A DNA stretch of 64,000 bases, taken from contig JAHHHK010000023.1 of the NCBI GenBank assembly GCA_019359395.1, positions 1 to 64,000 of the forward strand, given 5' to 3'. Made by a program: the position numbers and the translations under genes. The stretch is from Komarekiella atlantica HA4396-MV6 (GTDB taxonomy: Bacteria; Cyanobacteriota; Cyanobacteriia; Cyanobacteriales; Nostocaceae). A model generated the notes under the pieces. It was not told where the DNA came from and made no database searches. It saw only the letters and a list, made by a program, of their open reading frames with translations. Below are positions 1-64,000 of the stretch, piece by piece (positions within the stretch are counted from its first letter, which is position 1; the number at the start of each line of letters is the position of its first letter).

Positions 1-44
1 CGCAGGTCTGGGTTTCCTTTTCGCGCGGGACGTTTTGGACTCAT
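1..44 (-). CDS. Possible 5' end of a gene running off the left edge
   Basis: A minus-strand ATG at 44 opens a frame that stays open to the window edge and encodes a basic start (MSPKRPARKGNPDLR). No Shine-Dalgarno is obvious. An 11-bp inverted repeat lies just upstream (54-81). With only 14-15 codons visible the product cannot be named and the call is tentative. Confidence 0.3.
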   Translation of the reverse strand, partial: MSPKRPARKGNPDL

Positions 45-53
45 GATGTATCA

Positions 54-81
54 CTAATCACATCAATCAAGATGTGATTAG
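54..81. promoter_or_regulatory. Perfect inverted repeat, 11-bp arms
   Basis: The sequence CTAATCACATC, a 6-base spacer (aatcaa), then GATGTGATTAG forms a perfect dyad. It lies 10 bp upstream of the possible minus-strand gene at the left edge and about 115 bp upstream of the glutaminase start. Symmetry and position suit a protein-binding operator; a hairpin is also possible. No regulator can be named. Confidence 0.4.
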
Positions 82-125
82 ATTACATCCTATGGTTCCT
101 TTTTGCTTAAGTTGACACCAATGGG

Positions 126-166
126 CAGTGCCGTGCCCCTACGGGTATACTCACGTAAACGAGAAC
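126..166. repeat. Dispersed repeat, copy 1 (second copy at 8701-8742)
   Basis: About 41 bp beginning CAGTGCCGTGCCCCTA recur at 8701-8742 with one substitution and a 2-bp indel. The copy at 8.7 kb lies inside a coding sequence. Here it is intergenic, 31 bp upstream of the glutaminase start. Confidence 0.65.
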
Positions 167-196
167 CGCTGTAAGCATTATGTTTAGTAATTTAAC

Positions 197-1126
197 GTGG
201 CTGTATCTGTTGTGAAAGGACTTGATCAACTTATTACTACTGATTTATTTGCTTGGGTACAACTAGCTAAAACTCAGGCAAATCTTGGACGAGTTATCAA
301 TCGCATCCCACTATTAGCTTTGGCTGATCCTGGTTGGTTTGCAGTTCACATTTGCTGTGCATCGGGGCAAACTATAAATTTTGGGGATATAGAGCGTGTG
401 TTTCCACTGATGAGTGTTATTAAGACGTTTTCTCTGCTTTATTTGCTAGAACATCTAGGAGCAGAAGCGGTTTTTCAGTGGGTTGGTGTTGAGCCATCAG
501 ATGCACCGTTTAACTCTTTAGAGCAGCTAATTGCCGATCGCGGACGACCACGTAATTCGATGATTAATAGTGGAGCAATTATCCTTGCTGATAAGTTACC
601 AGGAAAAGATGCAAGCAATCGCACTCAATTATTCTGTCAATGGCTGAATCAATTAGCTGTTTGTCAGCTAAAGTTAGATGAAGTAATGCTGGCTTCAGTA
701 CGCTTAACACGTTCTCCAGCTAATCAAGCGATCGCAAATTATCTCGTCGAAATAGGACATCTAGAAAATAGTGAAACAGCGCTTGACACATACGAGCAAA
801 TGTGCTGTTTATCTGGCACAGTTGAAGACTTAGCCCGACTGGGAAAACTTCTAGCTTGTGAAAACAGTTCTTTGTCATCACAGCATCGCCGGATTGTTAA
901 CGCTGTAATGTTAACCTGCGGGCTGTACGAAGCTTCTGCTGAGTTTGCCGTCAAGATTGGTCTACCGATGAAATCTGGGATTGGTGGTGGACTTTTAGCA
1001 ATAGTACCAGGTGAAGGAGCGATCGCCTGCTACAGTCCCGCTTTGGATACAGTGAGTAATCCTGTAGCAGGGCTTGCCTTTGTTGAGGCTTTAGCGCAAA
1101 AGTTAGCATTGAGTATCTTTGCTTAA
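197..1126 (+). CDS. glsA: Glutaminase A (L-glutamine amidohydrolase)
   Basis: Predicted to hydrolyse L-glutamine to glutamate and ammonia in the cytoplasm. The 309-residue length fits the serine-dependent glutaminase family (beta-lactamase-like fold). Family signatures are visible: a catalytic S-x-x-K in the segment PLMSVIK (about residue 75), PFNSLEQL and PRNSMINSGAI (about residues 100-130), and the C-terminal KSGIGGGLLAIVPG segment (about residues 256-270). The start is GTG at 197; no good ribosome binding site is seen and an upstream ATG at 180 is closed by a stop in its frame. The gene stands alone, followed by a repeat-rich spacer and the convergent petL. HIP1 sites and codon use look native. 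Confidence 0.92.
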   Translation: MAVSVVKGLDQLITTDLFAWVQLAKTQANLGRVINRIPLLALADPGWFAVHICCASGQTINFGDIERVFPLMSVIKTFSLLYLLEHLGAEAVFQWVGVEPSDAPFNSLEQLIADRGRPRNSMINSGAIILADKLPGKDASNRTQLFCQWLNQLAVCQLKLDEVMLASVRLTRSPANQAIANYLVEIGHLENSETALDTYEQMCCLSGTVEDLARLGKLLACENSSLSSQHRRIVNAVMLTCGLYEASAEFAVKIGLPMKSGIGGGLLAIVPGEGAIACYSPALDTVSNPVAGLAFVEALAQKLALSIFA

Positions 1127-1139
1127 CTTGCCATCTTGA

Positions 1140-1335
1140 GCAGTAAACAGTAAAGAGTAAACAGTAAACAGTTGGGGGATTTCAATCCGTCGGATAGTGC
1201 CTGCCACTAATCGGCTTTGGGTTATTAGTTTTCAATTAGAAGTGAGCACCCCCTTAAACCCAATTATCTTGACTGATAACTGTTTACCGTTTACTGATTA
1301 CTGTTTACTGTTTACCGTTTACTGATTACTGTTTA
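1140..1335. repeat. Complementary AGTAAACAG / CTGTTTACT repeat arrays
   Basis: Positions 1140-1172 carry several AGTAAACAGT units. Positions 1280-1335 hold a perfect 28-bp unit in two tandem copies, made of the complementary words CTGTTTAC and CTGATTAC. The two arrays could pair as a long hairpin and lie between glutaminase and the 3' end of petL. No gene is seen between them. They may serve as a bidirectional terminator, but this is inference. Confidence 0.6.
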
Positions 1336-1338
1336 CTG

Positions 1339-1434
1339 TTAAATCAGCTTGACAGCGCGTAGACCAAACAGCAACCCAACAGCTAAGCCAAAGAATAAAC
1401 CCAAAAAGCCGATATAAGCTATAACTCCAAACAT
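1339..1434 (-). CDS. petL: Cytochrome b6f complex subunit PetL
   Basis: A 31-codon minus-strand ORF starts with ATG at 1434 and ends in TAA. Its product is one hydrophobic helix: it begins [10 protein letters not shown] and ends [11 protein letters not shown]. This fits the family pattern for PetL, a 31-32-residue single-pass thylakoid subunit that stabilises the cytochrome b6f complex: short N-terminus, YIGFL, a glycine-rich helix and a basic FGLR-x2-K end. A GGAG ribosome binding site lies about 9 bases upstream of the ATG. The gene is too short for many ORF finders. PetL is the best match; another single-helix photosynthetic subunit is a remote alternative. Confidence 0.85.
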
Positions 1435-1592
1435 TTATTGTTTCTCCACAATACTTCCTAAATCTATTGAATCATTAGTTATTGGTCATTGGTCATTTGT
1501 CATTGGGAAAGAGAATTATTCTTTTGCACCCCTGCCCCCTGCCAAGATTGCGATAGAATACCAGCGCACGGGTGCTTCTTTGGGGTTGACTA

Positions 1593-2687
1593 ATGACTTC
1601 TGTAATTAATGTAAATTTACCAGAGCAGTCTTATGAGATTGCGATTGCACCTGCAAGCTTAGAGCAACTAGGTCAACAGATGGCTAGTCTGAATCTAGGC
1701 AAGAAGGTACTACTGGTTTCTAATCCGACGATTTTTAGGCATTATGGGGAAAGAGCAATAACATCGCTGACATCTGCTGGATTTGAAGTTGCTAGCTGCA
1801 CTCTACCACCCGGTGAACGCTACAAAACCCTCAACTCAATTCAAAAACTCTACGATGCAGCCTTAGAAAACCGTCTTGAACGTTCTTCCACTATGGTGGC
1901 TTTGGGGGGAGGTGTAATTGGTGATATGACTGGCTTTGCAGCGGCAACTTGGCTGCGGGGTATCAATGTTGTACAAGTGCCTACCACCCTTTTAGCAATG
2001 GTGGATTCGGCAATTGGTGGCAAAACTGGCGTCAATCATCCCCACGGCAAAAACTTGATTGGAGCATTCCATCAACCGCGTCTAGTATTAATTGACCCAA
2101 AAGTCTTGAAAACCCTCCCCATGCGCGAGTTTCAGGCGGGAATGGCAGAGGTAATCAAGTACGGCGTGATTTGGGATGCCGAATTGTTTACTCAATTAGA
2201 ACAGAGTAAACGCCTCGACCAACTCCGCTACGTAAAAGCCGAACTACTGGATACCATACTAACGCGCTCTTGTCAAGCAAAAGCTGATGTAGTTGGCAAA
2301 GATGAGAAAGAAGCAGGACTGCGGGCGATTCTCAACTATGGTCATACCATCGGTCATGCAGTGGAAAGCTTGACCGGCTATCGTTTAGTAAATCACGGTG
2401 AAGCAGTTGCCATTGGTATGGTAGCAGCAGGACAGATTGCTGTAAATTTGGGAATGTGGACAAAGGAAGACGCGGAACGTCAAAACGCCCTCATTCAAAA
2501 AACAGGTTTACCAGTTAAGTTACCGGATGGGGTAGATATAGAAGCAATTATTGAGGCTTTGCAGTTAGATAAGAAAGTCAAAGCCGGTAAAGTACGGTTT
2601 GTTTTGCCGACACAAATTGGTGTGGTAACAGTTACTGATGATGTGCCATCAGATACCATCAGGCAAGTGTTGCAGGAGATGTATTAA
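1593..2687 (+). CDS. aroB: 3-dehydroquinate synthase
   Basis: Catalyses the second step of the shikimate pathway, turning DAHP into 3-dehydroquinate with NAD+ and a divalent metal. The 364-residue length is typical. NAD-binding GGGVIGD lies near residue 105, followed by [25 protein letters not shown]-type active-site sequence (about 122-146). The metal ligands are in MAEVIKYG (about 184-191), NYGHTIGHA (about 248-256) and [10 protein letters not shown] (about 267-276). The start is ATG at 1593. It is monocistronic as far as the window shows, with no oddities. Confidence 0.97.
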
Positions 2688-2711
2688 AACAAGCTACCCC
2701 TGGTTTGCACC

Positions 2712-2894
2712 ATGATTCTCCAAGCTAATAACCAATTAACTTTGCAAGAGTTTCTGAATCTTCCACCACAGGCAAGGGAGATATTACCTACGACTCGTAG
2801 ATGGTCAGGCAATTCCCAAAATGTCCCCAAAAATAGATCATGTAGAGACGTTGCAATGCAACGTCTCTACCAAAGGATTTGTTGCAATCATTAA
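2712..2894 (+). pseudogene. Probable remnant of a Uma2-family (DUF820) protein
   Basis: The 60-codon ORF starts 24 bp after aroB. Only its first 20 or so residues (MILQANNQLTLQEFLNLPPQ) resemble the N-terminus of Uma2-family proteins, which are very abundant in cyanobacteria and normally about 190 residues long. The rest runs through a palindromic repeat (2842-2870), so its translation is probably meaningless. Most likely a truncated copy invaded by a repeat. Confidence 0.35.
2842..2870. repeat. Palindromic dispersed repeat (GTAGAGACGTTGCA type)
   Basis: Perfect 14-bp arms, GTAGAGACGTTGCA and its complement, flank a single central base. A diverged relative lies at 15144-15169. Palindromes of this sequence are common intergenic repeats in filamentous cyanobacteria. 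Nothing suggests a regulatory role here. Confidence 0.7.
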
Positions 2895-2990
2895 TTGAAT
2901 CGGTATTAAAAACGAGATTTTGAAAGGGTTTTTGTTGAAGTTGACACCAGTGAGCAAAGCAAAACTCAACCTTGTATCTTATTTCTCCCT

Positions 2991-5900
2991 TTACCAAGGA
3001 TTGCCCACCATTGTGAAAGCTGCCCAATAATAAGGGTGGGATAGCGATTGCTCAGTTTCATTAATACTTTCAGTAGGCAAAGACAAACTTCTAACTGTTC
3101 TCAAACCTTGTATCTGACCATTCTTGACGTAAACCTCCCCTTTGGCCATAGCCACCTGAGCCTGTCTTAAAGCTTCTGCGCGAATGGGAGCTGTCCTTAA
3201 ACTTTCATAAAATTTTGTCATCAATGCTGCTGTACCAGCATCGCTGACTGCCCAAAGACTGGCAATACTGGTTTTTACACCTGCTAGTACAGCTAAACCT
3301 GCAAAACCAATCTCTGCTTCTCTATTTCCCAAGGCTGTTCTACAAGCACTCAGCACTAGCATTTCGACTTGGGGATCATTTAACCGTAACTGTCGTATCT
3401 GGTTTAAGCGCAACTTGTCTTCCCAAAGTTGAATATAAGAGTTGCTCAAAGTACCAGTGGAAAAGTCAGCATGGGTTGCCATATGAATAATTCCAAAAGG
3501 TTGGTGGCGGCGCATAACTTTGAGATTGTCTAGGGTAGCTTGCTTATCTAACAACAACTTGCCTTGCCAAAGTTTGGACACCAGTGTTGATAACTCAATA
3601 GGAACTGCTGGTAAAGGCACTTGACCTTGAGTACTTAAAGAAACCCCCATTGCTAAAATCTGGGATTTTTTAATGTCGCTGTATAAAGTGTTAGTCAAGC
3701 TGAGACTGGGCATCAAGCCAATACTGTATTTTTCCACCAGGAACCCTTTGCCGTTGTGGAGAGCAGCCATTGGAGTTGAACGTAACCCAACGTCTGGCAG
3801 GAAAACCAGATTGTTGATTCCTCTCGCCTGTAAATCTGCGTCTAGCGGTGCAATAATCCAACGATAAAGTTGCTGAGCTGAACTTAAGTAATCGGTGCGG
3901 CTCCGGTTTCGTGGATTCACGATTTCGTTGCGAAATTCTTTAGCTACATCCAGAACTTTGGTTCTCGTTGCTTCAAAGATGCGCTTACGTATGGGCTTAC
4001 CCTTTCCAGTTACCACCACTAGTTCTAGTTGGTCGCTATCCTGCTCTAGTATGGAATTCAATTGTTTAGTAGATTTAGCTTGGTCTAAATTTGCCTCTGG
4101 TTGAATCTCCACAGGTACAAAACTGATATAAACAAACGCAGGTTTAACACCAGTAGCTTTCTCAATTTGGCGAGCAATCTCACTAGCATCATCTAGTGTT
4201 TTAATCGCAGGAATGGATATATCTAAGTGTTCTGCAATGCTAGTTGTGAACTTAAGTTCGGGATTGTAATCGCTATTAAGAATGGTGACATCAGTCTGAG
4301 GGGAAATGGTGACAGGTTGTATAGCGGGATTTTGAACACACTGAAATGTGCAAGGAGAAATATCTGGTTGAGTAGAGGTAGGAGGAGTCGGAGCAGCAGG
4401 AGTAGGGATAGAGGTAGGAGGAGTCGGAGGAGGGGGAGCAGGAAGGGAGCTGACGTTGATTCCTATTTGTATGGGTGCTGAGGATGAAACGCGATCGCTA
4501 GCTCTAACGGTGAAAGCATTAATTAATCCTGTAGTATTAGTTGGTGGTGTATAGTTGAGTGTTTCACCAGGAACTATTGTGTTTCCAGGGACTAAAACGG
4601 TATTGTCTCGCCTCAGTTCTCCTGCCAAAATACTATCAATGACAACGGACGTTCTATCAAGATTGACATCGTTAGTGTTGGCATTAAATGTGAAGACAAA
4701 AGGTTGATTGGGTTGAGCATTGGATGTCAAAGGCAATGTCGTCAGTGTCGGCGGGGTGTTGATAGATGTAATAGTGATACCGCCTGGAGTGCCATTAGCA
4801 TTTCCGTTATTAGGCAAAACTGGAAAGCTGTTACCTAGAGGGATAATTGAACTCCCTCCGGCATTAATTGTCCCTACTGTGCCATTGAATTTGCCATTAC
4901 CTATGATAAACGGCTTATTTTTTGCTCCTCCATCATCTTGAATTGTGATGTTACCGCCTACGGGAGGTGCAAAGCTAACACTAGTACTTTGCGGCTCACC
5001 AATAAAATTAAACACTCCACCACTAGCGATTGTATTACCCGTACCAGCGATCGCTCCTCTTCCTTGAACTAGTCCGTTGGTTAACACTTGCACATTGCCA
5101 CCTTGAACAGTGCTAGTGCCATTAAAGTCCGTCGTCGCCTGAGTGTTGATGCTGTTAAACCGAATAATGCTGCCAGCAGGATTATTAGTCTGGAGAGTGA
5201 CGTTGCCACCTGTAGTAATTGCAGTACCATCGACTCCAGTGGCGGTTACTGAAGCATCAATAGCACCATTAACAATTATCTGCTCTTTGGCAGTTAAGCT
5301 GATTCCACCACCTGTGCCTGTGAAGCTGCCACCTCCAATCTTAACTACAGATGAGTTAATTGCTCTTGTATTGATACTGCCGTCGGTAGTTTTTGCTACT
5401 ACATTACCACCTGTGCCTGTACCAACAGCATCATTTGCAGAGGTATTAATGTTATTCGTGTGAATATTATTTACGGCAGTTAAAGTTACTGTTCCAGGAG
5501 CATAACCATTACTACTGGTGATAATGTCGCCTACATTAATCTTGCCGTTACTCGCAGACAAGTTGACATTACCACTATTAATACCAGCACCGCTTGTATT
5601 TAAATTTCCCAAGAATAAGCTGGCTCCTGAAATGGTAATAGCTCCTCCGTTTGTCTGGATTGTGTCGGTAGGCTGGACAAAAATTACAGAACCGCTGTTT
5701 GAAGTGAGGCTGAAACTACCACTACCCAAATTTAATGTAGCTACACCAGGAGTGGTTACTCCAGCCATCGATCCTTTGATGGGATTGATCGTAATATTTT
5801 CTGTGGCCTGTAAGTTGATATTTGTGCTAAATCCTAGATTTGCGATCGCTCCCCAAGATATAGTATTAGCTCCACTATCTGGAAGCCCAAAGTGAAGATT

Positions 5901-8033
5901 AGCAGGCATAGCATCAAAATCACCTGAGCCGGCTGGGGCATCAAGAATAGTCAACGTGCTAGGGTCGAGCAATAAAGTGCCAAGGTTGCCATTAGCTGCT
6001 GAAGTATCTACCTGTCCCCTAAAGTTCAAGAAGTTTTTGCCTGATACTTCGACAAAACCGCCGTTCCCTGAATTTGTACCTCCGCGAGCAGAAATGTTAC
6101 CAAAATAGTTTGTGTCGTTACCCCAAACAATTACACGTCCCCCGTTCCCATTCAGACCACTATCGGCGGAAATTACGGTGTTTGAGTTAACATAAGTCTG
6201 CTCGGCATTGGGGACAGTTCCGTTACCTTGATCATCGCCGCCAATCCTCACAATACCGCCATCATTTGTCCCAGAGGCGTTAATATTAGCACCAATTACC
6301 CCGACTCGTTGACCGAAAACATTTACTGCACCACCTGTTTGGCTTGATACATCAACTTTGCCGGAAACAATGGTAGTAGTAGTGGTGGGAATCGTGATAT
6401 TTGTCAGTTGCACAGTTCCATCTGGGTTAGCAGATAAGCCAGTGTTACCAACTGTCAGTAATTCAGGTAGAGAGGTAATGGGAATTGTCCAGCTGTTGGG
6501 TTGGTTACTACTAGCGAGGGGCTGAATTTCCAGATTCAAGAGATTTCCTGGCTGACTAAGACGCACCCAATTTTGCCCTGGTACGGATGTGAGCACAATT
6601 TGTCCTGCGGGAGCCAAGAGTTGCCCAGTATTCACCACAGTACCGCCCAACAAAGTCAAACTCTGGCCAACGCCCACTCCCAAATTGCCAGCATTTACAA
6701 TAGCTCCTGGCTGGCTCATGGTAAACGCAAATCCATTGGGGTTTCCCACCAAGGCTGTGTAATCATTAGCACCGATGGCGTTGAACCAAGTGTTGTTAAA
6801 GCCAATACCGTTGGCTGTTGTCGCCGTGAAAGCACCGGGGACGTTTAAGCTAGCATTTGAGCCAAAAATAAATCCTGCCGGATTCATCAAATAGAGGTTA
6901 GGGCTACCACCTGTTACCTGAATCAAGCCATTGATTATAGAGGCATTCCCCCCTGTAATCCGACCAAGGATATTTTGCAGAGCCGGATTCGCTTGAAAGT
7001 TGGCAATTTGTTCTAACTTAATCCCAAACTGTTCAAAGCTATGGAAGAGGTTAATTCCATCGCTGGAAGTTTTACCGCCATTGATATCGAGCTGATTACC
7101 ATTGGGAGTGACAATTGTGCCTGTACCATCGGTAGCGGGAATAATTTGCTGTGCTTGAACTAATCCAGTACCGATTAGAGAAATATATCCCAGAACACTG
7201 CTTATTCCCCAAATGAGCCGAGGAATGCTGGTGTTGAGACTCCGCCTTACTTTATTAACAAGGGGAAAGGGCAAAGGGGAAGGCGAAAAGGTAAAAACTG
7301 GACTTTGTTTTGCTACGCTAACGCCCCTTGTGGGCGAAATAATCTTTCTGTTATGGAAAAGGTCAAAACCTCGCGCCCGAAGTTTGCCCGGAGGGAGACC
7401 GACGCCAGTCGCCTGCGGAGGGAAACCCTCCCCGAAGTTTGAATGCCTGTCTTGGAAAGTTCTAATGCCTACGGCGGGCTGCGCCAACGGATAGCGCAGC
7501 GTTAGCGAGTCTTGCCTACGGCACGCTTTGCAAACGAGCGTCGGAAGCCTCCGCTCAGACTTTCCGCTGCGGCGGGCTGCGCCAACGGATAGCGCAGCGT
7601 TAGCGAGTCTTCGCCCAACGCGAAGTAGCGTCTCGTAGAGAAGGGACGACGCTAAGAGCGAACGAGCGTCGGAAGCCTCTCTTACAAAGTTCCGATCCGA
7701 GGCTTCCTCGGATCGGACTTTGCGCTCCGCTCCAACTTCTCTTCTCTTCTCTACAAGAGGCTGCGCCAACGAGACGCTTTGCGAACGCAGCGCTGGCTCC
7801 TCCTTACAACTTCTCTTCTTGTGAGCTATCTGTTCATCCCTTTTCCTCTCTTGGTCGTAAATATACCTGTAGACGATCGCCACTGCTCCATCTATAGAGC
7901 TATCATCCAAAACCAGCAACTCAAAGTCTTGCCATGTCTGCTCTAAGGCACTGGCGATCGCTGCCCCAATGTAAGACTCCCGGTTGTAATTGGTAATGAC
8001 AATGGAGATCAGTGGTGACATGGAAGTACTCAC
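2991..8033 (-). CDS. Two-partner-secretion exoprotein (TpsA-like) with C-terminal CHAT protease domain
   Basis: The open frame is 1680 codons, but recognisable exoprotein begins only near residue 265 (about 7243). From there the order is: a hydrophobic signal-like segment (WGISSVLGYISLIGTGLVQAQ), a filamentous-haemagglutinin-type TPS domain (TNGNQ-, LMNPAGFIFG-type motifs), long beta-helix repeats rich in Gly, Asn and Thr, a cadherin-like segment, a Pro/Thr-rich linker, and a C-terminal CHAT (caspase-like) domain with predicted catalytic His1521 (HMATHADF) and Cys1564 (LSACRTALG). The first 62 residues resemble a glycosyltransferase 2 N-terminus and residues about 75-260 translate dispersed repeats, so the true start is uncertain. 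No ATG lies close upstream of the signal segment; an in-frame TTG at 7274 is possible. The divergent TpsB gene at 8407 is the likely secretion partner. The product is expected at the surface or outside the cell, but its substrate is unknown. Confidence 0.8.
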   Translation of the reverse strand: MSTSMSPLISIVITNYNRESYIGAAIASALEQTWQDFELLVLDDSSIDGAVAIVYRYIYDQERKRDEQIAHKKRSCKEEPALRSQSVSLAQPLVEKRREVGAERKVRSEEASDRNFVREASDARSLLASSLLYETLLRVGRRLANAALSVGAARRSGKSERRLPTLVCKACRRQDSLTLRYPLAQPAVGIRTFQDRHSNFGEGFPPQATGVGLPPGKLRARGFDLFHNRKIISPTRGVSVAKQSPVFTFSPSPLPFPLVNKVRRSLNTSIPRLIWGISSVLGYISLIGTGLVQAQQIIPATDGTGTIVTPNGNQLDINGGKTSSDGINLFHSFEQFGIKLEQIANFQANPALQNILGRITGGNASIINGLIQVTGGSPNLYLMNPAGFIFGSNASLNVPGAFTATTANGIGFNNTWFNAIGANDYTALVGNPNGFAFTMSQPGAIVNAGNLGVGVGQSLTLLGGTVVNTGQLLAPAGQIVLTSVPGQNWVRLSQPGNLLNLEIQPLASSNQPNSWTIPITSLPELLTVGNTGLSANPDGTVQLTNITIPTTTTTIVSGKVDVSSQTGGAVNVFGQRVGVIGANINASGTNDGGIVRIGGDDQGNGTVPNAEQTYVNSNTVISADSGLNGNGGRVIVWGNDTNYFGNISARGGTNSGNGGFVEVSGKNFLNFRGQVDTSAANGNLGTLLLDPSTLTILDAPAGSGDFDAMPANLHFGLPDSGANTISWGAIANLGFSTNINLQATENITINPIKGSMAGVTTPGVATLNLGSGSFSLTSNSGSVIFVQPTDTIQTNGGAITISGASLFLGNLNTSGAGINSGNVNLSASNGKINVGDIITSSNGYAPGTVTLTAVNNIHTNNINTSANDAVGTGTGGNVVAKTTDGSINTRAINSSVVKIGGGSFTGTGGGISLTAKEQIIVNGAIDASVTATGVDGTAITTGGNVTLQTNNPAGSIIRFNSINTQATTDFNGTSTVQGGNVQVLTNGLVQGRGAIAGTGNTIASGGVFNFIGEPQSTSVSFAPPVGGNITIQDDGGAKNKPFIIGNGKFNGTVGTINAGGSSIIPLGNSFPVLPNNGNANGTPGGITITSINTPPTLTTLPLTSNAQPNQPFVFTFNANTNDVNLDRTSVVIDSILAGELRRDNTVLVPGNTIVPGETLNYTPPTNTTGLINAFTVRASDRVSSSAPIQIGINVSSLPAPPPPTPPTSIPTPAAPTPPTSTQPDISPCTFQCVQNPAIQPVTISPQTDVTILNSDYNPELKFTTSIAEHLDISIPAIKTLDDASEIARQIEKATGVKPAFVYISFVPVEIQPEANLDQAKSTKQLNSILEQDSDQLELVVVTGKGKPIRKRIFEATRTKVLDVAKEFRNEIVNPRNRSRTDYLSSAQQLYRWIIAPLDADLQARGINNLVFLPDVGLRSTPMAALHNGKGFLVEKYSIGLMPSLSLTNTLYSDIKKSQILAMGVSLSTQGQVPLPAVPIELSTLVSKLWQGKLLLDKQATLDNLKVMRRHQPFGIIHMATHADFSTGTLSNSYIQLWEDKLRLNQIRQLRLNDPQVEMLVLSACRTALGNREAEIGFAGLAVLAGVKTSIASLWAVSDAGTAALMTKFYESLRTAPIRAEALRQAQVAMAKGEVYVKNGQIQGLRTVRSLSLPTESINETEQSLSHPYYWAAFTMVGNPW
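7255..7810. repeat. Cluster of dispersed repeats inside the TpsA reading frame
   Basis: About 550 bp are built from short palindromic cyanobacterial repeats, with words such as GCGTTAGCGAGTC, GCCTACGGC and CTTCTCTTCT. A 42-bp block is present twice and identical (7472-7513 and 7570-7611). The block lies between a glycosyltransferase-like N-terminus and the conserved TPS protein, yet keeps one minus-strand frame open. Confidence 0.75.
7842..8033 (-). pseudogene. Glycosyltransferase family 2 N-terminal fragment
   Basis: The first 62 or so codons of the long frame encode PLISIVITNYNRESYIG, ASALEQTWQDFELLVLDD and SSIDG. This is the standard start of a GT-A family 2 glycosyltransferase (nucleotide-sugar-binding strand, then a DD-type motif). 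The remaining roughly 200 residues of such an enzyme are absent, replaced by repeats at about 7840. It is either a decayed gene or the accidental N-terminus of the TPS protein. The homology is clear; its expression is not. Confidence 0.6.
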
Positions 8034-8406
8034 AAGTTTTTAACCTGTTAACAGAATATAATGTTCAGGGCTTTCACTGAGAAGCGATCGCTGTTAATTA
8101 TTCTTTAGTTACAAATTTTCTTAAATCTGAATGTCAAAAATATGCTATTCAGATATCTATGCACCCATAGCATACTTAAAAATCGTAATTAGTTGTTTGC
8201 CAAGTAAATTTGGCTGGTAAAAGGGTAAGGGGTAAAGGGAAAAGGTTTATTTCTTGTCACCTTTTCCCGACCTACACCCGTCATTTTGGGGTTGGTTAAC
8301 TATTAGTGGTGCGTGTCGGTCAACTCCCCGACATCTTAAAGAAATCGGGGATCTAGCAGCCTTTCAACTAGCCAAGTCGTTAGATCAAGCACCCTGTTGA
8401 GATGAA
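8034..8406. other. Divergent spacer between TpsA-like and TpsB genes
   Basis: 373 bp with no gene. It must hold both promoters if the two genes are expressed. It contains a HIP1 site near 8083, an AT-rich stretch (8095-8210), and a degenerate copy (about 8325-8354) of the CCCCGAC...GTCGGGG palindrome found intact at 22509 and 39807. No operator can be named. Confidence 0.5.
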
Positions 8407-10371
8407 ATGAGAAAAGGAACGGAAACTGTTGTTAAGGCTGAAGCCCAGATTCGGCAAAGAATTGTCTATTTATCTCATCAGTTTGATACTTGGCGAAGTC
8501 TGGAAAATACTAAACACAGTAATTACAGCTTCAGTTTTAAGTGCAGCTTGCTAATTTTACCTGTGCTCTGGGTTGTAACTGTAAATGGACTAAGAGCAAC
8601 AGCGAGTGAGCGTGATATTTGTATCTCAAACTTGGCTCACAATATCGCGGTTCCCATTCAGATGCGGTACAACATTACATCGTCAAGTGTAGGGGCACGG
8701 CAGTGCCGTGCCCCTATGGGTATACATCACGTAAACGAGAACTTAGAATATCTAATAGCAGAAACACTAGATACCAATCAACCTGCACAAAACCGTCAGT
8801 TATCCCAACTACAGCTAGAAACTCCCACAGAACCAAGCGATACTTCAAAGCCGCTTGGCGATCGCATTCGGATTCGGAAAATTCAGGTTTTAGATAGTAC
8901 GGTTTTTAATGACAACGACTTAAATCGAGCTGTGCAACCTTTTGAAAAACGGGATTTGACTTTAGAAGAAATTAGAAAAGTCGCAGATGCCGTTACCCAG
9001 CTTTATCTAAATAAAGGTTACATCAATTCCAGAGCAATTCCATACATTCAGCCGCCTGGTGCTACAGAAGATGTTTTAATTATTCGTGTGCTCGAAGGAC
9101 GTTTGACAGAGATTGAAATCGAAGGAACGCGGCGATTAAATCCATCTTATATAGGCAGTCGAATTAAACTGGGTGTCGGTATCCCTTTTAATACAAGTAA
9201 GCTCGAAGAACAACTAAAACTCCTGCGACTCGATCCGCTGTTCGACAACGTAGAAGCTAGTTTACGTCCAACAGGTAAAATTGGGCAAAGTATGCTCATT
9301 GTAAGAGTTGAAGAGGCTAACTCTTTGGTTGGTAGCTTGAGTGTAGATAACTATTCCCCTCCTAGCATTGGTGCTGAAAGATTGGGTATTGAACTACGCG
9401 ATCGCAACTTAACTGGAATGGGCGATGAGTTAGCAGGTTCTTATTACCATTCGCTTTCAGGTGGTTCTGATGTTTTTGATTTAAGTTATCAGATTCCTGT
9501 TAACGCGATGAATGGGAAAGTGCAGATTAGAGCTGCACCCAATCGCAATGAAATCACTGATCCAGCATTTGATGATTTAGGAATTCGGGCAGATCAGGAT
9601 TTATATGAAATTAATTATCGGCAACCGTTAGTGCGATCGCCCAGACAAGAGTTTGCTCTCTCTTTAGGATTTACCTATCAAAATGGTCAGACTTTTCTGT
9701 TTGATCAACTTCCAACTCCCTTTGGTATTGGCCCTGACGAAGATGGGGTTAGCCGCACCAGTGTGATTAAGTTTGGTCAAGACTATGTTAAACGCGAACC
9801 TCAAGGTGCATGGTTATTGCGATCGCAATTTAGTCTTGGCATTGATTTACTTGATGCCACCATTAATAACGACCCAATCCCTGATGGACGCTTTTTCAGT
9901 TGGCTAGGACAAATACAGCGCGTGCAGCGACTCAGTGACGATCATTTGTTGCTCATCCAAGCAGACTTGCAGCTAACACCAGATAGCCTGCTACCTTCCC
10001 AGCAATTTGTCATTGGCGGCGGACAGTCTGTAAGGGGATATCGCCAAAATGCCCGCTCTGGAGATAATGGATTTCGGTTCGCAGTTGAAGATCGAATCAC
10101 AGTGATACGCAATGCATCAGGATTACCTACAATTCAGCTTGCGCCATTTTTGGATATGGGAGCCGTATGGAATCAGTCTAATAACCCCAACAGCCTACCT
10201 AATCAAACATTTCTGGTGAGTGCAGGCTTAGGGTTCTTGTGGAATCAAGCTATGGGAATTGATCGCCTCAGTTTGCGGCTCGATTACGGAATTCCATTTA
10301 TCGAACTAAGCGATCGGGGTAATAACGCCCAGGATGAGGGTTTTTACTTTAGTGTTCGTTATCAACCATAA
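8407..10371 (+). CDS. ShlB/FhaC/HecB-type outer-membrane transporter (TpsB)
   Basis: Expected to secrete the TPS exoprotein encoded divergently. The 654-residue protein has an N-terminal hydrophobic segment (about 45-62), then POTRA-type sequence (about 150-310: IRIRKIQVLDSTVF, RVLEGRLTEIEIEG, LLRLDPLFDNVEA), and a C-terminal 16-strand-type barrel. The barrel carries the conserved QFVIGGGQSVRGYRQN motif (about 535-550) and a final aromatic strand ending FYFSVRYQP, typical of BAM-inserted proteins. Residues 95-112 are encoded by a dispersed repeat (8690-8742) kept in frame, which lengthens the region before the POTRA domains. The ATG start at 8407 has no strong ribosome binding site, so the true start could lie downstream. 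Confidence 0.92.
   Translation: MRKGTETVVKAEAQIRQRIVYLSHQFDTWRSLENTKHSNYSFSFKCSLLILPVLWVVTVNGLRATASERDICISNLAHNIAVPIQMRYNITSSSVGARQCRAPMGIHHVNENLEYLIAETLDTNQPAQNRQLSQLQLETPTEPSDTSKPLGDRIRIRKIQVLDSTVFNDNDLNRAVQPFEKRDLTLEEIRKVADAVTQLYLNKGYINSRAIPYIQPPGATEDVLIIRVLEGRLTEIEIEGTRRLNPSYIGSRIKLGVGIPFNTSKLEEQLKLLRLDPLFDNVEASLRPTGKIGQSMLIVRVEEANSLVGSLSVDNYSPPSIGAERLGIELRDRNLTGMGDELAGSYYHSLSGGSDVFDLSYQIPVNAMNGKVQIRAAPNRNEITDPAFDDLGIRADQDLYEINYRQPLVRSPRQEFALSLGFTYQNGQTFLFDQLPTPFGIGPDEDGVSRTSVIKFGQDYVKREPQGAWLLRSQFSLGIDLLDATINNDPIPDGRFFSWLGQIQRVQRLSDDHLLLIQADLQLTPDSLLPSQQFVIGGGQSVRGYRQNARSGDNGFRFAVEDRITVIRNASGLPTIQLAPFLDMGAVWNQSNNPNSLPNQTFLVSAGLGFLWNQAMGIDRLSLRLDYGIPFIELSDRGNNAQDEGFYFSVRYQP
8690..8742. 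repeat. Dispersed palindromic repeat inside the tpsB-like gene (copy 2)
   Basis: 8690-8716 is a perfect palindrome with 13-bp arms (TAGGGGCACGGCA). 8701-8742 matches the intergenic copy at 126-166. The insertion keeps the reading frame and adds residues such as VGARQCRAPMG, which are unlike the rest of the protein. Confidence 0.75.
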
Positions 10372-10451
10372 GAGGGCGGAGGGGCAGGGGGCAGGGGGCA
10401 GGGGAGCAGGGAGCAGGGGCGGAGGAGATATATTTTAGAATGCAACAATAA

Positions 10452-10594
10452 ATCTCTTGCATAAATGCTTAAATTGTCATGTTGAGCGGAGCGAAACATC
10501 TCGGAGATTCTTTCCTACGGAACGCTACGCGAACCCTCCACTACGTTTTGGTCAGAAGGACACTAATAGTTTTCTGACTTTTACAAGAGGTCTA
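10452..10594 (+). mobile_element. MITE-like element, copy 1
   Basis: 143 bp share sequence with 17967-18112 (reverse orientation) and 43969-44094. The ends form a terminal inverted repeat of the type TAGACCTCTTGCA; the left end here is degenerate. The interior contains AAATTGTCATGTTGAGCGGA and a GAAACATCT block. There is no coding capacity, so mobility would need a transposase supplied elsewhere. Confidence 0.6.
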
Positions 10595-10596
10595 AT

Positions 10597-10838
10597 GAGT
10601 CTTTGATATTCGTGAACAAGTCTTTGATATTCGTAGACGAGTCTTTGATATTCGTGAACAAGTCTTTGATATTCGCGGACGAGTCTTTGATATTCGTGAA
10701 CAAGTCTTTGATATTCGTGAACGAGTCTTTGATATTCGTGAACGAGTCTTTGATATTCGCGGACGAGTCTTTGATATTCGTGAACGAGTCTTTGATATTC
10801 GCGGACGAGTCTTTGATATTCGTGAACGAGTCTTTTTT
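10597..10838. repeat. 21-bp tandem repeat (minisatellite), 11 full units
   Basis: Eleven units of GAGTCTTTGATATTCGTGAAC with small variants (GTAGAC, GCGGAC, AAG for GAG) run from 10597 to 10827, followed by a partial unit. Because 21 is a multiple of three, both strands stay open in several frames, giving spurious heptad-repeat peptides (KDSFTNI on the minus strand, SLIFVNE on the plus). No start context or homology supports translation. Confidence 0.9.
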
Positions 10839-11262
10839 ATCGCAGACTCTACCCCTCCGCTTTCCTCTCACAGGTGTAAGTTTTCATAAAAGGGTGAGTT
10901 AGAACTTTTCTATGAACGCAGGAATAAATCAGAGGGGAAAAGGTTAAAGGGAAAAGCGCAAAGTCTGAGCGGAGGCTTCCTCCGATCAGAACTTTGTAAG
11001 AGAGGGAAAAGGGATGAACAAGTCGCCCACGAGGGGCGTTAGCGTAGCGGGACGAAGTACGGTTTTTACCTTCCAATGACACAAGGATTATTTCGCCCAC
11101 GAGGGGCGTTAGCGTAGCGGAACAAAGTCCGGTTTTTACCTTTCCCCCGCCCCTGCTCCCCGCCCCTGCTCCCTGCCCCCTGCTCCCTGCTCCCTGCCCC
11201 CTGCCCCCTGCTCCCTGCCCCCTGCTCCCTGCCCCTTGCCCCTTTGCCCCAACTCAACAACA
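10839..11262. repeat. Repeat-rich spacer downstream of the minisatellite
   Basis: No gene is supported. The block CGCCCACGAGGGGCGTTAGC occurs twice (about 11024-11055 and 11093-11120), each followed by a GGTTTTTACCTT tail. 11140-11250 is low-complexity CCCCTGCTCCCTG sequence. These are dispersed repeat debris, not coding DNA. Confidence 0.6.
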
Positions 11263-13449
11263 TCACTGCGGCAACTTCGGTTGTTGAGCTGAGTATTTTG
11301 CTACTATTGCGGAAATCTCAGGGTTGTAAAGTCTGAGATAATTCCAGTAGTTACCGAATACTTGACGCACGTAATTTCTGGTTTCATCAAAGGGAATATC
11401 TTCGACAAATTCATCTGGGTCTTCTTTAGTGAGGTTTTGTAGCCACTTGGAAACATTGCCGGGGCCTGCATTGTAACTGGCGATCGCCAACAGGGAGTTA
11501 TTGTTATATTGCTGATGGGTATGATCCAAATACCAAGTACCTAGCATCACGTTGTCGTTAGGATCTTCTAAGTCAATTGTTTTGCTGTCCAACTTGATTT
11601 GCGGAGCTATCCATTTAGCTGTATCTGGCATTACCTGCATTAAGCCAGTAGCACCAGCAATAGATTTGATTTTAGGCTGAAACCGTGACTCTTGACGCAT
11701 CAAGGCAGTAACCAACAAGGGATTGAGTTGGCGCTCAGTAGACCACTTTTCAATCTGCTGGAAGTAGGGAAATGGATAACGGGCTTGCCAGTAAGTGCTC
11801 TGTTTGCTCAGAGCTTGATATTGGGCTTGTTCTTCGGGTATTTCCCGGTCTTCCAATTTGGATATTTTATCAATTCCCGATTGATTTTCTCCCCTTGCCA
11901 GCTGCATCAATCCTTCGGTAAATTGCTCTGCTACTGTTGGTTGCATTTTGTTTTTAAACTCTGTTTGCCATTGCAACCAAGCATCGCGGTCTTGACCTAG
12001 CAAATACAATTCCTTGAAGGTTTCAGAACCAGCAGTAGGTACTGGACGCTGGGGTGCGATTACTTCCGGGTTCATTTGGCGAACGTCGTTAAAGTTGCCA
12101 ACATTCAGCCCCAAAATTGTCGCAGCTCGCCATGCATAGTAAGAGTAGGGAAACTGACTAATCACATACTCATAGGCGGTTTGAGCTTCTTGCTGTTTCC
12201 CTAGTGTAGTTGCCCATTTACCCACCCAAAAGCCTGCTCTTGGAGCCAAAATACTATTGGGGTTGTTGGTGGTAATTGGTTCTGCCCATTGCCATGCGGC
12301 TACGTAATCTTTTGCTTTGGCTTGATCTTGAGCTAATTTCCAGCGATACTCTGCCGCCTCATCTGAATTTCCGTACTTAGCCAAAAGTAATTCCCAAGCC
12401 GCGTTAGCTGACTTTTGATCTTTGAGGGTTTGGTGTATTTTGGCTTTTTGTACCAGTGCAGTGCCAGCTTGTTCAGGAAATTGACTAATTGTCTGATCAA
12501 GATAAGGTAGGGCGTCTTTACCTGTTGCCATTTCTGCTAAGCGCAGTAGGGCTGTCCCAGTTTCTTTGGCAGTTGGAAATTGCTGCACCAATAGTTTATA
12601 AGTACCGATCGCTATTTCCCGGTCTTTGCCTCCCACTTGTAACCCCCGTGCAGTACGGTAAAGATTACGGGCTGTTTTGGGTGCTCTCGCATAAGCAGTC
12701 GCCGCTTTACGAAATTGATTGTTTTCCCAGTAGCCTGTACCAATAATTTCCCAGTCTTCGGGTTTGAGGTTAGGCTGTTTGACCAGCTGATCCAACACGC
12801 CGACTATGCCTGGTTGGTCATAGGCATGTGTTGCCAAAATTAACTTTAATTTTGGCTGATTGGGATTATCTTGCAACCGTTTACGGATAATCTCCCAGGT
12901 GAGGGGATTAGATGGAAATTGGGCGATCGCCTGTTCCTGTTGCTTTGGTTGGGCGATGAGATACAGGGCTTTAACTGCGGCTGGTTCTTTGGGATACTGT
13001 TTGAGCACTTGTTGTCTGAGATCTGAGGCTTTGCCATCTTCACCCAGCATGTCCTGTGCCTGCGCCTGTTTGAGCAAAATATAAGGCGCTAACAGGGAAT
13101 AGTCTTTTTCTAGACCTTCCAGTAAACTTAGCGCTTTTTTTGCTTGTGTTCTTTCAATGTAATCACTCGCCAATAGATAACGAGCGCGTTCCCGATCAGG
13201 CGATCGCGATTGGGCGATCGCTGCCAGTTTGGCTGCCCGTTCTGGTAGGGATTGTGATATTAGTGGAAACACGGCTGATTTGGCCTTGTTTGCCTCAGAT
13301 ATCTGCTCAGACTGGTTTTTACCAACTTTGAGCCATTGCCCCAAGGATCTGCCAATCCCAGGCGCCGATACCATTGCCCCGGCTAAAAAGGCAAACAGTG
13401 CCGCACCAGCAATTATTGAAATTTGTTTTTTCTGTAGTTTCTTCAGCAT
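11263..13449 (-). CDS. Soluble-type lytic murein transglycosylase (Slt70-like)
   Basis: Cleaves the MurNAc-GlcNAc bond of peptidoglycan to give anhydro-muropeptides, probably in the periplasm. An N-terminal hydrophobic segment (IIAGAALFAFLAGAMV) serves as signal or anchor. A long alpha-helical TPR-like superhelix follows (about residues 50-560), then the SLT domain with catalytic Glu in LMRQESRFQ (residue 587 from this start), GLMQVMPDTA and IASYNAGPGNV. The ATG at 13449 (MLKKLQ) is preferred over an in-frame TTG at 13473. Total length of about 728 fits Slt70-like proteins of cyanobacteria. It stands alone. Confidence 0.93.
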   Translation of the reverse strand: MLKKLQKKQISIIAGAALFAFLAGAMVSAPGIGRSLGQWLKVGKNQSEQISEANKAKSAVFPLISQSLPERAAKLAAIAQSRSPDRERARYLLASDYIERTQAKKALSLLEGLEKDYSLLAPYILLKQAQAQDMLGEDGKASDLRQQVLKQYPKEPAAVKALYLIAQPKQQEQAIAQFPSNPLTWEIIRKRLQDNPNQPKLKLILATHAYDQPGIVGVLDQLVKQPNLKPEDWEIIGTGYWENNQFRKAATAYARAPKTARNLYRTARGLQVGGKDREIAIGTYKLLVQQFPTAKETGTALLRLAEMATGKDALPYLDQTISQFPEQAGTALVQKAKIHQTLKDQKSANAAWELLLAKYGNSDEAAEYRWKLAQDQAKAKDYVAAWQWAEPITTNNPNSILAPRAGFWVGKWATTLGKQQEAQTAYEYVISQFPYSYYAWRAATILGLNVGNFNDVRQMNPEVIAPQRPVPTAGSETFKELYLLGQDRDAWLQWQTEFKNKMQPTVAEQFTEGLMQLARGENQSGIDKISKLEDREIPEEQAQYQALSKQSTYWQARYPFPYFQQIEKWSTERQLNPLLVTALMRQESRFQPKIKSIAGATGLMQVMPDTAKWIAPQIKLDSKTIDLEDPNDNVMLGTWYLDHTHQQYNNNSLLAIASYNAGPGNVSKWLQNLTKEDPDEFVEDIPFDETRNYVRQVFGNYWNYLRLYNPEISAIVAKYSAQQPKLPQ

Positions 13450-13713
13450 TGATACCCGCTGAAATCCGATCAATTTCCTGAAACTCTAGCACTCCTGGCC
13501 GTCAGTGTTAGAAATTTTTAATTTTCGATTTTTAATTTTATGTAGAAAAATTTTAATTTTCAACCCTACCTTTGCCAGTGCTTAGCTTCTGCCGCAAACT
13601 TGATCCCATTACATCTATCTTCAGTATATAGTGGAAAATTTTTCACTTCATCTAGTTGATATTGAACACACTTCATGTTAAACGAGGCACATTTTGTGCT
13701 TTACATCTTCAGC

Positions 13714-14607
13714 TTAATCATGATTTCGTCGCCAGAAAATGCACTGTCTTTGATTTTCGGAAAGCTTTGGAGCAATTATTAGCAAATTCTCCTGATTTAG
13801 AGAAGATTGACAATAAAATGGGTGTTTTGGTTGTCTAGAAGTATAGTCAAAAAATATTGTGAATCTATCCGAATGTATAGGTATTTTACCCCGATGGAAG
13901 ATATTGGCAGTATCAGCAATAATTACAGTACCAGAAGGGCCTGTACAAGATTTCCAATTTAATGGTGATATAACCTGTTGCATAGTTTTGTCTTGGATGT
14001 AGCCATAGTTATATCTTAAAGAGCGAGTTATTTCTGTAGAAAAAGATTGGGGAATATATTGAAAAGGGCCACCATCATCATTTACTTCATTTAAATAAAT
14101 AATAATTTTTAATACTTTTCGGTCTTCTTTATCTAAATGCCACAACCTTGATTTTTGTTGGACTTGATTAGCGATATCTCTACGAAAATAAGAACCATGA
14201 TAGGCTACTGGTAAACCAAGATAAGTCTCAATAACATTGAGTAAACGTTGTTGGAGTCCCCAGAGAAAAATTTCTAGGTGTTCCATGACTTGCTCAGAGG
14301 TAGCATGAATAATGAATTCATTCTTATTCCCAGAAATGCTTTTTGGAATGTCTAGCATCAAGCTTTTTGCTGCCTCAAACATTTGCGGAGTAGAGGGAAT
14401 TGAAAGTGATGCTAAGGAAGTTACAACAATTCCTTCAGCTTTAAGAGTTTCAACTAAATTTAGGTCAGTTGTTGAAAGGATAGGTAGAGCATCAACATGT
14501 TTTGCCATTGCTGCTTGATAAGCAAGATCAGCCGGATTGCTCAACAATGGAATTCGATAAAGGTTTTCTAAGATTCGATTACCAACCTTTTTGATAATTG
14601 CCTTCAT
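13714..14607 (-). CDS. Putative 2-oxoglutarate/Fe(II)-dependent oxygenase (PhyH-like)
   Basis: The family assignment rests on motifs. Iron would be bound by His157 and Asp159 (WHLDKED) and a distal His238 (ADTANIFHRG); a 2-oxoglutarate-binding Arg248 follows ten residues later (SDRFTIFFDY). The spacing and the segment YLNEVNDDGGPFQYIP are typical of phytanoyl-CoA-dioxygenase-like proteins, in which the residues after HxD precede a G-P-F strand. The first 140 residues are less recognisable. The substrate is unknown. The start is ATG at 14607, and flanking spacers are AT-rich. A transferred accessory gene is possible. Confidence 0.6.
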   Translation of the reverse strand: MKAIIKKVGNRILENLYRIPLLSNPADLAYQAAMAKHVDALPILSTTDLNLVETLKAEGIVVTSLASLSIPSTPQMFEAAKSLMLDIPKSISGNKNEFIIHATSEQVMEHLEIFLWGLQQRLLNVIETYLGLPVAYHGSYFRRDIANQVQQKSRLWHLDKEDRKVLKIIIYLNEVNDDGGPFQYIPQSFSTEITRSLRYNYGYIQDKTMQQVISPLNWKSCTGPSGTVIIADTANIFHRGKIPIHSDRFTIFFDYTSRQPKHPFYCQSSLNQENLLIIAPKLSENQRQCIFWRRNHD

Positions 14608-15143
14608 CTTGTTTAGAAATTATTTGTATATAGCTAAATATTATTACCCGCTAGTTTATAAATCATTATTTATTTAAGACATTAAAAGTTTACGCGATCT
14701 TAATAATTTTATGTCTTATTGTTTATCTTCTCAAACTAATTTGATGATCTTTTGTATTGTCGGCTATTACTTTAATTGGTTTAGCTAAATTAGAAAATAC
14801 TTCTAAATGTAGATTGTTAGGAGTAAGTAGTTAATATTGTAATAAATTTCAAATTTACGTTGAGTATTTTTATTGAGTCCTGAAAAGTATTACTCTTGAT
14901 AAATACCAAACGACGTTCTCTAAATCATAATTATTGATATCTATCTTAAGTGGGATAAAAGTAGTCAAGCTGGTTCGATAAACTACCAATTTCAAAGTTT
15001 TTTTGGCGTTATGCTCCGCAATGACACACCTTAGAAAGTTAACATTTACTTGCTAAATACTCTCTTAAACTACTGAGTAATCATCAAAGCGATCGCTTCA
15101 GCAATCAGATTAGTAAATATATACAGCAGATTTCAGAAACCCT
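14608..15143. other. AT-rich spacer, no gene seen
   Basis: About 535 bp of AT-rich sequence between two minus-strand genes. It has one HIP1 site near 15090 and no ORF, RNA or terminator that can be supported. The promoter of the 2OG-oxygenase-like gene presumably lies just above 14607. Confidence 0.5.
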
Positions 15144-15169
15144 GTAGAAACGTTACATGTAACGTCTCT
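15144..15169. repeat. Imperfect palindromic repeat overlapping a stop codon
   Basis: GTAGAAACGTTACATGTAACGTCTCT is a diverged relative of the palindrome at 2842-2870 with TTACATGTAA at its core. The last codons of the UbiH-like gene (RRYM-stop) are read from it, so the repeat sets that protein's C-terminus. Confidence 0.6.
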
Positions 15170-16418
15170 TTGCTAATTCTGGAGTACGCCCTTTCAAGCC
15201 AATCATCAATTTGAGCATAAACACTTTTAGCACAGGTACTCGCCGCAAAAACCATAAACCCAGACGACGAACTACTACCAAAGGTAGAAAGTTATTAGAG
15301 AATATCCGATCTAACAAATCCGTGAATCCTAAAATTGTTAAGTTCTCCAACTTACGCCAACGTTCATAGCGTTTGAGGACTTGAATATTGCCAATATCTT
15401 CACCCGTATTGTGTGCTGCTTGAATGATTTGTGCTAAAGCAGCAGCATCCCGAATACCTAAATTTAAACCTTGTCCGCCGACAGGATGGCAATTGTGCGC
15501 TGCATCACCAATTAATGCTAATCGAGGAAGAACATAGCGATCGCTTTGCATAAGTTGCACTTGAAAAATAAAGCGATCGCCCAGTAATTCCAACTTCCCC
15601 ATCTGCTCGCCATAGCGGCGGCTTAATTCTGCCAAAAATTGCTCATCATTTAATGCACATAAAGCTTGTGCTTCTGCGTGGGGGGCTGTCCACACAATTC
15701 GGCAACGGTTCCCTGGTAAAGGTAAAATGGCAAACGGGCCGCTAGTCCAAAATCTTTCGTAAGCAGTATTATTGTGGGGTTTTTCTGGTTTAACAAATGC
15801 TACGATACAAGACTGCCAATATTTCCAGCCATGTGTTTTAATGCCAGCAGCTTGGCGAATGGGCGATCGCGCTCCATCTGCTGCTACAAGTAATTTACTC
15901 TTGAGTGTTTGTAACTGCTCGGCAATTTTGATATCTATCGCTACTATATCCTTCTGGTAATGCGTATTCACCACCTCAGCCGGACATAGATAAGTCACAT
16001 TGGAACAACTTTGCACAAATTCTTGTAACGGCTGCAATAGCGCTTGATGTTCCGCCACATAACCTAACTCTGGTTTACCTATATCGGCTGTGGCAAATTC
16101 CACTACTTCGGGATAATCAGTATCAGAAAGGCGAACATGGCAGTATTTGGCGATTTGAGGCAGCATTTTATCCCAAACGCCAATTCCTTGGTAAATTAGC
16201 GACGAAAGCATGTGAACTGCGTAGGCTTGCCCTTTGGCTACCGCTGCTGATGCCACTTTCGCCTCAATCAGCAGTACACTCAAGCCAGAATCTTTTAAGG
16301 CAGCGGCTAGAGTTAACCCAATAATTCCACCACCGACAATTACCAAGTCGTATTCATATCCCCGCAAGTCTTGCGGTGTCTGTTGCGGGGAAATTTGCTC
16401 AAGCTGCGATCGCGCCAT
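15153..16418 (-). CDS. UbiH/Coq6-family FAD-dependent hydroxylase
   Basis: A class A flavoprotein monooxygenase, expected to hydroxylate an aromatic or quinone-like substrate using NAD(P)H and O2. FAD-binding motifs are visible: GGGIIGLTLAAAL (about residues 29-41), a DGARSPIRQAAGI segment (about 181-193), and LIGDAAHNCHPVGGQGLNLGIRD (about 304-326). The 421-residue length is typical. Cyanobacteria lack ubiquinone, so the real substrate (for example a plastoquinone precursor) is inferred only. The ATG at 16418 directly precedes LEQISPQQTPQDL. The last four residues come from a dispersed palindrome. Confidence 0.85.
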   Translation of the reverse strand: MARSQLEQISPQQTPQDLRGYEYDLVIVGGGIIGLTLAAALKDSGLSVLLIEAKVASAAVAKGQAYAVHMLSSLIYQGIGVWDKMLPQIAKYCHVRLSDTDYPEVVEFATADIGKPELGYVAEHQALLQPLQEFVQSCSNVTYLCPAEVVNTHYQKDIVAIDIKIAEQLQTLKSKLLVAADGARSPIRQAAGIKTHGWKYWQSCIVAFVKPEKPHNNTAYERFWTSGPFAILPLPGNRCRIVWTAPHAEAQALCALNDEQFLAELSRRYGEQMGKLELLGDRFIFQVQLMQSDRYVLPRLALIGDAAHNCHPVGGQGLNLGIRDAAALAQIIQAAHNTGEDIGNIQVLKRYERWRKLENLTILGFTDLLDRIFSNNFLPLVVVRRLGLWFLRRVPVLKVFMLKLMIGLKGRTPELAKRRYM

Positions 16419-16767
16419 TGTAAAGATAAATTACAGCATCTTAACTATTATTTTTACGCGATCGTGCTCCCTAGAGCAAGTTGAAAAGCTAAACAATAGA
16501 TTAAACCCAGAGAATGGAAGCGATGCCTGTCTTGAAAAGTTTCCTGCCCAGGGTTGCCCTAAGCGTTCGCGCAGCGTCTCCCCTTGGGAGAAGTTTGCTT
16601 TGAGGGAAACCCTCCGACGCTCGTTCGCAAAGCGTGCCGTAGGCAAGACTCGCTCTAAGCGTAGCCATGCCGCAGGCTTTACGCTGCGCTATGGCAACTT
16701 CTCTTTGCAGAACTTTTCGCTGTCTTGAAAAGTTTCCTAGGCAGAAAAACAGTAAACAAATCTGTGA
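16419..16767. repeat. Spacer filled with dispersed palindromic repeats
   Basis: 349 bp between two minus-strand genes. GTCTTGAAAAGTTTCCT occurs twice (about 16528 and 16722), framing blocks with CGCTCGTTCGCAAAGCG and GCCGTAGGCAAGACTCGC. The open frames across it have no homology and are repeat translations. Confidence 0.6.
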
Positions 16768-17526
16768 CTACACAATACTTAGAGCCATAAGATTTTCTGC
16801 CATTTCAAAGTTAGATGTTACGTTTTGCACATCATCTAAGCTTTCTAAAGTATCAATTAACTTGAGAAGCGATCGCGCCTGATCTGGATCAGTGACTTCG
16901 ACATGATTACTGGGAATCCAGCGCAATTCGGCATCAGTTACCTTAAAGCCTTTATCTTTCAACGTCTGGTTGAGAATTTCTAAATTTGCTATTTCAGTCA
17001 ACACCTCAGCAGTTTCATCTTCAGTCATTTCATAGGACTCAGCACCGCCTTCAAGGGATGCTTCTAAAAGCTGTTCTTCATCAACCACTTCTTCTAGTAC
17101 ACAAACACCTTTTTGGTCAAACATCCAGCTAACACAACCTGTTTCACCCAGATTTCCGCCGTTTTTACTAAAAGCTGCACGCAAGTCAGCAGCAGTGCGA
17201 TTGCGATTATCTGTAAGGGCTTCAATTAAAATCGCTACACCACAAGGGCCGTAACCTTCATAGCGAATAGCTTCAAGACTAGAGTTCTCACCGCCAAAAG
17301 TACCTGCACCTTTAGCGATCGCCCGTTCAATATTATCATTGGGGATACTTGCGGCTTTTGCTTTATCAATTGCCGTACGAAGTTGAAAATTAAGCGCTGG
17401 ATCTGGTACGCCGCTTCTCGCTGCAACGATAATTGCTCGCGACAACTGGGTGAAGGTTTTTCCCCTTTTTGCGTCTACTACCGCCTTCTGGCGCTTAATA
17501 TTTGCCCATTTACTATGTCCTGCCAT
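16768..17526 (-). CDS. YebC/PmpR-family regulator/translation factor
   Basis: A YebC family protein of 252 residues with the invariant start [23 protein letters not shown], then [14 protein letters not shown] (about 80-93) and [20 protein letters not shown] (about 110-129). Family members bind DNA as regulators, and some act on ribosomes stalled at proline stretches; sequence alone cannot separate these roles. The start is ATG at 17526. It is monocistronic. Confidence 0.95.
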
Positions 17527-18627
17527 AATCTGAAATTATCAAAACTTTATCCAAAGCTAGGATATACCTGGCTTTTACTTAGATGCAAAAGCGTACTAGT
17601 TCAATTGTAGATATTCGCTGGCAAAAACTCTGACTCAAGCCGCACTTGGGAACAGTTTCGGCAAGTTGCGAAGAAATTAACTCTTGGCTGTGAGATTCAG
17701 TAATCCGCTTACTACCTTGATTTTTATCGCAACGATAACTTGCACATGCTAGACATCTACAATCGAGATTATGATTACTTTAGCTGAAAATTATATACAA
17801 TATCCAGGGATAAAAATATTAATCAATTGGTTAGCAATTGCTCTGTTTCAAATCCAATTATTTTAGCGATCGCTCAACTGCTGAGAATTTTATTAGTAAT
17901 GATTACTCTCATTGACCAGTAAGGCTTTAAAGCTTTTTTTATGGGCTAATATAGTAGACTAATTAATAGACCTCTTGCAAAAGTCAGAAAGCTATTAATG
18001 TCATTCTGACCAGAACGTAGTGGAGGGTTCGCGTAGCGTTCCGTAGGAAAGAATCTCCGAGATGTTTCGCTCCGCTCAACATGACAATTTAAGCATTTAT
18101 GCAAGAGGTCTAATGACTAACTGTGTAAAAAATACTAACTATTTAACAATAATTATCCAAAAAATTAAAGACCCCTAAGTACATCGGATTAGTTATAAAT
18201 TAGATTAACTAATATCTAAATTTTTGCTCAAAAGAGATTTGCTAAAATTTCAAAATTAAGTTAAAACTTAAAAACAGTATATATTCTAGTTAAGTCTAAT
18301 TGAGTTACATACTTCATAAGTATAGATGATTAAATCAAACAAAATATCTTATTTGAATTGAATCATTTAAACTGTTGTATCTATGTATCGGGTTAGACTT
18401 TGGACATCAACTCATCTGCCAATTCAACATTTTATGTTGATAAATGATACCAATTTTCTAACAGAGGGCAATAGATTTCAAGTTGGAAACCCATAAAAAT
18501 CTGATGCCTTTTAATTTTGCGGCAAGTAGGCGGTGTTGATTTTCACCCTGTCTAACTTTCCAAAACGAATTGTTAATTGGTACTACCAACATAAAAGCAA
18601 GAGCGAAAGTATCCATCCCCAACTAAC
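17527..18627. other. 1.1-kb spacer with a MITE and no supported gene
   Basis: AT-rich sequence between the YebC gene (minus) and the DUF2808 gene (plus). It contains MITE copy 2 (17967-18112). A 31-codon ORF (MITLAENYIQYPG..., 17771-17866) has no recognisable relation. No tRNA or riboswitch could be recognised by eye. The DUF2808 promoter should lie within the last 200 bp. Confidence 0.5.
17967..18112 (-). mobile_element. MITE-like element, copy 2
   Basis: The best preserved copy, 146 bp, bounded by TAGACCTCTTGCA and its inverted form TGCAAGAGGTCTA. It runs in reverse relative to copies 1 and 3. The insert lies in an AT-rich spacer and disrupts no gene. No target duplication longer than TA or TAA can be claimed. 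Confidence 0.7.
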
Positions 18628-19179
18628 ATGAAAAACATTGTAACTTTGTGTAAAACTCTATTTGTTAGCACAGGACTGTGTTTATTGTCGATTCCCGGAA
18701 CTTATGCAGTTGTCTCAGCACAGCCAGCGCGTTTGTTGTCTGCAATGACAACCTACAATGAAGTAAGTGCTTGGGAAGCAACTTATTATTTCACCCTAAC
18801 AGTACCAGCATCCGCTACTGATTCACTAAAACAAGTGGCTTTGACTCAAATACAAGGTTTAGAAGCTATTAGCTTCAATCCTCAAGAAAGTTTCGCCTTT
18901 GAAGGGAATATTGATACCGCTAATTTGTCCCGTCGAGAACAAAAATTAGGTATTACCCTGGCAAATAGCGAAAACAAATCACAAAATGTCATTGTTACCT
19001 TTGACCAACCAGTCACACCCGGTAAAACAATCACTATCGGCTTGAAACCTTATCGTAATCCCATTTACGATGGTGTATACCAATTCCAAGTGCAGACTAT
19101 CTCAACAGGTAAGTCAACATCTAACCCAATCATCGGGACAGCTCGTTTACAATTCTATGGTGTTGCCGACAATGAATGA
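18628..19179 (+). CDS. DUF2808 domain-containing secreted protein
   Basis: The 183-residue protein has an N-terminal signal peptide (hydrophobic LFVSTGLCLLSIPGTYAVVSA, about residues 11-31, cut probably near SAQPA). It then shows the cyanobacterial DUF2808 pattern: WEATYYFTLTVPASA, SLKQVALTQI and the proline-rich VTPGKTITIGLKPYRNPIYDGVYQF (about 129-153). The product is expected in the periplasm or at the surface; no biochemical function is established. A GC-rich hairpin follows at 19218. Confidence 0.88.
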   Translation: MKNIVTLCKTLFVSTGLCLLSIPGTYAVVSAQPARLLSAMTTYNEVSAWEATYYFTLTVPASATDSLKQVALTQIQGLEAISFNPQESFAFEGNIDTANLSRREQKLGITLANSENKSQNVIVTFDQPVTPGKTITIGLKPYRNPIYDGVYQFQVQTISTGKSTSNPIIGTARLQFYGVADNE

Positions 19180-19377
19180 TTAAGAAGATTTTGAATGATG
19201 GAAATGCATTTTTATTGGCCCCGGTTCGGGGCTATTTTCTTTTGGTAACTCCCAGATATCTCGTCTTTGCTGTTGTTCATCGACTAATAACGGAAGATGA
19301 GTTGGTAGTTGGGGCTGTTGCCCAAATAACCAAGGTACTCCATCTAATAATTCTCTTTCAACTTGTCCATTAAACAT
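19180..19377 (-). CDS. Possible small hypothetical protein
   Basis: A 65-codon minus-strand ORF begins 31 bp after the SfnB-like gene. GGTGAG lies a few bases upstream of its ATG. The product (MFNGQVERELLDGVPWLFG..., rich in Gln, Pro and Glu) is not recognised. It runs through the GC-rich hairpin at 19218-19232, which argues against it. It may be a real trailing gene of the minus-strand operon or chance. Confidence 0.3.
   Translation of the reverse strand: MFNGQVERELLDGVPWLFGQQPQLPTHLPLLVDEQQQRRDIWELPKENSPEPGPIKMHFHHSKSS
19218..19240 (+). terminator. Rho-independent-type terminator after the DUF2808 gene
   Basis: GCCCCG, a 3-base loop, CGGGGC, then TATTTTCTTTT. It lies 39 bp after the DUF2808 stop codon, in the right orientation to end that transcript. 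Confidence 0.6.
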
Positions 19378-19408
19378 TTGCTCACCGTTGATAGGCGTAA
19401 GCTCGTAA

Positions 19409-20587
19409 TTAGGTTGTAATTTTTAGTGCTGATTTCCCTAAAGACAGACAAATTGCATCATTTTGCGGTGTATGAATGCGACTGCAAAGTACATCTCGAT
19501 AATGTCTTTCCAGAGGATTTTTTTTGGATAAACCAGGATTACCAATCAGTTCGAGTCCAATTTCCACAGCGCGAATGGCATTATTTGTAGTTAGATATTT
19601 CACTGTTTGCGCTTGTAAACCAACTTTGGTGTCATACTCACCCCGATCAATATCGTCCGCCAGACTGTAAATTAGTCGCTGATTGGCGTATAGTAACGCT
19701 TCGATTTCACCAACGGCTGTTTGAAATCGGGGTAGAGTTGCTAAACTTGCACCCAAGTTAGTAGGCTCACGCTCATTCAAATATTCAATTAACCAATCTC
19801 GCGCTGCTGTGGCTACTCCTTGATACAATGCACTCAACCACAAGCTACCACCTGCCAATTTTAGAGGGTCTGATGCTAAAAAAGTGTTCAGAGGATGCAC
19901 ATCCAAAGCGTATTCTTTAGGAATCAAGACATCTTCTAAAATTAGATCGTGGCTACCAGTAGCTCGCATTCCTAAATGATCCCAAGTTTCCACAATCCTC
20001 ATACCAGGAAGGTGGCGCGGGACAAGAAAACTACCTACTCGTGGTTCTTCCTCATCTGTTCGCGCCCAAACGACGAAATAACTTAAGATAGGGCTGCCCG
20101 TGGTGTATTGTTTGTGACCAGTTATCAGCCAGCCAGTATCTATTTGTTTGGCAATTGTGGCTGGTAATCCCCCTCTGGCGGGTGTACCTAATTCTGGTTC
20201 CACACGGGCAGCATTGAGTAAAGCAATACCTGTGACTGACTCCCGACACAGCTGCTCATAAACTGCGGGATGCCAACGACGAGTCCGGGCTGCATTACTA
20301 TGTTGTAAGTAATGCATTGTCAACACCAAAGCTGTAGAAGCATCACCACTGGCTATCTTTTCAATTACTTGACAGACAGTAGCGTATCCTGCATCTTGTC
20401 CACCAAATTCCCTGGGAACTGTGAGACTTAACAATTGTGCTTGGTAAAGAGCCTGAAAGTTCTCAAAAGGGAAAGAACTGTCGCGATCGTGGATGGCTGC
20501 ACGAGTAGCAAAATCAGCCGCCAGCGACTCGACAAGCTCAAAAAAATCAGGAGAAGATGCAGCTTTTAAAACAGGTGATTGTGACAT
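19409..20587 (-). CDS. Acyl-CoA-dehydrogenase-fold monooxygenase (SfnB/DszC-like)
   Basis: Looks like the flavin-dependent branch of the acyl-CoA dehydrogenase fold that works on organosulfur compounds (SfnB, DszC) rather than on fatty acyl-CoA. Typical segments from ATG 20587: a helical N-terminus, TVPREFGGQDAGYATV, TALVLTMHYLQH, WLITGHKQYTTGSP, DHLGMRATGSHDLILEDVLIP, and a helical C-terminal domain. A further in-frame start at 20662 adds 25 residues read from a dispersed repeat and is rejected. It is the last solid gene of the left minus-strand arm with ssuD. A role in opening sulfones or sulfonates with reduced flavin is inferred from family and context; the substrate is unknown. Confidence 0.85.
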   Translation of the reverse strand: MSQSPVLKAASSPDFFELVESLAADFATRAAIHDRDSSFPFENFQALYQAQLLSLTVPREFGGQDAGYATVCQVIEKIASGDASTALVLTMHYLQHSNAARTRRWHPAVYEQLCRESVTGIALLNAARVEPELGTPARGGLPATIAKQIDTGWLITGHKQYTTGSPILSYFVVWARTDEEEPRVGSFLVPRHLPGMRIVETWDHLGMRATGSHDLILEDVLIPKEYALDVHPLNTFLASDPLKLAGGSLWLSALYQGVATAARDWLIEYLNEREPTNLGASLATLPRFQTAVGEIEALLYANQRLIYSLADDIDRGEYDTKVGLQAQTVKYLTTNNAIRAVEIGLELIGNPGLSKKNPLERHYRDVLCSRIHTPQNDAICLSLGKSALKITT

Positions 20588-20613
20588 TGAATAATTGGTA
20601 ATTCGCTCTGGGA

Positions 20614-21015
20614 CTACGCCCCGCTGCGAAGCGCGTAATTCGTAATTAAAGTATGAATGCAAAGGACAGAATGTGGGTTGTCAGTTAGTTGCTTTTGTTT
20701 AGGGTAAATTGATGCTTGAGATTCAATAGCAAAAATAGGTGGGATTTCACTAGCAGAGGCTAGGTCAATCGCACCAGCATTAATGGACTGCACCATAAGA
20801 TTACCCCCTGTAAACTCAGTAAACTGAACCTTGTAAGGGAAATTATCTAGCCCAGCTAACTTTAAATCTAAATCCCAACCACCTTTATACTTAGCCACAC
20901 GCAAGTCAGTATTAGTAATATCAGCAGTAACAGGATTCGTAGACCTAACCTCTGAACAAGTCGTCAACAAAACCAACAAACACCCCAAAGGAAAAACAGA
21001 CTTTAAACTTTGCAT
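20614..21015 (-). pseudogene. Truncated sulfonate-type ABC substrate-binding protein
   Basis: About the first 100 codons match the N-terminus of SsuA/TauA-like binding proteins: a lipoprotein-like signal (LLVLLTTCSEV), LRVAKYKGGWDLDLKLAGLDNFPYKVQFTEF and INAGAIDLASASEIPPIFAIESQA. Then homology stops and the frame runs into repeat sequence (ending NYALRSGA). Intact members have 320-380 residues, so two thirds are missing, including the hinge and second lobe. It is a relic of a binding protein that once belonged to this arm. Confidence 0.75.
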
Positions 21016-21071
21016 TTCTCTATGCGATTTTGCGTGAGACTTTTACAGTTGATTCAGCAAGGCCAAAAAAC

Positions 21072-21830
21072 TTAATTCAACAAATCCGGTTCTTCCTGGA
21101 CAATCTTCTCGTAGAGTGGCTGAAAGCTAAACCAACCACCGTTCTCAGTTCCCACCTGACTGTGTGTTAACGTTGCAATTTCATGGTCAATAGCAACAGG
21201 TTTACCTGCTGCTTCTGCTAAAAGTTGTGCTTGAGCTGAACGTTCAAAGGAGATATACCACCACGCAGCTGCATCTACTGTTGACCCCGCAGTTAAAAAG
21301 CCATGATTTTTCAGGATCACAGCTTTCTTATCCCCTAAAGCTTCAGCAATTCTTTTCCCTTCAGAAGTATCTAAGACAACGCCTTTGTAGTCATTAAATA
21401 GGGCATGGTCTTGATAAAAGATACAAGCATCTTGAGTTAAAGGATCAAGTAGACGAGCCAGACTTGACCAAGATTTACCATAAACAGAATGAGCGTGAGC
21501 CGCTGCAACTATATCAGGACGCGCCTCATGAATCTGGGAATGAATTGCAAAAGCTGCGCGATTTACTGGTGCATTCCCCTTGACAACTTCCCCATGACTA
21601 TCCACCAAAATCAGGTCAGAAACACGGATATGACCGAAGTATTTCCCAAAAGGATTAACCCAAAAATGGTCGGTAAATTCTGGGTCACGGGCTGTAATGT
21701 GTCCTGCTGTTCCTTCACTGAAGCCAAAACGACCAAATAATCGAAAAGCCGCAGCTAAGTGTTGTTTACGGTAAAGGCGTTCATCCTCGACTCGTTCAAA
21801 AACTGGCGGTTGAGGTCTATCGAATGGCAT
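21072..21830 (-). CDS. Class II aldolase/adducin-family protein
   Basis: A zinc-type class II aldolase fold, related to L-fuculose-phosphate aldolase and ribulose-5-phosphate 4-epimerase. Visible motifs are GTAGHITARDPEF (substrate phosphate region), AAHAHSVYG (metal-binding His pair), ALFNDYKG and ILKNHGFLTAG (third His). From ATG 21830 the protein has 252 residues and an AGGG ribosome binding site 8-9 bases upstream. An in-frame start at 21860 overlaps the upstream gene by 20 bp and is less likely. It follows the cupin gene with a 10-bp gap, so they are probably cotranscribed. It may process a C2-C4 fragment left after desulfonation (inference). Confidence 0.88.
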   Translation of the reverse strand: MPFDRPQPPVFERVEDERLYRKQHLAAAFRLFGRFGFSEGTAGHITARDPEFTDHFWVNPFGKYFGHIRVSDLILVDSHGEVVKGNAPVNRAAFAIHSQIHEARPDIVAAAHAHSVYGKSWSSLARLLDPLTQDACIFYQDHALFNDYKGVVLDTSEGKRIAEALGDKKAVILKNHGFLTAGSTVDAAAWWYISFERSAQAQLLAEAAGKPVAIDHEIATLTHSQVGTENGGWFSFQPLYEKIVQEEPDLLN

Positions 21831-21840
21831 GATTTTCCCT

Positions 21841-22482
21841 TTAATCCCGGTAAGGTGCATTGGAGTACCCAGAGCGAAAAGACTGAATACTTTGTTGTTC
21901 TGGATTGTATTTATTTCTTAAAATGCTGCCAGTATCATTTCCCATAACATGAATTGAGATGGATGGTGCAAATACCGTAGTGGCTTTCACAGAGTGGATA
22001 TCTCCATCGGGAGGCAACAAAGGGTAAATATCACCACGTTTTACTTGATACAAACCAACAATCTCTAATTGAGCAAATCCTTGTAATTCACCGTTATCTA
22101 GGCGACGGTACACAGTTTCTTCTTGTTTGCCTTGATACAACCCGACAAGTCCCCAAGATAAATGGTCGTGGATAGGAGTGATGGAATTAGGAGGAATCAC
22201 TAAACTAAAAATAGTTAACTTTTGAGAACGATACAGCAACCATTGTCCGATACCGCCGCCTAAGCCACTGTCAGGGTTTGATTGAGCAAAATGTTCTGGT
22301 AGCCAATTCCGTTTTTGGAGTAGGGCAGCAAAATAGGGTTTAAGGATATTAAGGGTTTCTGTACGATTATGATTTGTGCTAGCAATAATTTCTTTGGCAG
22401 TAGCTACGAACTCAGACAATTTAGGACTATCAACAAACCATTGGTCTGTTTCTGGGGATTCGAGAGTAGTTGTGTGAGGCAT
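21841..22482 (-). CDS. Cysteine-dioxygenase-like cupin
   Basis: A 213-residue protein of the cysteine dioxygenase/double-stranded beta-helix family. An iron site is suggested by TPIHDHLSWGLVG (two His, about residues 102-104) and the later DGDIHSVKA His (about 161). The conserved family core QKLTIFSLVIPPNSITPIHDH is present. Cysteine dioxygenases form cysteine sulfinate from cysteine and O2; related thiol dioxygenases act on 3-mercaptopropionate. Which thiol is used here is not visible. The location between ssuD and a class II aldolase points to thiol or sulfinate chemistry in the sulfonate pathway. Confidence 0.82.
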   Translation of the reverse strand: MPHTTTLESPETDQWFVDSPKLSEFVATAKEIIASTNHNRTETLNILKPYFAALLQKRNWLPEHFAQSNPDSGLGGGIGQWLLYRSQKLTIFSLVIPPNSITPIHDHLSWGLVGLYQGKQEETVYRRLDNGELQGFAQLEIVGLYQVKRGDIYPLLPPDGDIHSVKATTVFAPSISIHVMGNDTGSILRNKYNPEQQSIQSFRSGYSNAPYRD

Positions 22483-22508
22483 AGGATTTTAGATTTGAGA
22501 TTTTGGTC

Positions 22509-22541
22509 AGATCCCCGACTTCCTGAGGAAGTCGGGGATCT
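22509..22541. repeat. Dispersed palindrome (AGATCCCCGACTTC type)
   Basis: AGATCCCCGACTTC and its complement flank CTGAG to give a 33-bp palindrome. The same element, differing in the loop, lies at 39807-39839, and a decayed copy near 8325-8354. All three lie next to genes on the minus strand or between genes. Confidence 0.75.
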
Positions 22542-22555
22542 CGCAGGACAGACAA

Positions 22556-22660
22556 CTAGGCAACGGTGACTGTTTGTTTTTCTCTTCGCTGTACTTCTTT
22601 TTTTACCAACGGAATCACATCTCGACCGTAGGCGATGTCTGACGACAAGCCGCTTCGCGT
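22556..22660 (-). other. Stranded 3' end of ssuD behind an inserted stop
   Basis: Directly after the TAG at 22661-22663 the same frame continues for 34 codons to a TAG at 22556-22558. Its last 24 codons read YGRDVIPLVKKEVQRREKQ..., which is what the C-terminus of SsuD-type proteins should look like after GFDPVEDA. Nine extra codons, including the TAG, separate the two parts. The insert is part of a repeat carrying GGCGATGTCTGACGACAAG, whose relatives occur near 26045 and 48631. Confidence 0.7.
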
Positions 22661-23689
22661 CTACGCATCTTCCACTGGGTCGAAACCGCGAATCAAAAGT
22701 GTTGTTACTCCAGCATCGTAATAATCAAATAACGATTCTGCTACTTGTTCTGGAGTCCCCACCAAGGCAGTAGTATTACCATAAGCTCCTGTCGCAGCTG
22801 CGATCGGTGTCCACAAACGCTTATCGTAAATTTCACTGTCTTGGGCAAAATTTAGCAACCGCCTTGAACCAACAGCTTGAGGTCGTGCTGAAGCACCAGA
22901 TGGAAGTTGAGTTGCTGTAGCACGATTTTCTTTCACCCGCGAGAGAATATATCGCGCTTTTTCCCATGCTTTTTCTTCTGTCTCGCCTAAAATCGGACGC
23001 AAAGAAACACTAAACCCAAAAGACTTTCCTAATGGTGCAGCGGCTTTAACTTCGGCGATGCGTTCCTTGACAGCAGCGATGGGTTCTCCCCAAAAAGCAT
23101 AGACATTACTATGTTTTGCCCCCACACCCACGGCTGCACCTGAAGCACCACCGAAATATATGGGAAGATGGGGTTTCTGTAATGGTTTTACCTCCGAGAA
23201 TGCTTGCTTGACTTGATAAAACTCACCTTCATAATCAAAAGGTTCCTCACTTGTCCACACTCGCCGCACAATATTTAGATATTCATCAGTGCGCCGATAG
23301 CGCGTATCGTGGTCAAGCCAATCACCATCGCGTTTTTGTTCGGCATCACTACCACCAGTAATGATGTGTACAGCAACACGACCATTCGTAAAATGATCTA
23401 ATGTTGCTAGTTTGCGTGCAGCCAAAGTAGGGGCAACAAAACCCGGTCTATGTGCCAATAAAAACTTAAGTTGTTCTGTGACATTGGCAGCATAACTCAC
23501 AACATTAAAACCATCAGGCCCCGTAGAACTGTATCCCACTAGCACCCGATCAAATCCCCCATCTTCGTGGACTTTGGCAAATTTGCGGATATAAGCAGTA
23601 TCTATATTTCCCCCAGTTAAAGATACGGCAGCACCATGTAATTCTGATGCTTCTTTGGTGCCAATCATGCCAATAAATTCAAGCGGCAT
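22661..23689 (-). CDS. ssuD: FMNH2-dependent alkanesulfonate monooxygenase (SsuD-like), C-terminally shortened
   Basis: SsuD-type enzymes cleave alkanesulfonates to sulfite and an aldehyde using reduced FMN and O2. The protein shows the bacterial-luciferase-like TIM barrel: IRKFAKVHEDGGFDRVLVGYSS, FLLAHRPGFVAPTLAARKLATLDHFTNGRVAVHIITGG, LDHDTRYRRTDEYL and IYFGGASGAA. The 342 residues stop 34 codons before the likely original end, because a repeat with an in-frame TAG has inserted (see 22556-22660). Without the insert it would be about 368 residues, close to E. coli SsuD. Loss of the last two dozen residues may or may not abolish activity. No ssuE-like flavin reductase is next to it; the nitroreductase at 27752 could fill that role. 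Confidence 0.85.
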   Translation of the reverse strand: MPLEFIGMIGTKEASELHGAAVSLTGGNIDTAYIRKFAKVHEDGGFDRVLVGYSSTGPDGFNVVSYAANVTEQLKFLLAHRPGFVAPTLAARKLATLDHFTNGRVAVHIITGGSDAEQKRDGDWLDHDTRYRRTDEYLNIVRRVWTSEEPFDYEGEFYQVKQAFSEVKPLQKPHLPIYFGGASGAAVGVGAKHSNVYAFWGEPIAAVKERIAEVKAAAPLGKSFGFSVSLRPILGETEEKAWEKARYILSRVKENRATATQLPSGASARPQAVGSRRLLNFAQDSEIYDKRLWTPIAAATGAYGNTTALVGTPEQVAESLFDYYDAGVTTLLIRGFDPVEDA

Positions 23690-23722
23690 AAAATTTTACT
23701 CCAAGTTGAATTAATATATGCT

Positions 23723-24739
23723 TTATTTCAAAGGACAAATTGCACCTGCAATATCTATTCGTTGAGGCAGAATTTTTTGCTCTAGTAACCAGTCAGCAGT
23801 TTTCTGAAGATTGGCAATGTCTTTGTTATTAGGAAACACATAAGACTCTTGACCTCGATTCTTAGTCGCCTGCTTGGCTACAGCCTGAGAAATTTTTAGC
23901 TCTTTAACCATAAAATCTGCGGCAGCATCACTATTTTGATTCAGCCATTCACCATCCTGACTCAAAGCAGTGAGGGTAGTTTTTACGGCTGCGGGATTTT
24001 CCTTAGCTGCGTCAGTACGAACCAGCATCACACCGTATGTAGGTGCAGGGTGGGTAGTGGTAATTCGCCGTGCATCATGTTCTAATTCTGCAATGGAAAT
24101 GTAAGGTTCCCAAACTGCCCAAGCATCGATAGTACCTTAATAAAGAGCTGGTGCAGCATCATTTGGCGATAGATAAACTCGCTGAACTTGCTCTTTGGGG
24201 ATATGCTCTTTTTCTAAAACTTTTAATAGTAAATATTCTCCTGCACCTCCTTGGTTAACCGCAACTTTTTTACCTACTAAATCCGCAGGTTTACGTATAG
24301 CGGAATTTCCCCGAACAACGATCGCATTATTTAAAGCATCTGCTCTAGGACGCTGTAAGGAACCGATACAAAGGGGCTGTCCAGCAGCAATCCCAGAGAT
24401 GGCAGGAATGTCACCGCAGCCACCAATATCTGCTCGATTACCATTGAGGGCTTGCAGGAGTGTTGCACAGCGATTAAAGGGGCCACTCCACTCTACTTTG
24501 ATCTTTTGAGTTAGCAGTTGGCGCTCTAATTCGCCACGCTGACGTGCAATAGGAATAATCCCACCTTTTTGATACCCCAATCGCATGACTTGGGGTTTTT
24601 CTGAAGTTTGATTACTTACAGGTATGGCTATAGAACTTCCAGTAGTGCGGGTACAACCAGCAACTAAAACACCCATAAACAAAGTTGTTAGTAACAAGCT
24701 ACCGATTTTTTGCGATCTGGACTGTAAGAAAAAAATCAT
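23723..24739 (-). pseudogene. Sulfonate ABC substrate-binding protein with one internal stop
   Basis: One continuous frame of 338 codons is broken only by TAA at 24137-24139. The first part has a lipoprotein signal (LLLTTLFMGVLVAGC), MRLGYQKGG, QALNGNRADIGGCGDIPAISG and GKKVAVNQGGAGEYLLLKVL. The second part continues GTIDAWAVWEP and EQKILPQRIDIAGAICP, as in intact family members. The stop sits in ALY-stop-GTIDAW, where a Gln codon (CAA) would fit, so a single C-to-T change explains it. It is likely a recent pseudogene; a sequencing error or suppression cannot be excluded. Confidence 0.85.
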
Positions 24740-24757
24740 CAGAGTAGTCCAAATGAA

Positions 24758-25714
24758 TTAATAACCTGCTGTTTGATCTACGACGTTACGCAGAGGTTGA
24801 CCTTGGCGATAACGGGTTAAATTATCTAGGAATAAAGCAAGCGATCGCTCCTTAACTCTGGGAGAATTACCAGAACAGTGGGGTGTAATCAAAACGTTAG
24901 GCAAAGACCATAATGGACTTTCTGCTGGTAGTGGTTCTGTAAACACTGTGTCTAAAGCAGCCCCCGCAATCTCACCATCCTGTAATGCTTTGACTAGTGC
25001 AAATTCATCTACAATTGCACCACGAGCAATATTAATTAAATAAGCACTCTTACGCATCAGATGCAGTACCTCAGCATCAATCATGCCTTTAGTATCCCAA
25101 GTCAGAGGCGTGGCAATCACAACATAGTCAGCTTCACCCAAAAGTGCTTTCCATTCATCTGCACCTACTACTTTGTCAAAGTTAGGCAGTGGTTGTGGGT
25201 GACGACGACTCCCAAAAATCCGCATCCCAAAAGCTTTAGCACGGGAGGCAATTTCTTGCCCAATTCCACCTGCACCGATAATTAACAAAGTTTTATCTAG
25301 CAATTCTTGAATTTGTAGCCCTCTTTGCCAACGGTGTTGAGTCTGTTGTTGGTGTAATTTGGGTAGTTGCTTGGCATGGGACAGCATATACGCAATGACG
25401 AATTCGGCAATGGGAATCGCGTGAACTCCTGCGCCGTTAGTCAAAATGAGGTTGCGTTCTACATATTTGGGTGTAACGATGTGATTTACACCCGCATTTG
25501 GTGCATGATGCCAACGTAATTGCGGCGCAGATTCTAAAACTCGATGCAATGTTGTTGGTTTAAGGAGAAACCAGCTAAAATAAACCTCGGCATCTGTAGC
25601 ATCGCCATCTAAATTGCCTTCGCTGTCCACACGCACAACTGCTATGTCATCAGGTAGATGAGCTTCAAGTTCTGTAGCCACGTCTGTTGGTAGAATAATT
25701 TTCAAAGCTGACAA
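24758..25714 (-). CDS. D-2-hydroxyacid dehydrogenase, NAD(P)-dependent
   Basis: Reduces a 2-oxo acid to a D-2-hydroxy acid or the reverse. The 318-residue length fits. The nucleotide-binding motif GAGGIGQEIASRAKAFGM lies at about residues 148-165, followed by a GSRR tail suggesting NADP preference. Catalytic Arg (NIARGAIVDE), Glu (FTEPLPAESPLW) and His (ITPHCSGNS) are in place. It is the first gene of the left minus-strand arm, 18 bp before the pseudogenised binding protein. A role in handling an oxo-acid from sulfonate breakdown is inferred. Confidence 0.88.
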   Translation of the reverse strand: MSALKIILPTDVATELEAHLPDDIAVVRVDSEGNLDGDATDAEVYFSWFLLKPTTLHRVLESAPQLRWHHAPNAGVNHIVTPKYVERNLILTNGAGVHAIPIAEFVIAYMLSHAKQLPKLHQQQTQHRWQRGLQIQELLDKTLLIIGAGGIGQEIASRAKAFGMRIFGSRRHPQPLPNFDKVVGADEWKALLGEADYVVIATPLTWDTKGMIDAEVLHLMRKSAYLINIARGAIVDEFALVKALQDGEIAGAALDTVFTEPLPAESPLWSLPNVLITPHCSGNSPRVKERSLALFLDNLTRYRQGQPLRNVVDQTAGY

Positions 25715-26556
25715 CTCCCTTCACATCGCTTTGTCGATCAATTGTAAGCGGTGCATCTAAGCATTTCGTTGCAGACATTTCTTTTGAATTGGAGATAAGA
25801 AATTTGGAAGATGCAATGTCCCTATTCCTCCTGTTTATATCCACATCTAAGCTTTGTTGATAAATAAAAAAGCAGGTGCGATGCTCGCCTAGATTTAAAA
25901 ATTCCATCCATGCATTCTCGCACCCACCTCAACTGCCATAAGAGGTATCCATCCTCATCTAACACATTGCAACTTAGTACCTAGCTCAAAAAAGTAAAGC
26001 CTAAGTAGCAATGATGACTGCGTGCGAGAAACTACGCCCTACTGTAGGCGATGTCTAGCTTGAAAAGTGACGCTCATACGTCGCTCTCAGCGTACTCCTA
26101 CGGGGAAGCAAGCTACGCCTCTGGTCTCGTAGAGAAGCCGAAGGCTTTACGCTGCGCTAACAGACAGATGGAAACCGCCGCTCCCACGCAAGCGCGATTG
26201 TTCGCACTAGCTCGACTTTTCGCTACGACAGGCTACGCCTACGCACTTAAACTTTTTACTACTGTTTGTCGGTCAGTTTAACGTAGTTTTTATACAGAAA
26301 AGCTTCGCACACTTTTTTGGGAAAATCAAGGGCTATCTTAATAAAAGTTAAAGCCAATGAAACAAAACAGTAAATAGATATTTACTAAAGTTTTTGTGGA
26401 TGCTACTATTTCATAAAAAAATAGTACTTTAACTCGACCGATTTACCGTAATTTAAGGTAAAATCTAAATTTAGCTGACTTATCATCATTACTTGTTCTA
26501 AAAATACTTTCAATATAACAGCTTAGTGTCTCACCCGAAAAAAGAGGTAAAACTTA
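25715..26556. other. Divergent spacer with repeats and a candidate operator
   Basis: 842 bp between the left minus-strand arm and the divergent binding protein. 26040-26265 is dispersed repeat DNA (GTAGGCGATGTCTAGC, TACGCCTACGCAC and relatives). Candidate dyad operator 26421-26454 lies in the AT-rich part that precedes the plus-strand gene. A half-like AAAATAC also occurs near 26508. No further gene is supported. Confidence 0.55.
26421..26454. promoter_or_regulatory. Candidate regulon operator, site 1
   Basis: ATAGTAC-N20-GTAATTT, a diverged form of the 34-bp dyad AAAATAC-N20-GTATTTT. The spacer contains ATTTACC just before the right arm. It starts 136 bp upstream of the binding protein gene at 26557. 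Confidence 0.5.
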
Positions 26557-27660
26557 ATGTTGGAATTTTTATTTCAGCGCCTAATAATCTATTGGCAAAA
26601 ATGGGTTATTTTCAGATTTCCTAATCAAAGGCGATTATTATCGATTGTCACTATAAAATTTACTGGGGCATTTATTACTGGCTTATGTCTCAGCTTATTA
26701 TTTGCCGCTTGTGCAGTAAAAAATCCAAATAATACAACTAATGTATCTGCCAATAATTCCACTCAAACTCAAGCATCAGTAGTCAGATTTGGCTATCAAA
26801 AATCAGCAATTCTCCTAAAAAGTAAAGGGCTTTTAGAAAAACGGTTACAACCTGAAGGTGTATCTGTTGAATGGATTGAGTTTCCAGCTGGGCCACAACT
26901 TTTAGAAGCCATGAATGTTGGCAGTATTGACTTAGGACATACTGGAGAATCGCCACCAATTTTTGCTCAAGCAGCCGGTGCTGCAATCACATATATCGCT
27001 GGAATTGCACCAAGTCCTGCTAGTTCAGCAATTCTTGTTCCCAAAAATTCTGCTATCAAAACAGTCAATGATCTCAAAGGGAAAAAGATTGCTTTTCAAA
27101 AAGGCTCTAGCGCCCATTATATGCTGGTGCAAATCTTAGAAAAAAATGGACTAAAATATAGCGATATTCAACCCATATATTTACCACCAGCCGATGCTCG
27201 TGCAGCCTTTGTCAAGGGTAGTATTGATGCTTGGTCAATTTGGGATCCATTTTACGCAGCAGCAGAAAAATCTGCCGATTCTCGTGTGCTAATTGATGGC
27301 ACAGGAATTAATCGGCAAGGAGGATATTACCTTGCTAGTAAAAACTTTGCTAATCAGCAATCAGAAATTATTAAAGTAATCCTTGAAGAAATTCAAAACA
27401 TTGAACAATGGTCTGACCAAAATCGCAATGAAGTTGCAGCCACTCTCTCTCCTATCTTAGGCATTGATTTAGAAACAATGCAAAAAAGTACTAACAGAAA
27501 AAAGTTTGGAATCACACCAGTTACTCAAGACCTAATTACTCTTCAGCAGCAAGTTGCTGATAAATTTTATGAGTTGAAATTGATTCCAAAACAAATTAAT
27601 GTAAAAGAAGCGATGCTTACACCTGAGCAATACGCTGCCTTTTCACTCAAAACTAAATAA
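26557..27660 (+). CDS. Aliphatic sulfonate ABC transporter substrate-binding protein
   Basis: An SsuA/TauA-like periplasmic receptor of 367 residues. A long basic N-terminus leads to a lipoprotein-type signal (GLCLSLLFAACAVKN; Cys near residue 52). Family motifs are VRFGYQKSAILL, VGSIDLGHTGESPPIFAQAAG, KGKKIAFQKGSSAHYMLVQIL and FVKGSIDAWSIWDPF. The DAWxxWDP motif is intact. It ends with the family C-terminus EAMLTPEQYAAFS. The ATG at 26557 is preceded by AAAGAGG. It is divergent from the left arm, with a candidate operator upstream. The substrate is probably a sulfonate or related organosulfur compound. Confidence 0.9.
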   Translation: MLEFLFQRLIIYWQKWVIFRFPNQRRLLSIVTIKFTGAFITGLCLSLLFAACAVKNPNNTTNVSANNSTQTQASVVRFGYQKSAILLKSKGLLEKRLQPEGVSVEWIEFPAGPQLLEAMNVGSIDLGHTGESPPIFAQAAGAAITYIAGIAPSPASSAILVPKNSAIKTVNDLKGKKIAFQKGSSAHYMLVQILEKNGLKYSDIQPIYLPPADARAAFVKGSIDAWSIWDPFYAAAEKSADSRVLIDGTGINRQGGYYLASKNFANQQSEIIKVILEEIQNIEQWSDQNRNEVAATLSPILGIDLETMQKSTNRKKFGITPVTQDLITLQQQVADKFYELKLIPKQINVKEAMLTPEQYAAFSLKTK

Positions 27661-27751
27661 TTTAGTAATACTCACCATTCGCGTAGTGTGTCGTAGACAG
27701 ACGCTATGCGAACGTAGAGAAGGCGAGAAGCAAGCTACGTAATTCGTAATT

Positions 27752-28573
27752 ATGACCAATCCAATTGAGTTACTCAATCGTCGTTATGGTGTAGACGCAT
27801 TCAATGCAGATATTCCTTTGAATGAGACAATATCTAATTTGCTGTCCCACCGTTCAATCCGCGCTTACCTGAGTGATCCCCTACCACTAAACACTCTCGA
27901 AACCTTGGTAGCAGCAGCACAATCTGCATCGACTTCCTCAAATCTCCAGACGTGGAGTGTAGTTGCTGTTCAAGATCCAAAACGTAAGGAGAAGTTATCG
28001 CAGTTGGCGAATAACCAAGCACATATTCGCCAGTGTCCTTTATTTCTGGTGTGGTTAGCAGATTTGGCGAGATTGACACACGTCGCTGAAAATCAAGGAT
28101 TACCCCATGAAGGTTTAGATTATCTGGAAATGTTTCTGATGGCGGCTATAGATGCAGCATTAGCAGCACAAAATGCTGTTGTCGCCGCCGAATCTCTGGG
28201 TTTGGGAACAGTTTATATTGGTGCGTTGCGTAACCATCCAGAAGCAGTGGCAGAGGTTTTAAATTTACCGCCTCATGTTTTTGCCGTTTTTGGGTTGTGC
28301 GTTGGTTATGCAGATTCATCCGTAAATGTGGAAGTTAAACCGCGTTTACCCCAAGCAGCAGTATTGCATCGGGAGATTTATCAATTAGAGAAACAAGACA
28401 AGGAAATTGCTGTTTACAACCAACTCATGAAAGCATTCTACAGTTCCCAGCAGATGAATGTTGCAGGTGATTGGTCAGAACATTCAACTAAACGAATAGC
28501 GTTTGCTGAATCTTTATCGGGACGCGATCGCCTGCGGGAAGCTTTGAAAAATTTGGGTTTTGAGTTGCGTTAG
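27752..28573 (+). CDS. Nitroreductase-family NADPH:flavin oxidoreductase (NfsA/Frp-like)
   Basis: A 273-residue FMN enzyme. The N-terminus has SHRSIRAYLSDPLPLNTLETLVAAAQSASTSSNLQTWSVVAV, the FMN-binding start of the NfsA/Frp branch. AALAAQNAVVAAESLGLGTVYIGALRN (about residues 132-158) and FAVFGLCVGY follow. Frp-type members reduce free FMN, so it could supply FMNH2 to the monooxygenases in this region, where no ssuE is seen; that is inference. It lies 91 bp after the binding protein gene, across a small repeat containing GTAATTCGTAATT. Confidence 0.85.
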   Translation: MTNPIELLNRRYGVDAFNADIPLNETISNLLSHRSIRAYLSDPLPLNTLETLVAAAQSASTSSNLQTWSVVAVQDPKRKEKLSQLANNQAHIRQCPLFLVWLADLARLTHVAENQGLPHEGLDYLEMFLMAAIDAALAAQNAVVAAESLGLGTVYIGALRNHPEAVAEVLNLPPHVFAVFGLCVGYADSSVNVEVKPRLPQAAVLHREIYQLEKQDKEIAVYNQLMKAFYSSQQMNVAGDWSEHSTKRIAFAESLSGRDRLREALKNLGFELR

Positions 28574-28651
28574 AAAAATGCTAAATGCTGAGTGAAAGAA
28601 CTAATATCCTTGATAGTACTTTTTGTTAAAATATCAATTTAGTGTATTCAA

Positions 28652-29101
28652 ATGACAGACTCTAAAAAGATTAGTGACGATCTAAGTGCAACTGGACAGT
28701 TAACCCCAGAACAATTACAACAAGCAGCAGATGAGGGGTTCAAGTCGGTGATCAATTTGCGCTCCCCCGATGAGCAGGGTTTTTTGAGCGACGAACAGCA
28801 GCAAGCAGAAGCGGCTGGACTGCAATACGCTAACATCCCCTTAAAACCTACAGAACCAAATCAAGAGTTAACGAAAGCAGCACTTGAGGAAATTGCAGAT
28901 TTACCCAAGCCAATATTAATTCACTGTGCTGCTGGTGCTAGAGCATCGGGAATAGCTTTGATTGCCAATGCGATTCAAGAAGGTCTGACTGATGAGCAAA
29001 TTCAGCAAAAAGCTGCCGATTTAGGAATTAGTTTAGAGCAGCCACACCTGAAGCAATTCTTACTGGAGAGATATACCGAAAAGCAGGCAGGAAAAAGTTA
29101 G
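28652..29101 (+). CDS. DSP-PTPase (beta-lactamase-hydrolase-like) phosphatase
   Basis: A 149-residue protein of the DUF442/Blh phosphatase family. Motifs are ATGQLTPEQLQQAADEGFKSVINLRSPDE (about residues 10-40) and the catalytic P-loop ILIHCAAGARA (Cys near residue 92, Arg near 97). Members are dual-specificity-like phosphatases, and some act in sulfide oxidation operons. The C-terminal helix (LTDEQIQQKAADLGISL) is normal. It lies 78 bp after the nitroreductase gene. The phosphorylated substrate is not known. Confidence 0.85.
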   Translation: MTDSKKISDDLSATGQLTPEQLQQAADEGFKSVINLRSPDEQGFLSDEQQQAEAAGLQYANIPLKPTEPNQELTKAALEEIADLPKPILIHCAAGARASGIALIANAIQEGLTDEQIQQKAADLGISLEQPHLKQFLLERYTEKQAGKS

Positions 29102-29130
29102 TTATCAAATTAGAAGAAAACTTTTAAGCT

Positions 29131-29658
29131 TCAATCATCGTCATCAGTAATGGTTGAATACTCAGCATTACCCTGTTTGCTCTCACCGACGAGAACTTCA
29201 AATAAGCGGTTGAGCCGTTTTACCCCACTTAGAGTAATAAGGGTCAGTAATCCCCCTATTAATCCCATTTGCCATAAACCACAGCCGATAGCTGCTCCTA
29301 ATCCTGCCGCAGTCCAGACACAGGCGGCTGTCGTTAAGCCCCGCACTTTTGGCCTCTCAGACTTTCTGGGAGACTCTTGTAAAATCAATCCGGCTCCAAG
29401 AAATCCCACCCCGGTAGCTACACCCTGAATCGTCCGGCTCAAGGCGTTGGTGGCTGCATAGGGACTATCACCCTCAGCCTGCAAAGGAATCATCACAAAT
29501 AATGCTGCTCCCATACTAACTAACATGAATGTTCTCATTCCTGCTGGCCTACCTCCTTGCTGACGATTGAATCCAATCATGCAACCAACTACAAGTGCTA
29601 GAGCTAGTCTCAATGCTATGTGAGGCCAATCGTTGGCGGTAATAAACATATTTCCCAT
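29131..29658 (-). CDS. MgtC/SapB-family membrane protein
   Basis: A 175-residue integral membrane protein. Four or so hydrophobic helices include the signature ALALVVGCMIGFNRQQGGRPAGMRTFMLVSMGAALFVM (about residues 14-51) and GVATGVGFLGAGLIL (about 80-94). The family is linked to magnesium limitation and to regulation of F-type ATP synthase; the role here is open. Start ATG at 29658. Convergent with the phosphatase gene and unrelated to the sulfur genes around it. Confidence 0.9.
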   Translation of the reverse strand: MGNMFITANDWPHIALRLALALVVGCMIGFNRQQGGRPAGMRTFMLVSMGAALFVMIPLQAEGDSPYAATNALSRTIQGVATGVGFLGAGLILQESPRKSERPKVRGLTTAACVWTAAGLGAAIGCGLWQMGLIGGLLTLITLSGVKRLNRLFEVLVGESKQGNAEYSTITDDDD

Positions 29659-29805
29659 TGCAGGATTCCTTCTTTGAGATATAGAACGGAATTTTGCACT
29701 TACTGGCAGAGTTATAAGTGAAAATTTAACTACGGCAAGTCAATAGATTTAGTCAATATTAACGCCAGTTTAACAAACTATTAAAAATAAGTAAATTAAT
29801 ATACA

Positions 29806-29840
29806 TAGATCTACTATTGCTAAAAATACTTTAAATCTAT
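29806..29840. repeat. Direct repeat flanking fic, left copy
   Basis: 35 bp starting TAGATCTACTATTGC match 31123-31157 with only three differences. It overlaps candidate operator site 2. The two copies bracket the Fic gene and the right one starts exactly on its stop codon. Confidence 0.75.
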
Positions 29841-29856
29841 TGTGGAATTGTATTTT
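29823..29856. promoter_or_regulatory. Candidate regulon operator, site 2
   Basis: AAAATAC-N20-GTATTTT, a perfect match of both arms to the 34-bp dyad. It lies 120 bp upstream of the Fic start in an AT-rich spacer. Confidence 0.55.
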
Positions 29857-29976
29857 TAAGAATTAAAAATTTGATATTATATCACATTATGATTATTCTT
29901 AAGTCTTATTAACGATAAAAGCGGTTTATGATAATATAGCCTTAATAATTATTCAGTATTAACGAAACCGATAATA

Positions 29977-31125
29977 ATGGTTAGCACAACTAGGGCAGGA
30001 CAGTATGTAGAGCAGTCTAGTGGATACAAAGCTTTTATACCTAATCCATTGCCTCCGAAGCCTGAGATTCACATGGATTTGGAAATGTGGAATCTTCTAT
30101 CTCAAGCAGATCGTGCCTTAGGTCGGCTAGATGGATCAACAGATGCTCTACCTAATCCTGACTTATTTGTGTTCATGTATGTGCGTAAGGAGGCGGTTTT
30201 ATCAAGTCAAATTGAAGGAACACAAGCATCTTTGATAGATGTATTAGAGTTTGAATCTCAAGCTTTGGAACCAGACAATCCGCAAGAAGTGGCTGAAGTC
30301 GTCAACTATATTGCTGCGGTGAATCACGGTCTTGAACGCTTAACTACATTACCTATATCCTTAAGACTGATTCGGGAAATTCATCAAATATTAATGCAAG
30401 GAGTGCGTGGTTCTGAGCGAGAACCAGGTGAATTTCGCCGCACTCAAAACTGGATTGGTTCTGGTGGTTGTTCTTTAACTAATGCTACTTATGTCCCGCC
30501 GCCACCCCATGAAATGAATCAAACTCTCAATAATTTAGAGATATTTTTACACGATACAACTCCAATTCCCGCTTTAATTAAAGTTGGCTTAGCTCATGCA
30601 CAGTTTGAAACAATCCATCCTTTTCTCGATGGTAATGGTAGAACAGGACGTTTATTAATTACATTTCTACTGTGCGAACAAAATATATTGAAGCGTCCTT
30701 TACTCTACATATCCCATTATTTAAAAAGATATCGTACTGAATATTACGATTATCTTCAATCTGTCCGAGATACAGGAAACTGGGAAGGCTGGCTAAAGTT
30801 TTTTTTAAGAGGTGTTTATGAAGTTGCACAAGAAGCTTCTATGACTGCTCGAAAAATAGTCAACATGAAAGAAGAACATCGTCAACTTGTGCTTAATAGA
30901 ATGGGACGTAGGTCAGGCAATGTTTTAACATTGCTTGAAAGTCTTTATTTTCGACCAATTGTTACAGTAGAACTTGTTCAAAATATTATTCAACTATCTT
31001 ATCCTAATGCCAATACGTTAGTTAAGGATTTGTGCGATTTAGGTCTTCTAGAAGAAATTACAGGGCAAAAACGTAACCGAGCATTTGCATATCAACCATA
31101 TCTTAAAGTTTTTCAAGATTTCTAG
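29977..31125 (+). CDS. Fic-family AMPylase with N-terminal inhibitory motif
   Basis: Fic enzymes transfer AMP (or another nucleotide part) from NTPs to hydroxyl groups of target proteins. The catalytic loop HPFLDGNGRTGR starts at His214. The inhibitory helix SSQIEGTQ carries Glu80, so the enzyme is a class II, self-inhibited Fic. The C-terminus (about residues 300-382) looks like a winged-helix DNA-binding region (ITGQKRNRAFAYQPYLKVF). The 382-residue length is usual for stand-alone Fic-HTH proteins. Upstream and downstream lie near-identical 35-bp repeats with candidate operators. No separate antitoxin gene is visible. The target is unknown. Confidence 0.9.
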   Translation: MVSTTRAGQYVEQSSGYKAFIPNPLPPKPEIHMDLEMWNLLSQADRALGRLDGSTDALPNPDLFVFMYVRKEAVLSSQIEGTQASLIDVLEFESQALEPDNPQEVAEVVNYIAAVNHGLERLTTLPISLRLIREIHQILMQGVRGSEREPGEFRRTQNWIGSGGCSLTNATYVPPPPHEMNQTLNNLEIFLHDTTPIPALIKVGLAHAQFETIHPFLDGNGRTGRLLITFLLCEQNILKRPLLYISHYLKRYRTEYYDYLQSVRDTGNWEGWLKFFLRGVYEVAQEASMTARKIVNMKEEHRQLVLNRMGRRSGNVLTLLESLYFRPIVTVELVQNIIQLSYPNANTLVKDLCDLGLLEEITGQKRNRAFAYQPYLKVFQDF

Positions 31126-31157
31126 ATCTGCTATCACTAAAAATACTTTAAATCTAT
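31123..31157. repeat. Direct repeat flanking fic, right copy
   Basis: 35 bp starting TAGATCTGCTATCAC match 29806-29840 with three differences. The TAG at its start is the Fic stop codon. It overlaps candidate operator site 3. Confidence 0.75.
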
Positions 31158-31173
31158 CAAAATATCGTATTTT
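31140..31173. promoter_or_regulatory. Candidate regulon operator, site 3
   Basis: AAAATAC-N20-GTATTTT, with both arms perfect. It ends 88 bp before the GTG start of the VOC gene (31261) and lies directly after fic. Confidence 0.55.
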
Positions 31174-31260
31174 AAAGTACAATTCATTAACTTCAGTGCT
31201 TGAATGCAAGATAAACAAGCACTGACGTTGCAATAAGCATAAAAAATGGAGGAGATCAGA

Positions 31261-31668
31261 GTGTGGCTGAATGGAATCGCTCATATTCAGGTGACATCAC
31301 CACCTGAAGCCGAGAATGCCATGCTGTTTTTTTACAGCCAAATTTTGGGACTCCCTGAAATTACTAAACCAGAGGTTCTCCAAGCGAATGGAGGCGCATG
31401 GTATGTGCTGGGGGATATTCAAATCCACGTAGGTATAGAGAAGCAGGCTAATAACGAAGTATCTAGACGGCATATATGTTTCCGAGTCCACAACTTAGAA
31501 GCTTTTGCCAAACATCTGCAAGTTCATGGGGTAGAAATTATTAGCGATCGCGTACCGCCCAGCATAGCCGATCGCACTCTACCTCAATGCGATCGCTTTT
31601 TTATCCGCGATCCTGGTGGAAATCGCATAGAAATAGCAGAATTTGTCCACCACAAACTAGGCTCTTGA
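31261..31668 (+). CDS. VOC (glyoxalase/bleomycin-resistance fold) protein
   Basis: A small vicinal-oxygen-chelate protein of about 135 residues. Two beta-alpha-beta-beta-beta units are visible: LNGIAHIQVTSPPEAENAMLFFYSQILGLPEI, then RRHICFRVHNLEAFAKHLQVHGVEI and RFFIRDPGGNRIEIAEF. Metal ligands would be His in IAHIQ, His in RRHIC and Glu in RIEIAEF. The GTG at 31261 is preferred because GGAGGAG ends 6 bases before it; an ATG at 31246 lies at that ribosome binding site itself. The substrate is unknown. A candidate operator is just upstream. Confidence 0.85.
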   Translation: MWLNGIAHIQVTSPPEAENAMLFFYSQILGLPEITKPEVLQANGGAWYVLGDIQIHVGIEKQANNEVSRRHICFRVHNLEAFAKHLQVHGVEIISDRVPPSIADRTLPQCDRFFIRDPGGNRIEIAEFVHHKLGS

Positions 31669-31883
31669 CTTTCTGATAAAATATGGGAAGCTAATAATTA
31701 GAAAATCTAAATATTATAAGTGCATCCAACTCGTGACCAGACTGACGGGAAACGCTGATTTGTCAGCTCAAGTAAGGGTCAACTTCCGCTATATCGGCTT
31801 AACCCTGATTAGTGGGCGACTTTATGCACAAGTAACAATAAAATAAGTTTCCAACATTGAAGAAGGGTTAGCTCTACTAAAAA

Positions 31884-33158
31884 ATGTCTTCGAGCAAACA
31901 GAAAATAAACGGGAGCAACGCTAAGTCTGCAAAACACGATCCTTTTGCAGCGTTGAGGTTTCGAGATTATCGCCTATTTACTATCGGGCGTGTACTCTTG
32001 TTTATTGGGTCACAAATGCAGACTGTGGCCATTGGCTGGGAACTTTATGAGCGTACAAATTCAGCTTTGGCGTTAGGTGGTGTTGGGTTAGCCCAAGTCT
32101 TGCCGATGATTGCTCTCACCTTGATTGCTGGGGATGTGGCTGATCGGCGCGACCGCAAACTGACAATGTTGCTATCAGTATTTTTATTAGCCTTATGTTC
32201 CCTAGCTTTGGCAGTACTTTCCTGGACTCAAGGAGCAGTAGTTTTAATTTATACTAGCTTAGTATTCACAGGTATTGCTAGAGCGTTCTTAAAACCTGCT
32301 AGTGATGCCTTGATGTGGCAATTGATACCTGTTAGTGCTTTTACAAATGCAGCCACTTGGAATAGTAGTAGTTTTCAGTTAGCCTCAGTCATCGGCCCAG
32401 CCTTGGGAGGATTTGGTATTGCCTTTTTGGGAAGTGCTACAGGGGTGTATGTACTGGCTGCGATCGCTGGTTTGCTGTGTTTTATTTTAACGGCGGCGAT
32501 CTCAAAACAAGAAACTATTCGTACCAAAGAACCAATCTCACTCAAAGCACTTTCAGCCGGGGCTAAGTTTGTTTGGCAAAATCAGTTGATTTTAGCAGCC
32601 ATTACCTTAGATATGTTTGCAGTGTTGTTAGGAGGTGCGGTCGCCTTACTACCCATCTTTGCCAGAGATATTTTACAGGTAGGGCCATTAGAGTTAGGCT
32701 ACCTCCAAGCAGCCCCCTCGATTGGGGCTTTATTTATGGCGGTTGTACTGGCATATTTACCACCCTTACGCAAAGCTGGGCCTGCTTTACTTTGGTCAGT
32801 AGTTGGCTTTGGCGTTGTGACAATTATTTTTGGGCTATCTCGTTGGTTTTGGCTGTCATTATTAATGCTAGTGCTGAGTGGCGCATTAGACACAATTAGC
32901 GTTGTGATTCGCCATACCTTAGTGCAAATTAGAACTCCAGATAATTTACGCGGCCGGGTTGCGGCGATCAATAGTGTATTTATTAGTGCCTCTAACGAGT
33001 TAGGAGGCTTTGAATCAGGCTTGACAGCTGCTTTATTTGGCCCGGTTGTCTCCGTAGTTGGTGGGGGAATTGGCACAATTGCTGTAGTAATTGCTGTAGC
33101 TGCAATTTGGCCCGGAATTGTCAAACTTGGAGCATTACAAGAGTATGAGAGTAGGTAA
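31884..33158 (+). CDS. MFS transporter (EntS-like drug/siderophore exporter family)
   Basis: A 424-residue inner-membrane protein with about twelve hydrophobic helices. The N-terminal cytoplasmic FRDYRLFTIGRVLLFIGSQMQTVAIGWELYE and the loop GDVADRRDRKLTM (about residues 83-95) are typical of the EntS/MFS-3 group. Proton-driven export of a small molecule is likely; the substrate cannot be told. The end overlaps the start of the broken GNAT gene by 14 bp, so both were probably cotranscribed. Confidence 0.88.
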   Translation: MSSSKQKINGSNAKSAKHDPFAALRFRDYRLFTIGRVLLFIGSQMQTVAIGWELYERTNSALALGGVGLAQVLPMIALTLIAGDVADRRDRKLTMLLSVFLLALCSLALAVLSWTQGAVVLIYTSLVFTGIARAFLKPASDALMWQLIPVSAFTNAATWNSSSFQLASVIGPALGGFGIAFLGSATGVYVLAAIAGLLCFILTAAISKQETIRTKEPISLKALSAGAKFVWQNQLILAAITLDMFAVLLGGAVALLPIFARDILQVGPLELGYLQAAPSIGALFMAVVLAYLPPLRKAGPALLWSVVGFGVVTIIFGLSRWFWLSLLMLVLSGALDTISVVIRHTLVQIRTPDNLRGRVAAINSVFISASNELGGFESGLTAALFGPVVSVVGGGIGTIAVVIAVAAIWPGIVKLGALQEYESR

Positions 33159-33648
33159 GGCTAACTTACGCCTATGCAAAACTGAAGAAGCTGACCTTGA
33201 CTACATTCTGGGTGCTGAAACAGATGATGAAAATAGCCAGTATGTAATTCCTTGGTCACGCGAAAAACATTTTTAAGCTATGGTAAACCCTGATATTGCT
33301 CATCTGATTGTAAACAATGCAACAAGAATTGGTTACATTATTTTAGCGGGATTGCTAGATCCCAATCAAAGCATTGAATTTCGGCGAATTGTAATTACTG
33401 AAAAAGGAAAAGGTTATGGCATAGCAACAGTTGAAATGGTTAAACAGTTAGCATTCGAGACTTACAATGCTCATAGATTATGGCTAGATGTAAAAGTACA
33501 AAACAAACTTGCTCAATCTGTCTATAAAAAAGCAGGTTTTGTAGTAGAAGGAACGCTTCGTGAATGTTTGAAATTTGAGGGCGGCTATGATTCTCTAATT
33601 ATCATGTCTATGTTGCGACAAGAGTATAAAATAATTCGTAATTCGTAA
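33145..33648 (+). pseudogene. GNAT acetyltransferase interrupted by an in-frame TAA
   Basis: The frame from ATG 33145 (MRVGKANLRLCKTEEADLDYI) reads REKHF, meets TAA at 33274-33276, and continues AMVNPDIAHLIVNN to 33648. The second part carries the acetyl-CoA-binding segment EKGKGYGIATVEMVKQLAFE and the end YKKAGFVVEGTLRE. A RimJ/RimL-type enzyme of about 168 residues would result if the TAA were a CAA (Gln). It starts inside the 3' end of the MFS gene. The last codons run into AATTCGT repeats. It is probably inactive, although the second half could still be translated from ATG 33280. Confidence 0.8.
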
Positions 33649-33894
33649 TTCGTAATTCGTAATTAAATTAAGCCACCCACAAGGGGGAGCCAGTCTCGTG
33701 GGCGGGTTTCCCGACTTGAGAGAACTGGCGTTAGGGTTTTTACCTACCTTGAGATATAAGGACTTTTTCGCCCACAAGAAGAGAAGTCAGAGCGGCGGCT
33801 TCCGCCGATCTGAACTTCGGGGACGAGGTTTTGAACCTTTATTTTTTTTATAAAAAGAAGTGAAATATTTGAATTACTCATTGGAGCGAAGATT
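33633..33894. repeat. Tandem AATTCGT repeat and dispersed repeats
   Basis: 33633-33664 is the 7-bp unit AATTCGT in four copies plus AATT. Similar short stretches occur at 20625-20647 and 27739-27751. The following 200 bp have GCCCACAAG..., GGCGGCTTCCGCCGATC and related repeat words. No gene is seen. Confidence 0.65.
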
Positions 33895-34578
33895 ATGAAA
33901 TTAGTAATGTTTGACATTGATGGAACTCTTACTGAGTCGAATAACCTGGACGATGAATCATATTTACAAGCCTTGCATGAAGTATTCGGCTTTTCAGAAG
34001 TATCAAGCGACTGGGCATCATACACTCATGTAACAGATGCTTGTATTTTAAAAGAAGTTTGTCAAAGCCAACTTGATCGCCTTCCTTCACCTAGGGAAGT
34101 TGAGGTATTTCAAAAGCGTTTTCTAGAATTACTTATCAATGGTGCAGAAGCACGCAAAGGAGTAAAAGCGATATCAGGTTCATCATATATGTTGAAAAAG
34201 CTACTTGCATCTCCTGACTATCAAGTAGCCTATGCTGGAGGAGGTTGGGCAGCATCAGCGATATTCAAGCTAAAATCTGCTCATCTTCCCATTGATAATA
34301 TTCCTTATGCTTTTTCGGATGACGACGAGTCGCGTGAGGGAATAATGGCGATCGCACATCTTAGAGCCGAAACATATTACAATCAACTTTTTCCTGACGT
34401 TGTTTATATTGGTGATGGTGTTTGGGATATTCGTTCAGCTAAAAAGTTAGGATATTCATTTATTGGTATCGCCTCAGATAATGAAGCTAAAGCTTTATTC
34501 AATGAAGGGGCAATTGATATTTTTCCAAACTACGATGAGCACGAGAGTTTTTTTGTAGCGATACAAAAGCTAACTTAA
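33895..34578 (+). CDS. HAD-family hydrolase (phosphatase-like)
   Basis: A 227-residue haloacid-dehalogenase-fold protein. Motif I is MFDIDGTLT (nucleophile Asp7, acid Asp9). A cap domain follows, motif II-III territory is around VAYAGGGWAASAIFKLK, and motif IV is VYIGDGVWDIRSAKKLGYSFIGIAS (about residues 167-191). It resembles phosphoglycolate-phosphatase-like HADs. The substrate is unknown. It stands alone between repeats and the minus-strand arm. Start ATG at 33895. Confidence 0.88.
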   Translation: MKLVMFDIDGTLTESNNLDDESYLQALHEVFGFSEVSSDWASYTHVTDACILKEVCQSQLDRLPSPREVEVFQKRFLELLINGAEARKGVKAISGSSYMLKKLLASPDYQVAYAGGGWAASAIFKLKSAHLPIDNIPYAFSDDDESREGIMAIAHLRAETYYNQLFPDVVYIGDGVWDIRSAKKLGYSFIGIASDNEAKALFNEGAIDIFPNYDEHESFFVAIQKLT

Positions 34579-34619
34579 AACTCTTGAAGATATGGTATTG
34601 AGCAAGGAAAAGTTTACTA

Positions 34620-35681
34620 TCATCGCTGGCTAATAAGAGAGGCTGGTGTAATTGCAGCATATTGTTCAGGAGTCAGCAATGTTTCTTGAATATCAAGAGG
34701 TTTGGGTAACAAGCCATTTTTGTAAAAATAATCGATGACTCGTTGTTGATCCTTGATGCGTCCAGCATCCATTGGACTTAATTGAAAAGTGCGACGACGA
34801 ACTACTGTTTCTTGAATATCCAAAGCAAGTTTTGTTTCAGGTGCAAGCAGTTTTGCTGTCTCTTGAGGATTTTCTTCTGCCCACTTACCAATCTTGTGCA
34901 TCTCTTCAATGACAATTCGCAACAGTTCTGGATTTTCTGTAGCAAACTTACGTCCAGCAATATAGTATCCACCCGAAGAATCTAATCCTTCTTGCGTGCG
35001 GAGAACACGAACTCTACCTTGTTTTTCGGCGATCGCTAGGTGTGGATCGCCAAAGACGATGACAGGAATCCGACCTTGAAGAAACGCATCACGAGCTTCA
35101 ATACTAGGCATACTGATGACTTGAATATCTTCATATTTCAAACCTATTTCATCTAAGGCACGCAGGATGAAGTAGTGTGAAGCAGACCCTTTTTGGAAGT
35201 TTACCTTTTGTCCTTTGATGTCCTTCAACTCTTTAAGTGGCGATTCAGGAGGAACAGCGATCACACTTCCTTTTCCTGTTGTAGGACTTCGGCCTACAAC
35301 ATAAACAATTTTGGCTCCTGCTGCTTGGGCAAAAATAGGTGGAGTTTCACCTACAGATCCCAAATCGATTTTACCGACATTCATTCCTTCCATCAGTTGC
35401 GGCCCTTGGGCAAATTGTAGCCACTCTACTTTGACTCCCAAGGGTTCTAGGCGTTTTTCTAATACACCAGATACTCTAACTAAATCACCTGCTTGTTGGT
35501 AGCCCATTCGCAGCACATTGGTTTTAATCGTACTAACTGACACATTTTTAGTAGCAGCGGATGTGTCTGTTTGCTGAGTGGTGTTATTGCAACTACTCAG
35601 GGCAAATGAACTTGATAAACCTAATAAGCCTGCTGTACCAAGTTTGATAAAACGGCGGCGAGTGTTAAATATTCTAGTCAT
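34620..35681 (-). CDS. Sulfonate-type ABC substrate-binding protein with altered DAWxxWDP motif
   Basis: An SsuA/TauA-like receptor. The ATG at 35681 gives 353 residues; the in-frame start at 35768 lies inside the upstream ABC gene and is rejected. The N-terminus carries a twin-arginine segment (RRRFIKLG) followed by a lipobox-like SFALSSC, so Tat export with lipid anchoring is possible. Family motifs are present: LRMGYQQAGDLVRVSG, VGKIDLGSVGETPPIFAQAAG, KGQKVNFQKGSASHYFILRAL, and LLTPEQYAAITPAS. Unusually, the DAWxxWDP motif of the paralogs reads PVIVFGDP, so both Trp are lost. It ends the middle minus-strand arm. The ligand may differ from that of its relatives. Confidence 0.88.
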   Translation of the reverse strand: MTRIFNTRRRFIKLGTAGLLGLSSSFALSSCNNTTQQTDTSAATKNVSVSTIKTNVLRMGYQQAGDLVRVSGVLEKRLEPLGVKVEWLQFAQGPQLMEGMNVGKIDLGSVGETPPIFAQAAGAKIVYVVGRSPTTGKGSVIAVPPESPLKELKDIKGQKVNFQKGSASHYFILRALDEIGLKYEDIQVISMPSIEARDAFLQGRIPVIVFGDPHLAIAEKQGRVRVLRTQEGLDSSGGYYIAGRKFATENPELLRIVIEEMHKIGKWAEENPQETAKLLAPETKLALDIQETVVRRRTFQLSPMDAGRIKDQQRVIDYFYKNGLLPKPLDIQETLLTPEQYAAITPASLISQR

Positions 35682-35742
35682 ACTTGCAAATAAAAGGAAA
35701 ATTACTGAGAGGTTGTTTTTAATAATGAGCCAATGCTCAAAA

Positions 35743-37614
35743 CTATCCTGTGTAGAGTTCAGATACATTCTGATTGTTGGCTTCTACAGGTAAGAATCCA
35801 CCTGCCTGCATTTTCCATAACCTGTAGTAAGCACCACCGCGTGCCAGTAATTTGGCGTGGGTTCCATCTTCAACAATGCAGCCTTGATCAAACACCAAAA
35901 TACGGTCTAGATGAGCAATAGTAGACAACCGATGAGCTACTACGATGACCGTTTTCCCATCCATTGCTAAATCTAGGGTGTCTTGGATCGCTTTTTCGGT
36001 GATCGAATCGAGGCTAGATGTGGCTTCATCTAGGATCAAGATTGGTGCATCTTTGAGGATAACTCTGGCGATCGCAATCCGCTGTCTCTGCCCTCCTGAA
36101 AGTTTGACACCACGTTCACCCACCAAAGAATCATAACCCTCTTTGATCTGGGCAATAAAATCGTGGGCATAAGCTTGGCGTGCCGCCTGGATTACCTGCT
36201 CATCGGTGGCATCTATTCGCCCGTAACGAATATTTTCTATCAATGTCCGATGGAACAGAGACGGATCTTGGGGAATCAAGCTGATCTGGGAGTGTAGGGC
36301 ATCTTGCGTCATGTCTCGAATATCTACCCCATCAATGAGAATCTGTCCCGATTGTGGGTCGAATAGACGCAAAATTAGATTGACGAAAGTAGATTTTCCA
36401 GAGCCGGAAAAGCCTACCAATCCGACACGCTGACCTGGTTGGATGGTAATAGAGAGGTTGTCGAATACTTTTTTCCCAGCCGAGTAGCTAAAATTCACTC
36501 GCTGAAATTCAATCCGGCCTTGGGTGATTGAATGGGCGATCGCATGATCGCGATCAATCAGTTCATGGGGTTGAACAATAGTCAGAACGCCATTAGCAAC
36601 ATTACCGATATGTTCAAACAGTTCGAGAAACCGTTTACTTAAATTGCGGGCTTCACTGATGATCAACAGCGACAGACTAGTTGCTACGACGAAATCAGCA
36701 GCAGCAATCTTCCCCTGACTCCAAAGTAAGAGCGAGTAATACAAAGTGCCAATTTTCAGGATTGCTGCTGAGATATACTGAAACCAGCGGATGCGCTCCG
36801 AGTACCAGTTGGACTTTCTCACCTGTTTGAGTTCATGCCTTAATTGCTCATTCAAATAGCGTCGTTCAAAACCCAGGCGAGCAAATAGTCGGCTATTAGT
36901 AAGATTTGTTACCGCATCTACAATAATACCAGTTGTCTCACTTCTTGCTGCTGCGGCTCTTTGGGAGTAAATTCGGCAGCGAGTTGCCAACCAAAACGAA
37001 ATACTGATGAACAGAACTGCCCACGCTCCCACGAGTGCAGCCAGCGGAGGATAGGCGCGATACAGTAACATCGTGGCGACAATATACACGATAATTACTG
37101 CCATAAATTCACTAATCAGCATTTGCATCGTCTGCGTCACACCCAAAGAGGTTTCGCTAATCCGATGTGCCAATGCGCCAGAAAAACTGCTGCTTAAGTA
37201 ACGGTGAGAATGGTGCTGTAAGTATGCATATAGGGAGCGGACAATGTGCTGCCGATGGATCGGATGGAGGATAGTTTGCAAAAGCCCAGCCGAGCGGCCA
37301 AATACCACTTCACCCACACTTAAGGCAGTGAAGAGCATCAGGGGTTGGCTCATAGCATCTAGAATTGGCTTGCTGTCGCCGGGCGATCGCGTCACACTGC
37401 GGATGATTTCGCCAATGGCATAGGGCAACATAATGCCACAAGTTGCGTGTATTACCTCCAGAATTACCATTGCCACATACCACCAGCGGAACTGGTTCAC
37501 GAAATAGCAAATGAACCTAAAGGTCGTCTCTGGTAAGGGTGGCGCATCGGCAGCACGTTGAAAGGATACGGATTTTCTGGACTTTTTGGGCATGAATGCT
37601 GAATTAATCTCCAT
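35743..37614 (-). CDS. ABC exporter, fused permease and ATPase
   Basis: A 623-residue half-exporter of the MsbA/multidrug type. Six hydrophobic helices span about residues 35-330. The nucleotide-binding domain has Walker A GFSGSGKST (about 399), signature [16 protein letters not shown] and Walker B ILILDEATSSLD. It would act as a homodimer in the inner membrane and expel a lipid, peptide or small molecule. ATG 37614 lies 2 bp after the aldo/keto reductase stop, so translation is probably coupled; an inner ATG at 37593 is possible. In this operon it might export a toxic intermediate (inference). Confidence 0.9.
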   Translation of the reverse strand: MEINSAFMPKKSRKSVSFQRAADAPPLPETTFRFICYFVNQFRWWYVAMVILEVIHATCGIMLPYAIGEIIRSVTRSPGDSKPILDAMSQPLMLFTALSVGEVVFGRSAGLLQTILHPIHRQHIVRSLYAYLQHHSHRYLSSSFSGALAHRISETSLGVTQTMQMLISEFMAVIIVYIVATMLLYRAYPPLAALVGAWAVLFISISFWLATRCRIYSQRAAAARSETTGIIVDAVTNLTNSRLFARLGFERRYLNEQLRHELKQVRKSNWYSERIRWFQYISAAILKIGTLYYSLLLWSQGKIAAADFVVATSLSLLIISEARNLSKRFLELFEHIGNVANGVLTIVQPHELIDRDHAIAHSITQGRIEFQRVNFSYSAGKKVFDNLSITIQPGQRVGLVGFSGSGKSTFVNLILRLFDPQSGQILIDGVDIRDMTQDALHSQISLIPQDPSLFHRTLIENIRYGRIDATDEQVIQAARQAYAHDFIAQIKEGYDSLVGERGVKLSGGQRQRIAIARVILKDAPILILDEATSSLDSITEKAIQDTLDLAMDGKTVIVVAHRLSTIAHLDRILVFDQGCIVEDGTHAKLLARGGAYYRLWKMQAGGFLPVEANNQNVSELYTG

Positions 37615-37616
37615 TC

Positions 37617-38615
37617 CTAACGCAGAGAATCTCCCCGACGGTATTCAGCGGTGAGATCGTCTAGCTTTTGTTTCAAACTGTCATCGAGTTTTAGTTCTGT
37701 TGCCTTGAGGGTGTCAGCAAGTTGTTCTGGACGGCTAGCACCAATAATCGGGGCAGTAATCACAGGATTAGCCAACACCCAAGCCACCGCTAAGGTAGTC
37801 AGGGATACTCCTGCTAAATCCGCTACTGTACGTAATTCTTCAACAGTATTGAACTCGCGATCGCGCCAGTAGCGTTCTTGATAGCGTTCGGCAGCAGCAC
37901 CCAAGGTGAAACGAGTTCCTGCGGTGGGGCCTTGAGTGAGGCTATGTTTGCCAGTCAGTAAACCACCAGCCAAGGGATTGTAAGGAATTACACCTATTCC
38001 TTCTTCTTTGGCTAAGGGCAAGAGTTCTCGTTCAATTTCGCGAAATAAGAGATTGTAGCGGGGTTGAATCGAAACAAAGCGAGTCAAATTCCGCACCTCG
38101 GCACGACCCAAGGCACGGGCGAGTCGGTAGGCTAGGAAGTTAGAAACCCCGATGTAACGTGCTTTACCTGCACGCACTACTGTATCTAATGCTTCTAAGG
38201 TTTCATCCAGAGGAGTTGAAGCATCGTCAGAGTGCAATTGGTACAGATCAACATAATCAGTTCCCAATCTTTTCAAGGAAGCATCGATCGCATCCAGAAT
38301 ATGTTTGCGTGAAGCACCCTGATCCCAAGGTGCAGGGCCAACCTTGCCTACAGCCTTGGTAGCTAAAATAAAATGTTCGCGTTTACCTTTGAGCCAGCGT
38401 CCAATAATTTCTTCGGTCTTACCAGCTGTAGCCAGTCCGCCGCCAAGGGGATAAACATCGGCTGTATCGAGAAAGTTGATGCCAGCATAGGCGGCAGTGT
38501 CGAGGATATGTCTGGAAGTTTCTTCGTCTGTTTGCAATCCGAAGGTCATTGTGCCGAGGCAAAGACGGGAAACGGTCAATCCGGTTTGACCGAGTTTAGT
38601 GGTTGGTAAGGTCAT
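37617..38615 (-). CDS. Aldo/keto reductase
   Basis: A 332-residue NADPH-dependent TIM barrel. Catalytic residues fit: Asp50 and Tyr55 (FLDTADVYP), Lys87 (ILATKAVG) and His near residue 126 (LYQLHSDDAS). The cofactor segments IGVSNFLAYRLARAL and IIGASRPEQL are present. It would reduce aldehydes or ketones to alcohols. In this cluster an aldehyde released by desulfonation is a natural candidate, though that is inference. It overlaps nothing and is followed after 2 bp by the ABC exporter gene. Confidence 0.92.
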   Translation of the reverse strand: MTLPTTKLGQTGLTVSRLCLGTMTFGLQTDEETSRHILDTAAYAGINFLDTADVYPLGGGLATAGKTEEIIGRWLKGKREHFILATKAVGKVGPAPWDQGASRKHILDAIDASLKRLGTDYVDLYQLHSDDASTPLDETLEALDTVVRAGKARYIGVSNFLAYRLARALGRAEVRNLTRFVSIQPRYNLLFREIERELLPLAKEEGIGVIPYNPLAGGLLTGKHSLTQGPTAGTRFTLGAAAERYQERYWRDREFNTVEELRTVADLAGVSLTTLAVAWVLANPVITAPIIGASRPEQLADTLKATELKLDDSLKQKLDDLTAEYRRGDSLR

Positions 38616-38651
38616 GGAGTTTTTGTCGTTTTTGATTGAAAAAAGCAGAAT

Positions 38652-39116
38652 TTAGCCTTGACACGCTACTAGTTCTGAGGGGTTAAGGAACGAACCACAG
38701 AGACGCAGAGAACGCAGAGGAATTTCTTGAAACAACTCGCGTGTAATGCGATCGCAAAACATGTGAATGGCAACGTTAGACATGACAGCATCAAAGGTTG
38801 CCTGATCGAAAGGCAACGGTTTTGCCATGTCGGCAACTACAAATTGTGCGTTCAGTCCTAACTTCTCTGATTTCTCGCGTCCTTGTCGCACTGCTTCATC
38901 TGAAAAATCTAGACCAATTACTGTAAAACCTTGTTGTGCAAGACGCAAAACGTCGTTCCCTGTCCCACAACCAAGGTCAAGCACAGTTTTAATATTGGCG
39001 GACTTGAGAAACGGAAGGTGAACCTTCGTCCATTGAGTTCCCCAATCTAAATCTGTGCCAGCATCCCGACATTTAGAGAAAAATTGGTTCCAATGCTCGG
39101 ATGAAGCGTAAGACAT
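38652..39116 (-). pseudogene. Class I SAM methyltransferase truncated by a repeat
   Basis: The first 130 or so residues are a good methyltransferase: VLDLGCGTGNDVLRLAQQG (SAM motif I), GLDFSDEAVRQG (motif II), FVVADMAKPLPFDQATFDAVMSNVAIHMF. After FQEI the frame enters a dispersed repeat (words CTCTGCGTCTCTGTGGTTCG, about 38688-38725) and stops at 154 residues; usual members have 200-260. It is probably a nonfunctional copy, but the SAM-binding half is complete. Gap to the esterase gene is only 6 bp, so the operon once ran through it. Confidence 0.6.
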
Positions 39117-39122
39117 AAAGCA

Positions 39123-39773
39123 TTAGACAGTAACAGAAGTCCGACGGTTTTGTGAAATCAGCCATTGTTGCAATTTCGAGTCACTGTATACTTCATCGGC
39201 AATAAAATGATCGCCTTCAGGTAGTACAGTAAAATCTACTGTGCCGCCTGCTGTTCGCAAGGTATCGACAATCTGCTGTGTATCTTCAATCGGCAGTTTT
39301 TCGTCCTTTGCGCCTTGGAATATTTGAATGGGAATTTCTTTGAGTGCAGCTAGTTGGGTTTCTTCTAATGTCTTGGTAACACGGCCTGATACTGCTACCA
39401 AACCAGCGAAGCGATCGGGATGAGAAGCAGCGATATGCCAAGCCCCAGCTGTACCTAAACTGAACCCAGATATGATGACACGGGACGGATCGATAGACCG
39501 GGAGGCAATAAAATTATCCAACAAAGCAATTACATCTGATTCTCGCTCTACCCAAGTTTGCCCTTCAGAAAGTTGGGGCGCTAAGAAGAAGTAAGGTAAG
39601 GGGCTTGATTCATTGACAAAACGAGGTAAACCCCATTTCAGCAGCACATTTAAATCATTACCGCGATCGCGCGCTCCATGCAAAAATAACACTAAAGGCG
39701 CGGGTTTGTTGGCATCTTCAGCAACGGACGAAAATAGATAAGGCAATAAACCGGAGCGATGTTCGATAGCCAT
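39123..39773 (-). CDS. Alpha/beta hydrolase (esterase/phospholipase-like)
   Basis: A 216-residue serine hydrolase. Motifs are LVLFLHGARDRGND (oxyanion region, about residues 27-40), the nucleophile elbow VIISGFSLGTAGAWHIAASHP (Ser near residue 101), IQIFQGAKDEKLPIEDTQQ (Asp) and LPEGDHFIADE (His). It resembles PHB-depolymerase-like and carboxylesterase enzymes. It sits between the amidohydrolase and the truncated methyltransferase in one minus-strand series. The ester or thioester substrate is not evident. Confidence 0.87.
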   Translation of the reverse strand: MAIEHRSGLLPYLFSSVAEDANKPAPLVLFLHGARDRGNDLNVLLKWGLPRFVNESSPLPYFFLAPQLSEGQTWVERESDVIALLDNFIASRSIDPSRVIISGFSLGTAGAWHIAASHPDRFAGLVAVSGRVTKTLEETQLAALKEIPIQIFQGAKDEKLPIEDTQQIVDTLRTAGGTVDFTVLPEGDHFIADEVYSDSKLQQWLISQNRRTSVTV

Positions 39774-39806
39774 AGTTTTAATTTCTCAAGTGTGTGTTGA
39801 GTGCTC

Positions 39807-39839
39807 AGATCCCCGACTTCTTTAAGAAGTCGGGGATCT
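39807..39839. repeat. Dispersed palindrome (AGATCCCCGACTTC type)
   Basis: Same 33-bp palindrome as at 22509-22541, with loop TTTAA in place of CTGAG. It lies between the amidohydrolase and esterase genes and could form a hairpin in their common transcript. Confidence 0.75.
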
Positions 39840-39872
39840 CGTAGCCTCTCAATGCCTGTAAATGGCAAAGAT

Positions 39873-41411
39873 TTAAGCTACTACAAGGTTCTTCTCAACT
39901 TGTGGGGATGTGAGGTTACTTACTTTGGATTCAACCGCCGTACCCTTGAAGAACTCGGAATTGGCTTGAGTGTAAAACTTGTAAGGATTATTGAATACAT
40001 AAGCCTTAAAGTCAGCTTCAGAAATCACGCCTTCTTGCACCAAATCCCAACTTTCTGCTAGAGGATCTGTGAGGTCGGGTACATCCCAGTGACCAACGTC
40101 TGAAGAATAGATGGCGTTGATTTTCACGCCCAAGGGATTGGCTTTGTCGTTGAATGCTGCACCGATGGTGCGATCGTCAGACTCGGAACCGAAGAAGAAG
40201 CTATTTACCCAGCGATCGCGGATGTCTTCAATTGTTTCAATGCCTGCTGCTGCAAAGTCTTCCAGTTCGCTACCAACTGGCGAACGACTATGACGGTTGA
40301 AGGAAGAACCCAAGACGCTCTTTGTTAGTTCTTCTTTAGTGAGAGGATGTGCTTCTAGGAATTCGCTACCGAAACGCTCAAACAACACAAACAACTCATC
40401 TGGATTAGCGTTATCTGGATTGTAGTTTTGCAGTCCCTTGAGACTGCGCTTGGAGAAACGGTCTACCAAATGAATATAGACATGAGCGCCCCAATCTGCA
40501 CCACCTTCAAGCATAGCTAAACGCAACTGTGGGAAACGCTTGGTAACACCACCAAAGAACAACGCCTTGGCAAACGCTTGTGAGCCATCGGCAAAGTGAC
40601 CGATGTGGTTGTTCATGTAGTTACTGATGGAGGAGCGTCCAGTCCAACCTTGACTGCCGTAATGGGTAGTAATAGGTACGCCTAATTCAACTGCTTTTGC
40701 CCAGAATGGATCGTAGTCGTATTCACTATCCAATCCGTAAAAGTCGATGTAAGATGCATATTTGGCGATTTCAGGGTATTGATCTGCGGGATACTTATCA
40801 GCGATCGCCCTAATTGGCCGTTTCACACCACCAGGAATATTTGCTACCTTAAGCCCCAGTGTTTTAACTGCAAATTCTAACTCTTCAATCGCTTCTTGAG
40901 GATTACTCATGGGGATACCAGCCACCGGTGTCAGGCGATCGCTATATTTCCGGTAGATATCTGCATGATAGTGATTTACTGCTCGTTGCAGTGCTTGACG
41001 GTTCTCTTTACTTGCTCCTGCTGGTGCAAGGACGTTGTTAGGAAATAGCACCGAATAATCTGACCCCTGCTCTGCCTGACGTTGATAGAACAATTCTGGC
41101 AATGTATAAGTAGCGAGATCCAATGTATTACGGGTAACTCTCGCCCACCAAGGCGATCTAATTGTCCGGTTGTATTGACGCTCCTCTGGGGTTTGTTGAT
41201 ACCAGTCTTTACCATTACTCTTAGAGTTGAGACGAGAGGCTTCCGCCTTCCGCAATTCATCTACGAGTTTCGAGCCACCGTATTTAGCGATGTAATCCTC
41301 AAGCGCCGGAGTGAAATCATTGGTATGAACATCAGTATCAATGATTGGATAATCCAGAGTTGCTTTGATTGCAGCCGAACGAGAAGCTTTTAATCTGCTA
41401 TATTCAGTCAT
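39873..41411 (-). CDS. Amidohydrolase-family metal-dependent hydrolase, paralog 1
   Basis: A 512-residue TIM-barrel metal hydrolase of the amidohydrolase-2/ACMSD type (COG2159-like). The start of the barrel shows IIDTDVHTNDF (metal-binding D-x-H-like motif, about residue 24). Further on are VTPVAGIPM-, VPITTHYGSQGWTG (His), LRLAMLEGGADWGAHVYIHLVDRF, and SSDVGHWDVPDL (catalytic Asp/His, near the C-terminus). It is clearly paralogous to the protein at 51398-52885, with many shared blocks. Hydrolysis or decarboxylation of an organosulfur-derived acid is a guess from location. It follows the DmoA-like gene in the operon. Confidence 0.85.
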   Translation of the reverse strand: MTEYSRLKASRSAAIKATLDYPIIDTDVHTNDFTPALEDYIAKYGGSKLVDELRKAEASRLNSKSNGKDWYQQTPEERQYNRTIRSPWWARVTRNTLDLATYTLPELFYQRQAEQGSDYSVLFPNNVLAPAGASKENRQALQRAVNHYHADIYRKYSDRLTPVAGIPMSNPQEAIEELEFAVKTLGLKVANIPGGVKRPIRAIADKYPADQYPEIAKYASYIDFYGLDSEYDYDPFWAKAVELGVPITTHYGSQGWTGRSSISNYMNNHIGHFADGSQAFAKALFFGGVTKRFPQLRLAMLEGGADWGAHVYIHLVDRFSKRSLKGLQNYNPDNANPDELFVLFERFGSEFLEAHPLTKEELTKSVLGSSFNRHSRSPVGSELEDFAAAGIETIEDIRDRWVNSFFFGSESDDRTIGAAFNDKANPLGVKINAIYSSDVGHWDVPDLTDPLAESWDLVQEGVISEADFKAYVFNNPYKFYTQANSEFFKGTAVESKVSNLTSPQVEKNLVVA

Positions 41412-41472
41412 GTTTTTTCCTGTAAAAAATTACAAAACTAGTGCTGACAAATGAGTTATGAGTGCCTGGTTT

Positions 41473-41526
41473 GTAGTAGAGACTTTAGTCCTGATATTGT
41501 TCAAGAGGACTAAAGTCCTCACTACG
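41473..41526. repeat. Palindromic repeat between operon genes
   Basis: Arms GTAGT-AGAGACTTTAGTCCT and AGGACTAAAGTCCTC-ACTAC (few mismatches) flank a 14-base loop. It lies between the NtaA-like gene and the amidohydrolase gene. A dispersed repeat; it could also act as an mRNA-stabilising stem. Confidence 0.65.
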
Positions 41527-41542
41527 AACTCAGCCGATTTAT

Positions 41543-42907
41543 TTAAGCAAACACCAATCGCTCATCCACTTGTTTGACAGCGAATTGATTACCTGGACGA
41601 CGCAGCCCCAGATTTTCCCGCAAAGTACTACCCTCGTATTCAGTACGGAACAGTCCACGTTTCTGGAGGATGGGAACGACCAAGTTCACGAATTCATCCA
41701 ACCCTGTAGGTAAGATGGGTGGCATGATATTGAAACCATCTGCTGCACCATTTTTGAACCATTCCTCTAATTGATCGGCAATACTTTCAGGAGTGCCAAG
41801 TATGGTGCGATGACCCCGTGCAGTAGCTAGAGACAGATACAACTGACGCAATGTCAGATTGCCGCGGGTAGCTAGATCCTTAACCAGTTTCAGACGACTT
41901 TTGTTGTTGTTAGTATCACTGGGTAATTCAGGAGCAAAATCATCTAGAGAGTATTTCGACAGATCCACACCTTTGTAATAGTTCCGCAAAATACCCCAAG
42001 CCACATCGGGATGAATCAATGATTGGATGAATTCATATTTCTCTTGAGCTTCTTCCTCTGTACGTCCAATAATTGGAAAAGCCCCAGGCATGATTTTCAG
42101 GTCATCTGGCGATCGCCCATATTGCGCCAGCCTACCTTTGATGTCAGCATAAAATTTCTGGGCATCAGCTAGGGTTTGATTGGCGGTGAAGATTACCTCA
42201 GCAGTACGCGCAGCTAAGTCTCGTCCAGCTTCCGAGGCTCCAGCTTGCACAATCACTGGGTAGCCTTGGGGCGGACGACCAACGTTCAAGGGGCCTTTGA
42301 CAGAAAAATGTTTGCCTTTGTGGTTGAGTATATGCAGTTTTTCCGGGTCGAAATAGATACCAGATTCTCTGTCACGGATGAAAGCATCATCTTCCCAACT
42401 ATCCCACAACCCTTTTACCACTTCTACAAACTCGTCCGCACGTTCATAACGCTGGCTATGTTCTGGATGATGCTCAAGACCAAAATTAGCTGCGGCATTC
42501 TCATTGCCTGTGGTGACTACATTCCACCCTGCGCGGCCTTTACTTAAGTGATCCAAAGAAGCAAACTTCCTTGCCAGGGTGTAGGGTTCTTCGTAGGTAG
42601 TCGAGGCGGTGGCAATGAAGCCAATGTTTTGAGTTACAGAAGACAAGGCTGAAAAAAGTGTGATCGGCTCGAAATGGACAAGTTTACCATTGCGTCTCTG
42701 CGTTTGTGGAGCGTCACCCCAAACTCCTGGGCTGTCTGCTAGAAAAACTGCATCGAACAAGCCGCGTTGGGCAGTCTGGGTAATTTCTTTGTAATGCTCA
42801 AAATTGAATCCAGCGTCTATCTGTGTATCTGGATGCCGCCAAGCAGAAATATGATGTCCTGTGGCTTGAATAAATGCACCTAAACGAAACTTGCGTGTCT
42901 TACTCAT
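41543..42907 (-). CDS. NtaA/SnaA/DmoA-family FMN-dependent monooxygenase
   Basis: A 454-residue luciferase-like enzyme of the long (two-component) branch. It has LGAFIQATGHHISAWRHPDTQIDAGFN near the N-terminus, then FDAVFLADSPGVWG, RKFASLDHLSKGRAGWNVVT (flavin and substrate pocket), and PPQGYPVIVQAGASEAGRDLAARTAEVIFTAN. Related members oxidise nitrilotriacetate, dibenzothiophene sulfone (DszA) or dimethyl sulfide (DmoA). Given the sulfur context a sulfone or sulfide is the likelier substrate, but sequence alone cannot decide. It needs reduced FMN from a partner reductase. Confidence 0.88.
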   Translation of the reverse strand: MSKTRKFRLGAFIQATGHHISAWRHPDTQIDAGFNFEHYKEITQTAQRGLFDAVFLADSPGVWGDAPQTQRRNGKLVHFEPITLFSALSSVTQNIGFIATASTTYEEPYTLARKFASLDHLSKGRAGWNVVTTGNENAAANFGLEHHPEHSQRYERADEFVEVVKGLWDSWEDDAFIRDRESGIYFDPEKLHILNHKGKHFSVKGPLNVGRPPQGYPVIVQAGASEAGRDLAARTAEVIFTANQTLADAQKFYADIKGRLAQYGRSPDDLKIMPGAFPIIGRTEEEAQEKYEFIQSLIHPDVAWGILRNYYKGVDLSKYSLDDFAPELPSDTNNNKSRLKLVKDLATRGNLTLRQLYLSLATARGHRTILGTPESIADQLEEWFKNGAADGFNIMPPILPTGLDEFVNLVVPILQKRGLFRTEYEGSTLRENLGLRRPGNQFAVKQVDERLVFA

Positions 42908-42941
42908 TTGCTTTTTTGTGTATAGCTAAATAGCATTTAAA

Positions 42942-43763
42942 TTAATGCTTCCAAGCAACTTGAATTGTGGCTTTGAGTTCTTCTGTAAAGTGTCCAGAAG
43001 GCTCAACTGCTAGTAATGCTTCTTTGATATCTGCTTCAAATTCTTCGGCTTTATTGCCATAGAAAATTTTCAAAGAGAAGGCTGTGGTATATAAGTAGCC
43101 AATATAACTAGAGATTGTCCAGGATTTTTCAAATGGCACTTCATACAATTGTTGACGAGCAAATTTTGAGTTGGCAATTACGACTTCATGGGGAGGATCA
43201 ACTGGTTTACGAGTCCCTTGTCCTCGTTGTCCAGTCCGTCGTTCTTCACCTAACCATTTTTTTACTACTCCAACAGCCGCTTGTTTCCAGGGTAGAGAAC
43301 TTTCCCAAGGGTTATCACTGGTGTTGAACAGTGCGACAGCACCATCATCGGCAAGCAATTCATAAAGGCGTTCCAATACGAGTTCGCGTTCCATCCAATG
43401 GAAGGCTCTGCCAATGGTAGCTAGTTTAAATACCCCTAAACTAGGGTTAATCAGTTCTGCGCCTTGTTCTAGCCAAGTAATATTATTTGCTCCAACGGCT
43501 GCTGCTTGGCGTTGCGCTTCTTTGAGCATCTCTGGATCGGGATCGATCGCAACTACTTCCTGAAATTTTTTGTTGAGGGTAATTGCAATTAAACCTGGCC
43601 CAGTACCCAAATCAAGCAATCGTCCCTGACCATTAAGATTTAATATTTCGGTTAGTTTGTCGAATACCGCAGGTGGATATTTAGTTCTGTATTGGGCGTA
43701 GACTTCAGCTGCACCTTCAAATAATGTTGGGTCGTAAGTTGGGAGTGTTTTTAGTTGGGTCAT
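42942..43763 (-). CDS. Class I SAM-dependent methyltransferase
   Basis: A 273-residue methyltransferase: RLLDLGTGPGLIAITLNKKF (motif I, about residues 48-67), VVAIDPDPEMLKEAQRQA (motif II), and a helical C-terminus. PTYDPTLFEGAAEVYAQYRTKYPPAVFDKL is the usual beginning of UbiE-like or trans-aconitate-methyltransferase-like proteins. It is the first gene of the middle minus-strand arm, followed after 34 bp by the DmoA-like gene. The methyl acceptor is unknown. Confidence 0.85.
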   Translation of the reverse strand: MTQLKTLPTYDPTLFEGAAEVYAQYRTKYPPAVFDKLTEILNLNGQGRLLDLGTGPGLIAITLNKKFQEVVAIDPDPEMLKEAQRQAAAVGANNITWLEQGAELINPSLGVFKLATIGRAFHWMERELVLERLYELLADDGAVALFNTSDNPWESSLPWKQAAVGVVKKWLGEERRTGQRGQGTRKPVDPPHEVVIANSKFARQQLYEVPFEKSWTISSYIGYLYTTAFSLKIFYGNKAEEFEADIKEALLAVEPSGHFTEELKATIQVAWKH

Positions 43764-43968
43764 AAGTTAATTTTGTTGAGTCTCGACAAATCACAGGCGA
43801 TCGCTGATTGTTAAGAACCTTGCACAAGAGGGAATATCAGGCTCTTGTTTTCTACGTCTGTCTGCCTAGCGAGGTTTCGATACTTGCGAGGAACCGAAGA
43901 AGCCTTTTTGCTTGCTTCTTTGAAGCTTTGCATGAGAATTTCACTACTTGCATTCGGTACACAATCAG

Positions 43969-44094
43969 TAGACCTCTTGCATAAATGCTTAAATTGTCAT
44001 GTTGAGCGGAGCGAAACATCTGGTGAGATTCCTCCCTCCACTACGTTCTGGTCAGAATGACACTAATAATTTTCGGACTTTTGCAAGAAGTCTA
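43969..44094 (+). mobile_element. MITE-like element, copy 3
   Basis: 126 bp, same ends as copies 1 and 2 (TAGACCTCTTGCA and TTGCAAGAAGTCTA), with about 20 bp of the interior missing. It sits in the divergent spacer and pushes the minus-strand operon start away from operator site 4. Confidence 0.65.
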
Positions 44095-44173
44095 GTCTTG
44101 ATCCCACCGATATTTGTCTGTGGTTCTGGCTAAATAATCAGCCAGCAAGTGAAATACTGTAGTGGTTTATTTT

Positions 44174-44207
44174 AAAATACTAAAACTTGATTGGTTTACC
44201 GTATTTT
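44174..44207. promoter_or_regulatory. Candidate regulon operator, site 4
   Basis: AAAATAC-N20-GTATTTT with both arms perfect. The spacer ends GTTTACC next to the right arm, as in site 1. It lies in the spacer shared by the middle and right arms. Confidence 0.6.
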
Positions 44208-44632
44208 CTTCTTTAACAAAGCTTTTCATACTTACAACCAAAATGCAAGCACTACTTAACACAAGTTTGTCAATAAATTTTTCATCAAAATCTATTTAAA
44301 GAGGCTTGTTTTTCCTCTTAAATTATGCAATCATCCAAAATTAAGAACTAAACTACTAAATCCCGATAAGTTTTTAGGAGTTTAATTGCTCTAATTAAGC
44401 TGATTCAAGTTCTCAAGACAGTACCACTCCTACGTTGTACCTCTGTTGTCTTGTGTGTAATCTTTTAACACGATTTAGCTTTTACAAAAAGCTGTTTGTC
44501 AAAAAACCTCTGTAAGGCAGTTTATCTGAGAAATATTTGTCCTTAACAAGGAAGTGTAATCGGGATGTAAAAATCCTGTGGGGTTTTAGCAATCAAAGAT
44601 TTGTTGATTTTCTGTGCATAACACGATAACCA

Positions 44633-46387
44633 ATGTTTAAAGTTTTGTGGAATTGCGGGCTAGTTATTCCAGTCCTTTTTAATGGATTTTTATTCTTGAT
44701 TTCAGCAGCGATTGCGGCTGAAATGCCCAATTTATCTGAATCTGAGCCAAAACCAGAGATTGAAGAAATTGCCCATGTTGTTGAAAAGACTCAGGCTGAA
44801 TTGAATCAAATCGCCAATGCAGAAGTCATCAAAACCCCAGATTCCTTACTACTAAAAAAAGACAATTTACTTTCCCAGGCAAATTTAGCTGAGCAAAGCA
44901 ACCCCTTAGAACAAGTTACATCTGTTTCTCAGTTGTCTGATATTCAATCGACAGATTGGGCATTTGGTGCTTTACAGTCTTTGGTTGAGCGTTATGGTTG
45001 CATAGCAGGATACCCAAATGGTGAGTTCCGGGGAAATCGAGCCTTGACACGCTACGAATTCGCGGCGGGATTGAATGCTTGTTTAAACCGAGTCAACGAG
45101 CTGATTGCTAGCAGTACTGAGAATTTAGTAACAAGACAAGACTTAACTACCTTGCAAAACTTGCAAGAACAATTTGCATCGGAACTGACAGCATTGCGGG
45201 GTAAGCTTGATAGCCTGGAACAGCGTCAAGCTAAGGTAGAAGCCACGCAGTTTTCTACAACCACCAAATTGGTAGGTGATGCAATATTTGTGGTAGCTGA
45301 TACATTTGGCGATCGCGTCAATAATACCCTAGCCAATGACACTGAGGATAGCACCAATACTGTTTTTGCCTACCGCGCCAGACTAAACTTTCAAACGAGC
45401 TTTACTGGTAGAGATCAACTCACAACGATATTGACACTTGGTAGCGCTATCCCTAACTTGACAAGTTCTACGGGAACCGCAATGACCCGTTTTACCTTTG
45501 ATACTGATGGTAGAGAAGGAACATATCTGAGTCAGTTGGTATATCGTTTTCCAGTAGGTAGCCAAGCTACTGTCTGGGTAGGGACTAGAGCGCTGCAACC
45601 AGCCGTTTTTACACCAACCTTAAACGCTACAGTAGGTGGGATAAATGGTGCTGCTTCGCGGTTTGCAACATTCAACCCCACTATTTACCGCCCTGGCTTT
45701 GATGGTGCTGGCGCAGCTTTTGCATACAAATTCAGCGATCAATTGCAGCTCAATTTGGGTTACATAACTAATGATACTCAAGCCAATCAACCAGATGAAG
45801 GTAATGGGTTTTTTGATGGCAATCATCTCGCACTGGCTCAATTAACCGTATCACCTACTCGTCAGCTAGATATTGGTCTTACTTACGTCCGTAAATACTT
45901 TGGTAATGGAGCTTTTAATCTCACTGGTGGTACAGGTAGCACTTTTGCTAGAAATCCTTTTGGGCAAAATGCTACCACAACTGACAACTTCGGGTTGCAA
46001 TTTAACTGGAGAGTTAGTAGTCGCTTTCATTTAGGTGGCTGGTTTGGTTATACTCTGGCTAATCAGCTAGCAAATGGTGATAGTGATGCAACTATTATTA
46101 ACGGTGCGCTCACCTTTGGTTTTCCAGATTTGTTTAAAGAAGGTAACGTCGGTGGTTTCATCTTTGGTGTACCACCTAAAGTAACTAGCAGTGATTATCG
46201 CCCTACACCCACAGCCCCCCTCCGAGAAGACCAAAATACTTCTTTGCACCTAGAGGCTTTTTATTCCTACAGGGTAAATAACAATATGCGAATTATTCCC
46301 AGTTTGTATCTAATTACCAATCCCGAACACAATAATGCTAATGATCCAATTTGGGTAGGTTCTCTCCGCAGTACTTTTACTTTCTAG
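44633..46387 (+). CDS. SLH-OprB-type outer membrane porin
   Basis: A 584-residue cyanobacterial porin. After a signal peptide (VIPVLFNGFLFLISAAIA) comes an SLH domain (VSQLSDIQSTDWAFGALQSLVERYGCIAGYPNGEFRGNRALTRYEF, about residues 100-145), which ties the barrel to peptidoglycan-bound polymer. A coiled coil follows (about 165-200), then an OprB-like beta-barrel with strands such as GDRVNNTL..., RLNFQTSFTGRDQL and a final WVGSLRSTFTF. Many such porins are annotated as iron uptake porins. The position at the head of the sulfonate-uptake arm and next to operator site 4 suggests it admits organosulfur compounds (inference). Confidence 0.88.
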   Translation: MFKVLWNCGLVIPVLFNGFLFLISAAIAAEMPNLSESEPKPEIEEIAHVVEKTQAELNQIANAEVIKTPDSLLLKKDNLLSQANLAEQSNPLEQVTSVSQLSDIQSTDWAFGALQSLVERYGCIAGYPNGEFRGNRALTRYEFAAGLNACLNRVNELIASSTENLVTRQDLTTLQNLQEQFASELTALRGKLDSLEQRQAKVEATQFSTTTKLVGDAIFVVADTFGDRVNNTLANDTEDSTNTVFAYRARLNFQTSFTGRDQLTTILTLGSAIPNLTSSTGTAMTRFTFDTDGREGTYLSQLVYRFPVGSQATVWVGTRALQPAVFTPTLNATVGGINGAASRFATFNPTIYRPGFDGAGAAFAYKFSDQLQLNLGYITNDTQANQPDEGNGFFDGNHLALAQLTVSPTRQLDIGLTYVRKYFGNGAFNLTGGTGSTFARNPFGQNATTTDNFGLQFNWRVSSRFHLGGWFGYTLANQLANGDSDATIINGALTFGFPDLFKEGNVGGFIFGVPPKVTSSDYRPTPTAPLREDQNTSLHLEAFYSYRVNNNMRIIPSLYLITNPEHNNANDPIWVGSLRSTFTF

Positions 46388-46423
46388 GCATTGAGCATTA
46401 GTATGAAAACCTTTATTTTCTCT

Positions 46424-46461
46424 GTGTCTCTGTGGTTTCAGATTTTTTACCACAAAGACAC
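46424..46461. repeat. Hairpin repeat (GTGTCTCTGTGGT type) after the porin gene
   Basis: GTGTCTCTGTGGT and ACCACAAAGACAC pair with one mismatch around a 12-base loop. Halves of the same repeat occur near 38697 and 61820. Located 37 bp after the porin stop, it may end or stabilise the transcript. Confidence 0.6.
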
Positions 46462-46615
46462 AAAGACGAGGGCAGTTGCGTGGGCGGTGCCGACTTGAGC
46501 AAACTGCCCGTACAAAGTATTTTCAAGATAGTCCCTTACGAGTGAAAATAGGACTTCTTACTGTCCTATATCTTCAGGTTGATTTTTACCTAATTTCGTG
46601 TAAAATTTTGATCAT

Positions 46616-46649
46616 AAACTACGGTAAGTTGGTAGGATTGTAGTATTTT
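46616..46649. promoter_or_regulatory. Candidate regulon operator, site 5
   Basis: AAACTAC-N20-GTATTTT, one arm perfect and the other with one change. Inside is TACGGTAA, shared with site 7. It ends 159 bp upstream of ssuC. Confidence 0.55.
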
Positions 46650-46808
46650 AATACTAATACTCTAAAAATGATGCAATGTCTTCGGTTTATTTCTACACAC
46701 TTGTATGTCTACCTGTGTAGAACAAACATCAATGAAATCTCACATCTTGAGTCTTTTTGGCAAAATTAGCATCAATGAGAAGTTTGTAAAACAACTAACG
46801 AGTACTTC

Positions 46809-47630
46809 ATGACTACTAGCCTCAATAAAATCAACAACAACATATTTCCAAAAGCGTTAGTGCAAAACCAACTAATCCAGAAGATTGTTCCTTGGATTGT
46901 GCCTTTTACATTAGTGGTACTATGGGAACTTTCTTCAAGAATAGGTTTACTTTCAACCAGAATTTTACCTGCACCGAGTAGCGTGGTGGTTACAGCATTT
47001 AGATTAGCCTCTACAGGAGAACTTTTTCAACATATAGGAATTAGCGCTGGACGCGCATTATCTGGTTTTATAGTTGGTGGTGGTATTGGTTTTATCTTAG
47101 GCTTACTTAATGGTTTTTTCCCAATTGCCGAAAAGCTATTAGATACTTCCTTGCAAATGCTCCGTACTATTCCTAATTTGGCATTGATTCCTTTAGTAAT
47201 TTTGTGGTTTGGTATTGGTGATCAAGCGAGATTATTTCTAGTATCAATAGGGGTATTTTTTCCCATATATCTCAATACATTTCATGGAATTCGTAGTGTA
47301 GACCCTGGATTGATTGAAATGGGGAGAGTTTATGGGTTAAAAACTAGAGAGCTTTTGTGGCAAATCATTTTCCCTGGCGCATTATCTTCGATTTTAGTTG
47401 GTGTGCGTTTTTCCTTGGGAATTATGTGGCTAACACTAATTGTGGCCGAAACAATTGCCGCTGATTCAGGACTAGGTTACATGGCAATGAATGCCCGTGA
47501 GTTTATGCAAACTGATGTGGTAGTTTTGAGCATTTTTATCTATGCTTTGTTGGGGAAATTAGCAGATGCTACAGCTAGAACTTTAGAAGCAAAATGTTTG
47601 GCTTGGCATCCTAATTATCAAAGTGCTTGA
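46809..47630 (+). CDS. ssuC: Aliphatic sulfonate ABC transporter permease
   Basis: A 273-residue inner-membrane protein with about six hydrophobic helices and the family EAA loop (MGRVYGLKTRELLWQIIFPGALSSILVGVRFSLGIMWLTLIVAE, about residues 178-220). It matches the NitT/TauT branch of permeases. It is the only such permease in the window, although six binding protein genes are present, so the receptors probably share it. The gene is followed by a hairpin repeat and then ssuB, 126 bp away. Confidence 0.93.
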   Translation: MTTSLNKINNNIFPKALVQNQLIQKIVPWIVPFTLVVLWELSSRIGLLSTRILPAPSSVVVTAFRLASTGELFQHIGISAGRALSGFIVGGGIGFILGLLNGFFPIAEKLLDTSLQMLRTIPNLALIPLVILWFGIGDQARLFLVSIGVFFPIYLNTFHGIRSVDPGLIEMGRVYGLKTRELLWQIIFPGALSSILVGVRFSLGIMWLTLIVAETIAADSGLGYMAMNAREFMQTDVVVLSIFIYALLGKLADATARTLEAKCLAWHPNYQSA

Positions 47631-47635
47631 AGAAT

Positions 47636-47695
47636 GTATGTGGTCACTTCGACTCCTTTCGGCTCCGCTCAAGGCAAGTCGCTCAGTGACCATAC
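47636..47695. repeat. Hairpin repeat between ssuC and ssuB
   Basis: GTATGTGGTCAC and GTGACCATAC bracket a GC-rich inner part (GACTCCTTTCGGCTCCGCTC). A dispersed repeat. It could cause partial termination or protect the mRNA between permease and ATPase. Confidence 0.6.
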
Positions 47696-47756
47696 TTTGC
47701 TAGTAGGTTAAGACATCAAAAAAAGAATCTTTACTTGAAACTAGGAGAATATCTTG

Positions 47757-48527
47757 ATGATTGCTACAGAAAGAGGTACACATCTCAATATTTTGGATCT
47801 AACCAAGGCTTTTAATGGTAAAAATGTTTTGAAGTCAGTCAATTTAGAAGTAGCACCAGGGGAATTTATTGCAATTGTGGGGCGTAGTGGTTGCGGTAAA
47901 AGTACTTTACTGCGTTTGGTTTCTGGGTTGGATAAACCAACTGCGGGGGGAATATTACTAGATGGAGAACCACTACGTAAACTGAGTCGTTCTGTGAGAA
48001 TGATGTTTCAAGATGCGCGACTGCTTGCATGGAAGCGAGTTATTCAGAATGTGGGCTTGGGTTTGCAAAACAATTGGCGCGAACGAGCGCAGTGGGCGCT
48101 CGAAGAAGTGGGACTCAGGGATAGAGCCGGTGAGTGGCCATCCATACTTTCTGGCGGACAAAGACAACGGGTGGCACTAGCAAGAGCATTGGTGAGTCAA
48201 CCGCGTTTATTGTTATTAGATGAACCTTTGGGTGCTTTGGATGCGTTAACTCGCATTGAAATGCAGGGTTTGATTGAACGGTTATGGCAAGAACAGGGTT
48301 TTACTTCGTTGTTAGTAACTCATGATGTGGAAGAGGCTGTAGCGTTAGCAGACAGAGTAATTGTGATTGAAGAAGGCAAAATTGCTCTTGATGTGTCTGT
48401 GGAACTTCCTCGTCCGCGCGATCGCAGTAGCGAGGTCTTTGTTAATATACGTGAAACTGTTCTTGAGCGTGTGATGAATCGGGAAACTGCTCACACCAGT
48501 CATCAATTATTGCAACTCAGCCATTGA
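47757..48527 (+). CDS. ssuB: Aliphatic sulfonate ABC transporter ATP-binding protein
   Basis: The ATPase subunit of the importer. Walker [10 protein letters not shown] starts at residue 42 of this start, the signature [15 protein letters not shown] lies near 131-145, Walker [13 protein letters not shown] near 151-162, and the His switch is VTHDVEEA. The ATG at 47757 and a TTG directly before it both fit the AGGAG ribosome binding site; ATG is preferred. The 256-257-residue length is normal for SsuB. It would pair with SsuC. Confidence 0.93.
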
Positions 48528-48750
48528 TTCTCTTCACAAACTGTTCCGTAGAAGAGGATTCCTGTAGGGCAGAGCAGAAGGGAGAATTTATTAATTGCTG
48601 TTCTGCCAAACGGCTCTTGGGAAACAAAAGGGGCGATGTCTGGCGACAAGAAGCAGAGCTTCTACGCCTTTTTTTGATTTCAGGTAGAATTGTGTGATGT
48701 GCGATCGCCTCCGGCGAAACGTAGCCCATCGCACTTCCCCTTGTTCAATA

Positions 48751-49038
48751 TTAAGAATTAAAAATTTTATTAAATGAAACTAAATTTTCTTGAATTGCCC
48801 TAGCTAAATAATTTCTGATCGCATCAATAGTTTCTACAGTCAAACTTCCGTCCATAATTGCAAAAGACAAACTAGCGACACCGATAAATAACGCTAATAA
48901 TCTGCCTAAACAGCCAGGATTAATTTCAATGAATCCTAGTTTTGACTGTCCTATAACAGCAATGAACACAAAAACAATACCTAATATTAAAAAGATATTT
49001 GGTAATGGTAAACTGGTCATACTAAATAATTGAATCAA
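48751..49038 (-). CDS. Small two-helix membrane protein, unknown
   Basis: About 95 residues. Two hydrophobic segments (PNIFLILGIVFVFIAVIG and LGRLLALFIGVASLSFAIM) are joined by QSKLGFIEINPGC. The C-terminus is amphipathic. The likely start is TTG at 49038, eight bases after GGAGG, or ATG at 49020. No function is recognised. It lies between ssuB and an MFS gene, with no shared operon sign. Confidence 0.6.
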   Translation of the reverse strand: MIQLFSMTSLPLPNIFLILGIVFVFIAVIGQSKLGFIEINPGCLGRLLALFIGVASLSFAIMDGSLTVETIDAIRNYLARAIQENLVSFNKIFNS

Positions 49039-49317
49039 ATATTTTTCCTCCAAGTATTTTTATTATAGCTATTTTAAGCCGCACTATCCGTTAAAAATAC
49101 ATCGTCATTATCCAAATCCCCTAATTTTAATTATGGGGATTCCCCTGTTCCCTGTTGCCCGTTCCCTGTTACCTCTTGCTTTTGTTCATACATTAATAAT
49201 GGTGCTTTAAACCCTTTTGGCAGAGGTAATAATTATTATTTATCACCTTCTGCGCTGTCACCAAGCGTGAACTACTGCCATTTACTCTTTACACTTCTAC
49301 GGTCAAAAATCCTATAT

Positions 49318-50667
49318 TTAAGTTTTATTTGGCTGAGTAATTAAACCCATGTCTACATAAATTGGAGATAGGATATTTCTCATTTCTGGCAACTTTTTGA
49401 TGAAAATATAAGCGCCAATTAAGCAAAATATACCACCAAATAATAAAGCATTATTCACTCCTATTTTACTAGCCAATCCGCCAAAGAATAAATTACCAAA
49501 TGGTAATATTCCCAAAAAGCCTGTTGTAAATATACTTGTAACTCTACCCCGTTTATTTTCATCAACAAGAATTAATTGTATAAAGTTACTAATAGCTGCC
49601 AAGGTGAGAGTATTAGTCATGCCGACAATACAAATTAATACTAAGCAAATCTCTAGATTATGAGAGCGAGAAAAAAGTATTAAACCTAAACCTAGAATGG
49701 CAGCAGAAAACGCGATGATTTTTACTAATCCTGTGGCTTGCTTTCTGAACATGAGATAAAGTCCGGCAACTATAGAACCAAGTGCGGAAGCTGTAAGTAA
49801 TAAACCCATAGTTTCTGCATTACCATTTAAGATTTCTCTTACGAAAATAGGTATGAGATTAACATGGGTCATTACCATAAAACAAATCAAGATTTGTAAC
49901 CCCAAAACATACCTGATGGGAATAAAATCATATGCAAAAACAAAACCTTCTTTTAAATTTTGCAAAATATTTGTTTTTTGAAGTGAAGAATTATTAGGAA
50001 CTGATTTAATTTGAGTAGTTAAGATGGCAGAAACAAAAGGTATATAACTGATGCTATCTACCAAAAAACATGAAGCTGCCCCGAATCTAGCAAGTAGTAA
50101 TCCTCCAATCATCGGGCTGACAAACTTCGCTGTATTAATTAAGAACGAATGAATAGCAATGGCACTATAAGTATCTGCTTTATTCTCCACCAGTCTAGGA
50201 ATACTTACTAGACGTGCTGGCAGATCGAAAGCCTTAACTGTACCTTGCATTATACCGATGATAATAATCCACGTAATGGTGATGCGATCGCTAACAGTGA
50301 GAAAGGTGAGAATACCAGATAGCAAAATAGATACTAACTGAGTAGTTAGTAATACATAACGTATATTCCAACGATCCAATAATACACCGACCAATGGTGT
50401 AATAATCAACCCCATAAATTGATTGGTAAATCCAACCACGCCAACTAATATGGCTGAATTAGTGATTTGATAAACCATCCATATTAGAGCGATTTGAGTC
50501 ATCCAAGAACCAAAAAAAGATACGCTCTCTCCAATTACAAAACAACAAACGTTTGGAGATTTAAGAGCAGGAGGAACATGCAAAGAAGTAAACAATAGTT
50601 TGCCTGCTTCAGAGCTTTTTTTATGACTTGGTTGCATCAGTACTTTACATGAGGGGACTTGAGCCAA
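49318..50667 (-). CDS. MFS transporter
   Basis: A 449-residue member of the MFS-3 group with about twelve hydrophobic helices. Typical are FVIGESVSFFGSWMTQIALIWMVYQITNSAILVG (helix 1-2) and GVLLDRWNIRYVLLTTQL (loop 2-3 with DRW). Export of a small compound is likely. It lies within the sulfonate region but on the opposite strand, with repeat-rich spacers on both sides. The substrate is unknown. Confidence 0.87.
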   Translation of the reverse strand: MAQVPSCKVLMQPSHKKSSEAGKLLFTSLHVPPALKSPNVCCFVIGESVSFFGSWMTQIALIWMVYQITNSAILVGVVGFTNQFMGLIITPLVGVLLDRWNIRYVLLTTQLVSILLSGILTFLTVSDRITITWIIIIGIMQGTVKAFDLPARLVSIPRLVENKADTYSAIAIHSFLINTAKFVSPMIGGLLLARFGAASCFLVDSISYIPFVSAILTTQIKSVPNNSSLQKTNILQNLKEGFVFAYDFIPIRYVLGLQILICFMVMTHVNLIPIFVREILNGNAETMGLLLTASALGSIVAGLYLMFRKQATGLVKIIAFSAAILGLGLILFSRSHNLEICLVLICIVGMTNTLTLAAISNFIQLILVDENKRGRVTSIFTTGFLGILPFGNLFFGGLASKIGVNNALLFGGIFCLIGAYIFIKKLPEMRNILSPIYVDMGLITQPNKT

Positions 50668-50905
50668 TTTTTGGCTGAAAAGTTCACTGATTTTGCTACT
50701 TTCCCACCAAATTATTCAGACAATATTATAAATACTTAAATTTAGTTAAACATAAAGTTAGCATACTTAACATATTCTGACAAGGATACTAAGGTTATAG
50801 ATTTGGGGATTTTTCCAGAACGCACCCTACAAAACGGGGTTTGGGAATGGTGCGATCGCGTAGCGTACCGTAGGTAATCGCCCACCCACAGTTACAGTTA
50901 TTTGG

Positions 50906-51085
50906 ATGAAAGCACTCCTTTTTGATTTAGATGGTACTCTCTTTGATCGAGAGACTTCACTCCAGCAATTTGTTGCGGCTCAATATGATCCCTTTACCCC
51001 AGCACTGGAAAGCATTGCCAAACAAGACTATATTTCCCGATTCATTGAATTGGATTGTCGAAGTCATGCATGGAAAGACACTTAA
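50906..51085 (+). pseudogene. Truncated HAD-family hydrolase
   Basis: A 59-codon ORF begins MKALLFDLDGTLFDRETSL, with the HAD motif I intact, and runs to HAWKDT-stop. The cap and later motifs of the usual 210-230-residue enzyme are missing and the downstream DNA to 51397 does not restore them. It is a decayed copy. Confidence 0.65.
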
Positions 51086-51397
51086 GTTATTCATAGATAT
51101 AGTTAGCTTACCTAAATTTTAGTAAAACTTAAATTTTTAAATACATATATTTTATTTGCTAAGTGCTTGTGCTGTAACTAGGGTTGTGTAATAATGCTAA
51201 ATTAATCTACGTTAACTTGGTAGGCAAATCGTATTTTGTTACAAGTACTGCATAGACAGAGCAATCAGTTTAGAGCAGCAACGCGAATACATTAATACAA
51301 CTCTGGTTGATATCGGGTTTTGAGTCTTGATTTTTGCTTAGTCGTGGTTGACGATTTGTGAAAATCAACGAGTCATATTAACTATGGAGACGTAATC
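51086..51397. other. Upstream region of amidohydrolase 2
   Basis: 312 bp, AT-rich, after the HAD fragment. It contains candidate operator site 6 (51205-51238). A ribosome binding site (TGGAGA) lies about 10 bases before the ATG at 51398. No further gene is seen. Confidence 0.5.
51205..51238. promoter_or_regulatory. Candidate regulon operator, site 6
   Basis: AATCTAC-N20-GTATTTT. The inner sequence TTGGTAGG is shared with site 5 at the same spacing. It ends 159 bp upstream of amidohydrolase 2, the same distance as site 5 from ssuC. Confidence 0.55.
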
Positions 51398-52885
51398 ATG
51401 ACAATTGCAATTGAACGTCCTACGAAAAAGTCTCGTTCTGCACAGATTCGGGAGCAACTAGGTTATCCCATCATTGACACTGATGTGCATACCCAGGAAT
51501 TTGAACCAGCTTTTCTGGACTATTTAGCTCAAGTAGGTGGTGCTAAACTTGCGGATAACTTCCGAGATCATTTACCTGGTGCTGGTCGTTATCGTTGGTT
51601 CCAGCAAAGTTGGGAAGAACGTCATACTTACCGCACAGCGCGTCCTCCTTTTTGGGGCCGTCCCACGAAGGACACTTTAAACCTTGCTACTGTTAGTTTA
51701 CCGAAGCTACTGCATGAACGTTTGCAAGAAGCTGGGACAGATTTTGCTGTACTGTATCCCAACTTAGCAACCCTAGCACCGCAAATTAAAAACGAGGAAA
51801 TGCGTCGGGCGGTTTGCCGTGCAGCTAACCTCTATCATGCAGATATATTTAGGTCATATTCCGATCGCCTAACTCCCATTGCTACTATTCCTCTCCACAC
51901 ACCAGAGGAAGGGATAGAAGAATTGGAATATGCAGTCAAAGAATTAGGATTGAAAGCAATTCAAATTCCCGGTTATGTGACTCGCGTCATTCCTGGCTTC
52001 GAGAAATATCCTGAAGAAGTCCAACGAGAAGTGACTTGGATAGATAACTTTGCTTTGGATAGTGCCTACGATTACGATCCCTTCTGGGCGAAGTGCGTAG
52101 AACTAAAAGTTGTCCCCACTACCCACGCATCTGGTATGGGTTGGACATCGCGCCGTTCGATTTCCAACTACCAATATAATCACATTGGACACTTTGCCTC
52201 GGCTGCGGAAGCTTTCTGTAAAGCACTGTTTTTTGGTGGTGTTACAAATCGTTTTCCTACTCTCAGATTTGCTTTTTTAGAAGGTGGTTCGGCTTGGGGT
52301 GCGAGTCTCTATACAGATTTGATCTGGCATTGGGAAACCCGTAATCCAGAGATTTTACAGAACAACCATCCTGATAATGTGAATCGGGAAGAATTACGGG
52401 AATTGTTCATTCGTTATGGTGGTAAAGAATTCCGCGATCGCTTTGATGAAATTGGTAGTGGTTTAGGTTTCCACGGCAAATACTTTGCGCCGGAAAATCC
52501 TGGTGAATTGAATGAATTTGCAGCAGCGGGAATTACCAAAGCGGAAGACGTGCGCGATCGCTTCCTCAATCACTTCTACTTTGGTACGGAGTCAGATGAT
52601 ACCCGTGTGGCTTATGCCTTCCATCAAAAGGCTAATCCTTATGGAGATAGAGTAAAAGCCTTCTTGGGTTCTGATTCTGGCCACTGGGATGTACCTGACA
52701 TTACAGCTGTTACCTCCAACGCTTACAGCATGGTAGAACGCGGTATCCTTAGCGAAGAAGACTTGCGATACTTCCTCTCAATTCATCCTTTGGAATTGTA
52801 TACAAGTCTGAATCGTGACTTTTTTAAAGATACAGCAATTGAAAAACAAGCAGAAGAGTATTTAGCAACTAATACTCGCGCTTAA
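51398..52885 (+). CDS. Amidohydrolase-family metal-dependent hydrolase, paralog 2
   Basis: A 495-residue paralog of the protein at 39873-41411. Corresponding blocks: YPIIDTDVHTQEFEPAFLDYLAQVGG, SDRLTPIATIPLHTPEEGIEELEYAVKELG, DYDPFWAKCVELKVVPTTHASGMGWTSRRSISNY, FAFLEGGSAWGASLYTDL, LGSDSGHWDVPDITAV. Metal-binding Asp/His positions are conserved in both. Amidohydrolase-2 members hydrolyse or decarboxylate small organic acids. Its place between ssuCB and a binding protein gene, with operator site 6 ahead, supports a role in sulfonate or related catabolism. Confidence 0.86.
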   Translation: MTIAIERPTKKSRSAQIREQLGYPIIDTDVHTQEFEPAFLDYLAQVGGAKLADNFRDHLPGAGRYRWFQQSWEERHTYRTARPPFWGRPTKDTLNLATVSLPKLLHERLQEAGTDFAVLYPNLATLAPQIKNEEMRRAVCRAANLYHADIFRSYSDRLTPIATIPLHTPEEGIEELEYAVKELGLKAIQIPGYVTRVIPGFEKYPEEVQREVTWIDNFALDSAYDYDPFWAKCVELKVVPTTHASGMGWTSRRSISNYQYNHIGHFASAAEAFCKALFFGGVTNRFPTLRFAFLEGGSAWGASLYTDLIWHWETRNPEILQNNHPDNVNREELRELFIRYGGKEFRDRFDEIGSGLGFHGKYFAPENPGELNEFAAAGITKAEDVRDRFLNHFYFGTESDDTRVAYAFHQKANPYGDRVKAFLGSDSGHWDVPDITAVTSNAYSMVERGILSEEDLRYFLSIHPLELYTSLNRDFFKDTAIEKQAEEYLATNTRA

Positions 52886-53031
52886 GTAGGTAGGTCGGCG
52901 TAATTAAGGATAACTAAAGGGGACAGTCATTTGAATTCCTCCCTTCTACCTCCTTTACTTGTTTGGTTTTTTATACCGACTTACTAAGAAAAAGTTTGTG
53001 TACCTGATGCAATGACTCCGCTATCTACTCC

Positions 53032-53054
53032 GAAGGTGGGCAATGTCCACCTTC
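53032..53054 (+). terminator. Hairpin in the amidohydrolase-binding protein spacer
   Basis: Perfect 8-bp arms GAAGGTGG / CCACCTTC with a 7-base loop, followed by TTATCTTG rather than a strong T run. It is about 147 bp after the amidohydrolase stop and 88 bp before the next start. It may be a weak terminator or attenuator. Confidence 0.45.
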
Positions 53055-53141
53055 TTATCTTGAAAAGAAAAAAAGTATTTTTTGGTGCTTTGTTTTGCAC
53101 TTATAACCCTTGTAATTCAACTGAGAGCAAACTAAACTTTC

Positions 53142-54188
53142 ATGAACATTGGATTTAAGCAGAAAAAATTTAATATATTCCAGAAATTTTCGTTGTTGCT
53201 TGTACCTGGATTCTTGAGCATTTCGACAACATTAATTAGCTGCTCAGTTGAAACTCCAACTACAGAAAACAAATCAAAGGATTTTACAGCAACAACTATC
53301 CGCATGGGGTATCAAAGTGCTGGAGATCTTGTTAAACTTAGAGGAGGGGTAGAAAAACGTCTGCAACCCTTAGGTGTTTCCGTTGAATGGGCACAGTTTG
53401 CAGCAGGCCCACAATTAATGGAAGCGATGAATGTAGGTAGAGTTGATATTGGCTCTGTCGGCGAAACTCCTCCTATATTTGCTCAAGCCGCTGGTACATC
53501 TTTAGTCTATATTGCTAGTAGACAACCTGGTACAGGTGAAGGTAGTGGTATTGTAGTTCAAAAAAATTCCCCAATTAAAACTTTGGCTGACCTTAAGGGT
53601 AAAAAAGTAGTTTTTCAAAAAGGTTCAGCTTCACATTACTTATTAGTTAAAGCTTTAGAAGAAGCAGGTTTGAAATATGGTGATATCCAAGCTTTGAGTA
53701 TGCCCCCATCAGAGGCCCGTGGCGCTTTTATTCAAGGGCGAATTGATGCTTGGGTGACGTGGGATCCTCATTTAGCTTTGGCACAGAAAACAGCCAATGC
53801 TAGGGTTTTGAGAAATGCTAGTGGTATCGCTACGCAAGGTGGATATTACATGGCTTCACGGCAGTTTGCTACAGAAAATTCAGAATTGGTGCGATTAGTG
53901 CTGGAAGAGATAGATAAAGTAGAAAAATGGGCTGAACAAAACCAAGCCGAAGTTGTAAAAATAACTACTCCTCACCTCAAAATTAATGAAGATATCATCA
54001 AAGAAATGATTAAAAGGCGAAGTTACGGCTTAAGAGCAATTACTCCAGCAATTATGGCAGGTCAACAGCAAATAGCAGATTTATTTGCCCAGGAAAAAGT
54101 AATTCCCAAACCCCTCAATGTAAAAGAAGCAATGCTGACTACTGAGCAATATGCAGCTATTACTCCTACTACAATTAGCCAAAAATAG
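53142..54188 (+). CDS. Aliphatic sulfonate ABC transporter substrate-binding protein
   Basis: An SsuA-like receptor of 348 residues with a lipoprotein-type signal (FSLLLVPGFLSISTTLISC, Cys near residue 34). Motifs: IRMGYQSAGDLVKLRGG, MNVGRVDIGSVGETPPIFAQAAG, KGKKVVFQKGSASHYLLVKAL, IQGRIDAWVTWDPHLAL and AMLTTEQYAAITPT. It is closest in wording to the protein at 34620, but has a normal DAWxxWDP. It would deliver ligand to the SsuBC pair. Confidence 0.92.
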   Translation: MNIGFKQKKFNIFQKFSLLLVPGFLSISTTLISCSVETPTTENKSKDFTATTIRMGYQSAGDLVKLRGGVEKRLQPLGVSVEWAQFAAGPQLMEAMNVGRVDIGSVGETPPIFAQAAGTSLVYIASRQPGTGEGSGIVVQKNSPIKTLADLKGKKVVFQKGSASHYLLVKALEEAGLKYGDIQALSMPPSEARGAFIQGRIDAWVTWDPHLALAQKTANARVLRNASGIATQGGYYMASRQFATENSELVRLVLEEIDKVEKWAEQNQAEVVKITTPHLKINEDIIKEMIKRRSYGLRAITPAIMAGQQQIADLFAQEKVIPKPLNVKEAMLTTEQYAAITPTTISQK

Positions 54189-54269
54189 TATTATGAGAGA
54201 AAAGACTCTGCTGTGTACAATCAACGGATAGCTGTTAATTTTTTTGAACAATTCAAGAATTATTGTTTT

Positions 54270-54941
54270 ATGGTTAAGACTTCTTCAACAATGCTGCCTC
54301 TTGGTATTTTAGCACCAAATTTTCAGTTACCAGATGTGGTTTCAGGTAAAAGCATTTCGCTCTCAAACTTTGCTAATAAAAAAGCGTTGCTAGTAATATT
54401 TTTAAGTCGTCATTGTCCCTTTGTGCAGCACATCAAATTTGAATTAGCAAAACTGGGTCAAAACTACACACAAAACACAAATAGTAATCTGGGGATTGTG
54501 GCAATTAGCGCTAATGATGTCACTAACCATCCTGACGATGCACCAGAATCTTTAAAAGCATTTGCACAAGAATTAGATTTAGCTTATCCTCTGCTTTTTG
54601 ACGAAACTCAAGCAACCGCGAAGAACTTTTTTGCTGCTTGTACTCCTGACTTTTTTCTATTTGATGCTAGCCGAAAACTTGTTTATCGAGGACAACTAGA
54701 TGATAGCCGTCCACAGAGCGGAATACCTGTCACTGGAAAAGATTTGCGGGCTGCAATTGAAACTGTTTTGCTAGGTCGGGCTGTGACTTGGCAACAAAAA
54801 CCTAGTATTGGTTGTAACATTAAGTGGAAGCCAGGAAATGAACCTGTTTATTTTAAAAATCAGGCGTTAGCGTTGGCGGAGCCTCTCGCAGAGAAGCTCA
54901 CCGTTTGCGTAGCGTCTCGCAGAGAAGGTGTCGCAGTTTGA
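54270..54941 (+). CDS. Redoxin/AhpC-TSA-like thioredoxin-fold protein
   Basis: A peroxiredoxin-like protein. From ATG 54270 (MVKTSST) it has 223 residues; a GTG at 54213 adds an unlikely N-terminus and ATG 54288 is also possible. The fold signature is PLGILAPNFQLPDVVSGKSISLSNFANKKALLVIFLSRHCPFVQHIK; a single Cys sits where thioredoxins have CxxC. The last 26 or so residues (ALALAEPLAEKLTVCVASRREGVAV) are read from a dispersed repeat that starts near 54864, so the natural end was displaced. It starts 81 bp after the binding protein gene. A redox helper for thiol chemistry is a guess. Confidence 0.82.
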   Translation: MVKTSSTMLPLGILAPNFQLPDVVSGKSISLSNFANKKALLVIFLSRHCPFVQHIKFELAKLGQNYTQNTNSNLGIVAISANDVTNHPDDAPESLKAFAQELDLAYPLLFDETQATAKNFFAACTPDFFLFDASRKLVYRGQLDDSRPQSGIPVTGKDLRAAIETVLLGRAVTWQQKPSIGCNIKWKPGNEPVYFKNQALALAEPLAEKLTVCVASRREGVAV

Positions 54942-55201
54942 TAAGCTAATACGCATTTAAGTTGTCTATTTACTCATGAGGGTTGTCATTAGTCATTTGT
55001 ATTTCAAAGGTCAGTCTTCACGAAAAAATGTACAATCGCGCATCTGCTTAGGTATAGTTTCTTAATCAAAAGACTGCTGTAATTTAAGCCGTCTTCAATT
55101 ACTATGAAGAGTGCTGATGTAAAAGCTCATCTACAAAAGGTAGCAAATAACTCAGCACAGGCTACACTAACAAAATTCAGTAATCATTTAATAGACTTAC
55201 T

Positions 55202-56008
55202 ATGCCAGTTTCCGAACCACAAAGAGGCTTTTTAGAGCAGATTATTGCTCAGTTAAAAAAAGACGATCGCTTGCTAGGTTTAGCCATTGGTGGTTCATAT
55301 TTGAGTGGGGAAATGGATGAATATTCCGACCTCGACTTAATTATTGTTGTAGCTGATGTTTATTATCAACAGGTATTACATGAGCGGAAGCTTTTCGCTC
55401 ATCGGTTAGGTTCATTGCTAGCGGCTTTTACAGGCGAACACGTTGAAGAACCGAGACTGTTAATTTGTTTATATGAAAATCCACTTTTACACGTTGATTT
55501 TAAATTTTTGGTTCTAGAAGATTTTAAAATAGACCGGATAGAAAATCCTATTGTTCTATGGGAACAAGACAATTTACTAACCTTAGCGATAAAAGATAAC
55601 CCACGAAATTATCCACCTTTAGATTTACAGTGGATTGAAGACCGCTTCTGGGTTTGGGTACACTACGTAGCTACTAAATTAGGCAGAGGTGAACTTTTTG
55701 AAGCTATTGATTTTCTTTCTTATATTCGTGGACAAGTTCTCGCCCCATTAGCCAAAATCCAGGCAGGAAAACGCCCTCGTGGTGTGAGGAATTTGGAAAC
55801 AGAACTTCCTCATTTGTTAGCAGATTTTCGTCAGACTATACCGATGAAACACGATAGTCTTGAAATTGCCAAAGCGTTGCAACACAGCATTTACTTATAT
55901 CGTCAGTTTCGGGAAGCATTAGACAAACCATATTTGGTTGTGCATTCTTCAGCAGAAAAGGCTTCTATGCAATATCTGCAAACAGTTATAGATGGTTTTA
56001 AATACTAA
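55202..56008 (+). CDS. Nucleotidyltransferase-domain protein
   Basis: A 268-residue protein with the polymerase-beta-type motif IGGSYLSGEMDEYSDLDLIIVV (Gly30-Ser32, Asp43, Asp45). A helical C-terminal domain follows (about 150-260). It resembles aminoglycoside-nucleotidyltransferase-like or MNT-type proteins; the acceptor is unknown. It stands between the redoxin and SDR genes. ATG at 55202. Confidence 0.82.
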   Translation: MPVSEPQRGFLEQIIAQLKKDDRLLGLAIGGSYLSGEMDEYSDLDLIIVVADVYYQQVLHERKLFAHRLGSLLAAFTGEHVEEPRLLICLYENPLLHVDFKFLVLEDFKIDRIENPIVLWEQDNLLTLAIKDNPRNYPPLDLQWIEDRFWVWVHYVATKLGRGELFEAIDFLSYIRGQVLAPLAKIQAGKRPRGVRNLETELPHLLADFRQTIPMKHDSLEIAKALQHSIYLYRQFREALDKPYLVVHSSAEKASMQYLQTVIDGFKY

Positions 56009-56035
56009 TAAGACTAGTAGAAAAAGGATGAATTT

Positions 56036-56785
56036 ATGGTAGCGAAATTAGATGAAAAAGTAGCAATTATTACGGGAGCTTCTTCGGGAATTGGTGAAGC
56101 CACGGCTATAGCTTTAGCAGCAGAAGGCGCAAAAGTGGTAATTGCAGCCAGAAGAGGCGATCGCCTGGAAGCACTAGCAAAACGCATCGAATCCAGTGGT
56201 GGACAAGCGTTACCCATAGTTACCGATATCACCGACGAAACCCAAGCCAACAACCTCATCCACAAAGCCAACGCAGAGTTAGGGCGAGTGGATATCTTAG
56301 TGAACAACGCAGGTGTAGCCCTCACAGGTAATATTGATGGCGGTAATACATCAGACTGGCGACGGATGTTTGATGTCAATGTCTTTGGATTGCTTTATGC
56401 TACTCATGCCGTCCTGCCAATTTTCAAAGCCCAAGGTAGCGGTCATATCGTCAATATTTCATCAGTAGCAGGTCGCATAGCACGGGCAGGCGTTGGTATA
56501 TACAACGCAACCAAATGGGGTGTGAACGCTATTTCCGAATCCCTACGGCAAGAAGTTTTACAAGATAACATCCGTGTCACTATCATCGAACCTGGTTTGG
56601 TAGAGACAGAAATCAATAATCATGTCACTGATCCTGTAGCCAAAAAAAATGTTGAAGCACGAATAAAAGCGATCGCACCACTGCAAAGTGAGGATATTGC
56701 TAGGGCGATTGCTTATGCTGTGACACAACCACCGCACGTTAATGTCAATGAAATTCTCATTCGACCAACTCAGCAAGAACGGTAA
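56036..56785 (+). CDS. Short-chain dehydrogenase/reductase (SDR)
   Basis: A 249-residue classical SDR. NAD(P) motif TGASSGIG is at 13-20, with the AARRGDRL tail suggesting NADP. NNAG lies near residue 89. The catalytic set is Ser near 143, Tyr156 and Lys160 (YNATK). It closely fits the YdfG-like group acting on 3-hydroxy acids or aldehydes. It may reduce or oxidise a desulfonation product (inference). The gap to the next gene is 183 bp and holds operator site 7. Confidence 0.92.
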   Translation: MVAKLDEKVAIITGASSGIGEATAIALAAEGAKVVIAARRGDRLEALAKRIESSGGQALPIVTDITDETQANNLIHKANAELGRVDILVNNAGVALTGNIDGGNTSDWRRMFDVNVFGLLYATHAVLPIFKAQGSGHIVNISSVAGRIARAGVGIYNATKWGVNAISESLRQEVLQDNIRVTIIEPGLVETEINNHVTDPVAKKNVEARIKAIAPLQSEDIARAIAYAVTQPPHVNVNEILIRPTQQER

Positions 56786-56906
56786 AGAATCAAATTCAAC
56801 GCCTCTTAAAAACCCTCCGCGTCCCTTTGCGTTTTAGTCTTTTCCCAGTAGACATACTTTTTCGGATCTTGCATTTGCGGCTTATCTATGTGAATATTCT
56901 CTCAAT

Positions 56907-56940
56907 AAAATACGGTAAATTGCTCGATTTATCGTAATAT
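56907..56940. promoter_or_regulatory. Candidate regulon operator, site 7
   Basis: AAAATAC-N20-GTAATAT. The internal symmetry is the best of all sites: TACGGTAAAT, 6 bases, ATTTATCGTA. It lies 28 bp upstream of the binding protein gene at 56969, at a place where a bound repressor could block transcription or an activator overlap the promoter. Confidence 0.65.
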
Positions 56941-56968
56941 AGACATTGCTTATAGTCTAAATGTACGT

Positions 56969-58039
56969 ATGTTCACTAAGTATTTACCAAATCGACTGAT
57001 GAAGATTGTCAGCAGCTTTCTTCAGAATTATGAAATATCCAGAATTGGCATATTCGCCTTATTCTTTGCCTGCGGGTTAACTTTGGCTTTTGTAATATCT
57101 GCGTGTTCTGCCAACAACACAGGTAACTCTGCCGCAACACAGATAGCAAATCAAAGCTCTACGAATCAAGGTGTTGTGGTTCGGATTGGCTATCAAAAAG
57201 CAGCGACTATTCTCAGCGCCATGAAAGCGCAAAAAGATTTAGAGAAAGCTTTTGCTGCTGGTGGCGCTTCGGTGATATGGGCTGAATTTCCTTCTGGGCC
57301 GCCAATGTTAGAGGCAATTAACGCTGGGAGTGTTGACTTTGGCTATACTGGTGAATCACCGCCGATATTTGCCCAAGCTGGAGGTACTCCCATAGTTTAT
57401 GTTGCTTACGATCCTTGGAGTCCCAAAGCAGAAGCAATTCTTGTGCCGAAAAATTCATCTATTCAAAGCCTTGCAGACCTCAAGGGTAAACGAGTTGCTG
57501 TTGCTAAAGGTTCAAATACTAACTACTTATTAGTAAAAGCCTTAGAAAAGGGAAGAGTAAATTACAACGATATCAAACCAGCATTTCTGCAACCTCCCGA
57601 TGCTCGTGCGGCTTTTGAGGGTAATAATGTTGATGCTTGGGCAATTTGGGATCCTTACTTAGCTGCGGCGCAAGCTGCTACAGGCGCACGCACTTTGACT
57701 GATGCAACTGGGTTAGCACCCAATCGTGGTTATTATCTGGCTGCAAAATCTTTTGTTGACAAGTATCCTGATGCTTTGAAAACAGTTCTCGATGAAGTCA
57801 AAAAAAGAAGCAACTGGGCGCAAAATAATCCAGTAGAAGTTGCCAAATTTCTCTCACCAGAATTGGGTATTGATGCTGAGGTTTTAAAAGTCGCAGAAAA
57901 ACGACGGGAGTATGGTGTACTACCGCTAACAGAGGAAGTGATTCGTGGACAACAGCAGATTGCTGATACCTTCTACAAAATCAAGCTGATACCGAAATCT
58001 ATCAATATTAGCGAAATCGTTTGGAAAGGCAATCAATAG
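56969..58039 (+). CDS. Aliphatic sulfonate ABC transporter substrate-binding protein
   Basis: An SsuA-like receptor of 356 residues. A lipoprotein-type signal (FALFFACGLTLAFVISACSA; Cys near residue 47) follows a basic N-terminus. Motifs: VRIGYQKAATILSAMK, INAGSVDFGYTGESPPIFAQAGG, KGKRVAVAKGSNTNYLLVKAL and FEGNNVDAWAIWDPYLAAAQAA. It has a KAQKDLEKAF stretch where others have EKRLQP. Only 13 bp separate it from the AprA-like gene, so the two are surely cotranscribed, which links this receptor directly to that oxidoreductase. Confidence 0.92.
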   Translation: MFTKYLPNRLMKIVSSFLQNYEISRIGIFALFFACGLTLAFVISACSANNTGNSAATQIANQSSTNQGVVVRIGYQKAATILSAMKAQKDLEKAFAAGGASVIWAEFPSGPPMLEAINAGSVDFGYTGESPPIFAQAGGTPIVYVAYDPWSPKAEAILVPKNSSIQSLADLKGKRVAVAKGSNTNYLLVKALEKGRVNYNDIKPAFLQPPDARAAFEGNNVDAWAIWDPYLAAAQAATGARTLTDATGLAPNRGYYLAAKSFVDKYPDALKTVLDEVKKRSNWAQNNPVEVAKFLSPELGIDAEVLKVAEKRREYGVLPLTEEVIRGQQQIADTFYKIKLIPKSINISEIVWKGNQ

Positions 58040-58052
58040 AAGGCAGAAAAAT

Positions 58053-59762
58053 ATGAATATCAATACCCAGTGGATTAAAACGGATGTGCTTGTGATTGGT
58101 GGTGGTACGGCCGGGACAATGGCAGGTATCAAAGCCAAACAAGCCAATCCCCATGCAGAGGTGCTGATTTTAGAAAAGGCTAACATCCGACGGAGTGGTG
58201 CGATCGCAATGGGTATGGATGGGGTAAACACCGCAGTCATTCCCGGACATTCCACACCAGAACAATATGTGCGCGAAATTACCCTAGCTAATGATGGCAT
58301 TCTCAACCAAAAAGCCGTATATCAAACAGGCAAATTAGGTTATGAAGTCATCCAAGAATTAGAAAGCTGGGGTGTGAAATTTCAAAAAGATGCCCAAGGC
58401 AACTATGACTTAAAACAAGTGCATCGCGTGGGTAAATATGTCCTACCCATGCCAGAAGGTAAAGACCTCAAAACCATTCTTACCCGCCAAGTCAAACGCC
58501 ACAAAGTCAAAGTGACAAATCGTGTCATGGCAACCCGTGTCTTAGTCAAAGCAGGACATGCTATTGGTGCAGTGGGATTTGATGTCAGAAACGGCGATTA
58601 TATAGTTATTCAAGCTAAAGCAGTCATCTTGTGTACAGGTGCTTGCGGCAGACTCGGATTACCTGCTTCCGGCTATCTCTACGGCACTTACGAAAATCCT
58701 ACCAATGCTGGGGATGGCTATTCAATGGCTTATCATGCAGGTGCAGAACTCAGCAATATTGAATGCTTTCAAATTAATCCTCTAATCAAAGATTACAACG
58801 GCCCTGCCTGTGCTTATGTTGCCGGCCCGTTTGGCGCACATACAGCCAACGCCGAAGGAAATCGCTTTATTAGTTGCGACTATTGGAGTGGTCAAATGAT
58901 GTTAGAAATCTGGAAAGAATTAAACTCTGGGAAAGGGCCAGTCCAACTGAAAATGACCCACCTTGATGAAGATACAATTGCCGAAATTGAATCAATACTT
59001 TGGGCAAATGAACGACCAAGTAGAGAACGCTTTCATCAAGGCAGAAATGAAGATTATCGCACCCACGGCGTAGAGATGCATATTTCTGAAATTGGGTTAT
59101 GTAGCGGTCATAGTGCCTCTGGTGTGTGGGTAAATGAAAATGCCCAAACAACCGTTTCTGGTTTATATGCAGCCGGAGATATGGCCAGCGTTCCCCATAA
59201 TTACATGATTGGAGCATTTGTTTTCGGCCGCATAGCCGGAAATCATGCCATTGAATATATTGAAGGCTTAGATTTTATAGAACCAGATACAGAGTTCTTA
59301 GAAACAGAAAAAGCTAGAATTTATGCCCCATTAACTCGCCCTAATGGTGTACCTCATACCCAAATCGAATATAAATTAAGACGCTTAGTTAATGATTATC
59401 TGCAACCGCCAAAAACAGGTAATAAAATTGAGATTGGTTTGAAACAGTTTGTCCAATATCAACAAACATTAGATTTAATGGGTGCGCGTGATCCTCATGA
59501 ATTGATGCGTTCTCTGGAAGTGCATTTTATTCGCGATTGTGCAGAAATGGCAGCCAGAGCATCATTATATCGTCAAGAAACTCGCTGGGGACTTTATCAT
59601 TACCGCTTAGATTATCCAGAAAAGAATGATGATGAGTGGTTTTGTCATGTCAATCTAAAGAAAGATGAATTAGGACAAATGATATTATTTAAGCGTCCTG
59701 TAGAATCTTATATTGTGGAAGTAGATGCAGTCAAGGAAATCTATAATGTAGCTGTCAGGTAA
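58053..59762 (+). CDS. AprA-like FAD flavoprotein (fumarate reductase/succinate dehydrogenase/APS reductase superfamily)
   Basis: A 569-residue FAD protein. The dinucleotide motif VIGGGTAGTMAG is at residues 14-25. EKANIRRSGAIAMGMDGVNT (41-60) is typical of the AprA (adenylylsulfate reductase alpha) branch rather than of SdhA/FrdA. VILCTGACGRLG, THGVEMHISEIGLCSGHSASG and GLYAAGDMASVPHNYMIGAFVFGRIAGNHA (about 370-400) form the remaining FAD pocket. It is shorter than dissimilatory AprA (about 620-660). No dissimilatory sulfite reductase genes are present and cyanobacteria do not respire sulfate, so a different reaction on a sulfur compound is likely. The ferredoxin at 61578 is its probable partner. 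Confidence 0.85.
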   Translation: MNINTQWIKTDVLVIGGGTAGTMAGIKAKQANPHAEVLILEKANIRRSGAIAMGMDGVNTAVIPGHSTPEQYVREITLANDGILNQKAVYQTGKLGYEVIQELESWGVKFQKDAQGNYDLKQVHRVGKYVLPMPEGKDLKTILTRQVKRHKVKVTNRVMATRVLVKAGHAIGAVGFDVRNGDYIVIQAKAVILCTGACGRLGLPASGYLYGTYENPTNAGDGYSMAYHAGAELSNIECFQINPLIKDYNGPACAYVAGPFGAHTANAEGNRFISCDYWSGQMMLEIWKELNSGKGPVQLKMTHLDEDTIAEIESILWANERPSRERFHQGRNEDYRTHGVEMHISEIGLCSGHSASGVWVNENAQTTVSGLYAAGDMASVPHNYMIGAFVFGRIAGNHAIEYIEGLDFIEPDTEFLETEKARIYAPLTRPNGVPHTQIEYKLRRLVNDYLQPPKTGNKIEIGLKQFVQYQQTLDLMGARDPHELMRSLEVHFIRDCAEMAARASLYRQETRWGLYHYRLDYPEKNDDEWFCHVNLKKDELGQMILFKRPVESYIVEVDAVKEIYNVAVR

Positions 59763-59774
59763 TATATTTTAATC

Positions 59775-60557
59775 ATGCCTATTTATAATTCAATTGGTCA
59801 AAAATATTCAAAAACTCGCATCCCTGATAGTCGTATTGTCAATAAACTAATTGATTTACTAAGTTTACCCAAAGGTAGCATTATTGCTGATATTGGTGCT
59901 GGTACTGGAGGTTACAGTTTAGCCTTAGCTAACCAAGGATTTATTGTTAATGCCGTTGAACCTTCTGTAGTGATGCAAAAACAAGCAGTAGAACATCCAC
60001 AAGTCAAGTGGTTTACTGGCTATGCAGAAAATTTACCTTTACCAGATAAGTCTGTTGATGGCGTTGTAAGTATCCTGGCAATTCATCACTTTTCTCATCT
60101 CGAAAAAGCGTTTCAAGAAATGCACAGAGTTATTAAAGATGGTGCAATAGTTTTGCTAACTTTTGATATTAGGTTTGCTCAGAAAATATGGCTTTATGAT
60201 TATTTCCCATTTTTGTGGGAAGATGCTTTACGATTTTTACCACTTAACAAACAGATTAATTTAATTCATAGTAAAACTAAAAGGCGTGTTGAAGTCATAC
60301 CCCTTTTGTTACCACATGATTTATCTGATTTATTCGCAGCAGCAGCCTGGAGACGACCAGAGTTATATCTTCAACCAGAGGTACGCGCTGGGATATCATC
60401 TTTTGCTTTAGCAAATCAAGATTCAGTAGAGCAAGGATTACAGTTATTGGCAGCAGATTTAAATAATGGAGAATGGAATAAGAAATATGGTGATATTGGC
60501 AATTTGACAGAGATTGATTTAGGCTATCGTTTTATTCGCGCAACGCTGGATAATTAA
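59775..60557 (+). CDS. Class I SAM-dependent methyltransferase
   Basis: A 260-residue methyltransferase. Motif I is IIADIGAGTGGYSLALANQG (about residues 36-55), motif II NAVEPS, motif III GVVSILAIHHFSHLEKAFQEMHRVI. It is UbiE/BioC-like in wording. Only 12 bp separate it from the AprA-like gene and 19 bp from the next GNAT, so it is part of that operon. The methyl acceptor is unknown; a thiol or sulfonate derivative is possible. Confidence 0.87.
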   Translation: MPIYNSIGQKYSKTRIPDSRIVNKLIDLLSLPKGSIIADIGAGTGGYSLALANQGFIVNAVEPSVVMQKQAVEHPQVKWFTGYAENLPLPDKSVDGVVSILAIHHFSHLEKAFQEMHRVIKDGAIVLLTFDIRFAQKIWLYDYFPFLWEDALRFLPLNKQINLIHSKTKRRVEVIPLLLPHDLSDLFAAAAWRRPELYLQPEVRAGISSFALANQDSVEQGLQLLAADLNNGEWNKKYGDIGNLTEIDLGYRFIRATLDN

Positions 60558-60576
60558 ACCTTTTTAATTTAAAGTT

Positions 60577-61038
60577 ATGACAAATAAAGTCACTGTAGGC
60601 GAGAAAATTAAAATTAGACAAGCTGAGATTAAAGATGCAGAGCGAATTGCTAATCTTTGCGAGCAACTTGAATATTATGTTACAAATCAACAAATAGAGC
60701 AGCGACTTGCCAAAATTAATCATAACAATGCTCATATTGTTTATGTTGCAACTTTAGCAAATGAATATGTAATTGGTTGGGTGCACGCTCATATTAGTGA
60801 TTTATTAATTATTCCAACTCAAGCGATTCTTTTGGGGTTAGTTGTCGAGGAAAATTATCGTAGTAGTGGAATTGGACGTATTTTAATGCAGCAGATTGAA
60901 CAATGGGCTTCTCTGGCCGGATGTGAAGGTGTTATGTTACGTTCTAGTCTTAGACGCAAAGAGGCACATTTATTTTATGAGAAAATTGGCTATACCAATA
61001 TAAAACAGTCTTTGGCTTTTTATAAACAATTGGCTTAG
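60577..61038 (+). CDS. GNAT-family N-acetyltransferase
   Basis: A 153-residue GNAT. IRQAEIKDAERIANLCEQLEY is a usual start, and VVEENYRSSGIGRILMQQIEQWA (about residues 89-111) is the acetyl-CoA pyrophosphate loop. LFYEKIGYTNIKQSLAFYK ends the domain. It would acetylate an amine; the substrate is unknown. It is tightly packed in the AprA-like operon (19 and 7 bp to its neighbours). Confidence 0.87.
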   Translation: MTNKVTVGEKIKIRQAEIKDAERIANLCEQLEYYVTNQQIEQRLAKINHNNAHIVYVATLANEYVIGWVHAHISDLLIIPTQAILLGLVVEENYRSSGIGRILMQQIEQWASLAGCEGVMLRSSLRRKEAHLFYEKIGYTNIKQSLAFYKQLA

Positions 61039-61045
61039 TCAAAAT

Positions 61046-61555
61046 ATGCACTTAATAGAAACATTTACTACCAGTCGCTTGTTTGCTGAACGCCTACGTT
61101 TTCAACATTTGAATGAACTTTACCGTATGCACCAAAATACACAAGTTATGGCAACGTTAGGCGGTGTTCGTTCTGATGAAGCAACACGACTGTTTATTTT
61201 AAATAACTTGAATCATTGGCAGCAGTATGGATTCGGTTTATGGGTGTTTCGAGATAAAGTTAATCATCAGTTTGTTGGTCGTGCTGGTCTTCGCAATACT
61301 GATGTAGAAGGCATGAGTGAAATTGAATTAGCTTACGCTCTCATGACTAAATTTTGGGGTAAAGGATTAGCAACAGAAATGGGTGAGAAGATTTTGAAAG
61401 TTAGTTTTGAAGTGCTGAATTTGCATGAGATAGTTTGCTTTACCCTGACGACTAACAAAGCATCACAAAGAGTTATGGAAAAGTTGGGATTTCAATACGA
61501 GCGTGATATTATCCACGCAAATTTACCATATTTATTATACCGCTTAAAAGTTTAA
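61046..61555 (+). CDS. GNAT-family acetyltransferase, RimJ/RimL type
   Basis: A 169-residue GNAT of the RimL-like branch: TSRLFAERLRFQHLNELYRMHQN at the start, ELAYALMTKFWGKGLATEMGEKIL (about residues 92-115) as the acetyl-CoA loop, and TNKASQRVMEKLGFQYERD. It starts 7 bp after the previous GNAT. Although both are GNATs they are from different branches, so this is not a simple duplication. Substrate unknown. Confidence 0.87.
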   Translation: MHLIETFTTSRLFAERLRFQHLNELYRMHQNTQVMATLGGVRSDEATRLFILNNLNHWQQYGFGLWVFRDKVNHQFVGRAGLRNTDVEGMSEIELAYALMTKFWGKGLATEMGEKILKVSFEVLNLHEIVCFTLTTNKASQRVMEKLGFQYERDIIHANLPYLLYRLKV

Positions 61556-61577
61556 TTATGAATTCAAGAAGTAGTTT

Positions 61578-61805
61578 ATGGCTTTAATCAATCAAAGAAT
61601 AGATGTTCCTGTCATTGTTGATGAATCAAAATGTTTAGAAAAATGCACAGCTTGTATTGAAGTTTGTCCATTAGATGTGTTGGCGAAAAATCCAGAGACA
61701 GGCAAAGCATATATGAAATATGATGAGTGTTGGTTTTGTCTGCCTTGTGAAAAAGAATGTCCCACCAATGCAATTACAGTACAAATTCCTTTTTTGTTGC
61801 GATAG
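61578..61805 (+). CDS. AprB-like 2[4Fe-4S] ferredoxin
   Basis: A 75-residue ferredoxin. The first cluster motif is CTACIEVCP (with an extra CLEK Cys before it) and the second YDECWFCLPCEKECP. The CWxCxxC wording and the KAYMKYDECWFC spacing resemble the N-terminal part of AprB (adenylylsulfate reductase beta), though AprB is about twice as long. It probably passes electrons to or from the AprA-like flavoprotein encoded three genes upstream. It sits 22 bp after the second GNAT, in the same operon. Confidence 0.86.
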   Translation: MALINQRIDVPVIVDESKCLEKCTACIEVCPLDVLAKNPETGKAYMKYDECWFCLPCEKECPTNAITVQIPFLLR

Positions 61806-61850
61806 TTCTTCTCTTATCCTCTGTGACTCTGTGCCTTTGTGGTAAAAATA

Positions 61851-62783
61851 ATGAATGATGACCTTAAGCTTTGGATAGAAATGCTGCGATCGCCTGATGT
61901 AAATGACCGCTTAGTAGCTGTCAAAACTTTACAACATTTAGGCGATGAAGAAACAATAGAAGCTTTAATTATCGCTTTGAAAGATGAACACATTGCCGTC
62001 CAAAAAATAGCAATATCTGCCCTTTGGGAGATTGCCAATCCTGTTGCTATTCCTGCTTTAATTGAATGCCTAAATTCAGTAGATGCAGATATTCGCACTG
62101 AAGCAGCTTCAGCTTTAAATGAGTTAGTTATGCAAGATGACTTGCTACTTTTACTAGATAAGTTGCAAAGTAATGATATCAATACACAATTAAATATTTT
62201 AGTGCTTCTACGGAAGATTCATGATATTCAATCCTTACCGTACATTTTACCATTTTTAGAATCAGATAACCCTGAATTAAAAGAAGTAGCAATTACCACA
62301 CTGCGATATATAAATCAATTAGAAAAATGTCCCCAAGCTTTGAATTTAATTTTTGATGAATCAGCACTTGTGCGTCGTGCTGCTGCTTTAACTTTAGGCC
62401 ATTTACAAGATACAGAAGTGATTGCCATACTTTCTCAAGCACTTACAAATGATAGCGATTGGCAAGTTCGCCGTAATGTAGCTAAATCTCTGGCTATTCA
62501 TAAAAATCAGCAAGCAATTTCAGCATTAGAAATAGCTATAAGTGATGAACATTGGCAAGTGCGGAAATCAGTAGCACAAGCTTTGCAAAAGATTCCAGAT
62601 ATTCAAGTTATGCCGAAATTAATTCAAGCGTTAACAGATGAATATGCAGATGTCCGCAAAGAAGCAGTAATCGCCCTTGCTAATTTAGCTCATCCTGATG
62701 TTATTAACCCTTTGCAACAAGCTTTAGATGACCCTGATAAGGAAGTTGCTATTCAAGCACAGCGGGCAATTCACAACCTTTAA
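61851..62783 (+). CDS. HEAT-repeat (PBS lyase-like) protein
   Basis: A 310-residue all-helical repeat protein from ATG 61851 (MNDDLKLWIEML); a GTG at 61839 lies in a dispersed repeat and is less likely. About nine HEAT repeats are visible, with wording such as DVNDRLVAVKTLQHLGDEETIEALIIAL and DWQVRRNVAKSLAIHKNQQAISALEIAI. In phycobilisome lyases such repeats bind proteins, and electron-transfer or scaffolding complexes also use them. In this operon it may bind the flavoprotein or ferredoxin; no enzymatic motif is seen. Confidence 0.85.
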   Translation: MNDDLKLWIEMLRSPDVNDRLVAVKTLQHLGDEETIEALIIALKDEHIAVQKIAISALWEIANPVAIPALIECLNSVDADIRTEAASALNELVMQDDLLLLLDKLQSNDINTQLNILVLLRKIHDIQSLPYILPFLESDNPELKEVAITTLRYINQLEKCPQALNLIFDESALVRRAAALTLGHLQDTEVIAILSQALTNDSDWQVRRNVAKSLAIHKNQQAISALEIAISDEHWQVRKSVAQALQKIPDIQVMPKLIQALTDEYADVRKEAVIALANLAHPDVINPLQQALDDPDKEVAIQAQRAIHNL

Positions 62784-62845
62784 AAATATTGCGATCGCAC
62801 GAAGAATTTTGGGTGAGAGAAATTTTAGAGAATATTTAAACGAGA

Positions 62846-63868
62846 ATGATAGACAAAGTGCAACCAGATTCTCGTCAGCAACAAGTAGTTGAACTGCTCA
62901 AACAGGTAATCGAACCTACTTTAAAAAACGACATCATTAGTTTGGGAATGGTACGAAACTTACGTATAGTTGATGACTATATTTACTTGCGTTTATATGT
63001 TGGTTCCCATCAGCAGCAATTACAATTAGAAATTGAATCTAAATTATCATCTATAAGTTGGTGCAAAAAAACTTATATTCAAATTTGTACAATTCCTGGT
63101 GTTAAAACAACACTAGCAATTTCTAGTGGTAAAGGTGGCGTTGGTAAATCAACAACAGCCGTAAATATAGCCGCAGCTTTAAGATTACGAGGTGCAAAAG
63201 TCGGACTATTAGATGCTGATATTTATGGCCCTAATTTACCGCAAATGTTAGGTTTGGGACAAGCTGATATTCAAGTGATTAATACTCCCACAGGCGATAA
63301 GTTTTTACCTCTAGAAGTTCAGGGAATAAAACTAATGTCAGTCGGTTTACTTGCCGAAGCAAATCGTCCTTTAGCATGGCGAGGCCCTGTGTTGCACAAA
63401 ATTATCACACAATTTTTGCAAGACGTGGAATGGGGTGAATTAGATTATTTATTAATAGATTTACCTCCCGGTACAGGTGATGCTCAAATCACTATTATCC
63501 AAGAAAGCCCTGTTTGTGGAGTTATCCTAGTGACAACTCCTCAACAAGTAGCTGTTGCAGATGTCCGACGTAATATCTATATGTTTCGCCAAGTAGGTGT
63601 TCCTGTTCTTGGCATCGTTGAAAATATGAGTTATTTAATCTGCGATGATTGTGGTTCACGTACACCAATTTTTGGTAGTGGTGGCGGCGAACAACTAGCC
63701 ACAGAATTGCAAGCGCCTCTGTTAGGACAAATTCCTATTGATCAGCGCATTTGTAGCGGTGGTGATACTGGAAATCCTATTGCTGTCAGTGAATACGCTT
63801 CACCTACTGGTGAGGTGTTTACACAAATTGCTGCTGCACTAAATGTCACTTTTAGCTTACACAGCTAA
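62846..63868 (+). CDS. Mrp/NBP35-family Fe-S carrier ATPase
   Basis: A 340-residue protein: an N-terminal DUF59 domain (about residues 14-85), then a ParA-like ATPase with GKGGVGKSTT (95-104), DADIYGPNLPQMLG, LLIDLPPGTGD and a CxxC at Cys266 and Cys269 (ICDDCGSR). Mrp proteins load [4Fe-4S] clusters. It follows the HEAT gene by 62 bp. Because the same operon encodes a 2[4Fe-4S] ferredoxin, a dedicated maturation role is reasonable (inference). A general Mrp copy probably exists elsewhere in the genome. Confidence 0.93.
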   Translation: MIDKVQPDSRQQQVVELLKQVIEPTLKNDIISLGMVRNLRIVDDYIYLRLYVGSHQQQLQLEIESKLSSISWCKKTYIQICTIPGVKTTLAISSGKGGVGKSTTAVNIAAALRLRGAKVGLLDADIYGPNLPQMLGLGQADIQVINTPTGDKFLPLEVQGIKLMSVGLLAEANRPLAWRGPVLHKIITQFLQDVEWGELDYLLIDLPPGTGDAQITIIQESPVCGVILVTTPQQVAVADVRRNIYMFRQVGVPVLGIVENMSYLICDDCGSRTPIFGSGGGEQLATELQAPLLGQIPIDQRICSGGDTGNPIAVSEYASPTGEVFTQIAAALNVTFSLHS

Positions 63869-63895
63869 TAACCATTGACAAAGGAGTTTTTAGCA

Positions 63896-64000
63896 TTGGT
63901 GAAGAAAATATTACATAAACAAAGCCCACCTACATGGTTGATAAAAACAACTTGCAAAGACAAATTTGTCTTGATAGCTGGGATTTTTAATCACCGGGAT
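63896..64000 (+). CDS. Possible 5' end of a gene running off the right edge
   Basis: After the Mrp gene, AAGGAG (about 63881) stands about 10 bases before a TTG at 63896 and a GTG at 63899; the frame stays open to the window end (MVKKILHKQSPPTWLIKTT...). The start is a guess and the product cannot be named. Confidence 0.3.
   Translation, partial: MVKKILHKQSPPTWLIKTTCKDKFVLIAGIFNHRD

Follow-up and report, generated by a model that had tools for sequence, protein, structure and literature searches.

At the level of sequence, a conserved 34-bp palindrome, AAAnTACnGTAAATCGATCGATTTACnGTAnTTT, stands in intergenic DNA ahead of sulfur genes of cyanobacteria, including the Rrf2-family regulator gene rrf2-A and a Crp-family regulator gene. 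On balance, it probably serves as the operator of a sulfur regulon across the Cyanobacteriia, with a CymR-like Rrf2 repressor and CysK as co-repressor being the likely machinery.

The palindrome and its sites in the window

The window, i.e. the whole stretch of 64,000 nucleotides of Komarekiella atlantica HA4396-MV6 that was analysed, had been described in an earlier note as containing seven recurrent dyads. All seven are present and keep TAC-N20-GTA, three of them (29823, 31140 and 44174) with both 7-bp arms perfect. Six sets of coordinates were correct, whereas the site placed at 51205 was one base out of register. Two further sites and a weak one had been overlooked. Taken alone, the outer arms carry little weight, because AAAATAC-N20-GTATTTT with at most 3 mismatches has 14 matches in the window against 8.4 ± 2.7 expected from dinucleotide shuffles, a count reached by 4 of 100 shuffles; TAC-N20-GTA by itself occurs 25 times. 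The arms, being near chance, were dropped as a motif and the full 34 bp were used instead. Scored in the window with a matrix built from the seven sites, the full palindrome is far above chance: the original sites obtained leave-one-out scores of 22-35 bits, and the maximum in 20 shuffled windows was 10.3 bits on average and 20.8 bits at the highest, these being letter shuffles in which dinucleotides are not kept. The copies vary internally yet keep the dyad.

The gene contexts that had been assigned to the sites agree with the gene annotation by profile matches. The candidate operator at 26421-26454, one of the original seven and recovered by both the matrix and the genome scan, precedes a putative target on the plus strand encoding a binding protein of the NMT1/SsuA type (26557-27660; NMT1-type match). 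The first of the overlooked sites, 26256-26289, scores 24.7 bits with the matrix from the seven sites. Its probable targets are the genes on the minus strand at 25714-19409, and a -35-like element, CTTGATTTT, was seen by eye on its minus-strand side. Similarly, the original site at 44174-44207 lies in a divergent spacer and probably serves the minus-strand genes starting at 43763, with CTTGCATT on that side (by eye). The second overlooked site, 44350-44383 (22.7 bits), has a -35-like CTTG on its 5' side (by eye) and lies ahead of the putative target gene of an SLH/OprB porin (44633-46387, plus strand; profile match). The remaining plus-strand putative targets also follow original sites: ssuC, encoding the SsuC permease (46809-47630; PRK11365, 350 bits, above cut-off), with an ssuB-like gene, follows 46616-46649; an amidohydrolase 2 family gene (51398-52885; PF04909, 51.3 bits, cut-off 26.4; no NCBIfam match) follows 51204-51237, the register-corrected site; and an SsuA-family binding-protein gene (56969-58039; SsuA_fam, 244 bits, above cut-off) follows 56907-56940.

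Two original sites do bracket fic, as had been claimed. One (29823-29856) lies between mgtC (29131-29658, minus strand) and fic (plus strand), the other (31140-31173) between fic and a glyoxalase-fold gene (31246-31668), and a 35-bp direct repeat is common to both; mgtC and the glyoxalase gene are, however, targets at least as likely as fic. The weak candidate operator at 29727-29760, ahead of mgtC, scores 12.8 bits, which is inside the range of the shuffled maxima. Sites were also found upstream of close mgtC homologues in three relatives (G007, G013 and G021), but not upstream of those in G027 and G030. As had been noted, no regulator gene of an obvious kind was seen among the ORFs examined in the window; the candidate regulator genes are on contigs C32, C48, C56 and C62, Rrf2-A being encoded on C32 and another Rrf2 protein, Rrf2-B, on C48.

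Distribution, target genes and promoter context

When 150 of the 4478 first-look candidates in the 7.78-Mb genome were scored, 20 places were obtained at E ≤ 0.1, 15 of them on the window's own 122-kb contig. Seventeen are training sites; the other three were found ahead of a sulfate ABC ATPase gene (TIGR00968, 421 bits), of cysE/rrf2-cysK and of the Crp-family regulator gene. Among 145 Cyanobacteriia genomes, 74 contain motif matches; weak sites were lost in this survey because 48 candidates were scored per genome, with stricter filters than in the own-genome scan. Outside ORFs lie 79 of the 80 sites of at least 22 bits (572 kb, 70% coding, P = 2e-40), the stretches used for matrix scoring and for this count having been picked from motif matches. 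Within the scope of these scans, the palindrome is thus not found equally often elsewhere in the genome.

In this genome or its relatives, sites are located ahead of the sulfate ATPase gene, sbpA-cysT-cysW, cysE, rrf2-cysK, the Crp regulator gene and genes for TauE exporters. The earlier proposal of a single operator for organosulfur uptake and catabolism therefore looks likely as to a shared operator, but its scope was too narrow, since other sulfur genes are also preceded by it. Judged by these gene contexts, the palindrome looks like a general sulfur-assimilation operator, of which the organosulfur genes would be one branch. A labelled sulfur gene starts within 500 bp in 36 of the 57 best-site loci, a count that describes rather than proves, because the labels were drawn from these same regulons and there was no control; some of the other 21 loci were missed because a called ORF overlaps the site. 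No report of the 34-bp operator was recognised in the open-licence PMC full text searched.

A promoter-like pattern was present on the gene-distal side of 24 of 44 sites versus 5 of 44 when mirrored, and the promoter score at the sites exceeded that of random intergenic positions (P = 3e-8) and of the mirrored side (P = 0.002), with a high score in only 3 of 44 sites (1 of 44 mirrored, 3.1% of random positions). A k-mer search around 80 sites also yielded -35-like words. There is a tendency, then, for the sites to lie behind a promoter-like element, the placement expected of a repressor site. A different dyad, GGATG-N6-CATCC, is located halfway between the operators of cysE and rrf2-A. It was rejected as a second regulon-wide motif, with 9 genome places versus 3 for the reversed control, and only the cysE/rrf2-A place among the 9 falls in a region examined for sulfur genes.

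Candidate binding proteins

Judged from gene position and protein sequence, a CymR-like Rrf2 protein is the most likely binder. A site is found within 400 bp upstream of rrf2-A in 74 of 80 named loci, at exactly -77 in 55 of those and also at about -168, although the 80 loci are not independent because they come from close relatives. In a tree of 61 Rrf2 proteins, all 16 genes with a site fall in one 19-row clade (100/99), compared to none of the 42 outside it; there is thus a widespread Rrf2 lineage without its own operator, and an operator-bearing rrf2-A in many Nostocaceae. The Rrf2 proteins match the solved CymR structure 2y75 (E = 1e-16 and 1e-17), and four of them score 114-127 bits for the Rrf2 domain PF02082 (cut-off 30). 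CymR is the best equivalog match for each of these four, but their scores (92, 104, 109 and 114 bits) all miss the NCBIfam CymR equivalog cut-off of 195 bits, and they are therefore called CymR-like rather than CymR.

The spaced Cys triad C-x4-7-C-x4-7-C, searched as a test for Fe-S ligands, is absent from all 61 full-length Rrf2 proteins, a set from which 6 truncated and the more distant Rrf2 proteins were excluded. Their C-terminus is MYYI in 60 and MYHI in one, and cysK adjoins rrf2 in 38 of the 61 loci. Such an isoleucine-ended tail is of the type carried by CysK partners and may serve CysK docking. The motif was found in 73 of 125 genomes with such an Rrf2 versus 1 of 20 without (P = 4e-6), but without families f19 and f28 the figures are 73 of 122 versus 1 of 4 (P = 0.31). 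This co-occurrence is confounded by phylogeny, since two families drive it, and it was rejected as proof. No motif match was obtained in the survey for 52 of the 125 Rrf2-bearing genomes, and in one relative (G017), which lacks such an Rrf2, there is a single weak site.

Another, unsampled transcription factor might bind the palindrome, the Rrf2 and Crp genes being just targets. Three regulators were tested in all and a regulator may be unlinked to its conserved operator, so that this reading keeps a small but real probability; against it, two regulator genes adjoining cysteine genes (Rrf2 and Crp) have the operator immediately upstream, and all 46 genomes with at least 4 matches encode a CymR-like Rrf2.

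It is unlikely, too, that the binder is the CysR-like protein of the Crp family whose gene lies next to cysE (orthologue of L034:7683-8273), acting as activator and autoregulator. This protein has HTH_Crp_2 and Crp Pfam matches above cut-off. Of the 22 genomes with a close homologue (blastp > 200 bits, our own cut; 30 loci from 39 genomes with a match), 17 have a site no more than 110 bp upstream of its gene and 19 have one within 300 bp, compared to none of 8 for more distant homologues. At least 4 matches occur in 39 of 78 Crp-bearing genomes versus 7 of 67 without (P = 3e-7), a tighter association than that of Rrf2 (P = 4e-4), albeit one in which families are not controlled. However, Crp is missing (E ≤ 1e-30) from 22 of the 74 motif genomes, including one with 12 matches (G171), and from 7 of the 46 with at least 4 matches, while a relative that has it (G023) shows no match (R1) at E ≤ 0.1. 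The placement after a promoter fits a repressor, the 34-bp TAC-N20-GTA dyad is unlike the known short Crp-type sites, and GGATG-N6-CATCC could be the Crp-family protein's own site instead. In its favour, the sulfate genes of Synechococcus elongatus are under the control of CysR, according to the available part of PMC12016511.

Binding by the LysR-type regulator of the sulfate/TauE cluster (L012:5094-6029), as CysB in proteobacteria, is quite improbable. The motif is present in 36 of 39 genomes carrying this regulator (E ≤ 1e-70), and in one of them, G141 (L210), a single site lies between divergent rrf2 and LysR genes, but the regulator is missing at the same threshold from 16 of the 46 genomes with at least 4 matches, including G133 with 27, and no site is listed at 869-5094 of L012, ahead of the LysR gene, in the own genome. 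A mobile repeat or a chance AT-rich pattern is hardly a credible explanation of the dyad: the outer arms are near chance and two copies lie in the direct repeat around fic, but the copies vary internally with the dyad preserved, they avoid ORFs, and their position relative to orthologous genes downstream is conserved (at -77 and about -168 in rrf2-A loci).

Proposed mechanism and related systems

For the CymR-like Rrf2 protein, we infer repression, the identity of the binder, the role of CysK and the sensing of O-acetylserine as follows. While sulfur is abundant, a dimeric repressor would occupy the palindrome, located at or immediately after a sigma70-type promoter, and block transcription. 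Under sulfur shortage it would leave the DNA, allowing expression of the sulfate permease, of sulfonate, sulfone and taurine uptake, of desulfonation, of cysE and cysK and of the two regulator genes. CysK would be the co-repressor, held via the C-terminal MYYI of Rrf2 and released as O-acetylserine accumulates.

The excerpts available of PMC3828012 describe this CymR-CysK-O-acetylserine logic and the control of ssu in B. subtilis. CymR of Bacillus subtilis and Staphylococcus aureus, with CysK as partner, acts as a repressor of genes for cysteine, sulfonate (ssu) and uptake, and an rrf2-cysK gene pair also occurs in Clostridium acetobutylicum (excerpts of PMC3828012, PMC2869319, PMC4961446 and PMC12895370). 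As far as these excerpts go, the cyanobacterial system is alike in having an Rrf2 without spaced Cys triads and rrf2 beside cysK, and its candidate operators precede cysteine and sulfonate genes; the comparison covers the regulator protein and the target genes. It differs in the sub-threshold scores of the four proteins on the CymR model, and in additional putative targets, namely the sulfate permease, the Crp regulator, OprB porins, LLM and TauD enzymes and a second rrf2-cysK-cysE cluster.

CysR of Synechococcus elongatus, a Crp-family protein, likewise represents cyanobacterial control of sulfate-assimilation genes (PMC12016511, in part), but here the Crp-family gene itself lies behind the operator and 22 of the 74 motif genomes are without a close homologue. 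In Synechocystis PCC 6803, sbpA-cysTWA is induced by sulfur withdrawal (PMC2491639, in part), and sbpA is a labelled target of the palindrome in 8 of the 57 best-site loci. The words motif and palindrome are absent from the main text of both papers, as is binding site from that of PMC12016511. The inner GTAA...TTAC inverted repeat resembles the Rrf2 operator of SifR/HypR, reported as TGTAA-N9-TTACA in the available part of PMC9218516; unlike that operator, the palindrome has a spacer of 10 (GTAA-N10-TTAC) and its dyad, which includes outer TAC/GTA and A/T tracts, reaches 34 bp.

Tentatively, and with somewhat less confidence than for the mechanism outlined above, a class-wide switch may be envisaged, in which a CymR-like repressor and CysK as O-acetylserine sensor would stand above the CysR-like Crp protein, and in which a duplicated, self-controlled rrf2-A, accompanied by cysE and often cysK, would have been added in many Nostocaceae as the operator spread on a large scale into islands of organosulfur scavenging genes. 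These data suggest that sensing of the CymR-CysK style is not confined to Firmicutes. The literature on CysR, as far as the available part of PMC12016511 represents it, names a regulator of cyanobacterial sulfur control and no binding site, and the present analysis provides a testable operator together with a short list of regulators. If it holds true, many unnamed organosulfur genes would be assigned to one regulon.

The 34-bp dyad in the window and the genome

All seven sites listed in the earlier note are present in the window. The outer arms by which it had described them, AAAATAC-N20-GTATTTT, are there as well but are weak evidence alone: the window contains 14 matches with at most three mismatches, where 8.4 ± 2.7 would be expected, 4 of 100 shuffles reached 14, and TAC-N20-GTA by itself occurs 25 times. 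The real signal is the full 34-bp dyad. Scored leave-one-out with a symmetric matrix built from the seven sites, these reached 22-35 bits, compared with a shuffled-window maximum of 10.3 bits on average and 20.8 bits at the highest (20 letter shuffles). With this matrix two extra sites came up in the window (26256 and 44350). Eight more, held out and scoring 21-32 bits, were found outside the window on its own contig (C12, 122 kb) and on another contig (C62), in stretches selected from earlier pattern matches. The alignment of 74 sites in both orientations, taken from 113 distinct sites of at least 22 bits in the host genome and relatives, gave the motif AAAnTACnGTAAATCGATCGATTTACnGTAnTTT. Each outer arm, TACnGTA, is a small palindrome in itself, and no column beyond the 34 bp exceeded 0.27 bits.

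A 35-bp direct repeat (32/35 identical; window 29806-29840 and 31123-31157) flanks fic. It spans the 5' half of the operator and the 17 bp before it, as might result from insertion of a fic cassette or duplication of the operator. Short ORFs lie amid the minus-strand organosulfur genes; because the one at 24137-24739 only partially matches binding-protein profiles and those at 20614-21015 and 23723-24031 have no Pfam match, this gene set may in part be decaying.

The genome was scanned with a sequence-only model built from 17 sites. Across its 7.78 Mb, twenty places reached E<=0.1 (15 on C12, 3 on C62 and 2 on the contig C32), 17 of them being the training sites. Of the other three, one precedes the gene for a sulfate ABC ATPase (L012:836; TIGR00968, 421 bits), one separates cysE from rrf2-cysK (L034:9718), and the last stands 6 bp before a gene of the Crp family (L034:8279). 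A further site of 24.6 bits lies in the rrf2 leader (L034:9808). Weaker places fell below the E<=0.1 threshold, some of them within genes. Behind other sites on C12 and C62 lie a TauD-containing gene set and genes for flavoproteins, an LLM-like monooxygenase and a TauE exporter (assigned partly by eye). In three genomes an operator is followed directly by the gene of a small protein (L009:18227-18910, L073:3528-3866 and L049:1601-2257) whose N-terminal part contains EWHDLYNTEP or EWHDLYNTQP and which has a weak Methyltransf_20 match.

Of 40 relatives, 30 match the motif at E<=0.1; across the class, 74 of 145 genomes do at E<=0.05, and a few of those with one site will be chance matches. A labelled sulfur gene starts within 500 bp of the site in 36 of the 57 best-site loci (a plain count without control), and sbpA is the labelled target in eight of the 57. 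In one genome (G012, locus L088), sulfate-binding TIGR00971, CysT and CysW scored above cut-off, which supports the names sbpA, cysT and cysW there. In Synechocystis, according to an excerpt of PMC2491639, sulfur withdrawal induces sbpA-cysTWA. The operator adjoins groES/groEL genes (Cpn10, Cpn60) in G007 (L082:11497-13823), and a groEL-like gene lies ~0.6 kb from it, by eye, in G013 (L085).

Placement relative to ORFs and promoters

In 572 kb from the host and relatives, picked around motif matches and not for being intergenic, 79 of the 80 sites of at least 22 bits lie outside ORFs, the exception being L037:6464, while 70% of the sequence is coding (P=2e-40). Promoters were analysed at the 44 of these sites for which a single downstream gene is clear. 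On the side away from that gene, CTTGNNT was found at -55 to -30 in 16/44, compared with 2/44 on the mirrored side; for a -35/-10-like pair the counts were 24/44 and 5/44. A scored promoter model ranked the sites above random intergenic positions (P=3e-8) and above the mirrored side (P=0.002); a high score was reached at only 3/44 sites, compared with 1/44 mirrored and 3.1% of random positions. The operator thus tends to lie just downstream of the promoter end or to overlap it, which is the geometry of a repressor site. In the porin spacer, the two sites each have their own -35-like element, one per direction (by eye).

Regulator genes carrying the operator

Two regulator genes have the operator directly upstream, the Crp-family gene and rrf2-A, which diverges from cysE and in many cases has cysK behind it. 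Among the named Nostocaceae rrf2-A loci, which are close relatives, the 400 bp before the Rrf2 core contain a site of at least 16 bits in 64/69 and, in a second set read by hand, in 10/11; a site is at exactly -77 in 55 of the 80 (sites scoring at least 14), and a second is often near -168, towards cysE. The 16 site-bearing genes (at least 16 bits) in a 61-protein Rrf2 tree all fall in one 19-row clade (support 100/99), and none of the 42 genes outside it has a site. Among the 61, cysK is directly downstream of 8/14 rrf2-A and 30/47 other rrf2 genes. Of 22 close homologues of the Crp-family gene, 17 carry a site in the first 110 bp upstream and 19 in the first 300 bp; among more distant homologues an upstream site was found in 0/8.

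Halfway between the operators of cysE and rrf2-A (L034:9763-9778) is a GGATG-N6-CATCC dyad, possibly a Crp-type site, that occurs in relatives too. In G141 (L210), rrf2 and a LysR gene diverge across one operator. In G018, the rrf2-A and cysK copies are broken (L173, C1:1047000-1051500); this genome has no motif match at E<=0.1, and matrix sites of 18.8 and 13.3 bits remain at L173.

Candidate binder of the operator

We lean, by a little, towards an Rrf2 protein as the binder. Rrf2-A and Rrf2-B, the latter of a widespread lineage lacking its own operator, resemble the solved CymR 2y75 (E=1.4e-16 and 1.3e-17) and also 4cic, a BadM/Rrf2 chain likewise ending in MYYI. The C-terminus is MYYI or MYHI in all 61 full-length Rrf2 proteins, none of which has a spaced Cys triad, and GAGI in the CysE proteins listed. 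A C-terminal isoleucine is common to proteins docking on CysK, including CymR, according to excerpts of PMC12895370 and PMC4961446. As described in part of PMC3828012, CymR acts together with CysK in B. subtilis to keep cysK, ssu and uptake genes repressed, and high O-acetylserine releases it; the same excerpt places an rrf2-cysK pair in C. acetobutylicum. Against this reading, the four Rrf2 proteins scored reached 92-114 bits on the NCBI CymR model, below its cut-off of 195, so they are named CymR-like.

Two alternatives are the LysR regulator of the sulfate/TauE cluster (L012:5094-6029) and the Crp-family (CysR-like) regulator beside cysE (L034:7683-8273). A CymR-like Rrf2 (E<=1e-20) occurs in each of the 46 genomes with at least four matches, of which 16 lack LysR and 7 lack Crp; both are absent from G171 (12 matches), G048, G073 and G170. 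Co-occurrence with the motif in the test at four or more matches, families pooled, is nevertheless tighter for Crp (P=3e-7) than for Rrf2 (P=4e-4). The motif is present in 73/125 genomes with Rrf2 and 1/20 without (P=4e-6), but removal of families f19 and f28 leaves 73/122 and 1/4 (P=0.31), which counts against Rrf2. Three genomes with the motif (G008, G012 and G027) lack rrf2-A and have only the widespread lineage and a distant Rrf2; therefore, if an Rrf2 of such a kind is the binder, the widespread one should bind.

In full-text searches of open-licence papers, no report of this operator was recognised, and it differs from the plastid cysT/cysA motif TAAWATGATT given in part of PMC3773388. 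The mechanism proposed for Rrf2 is of a known kind; what would be new, if borne out, is the operator itself, the setting in cyanobacteria and a Crp regulator being under such control.
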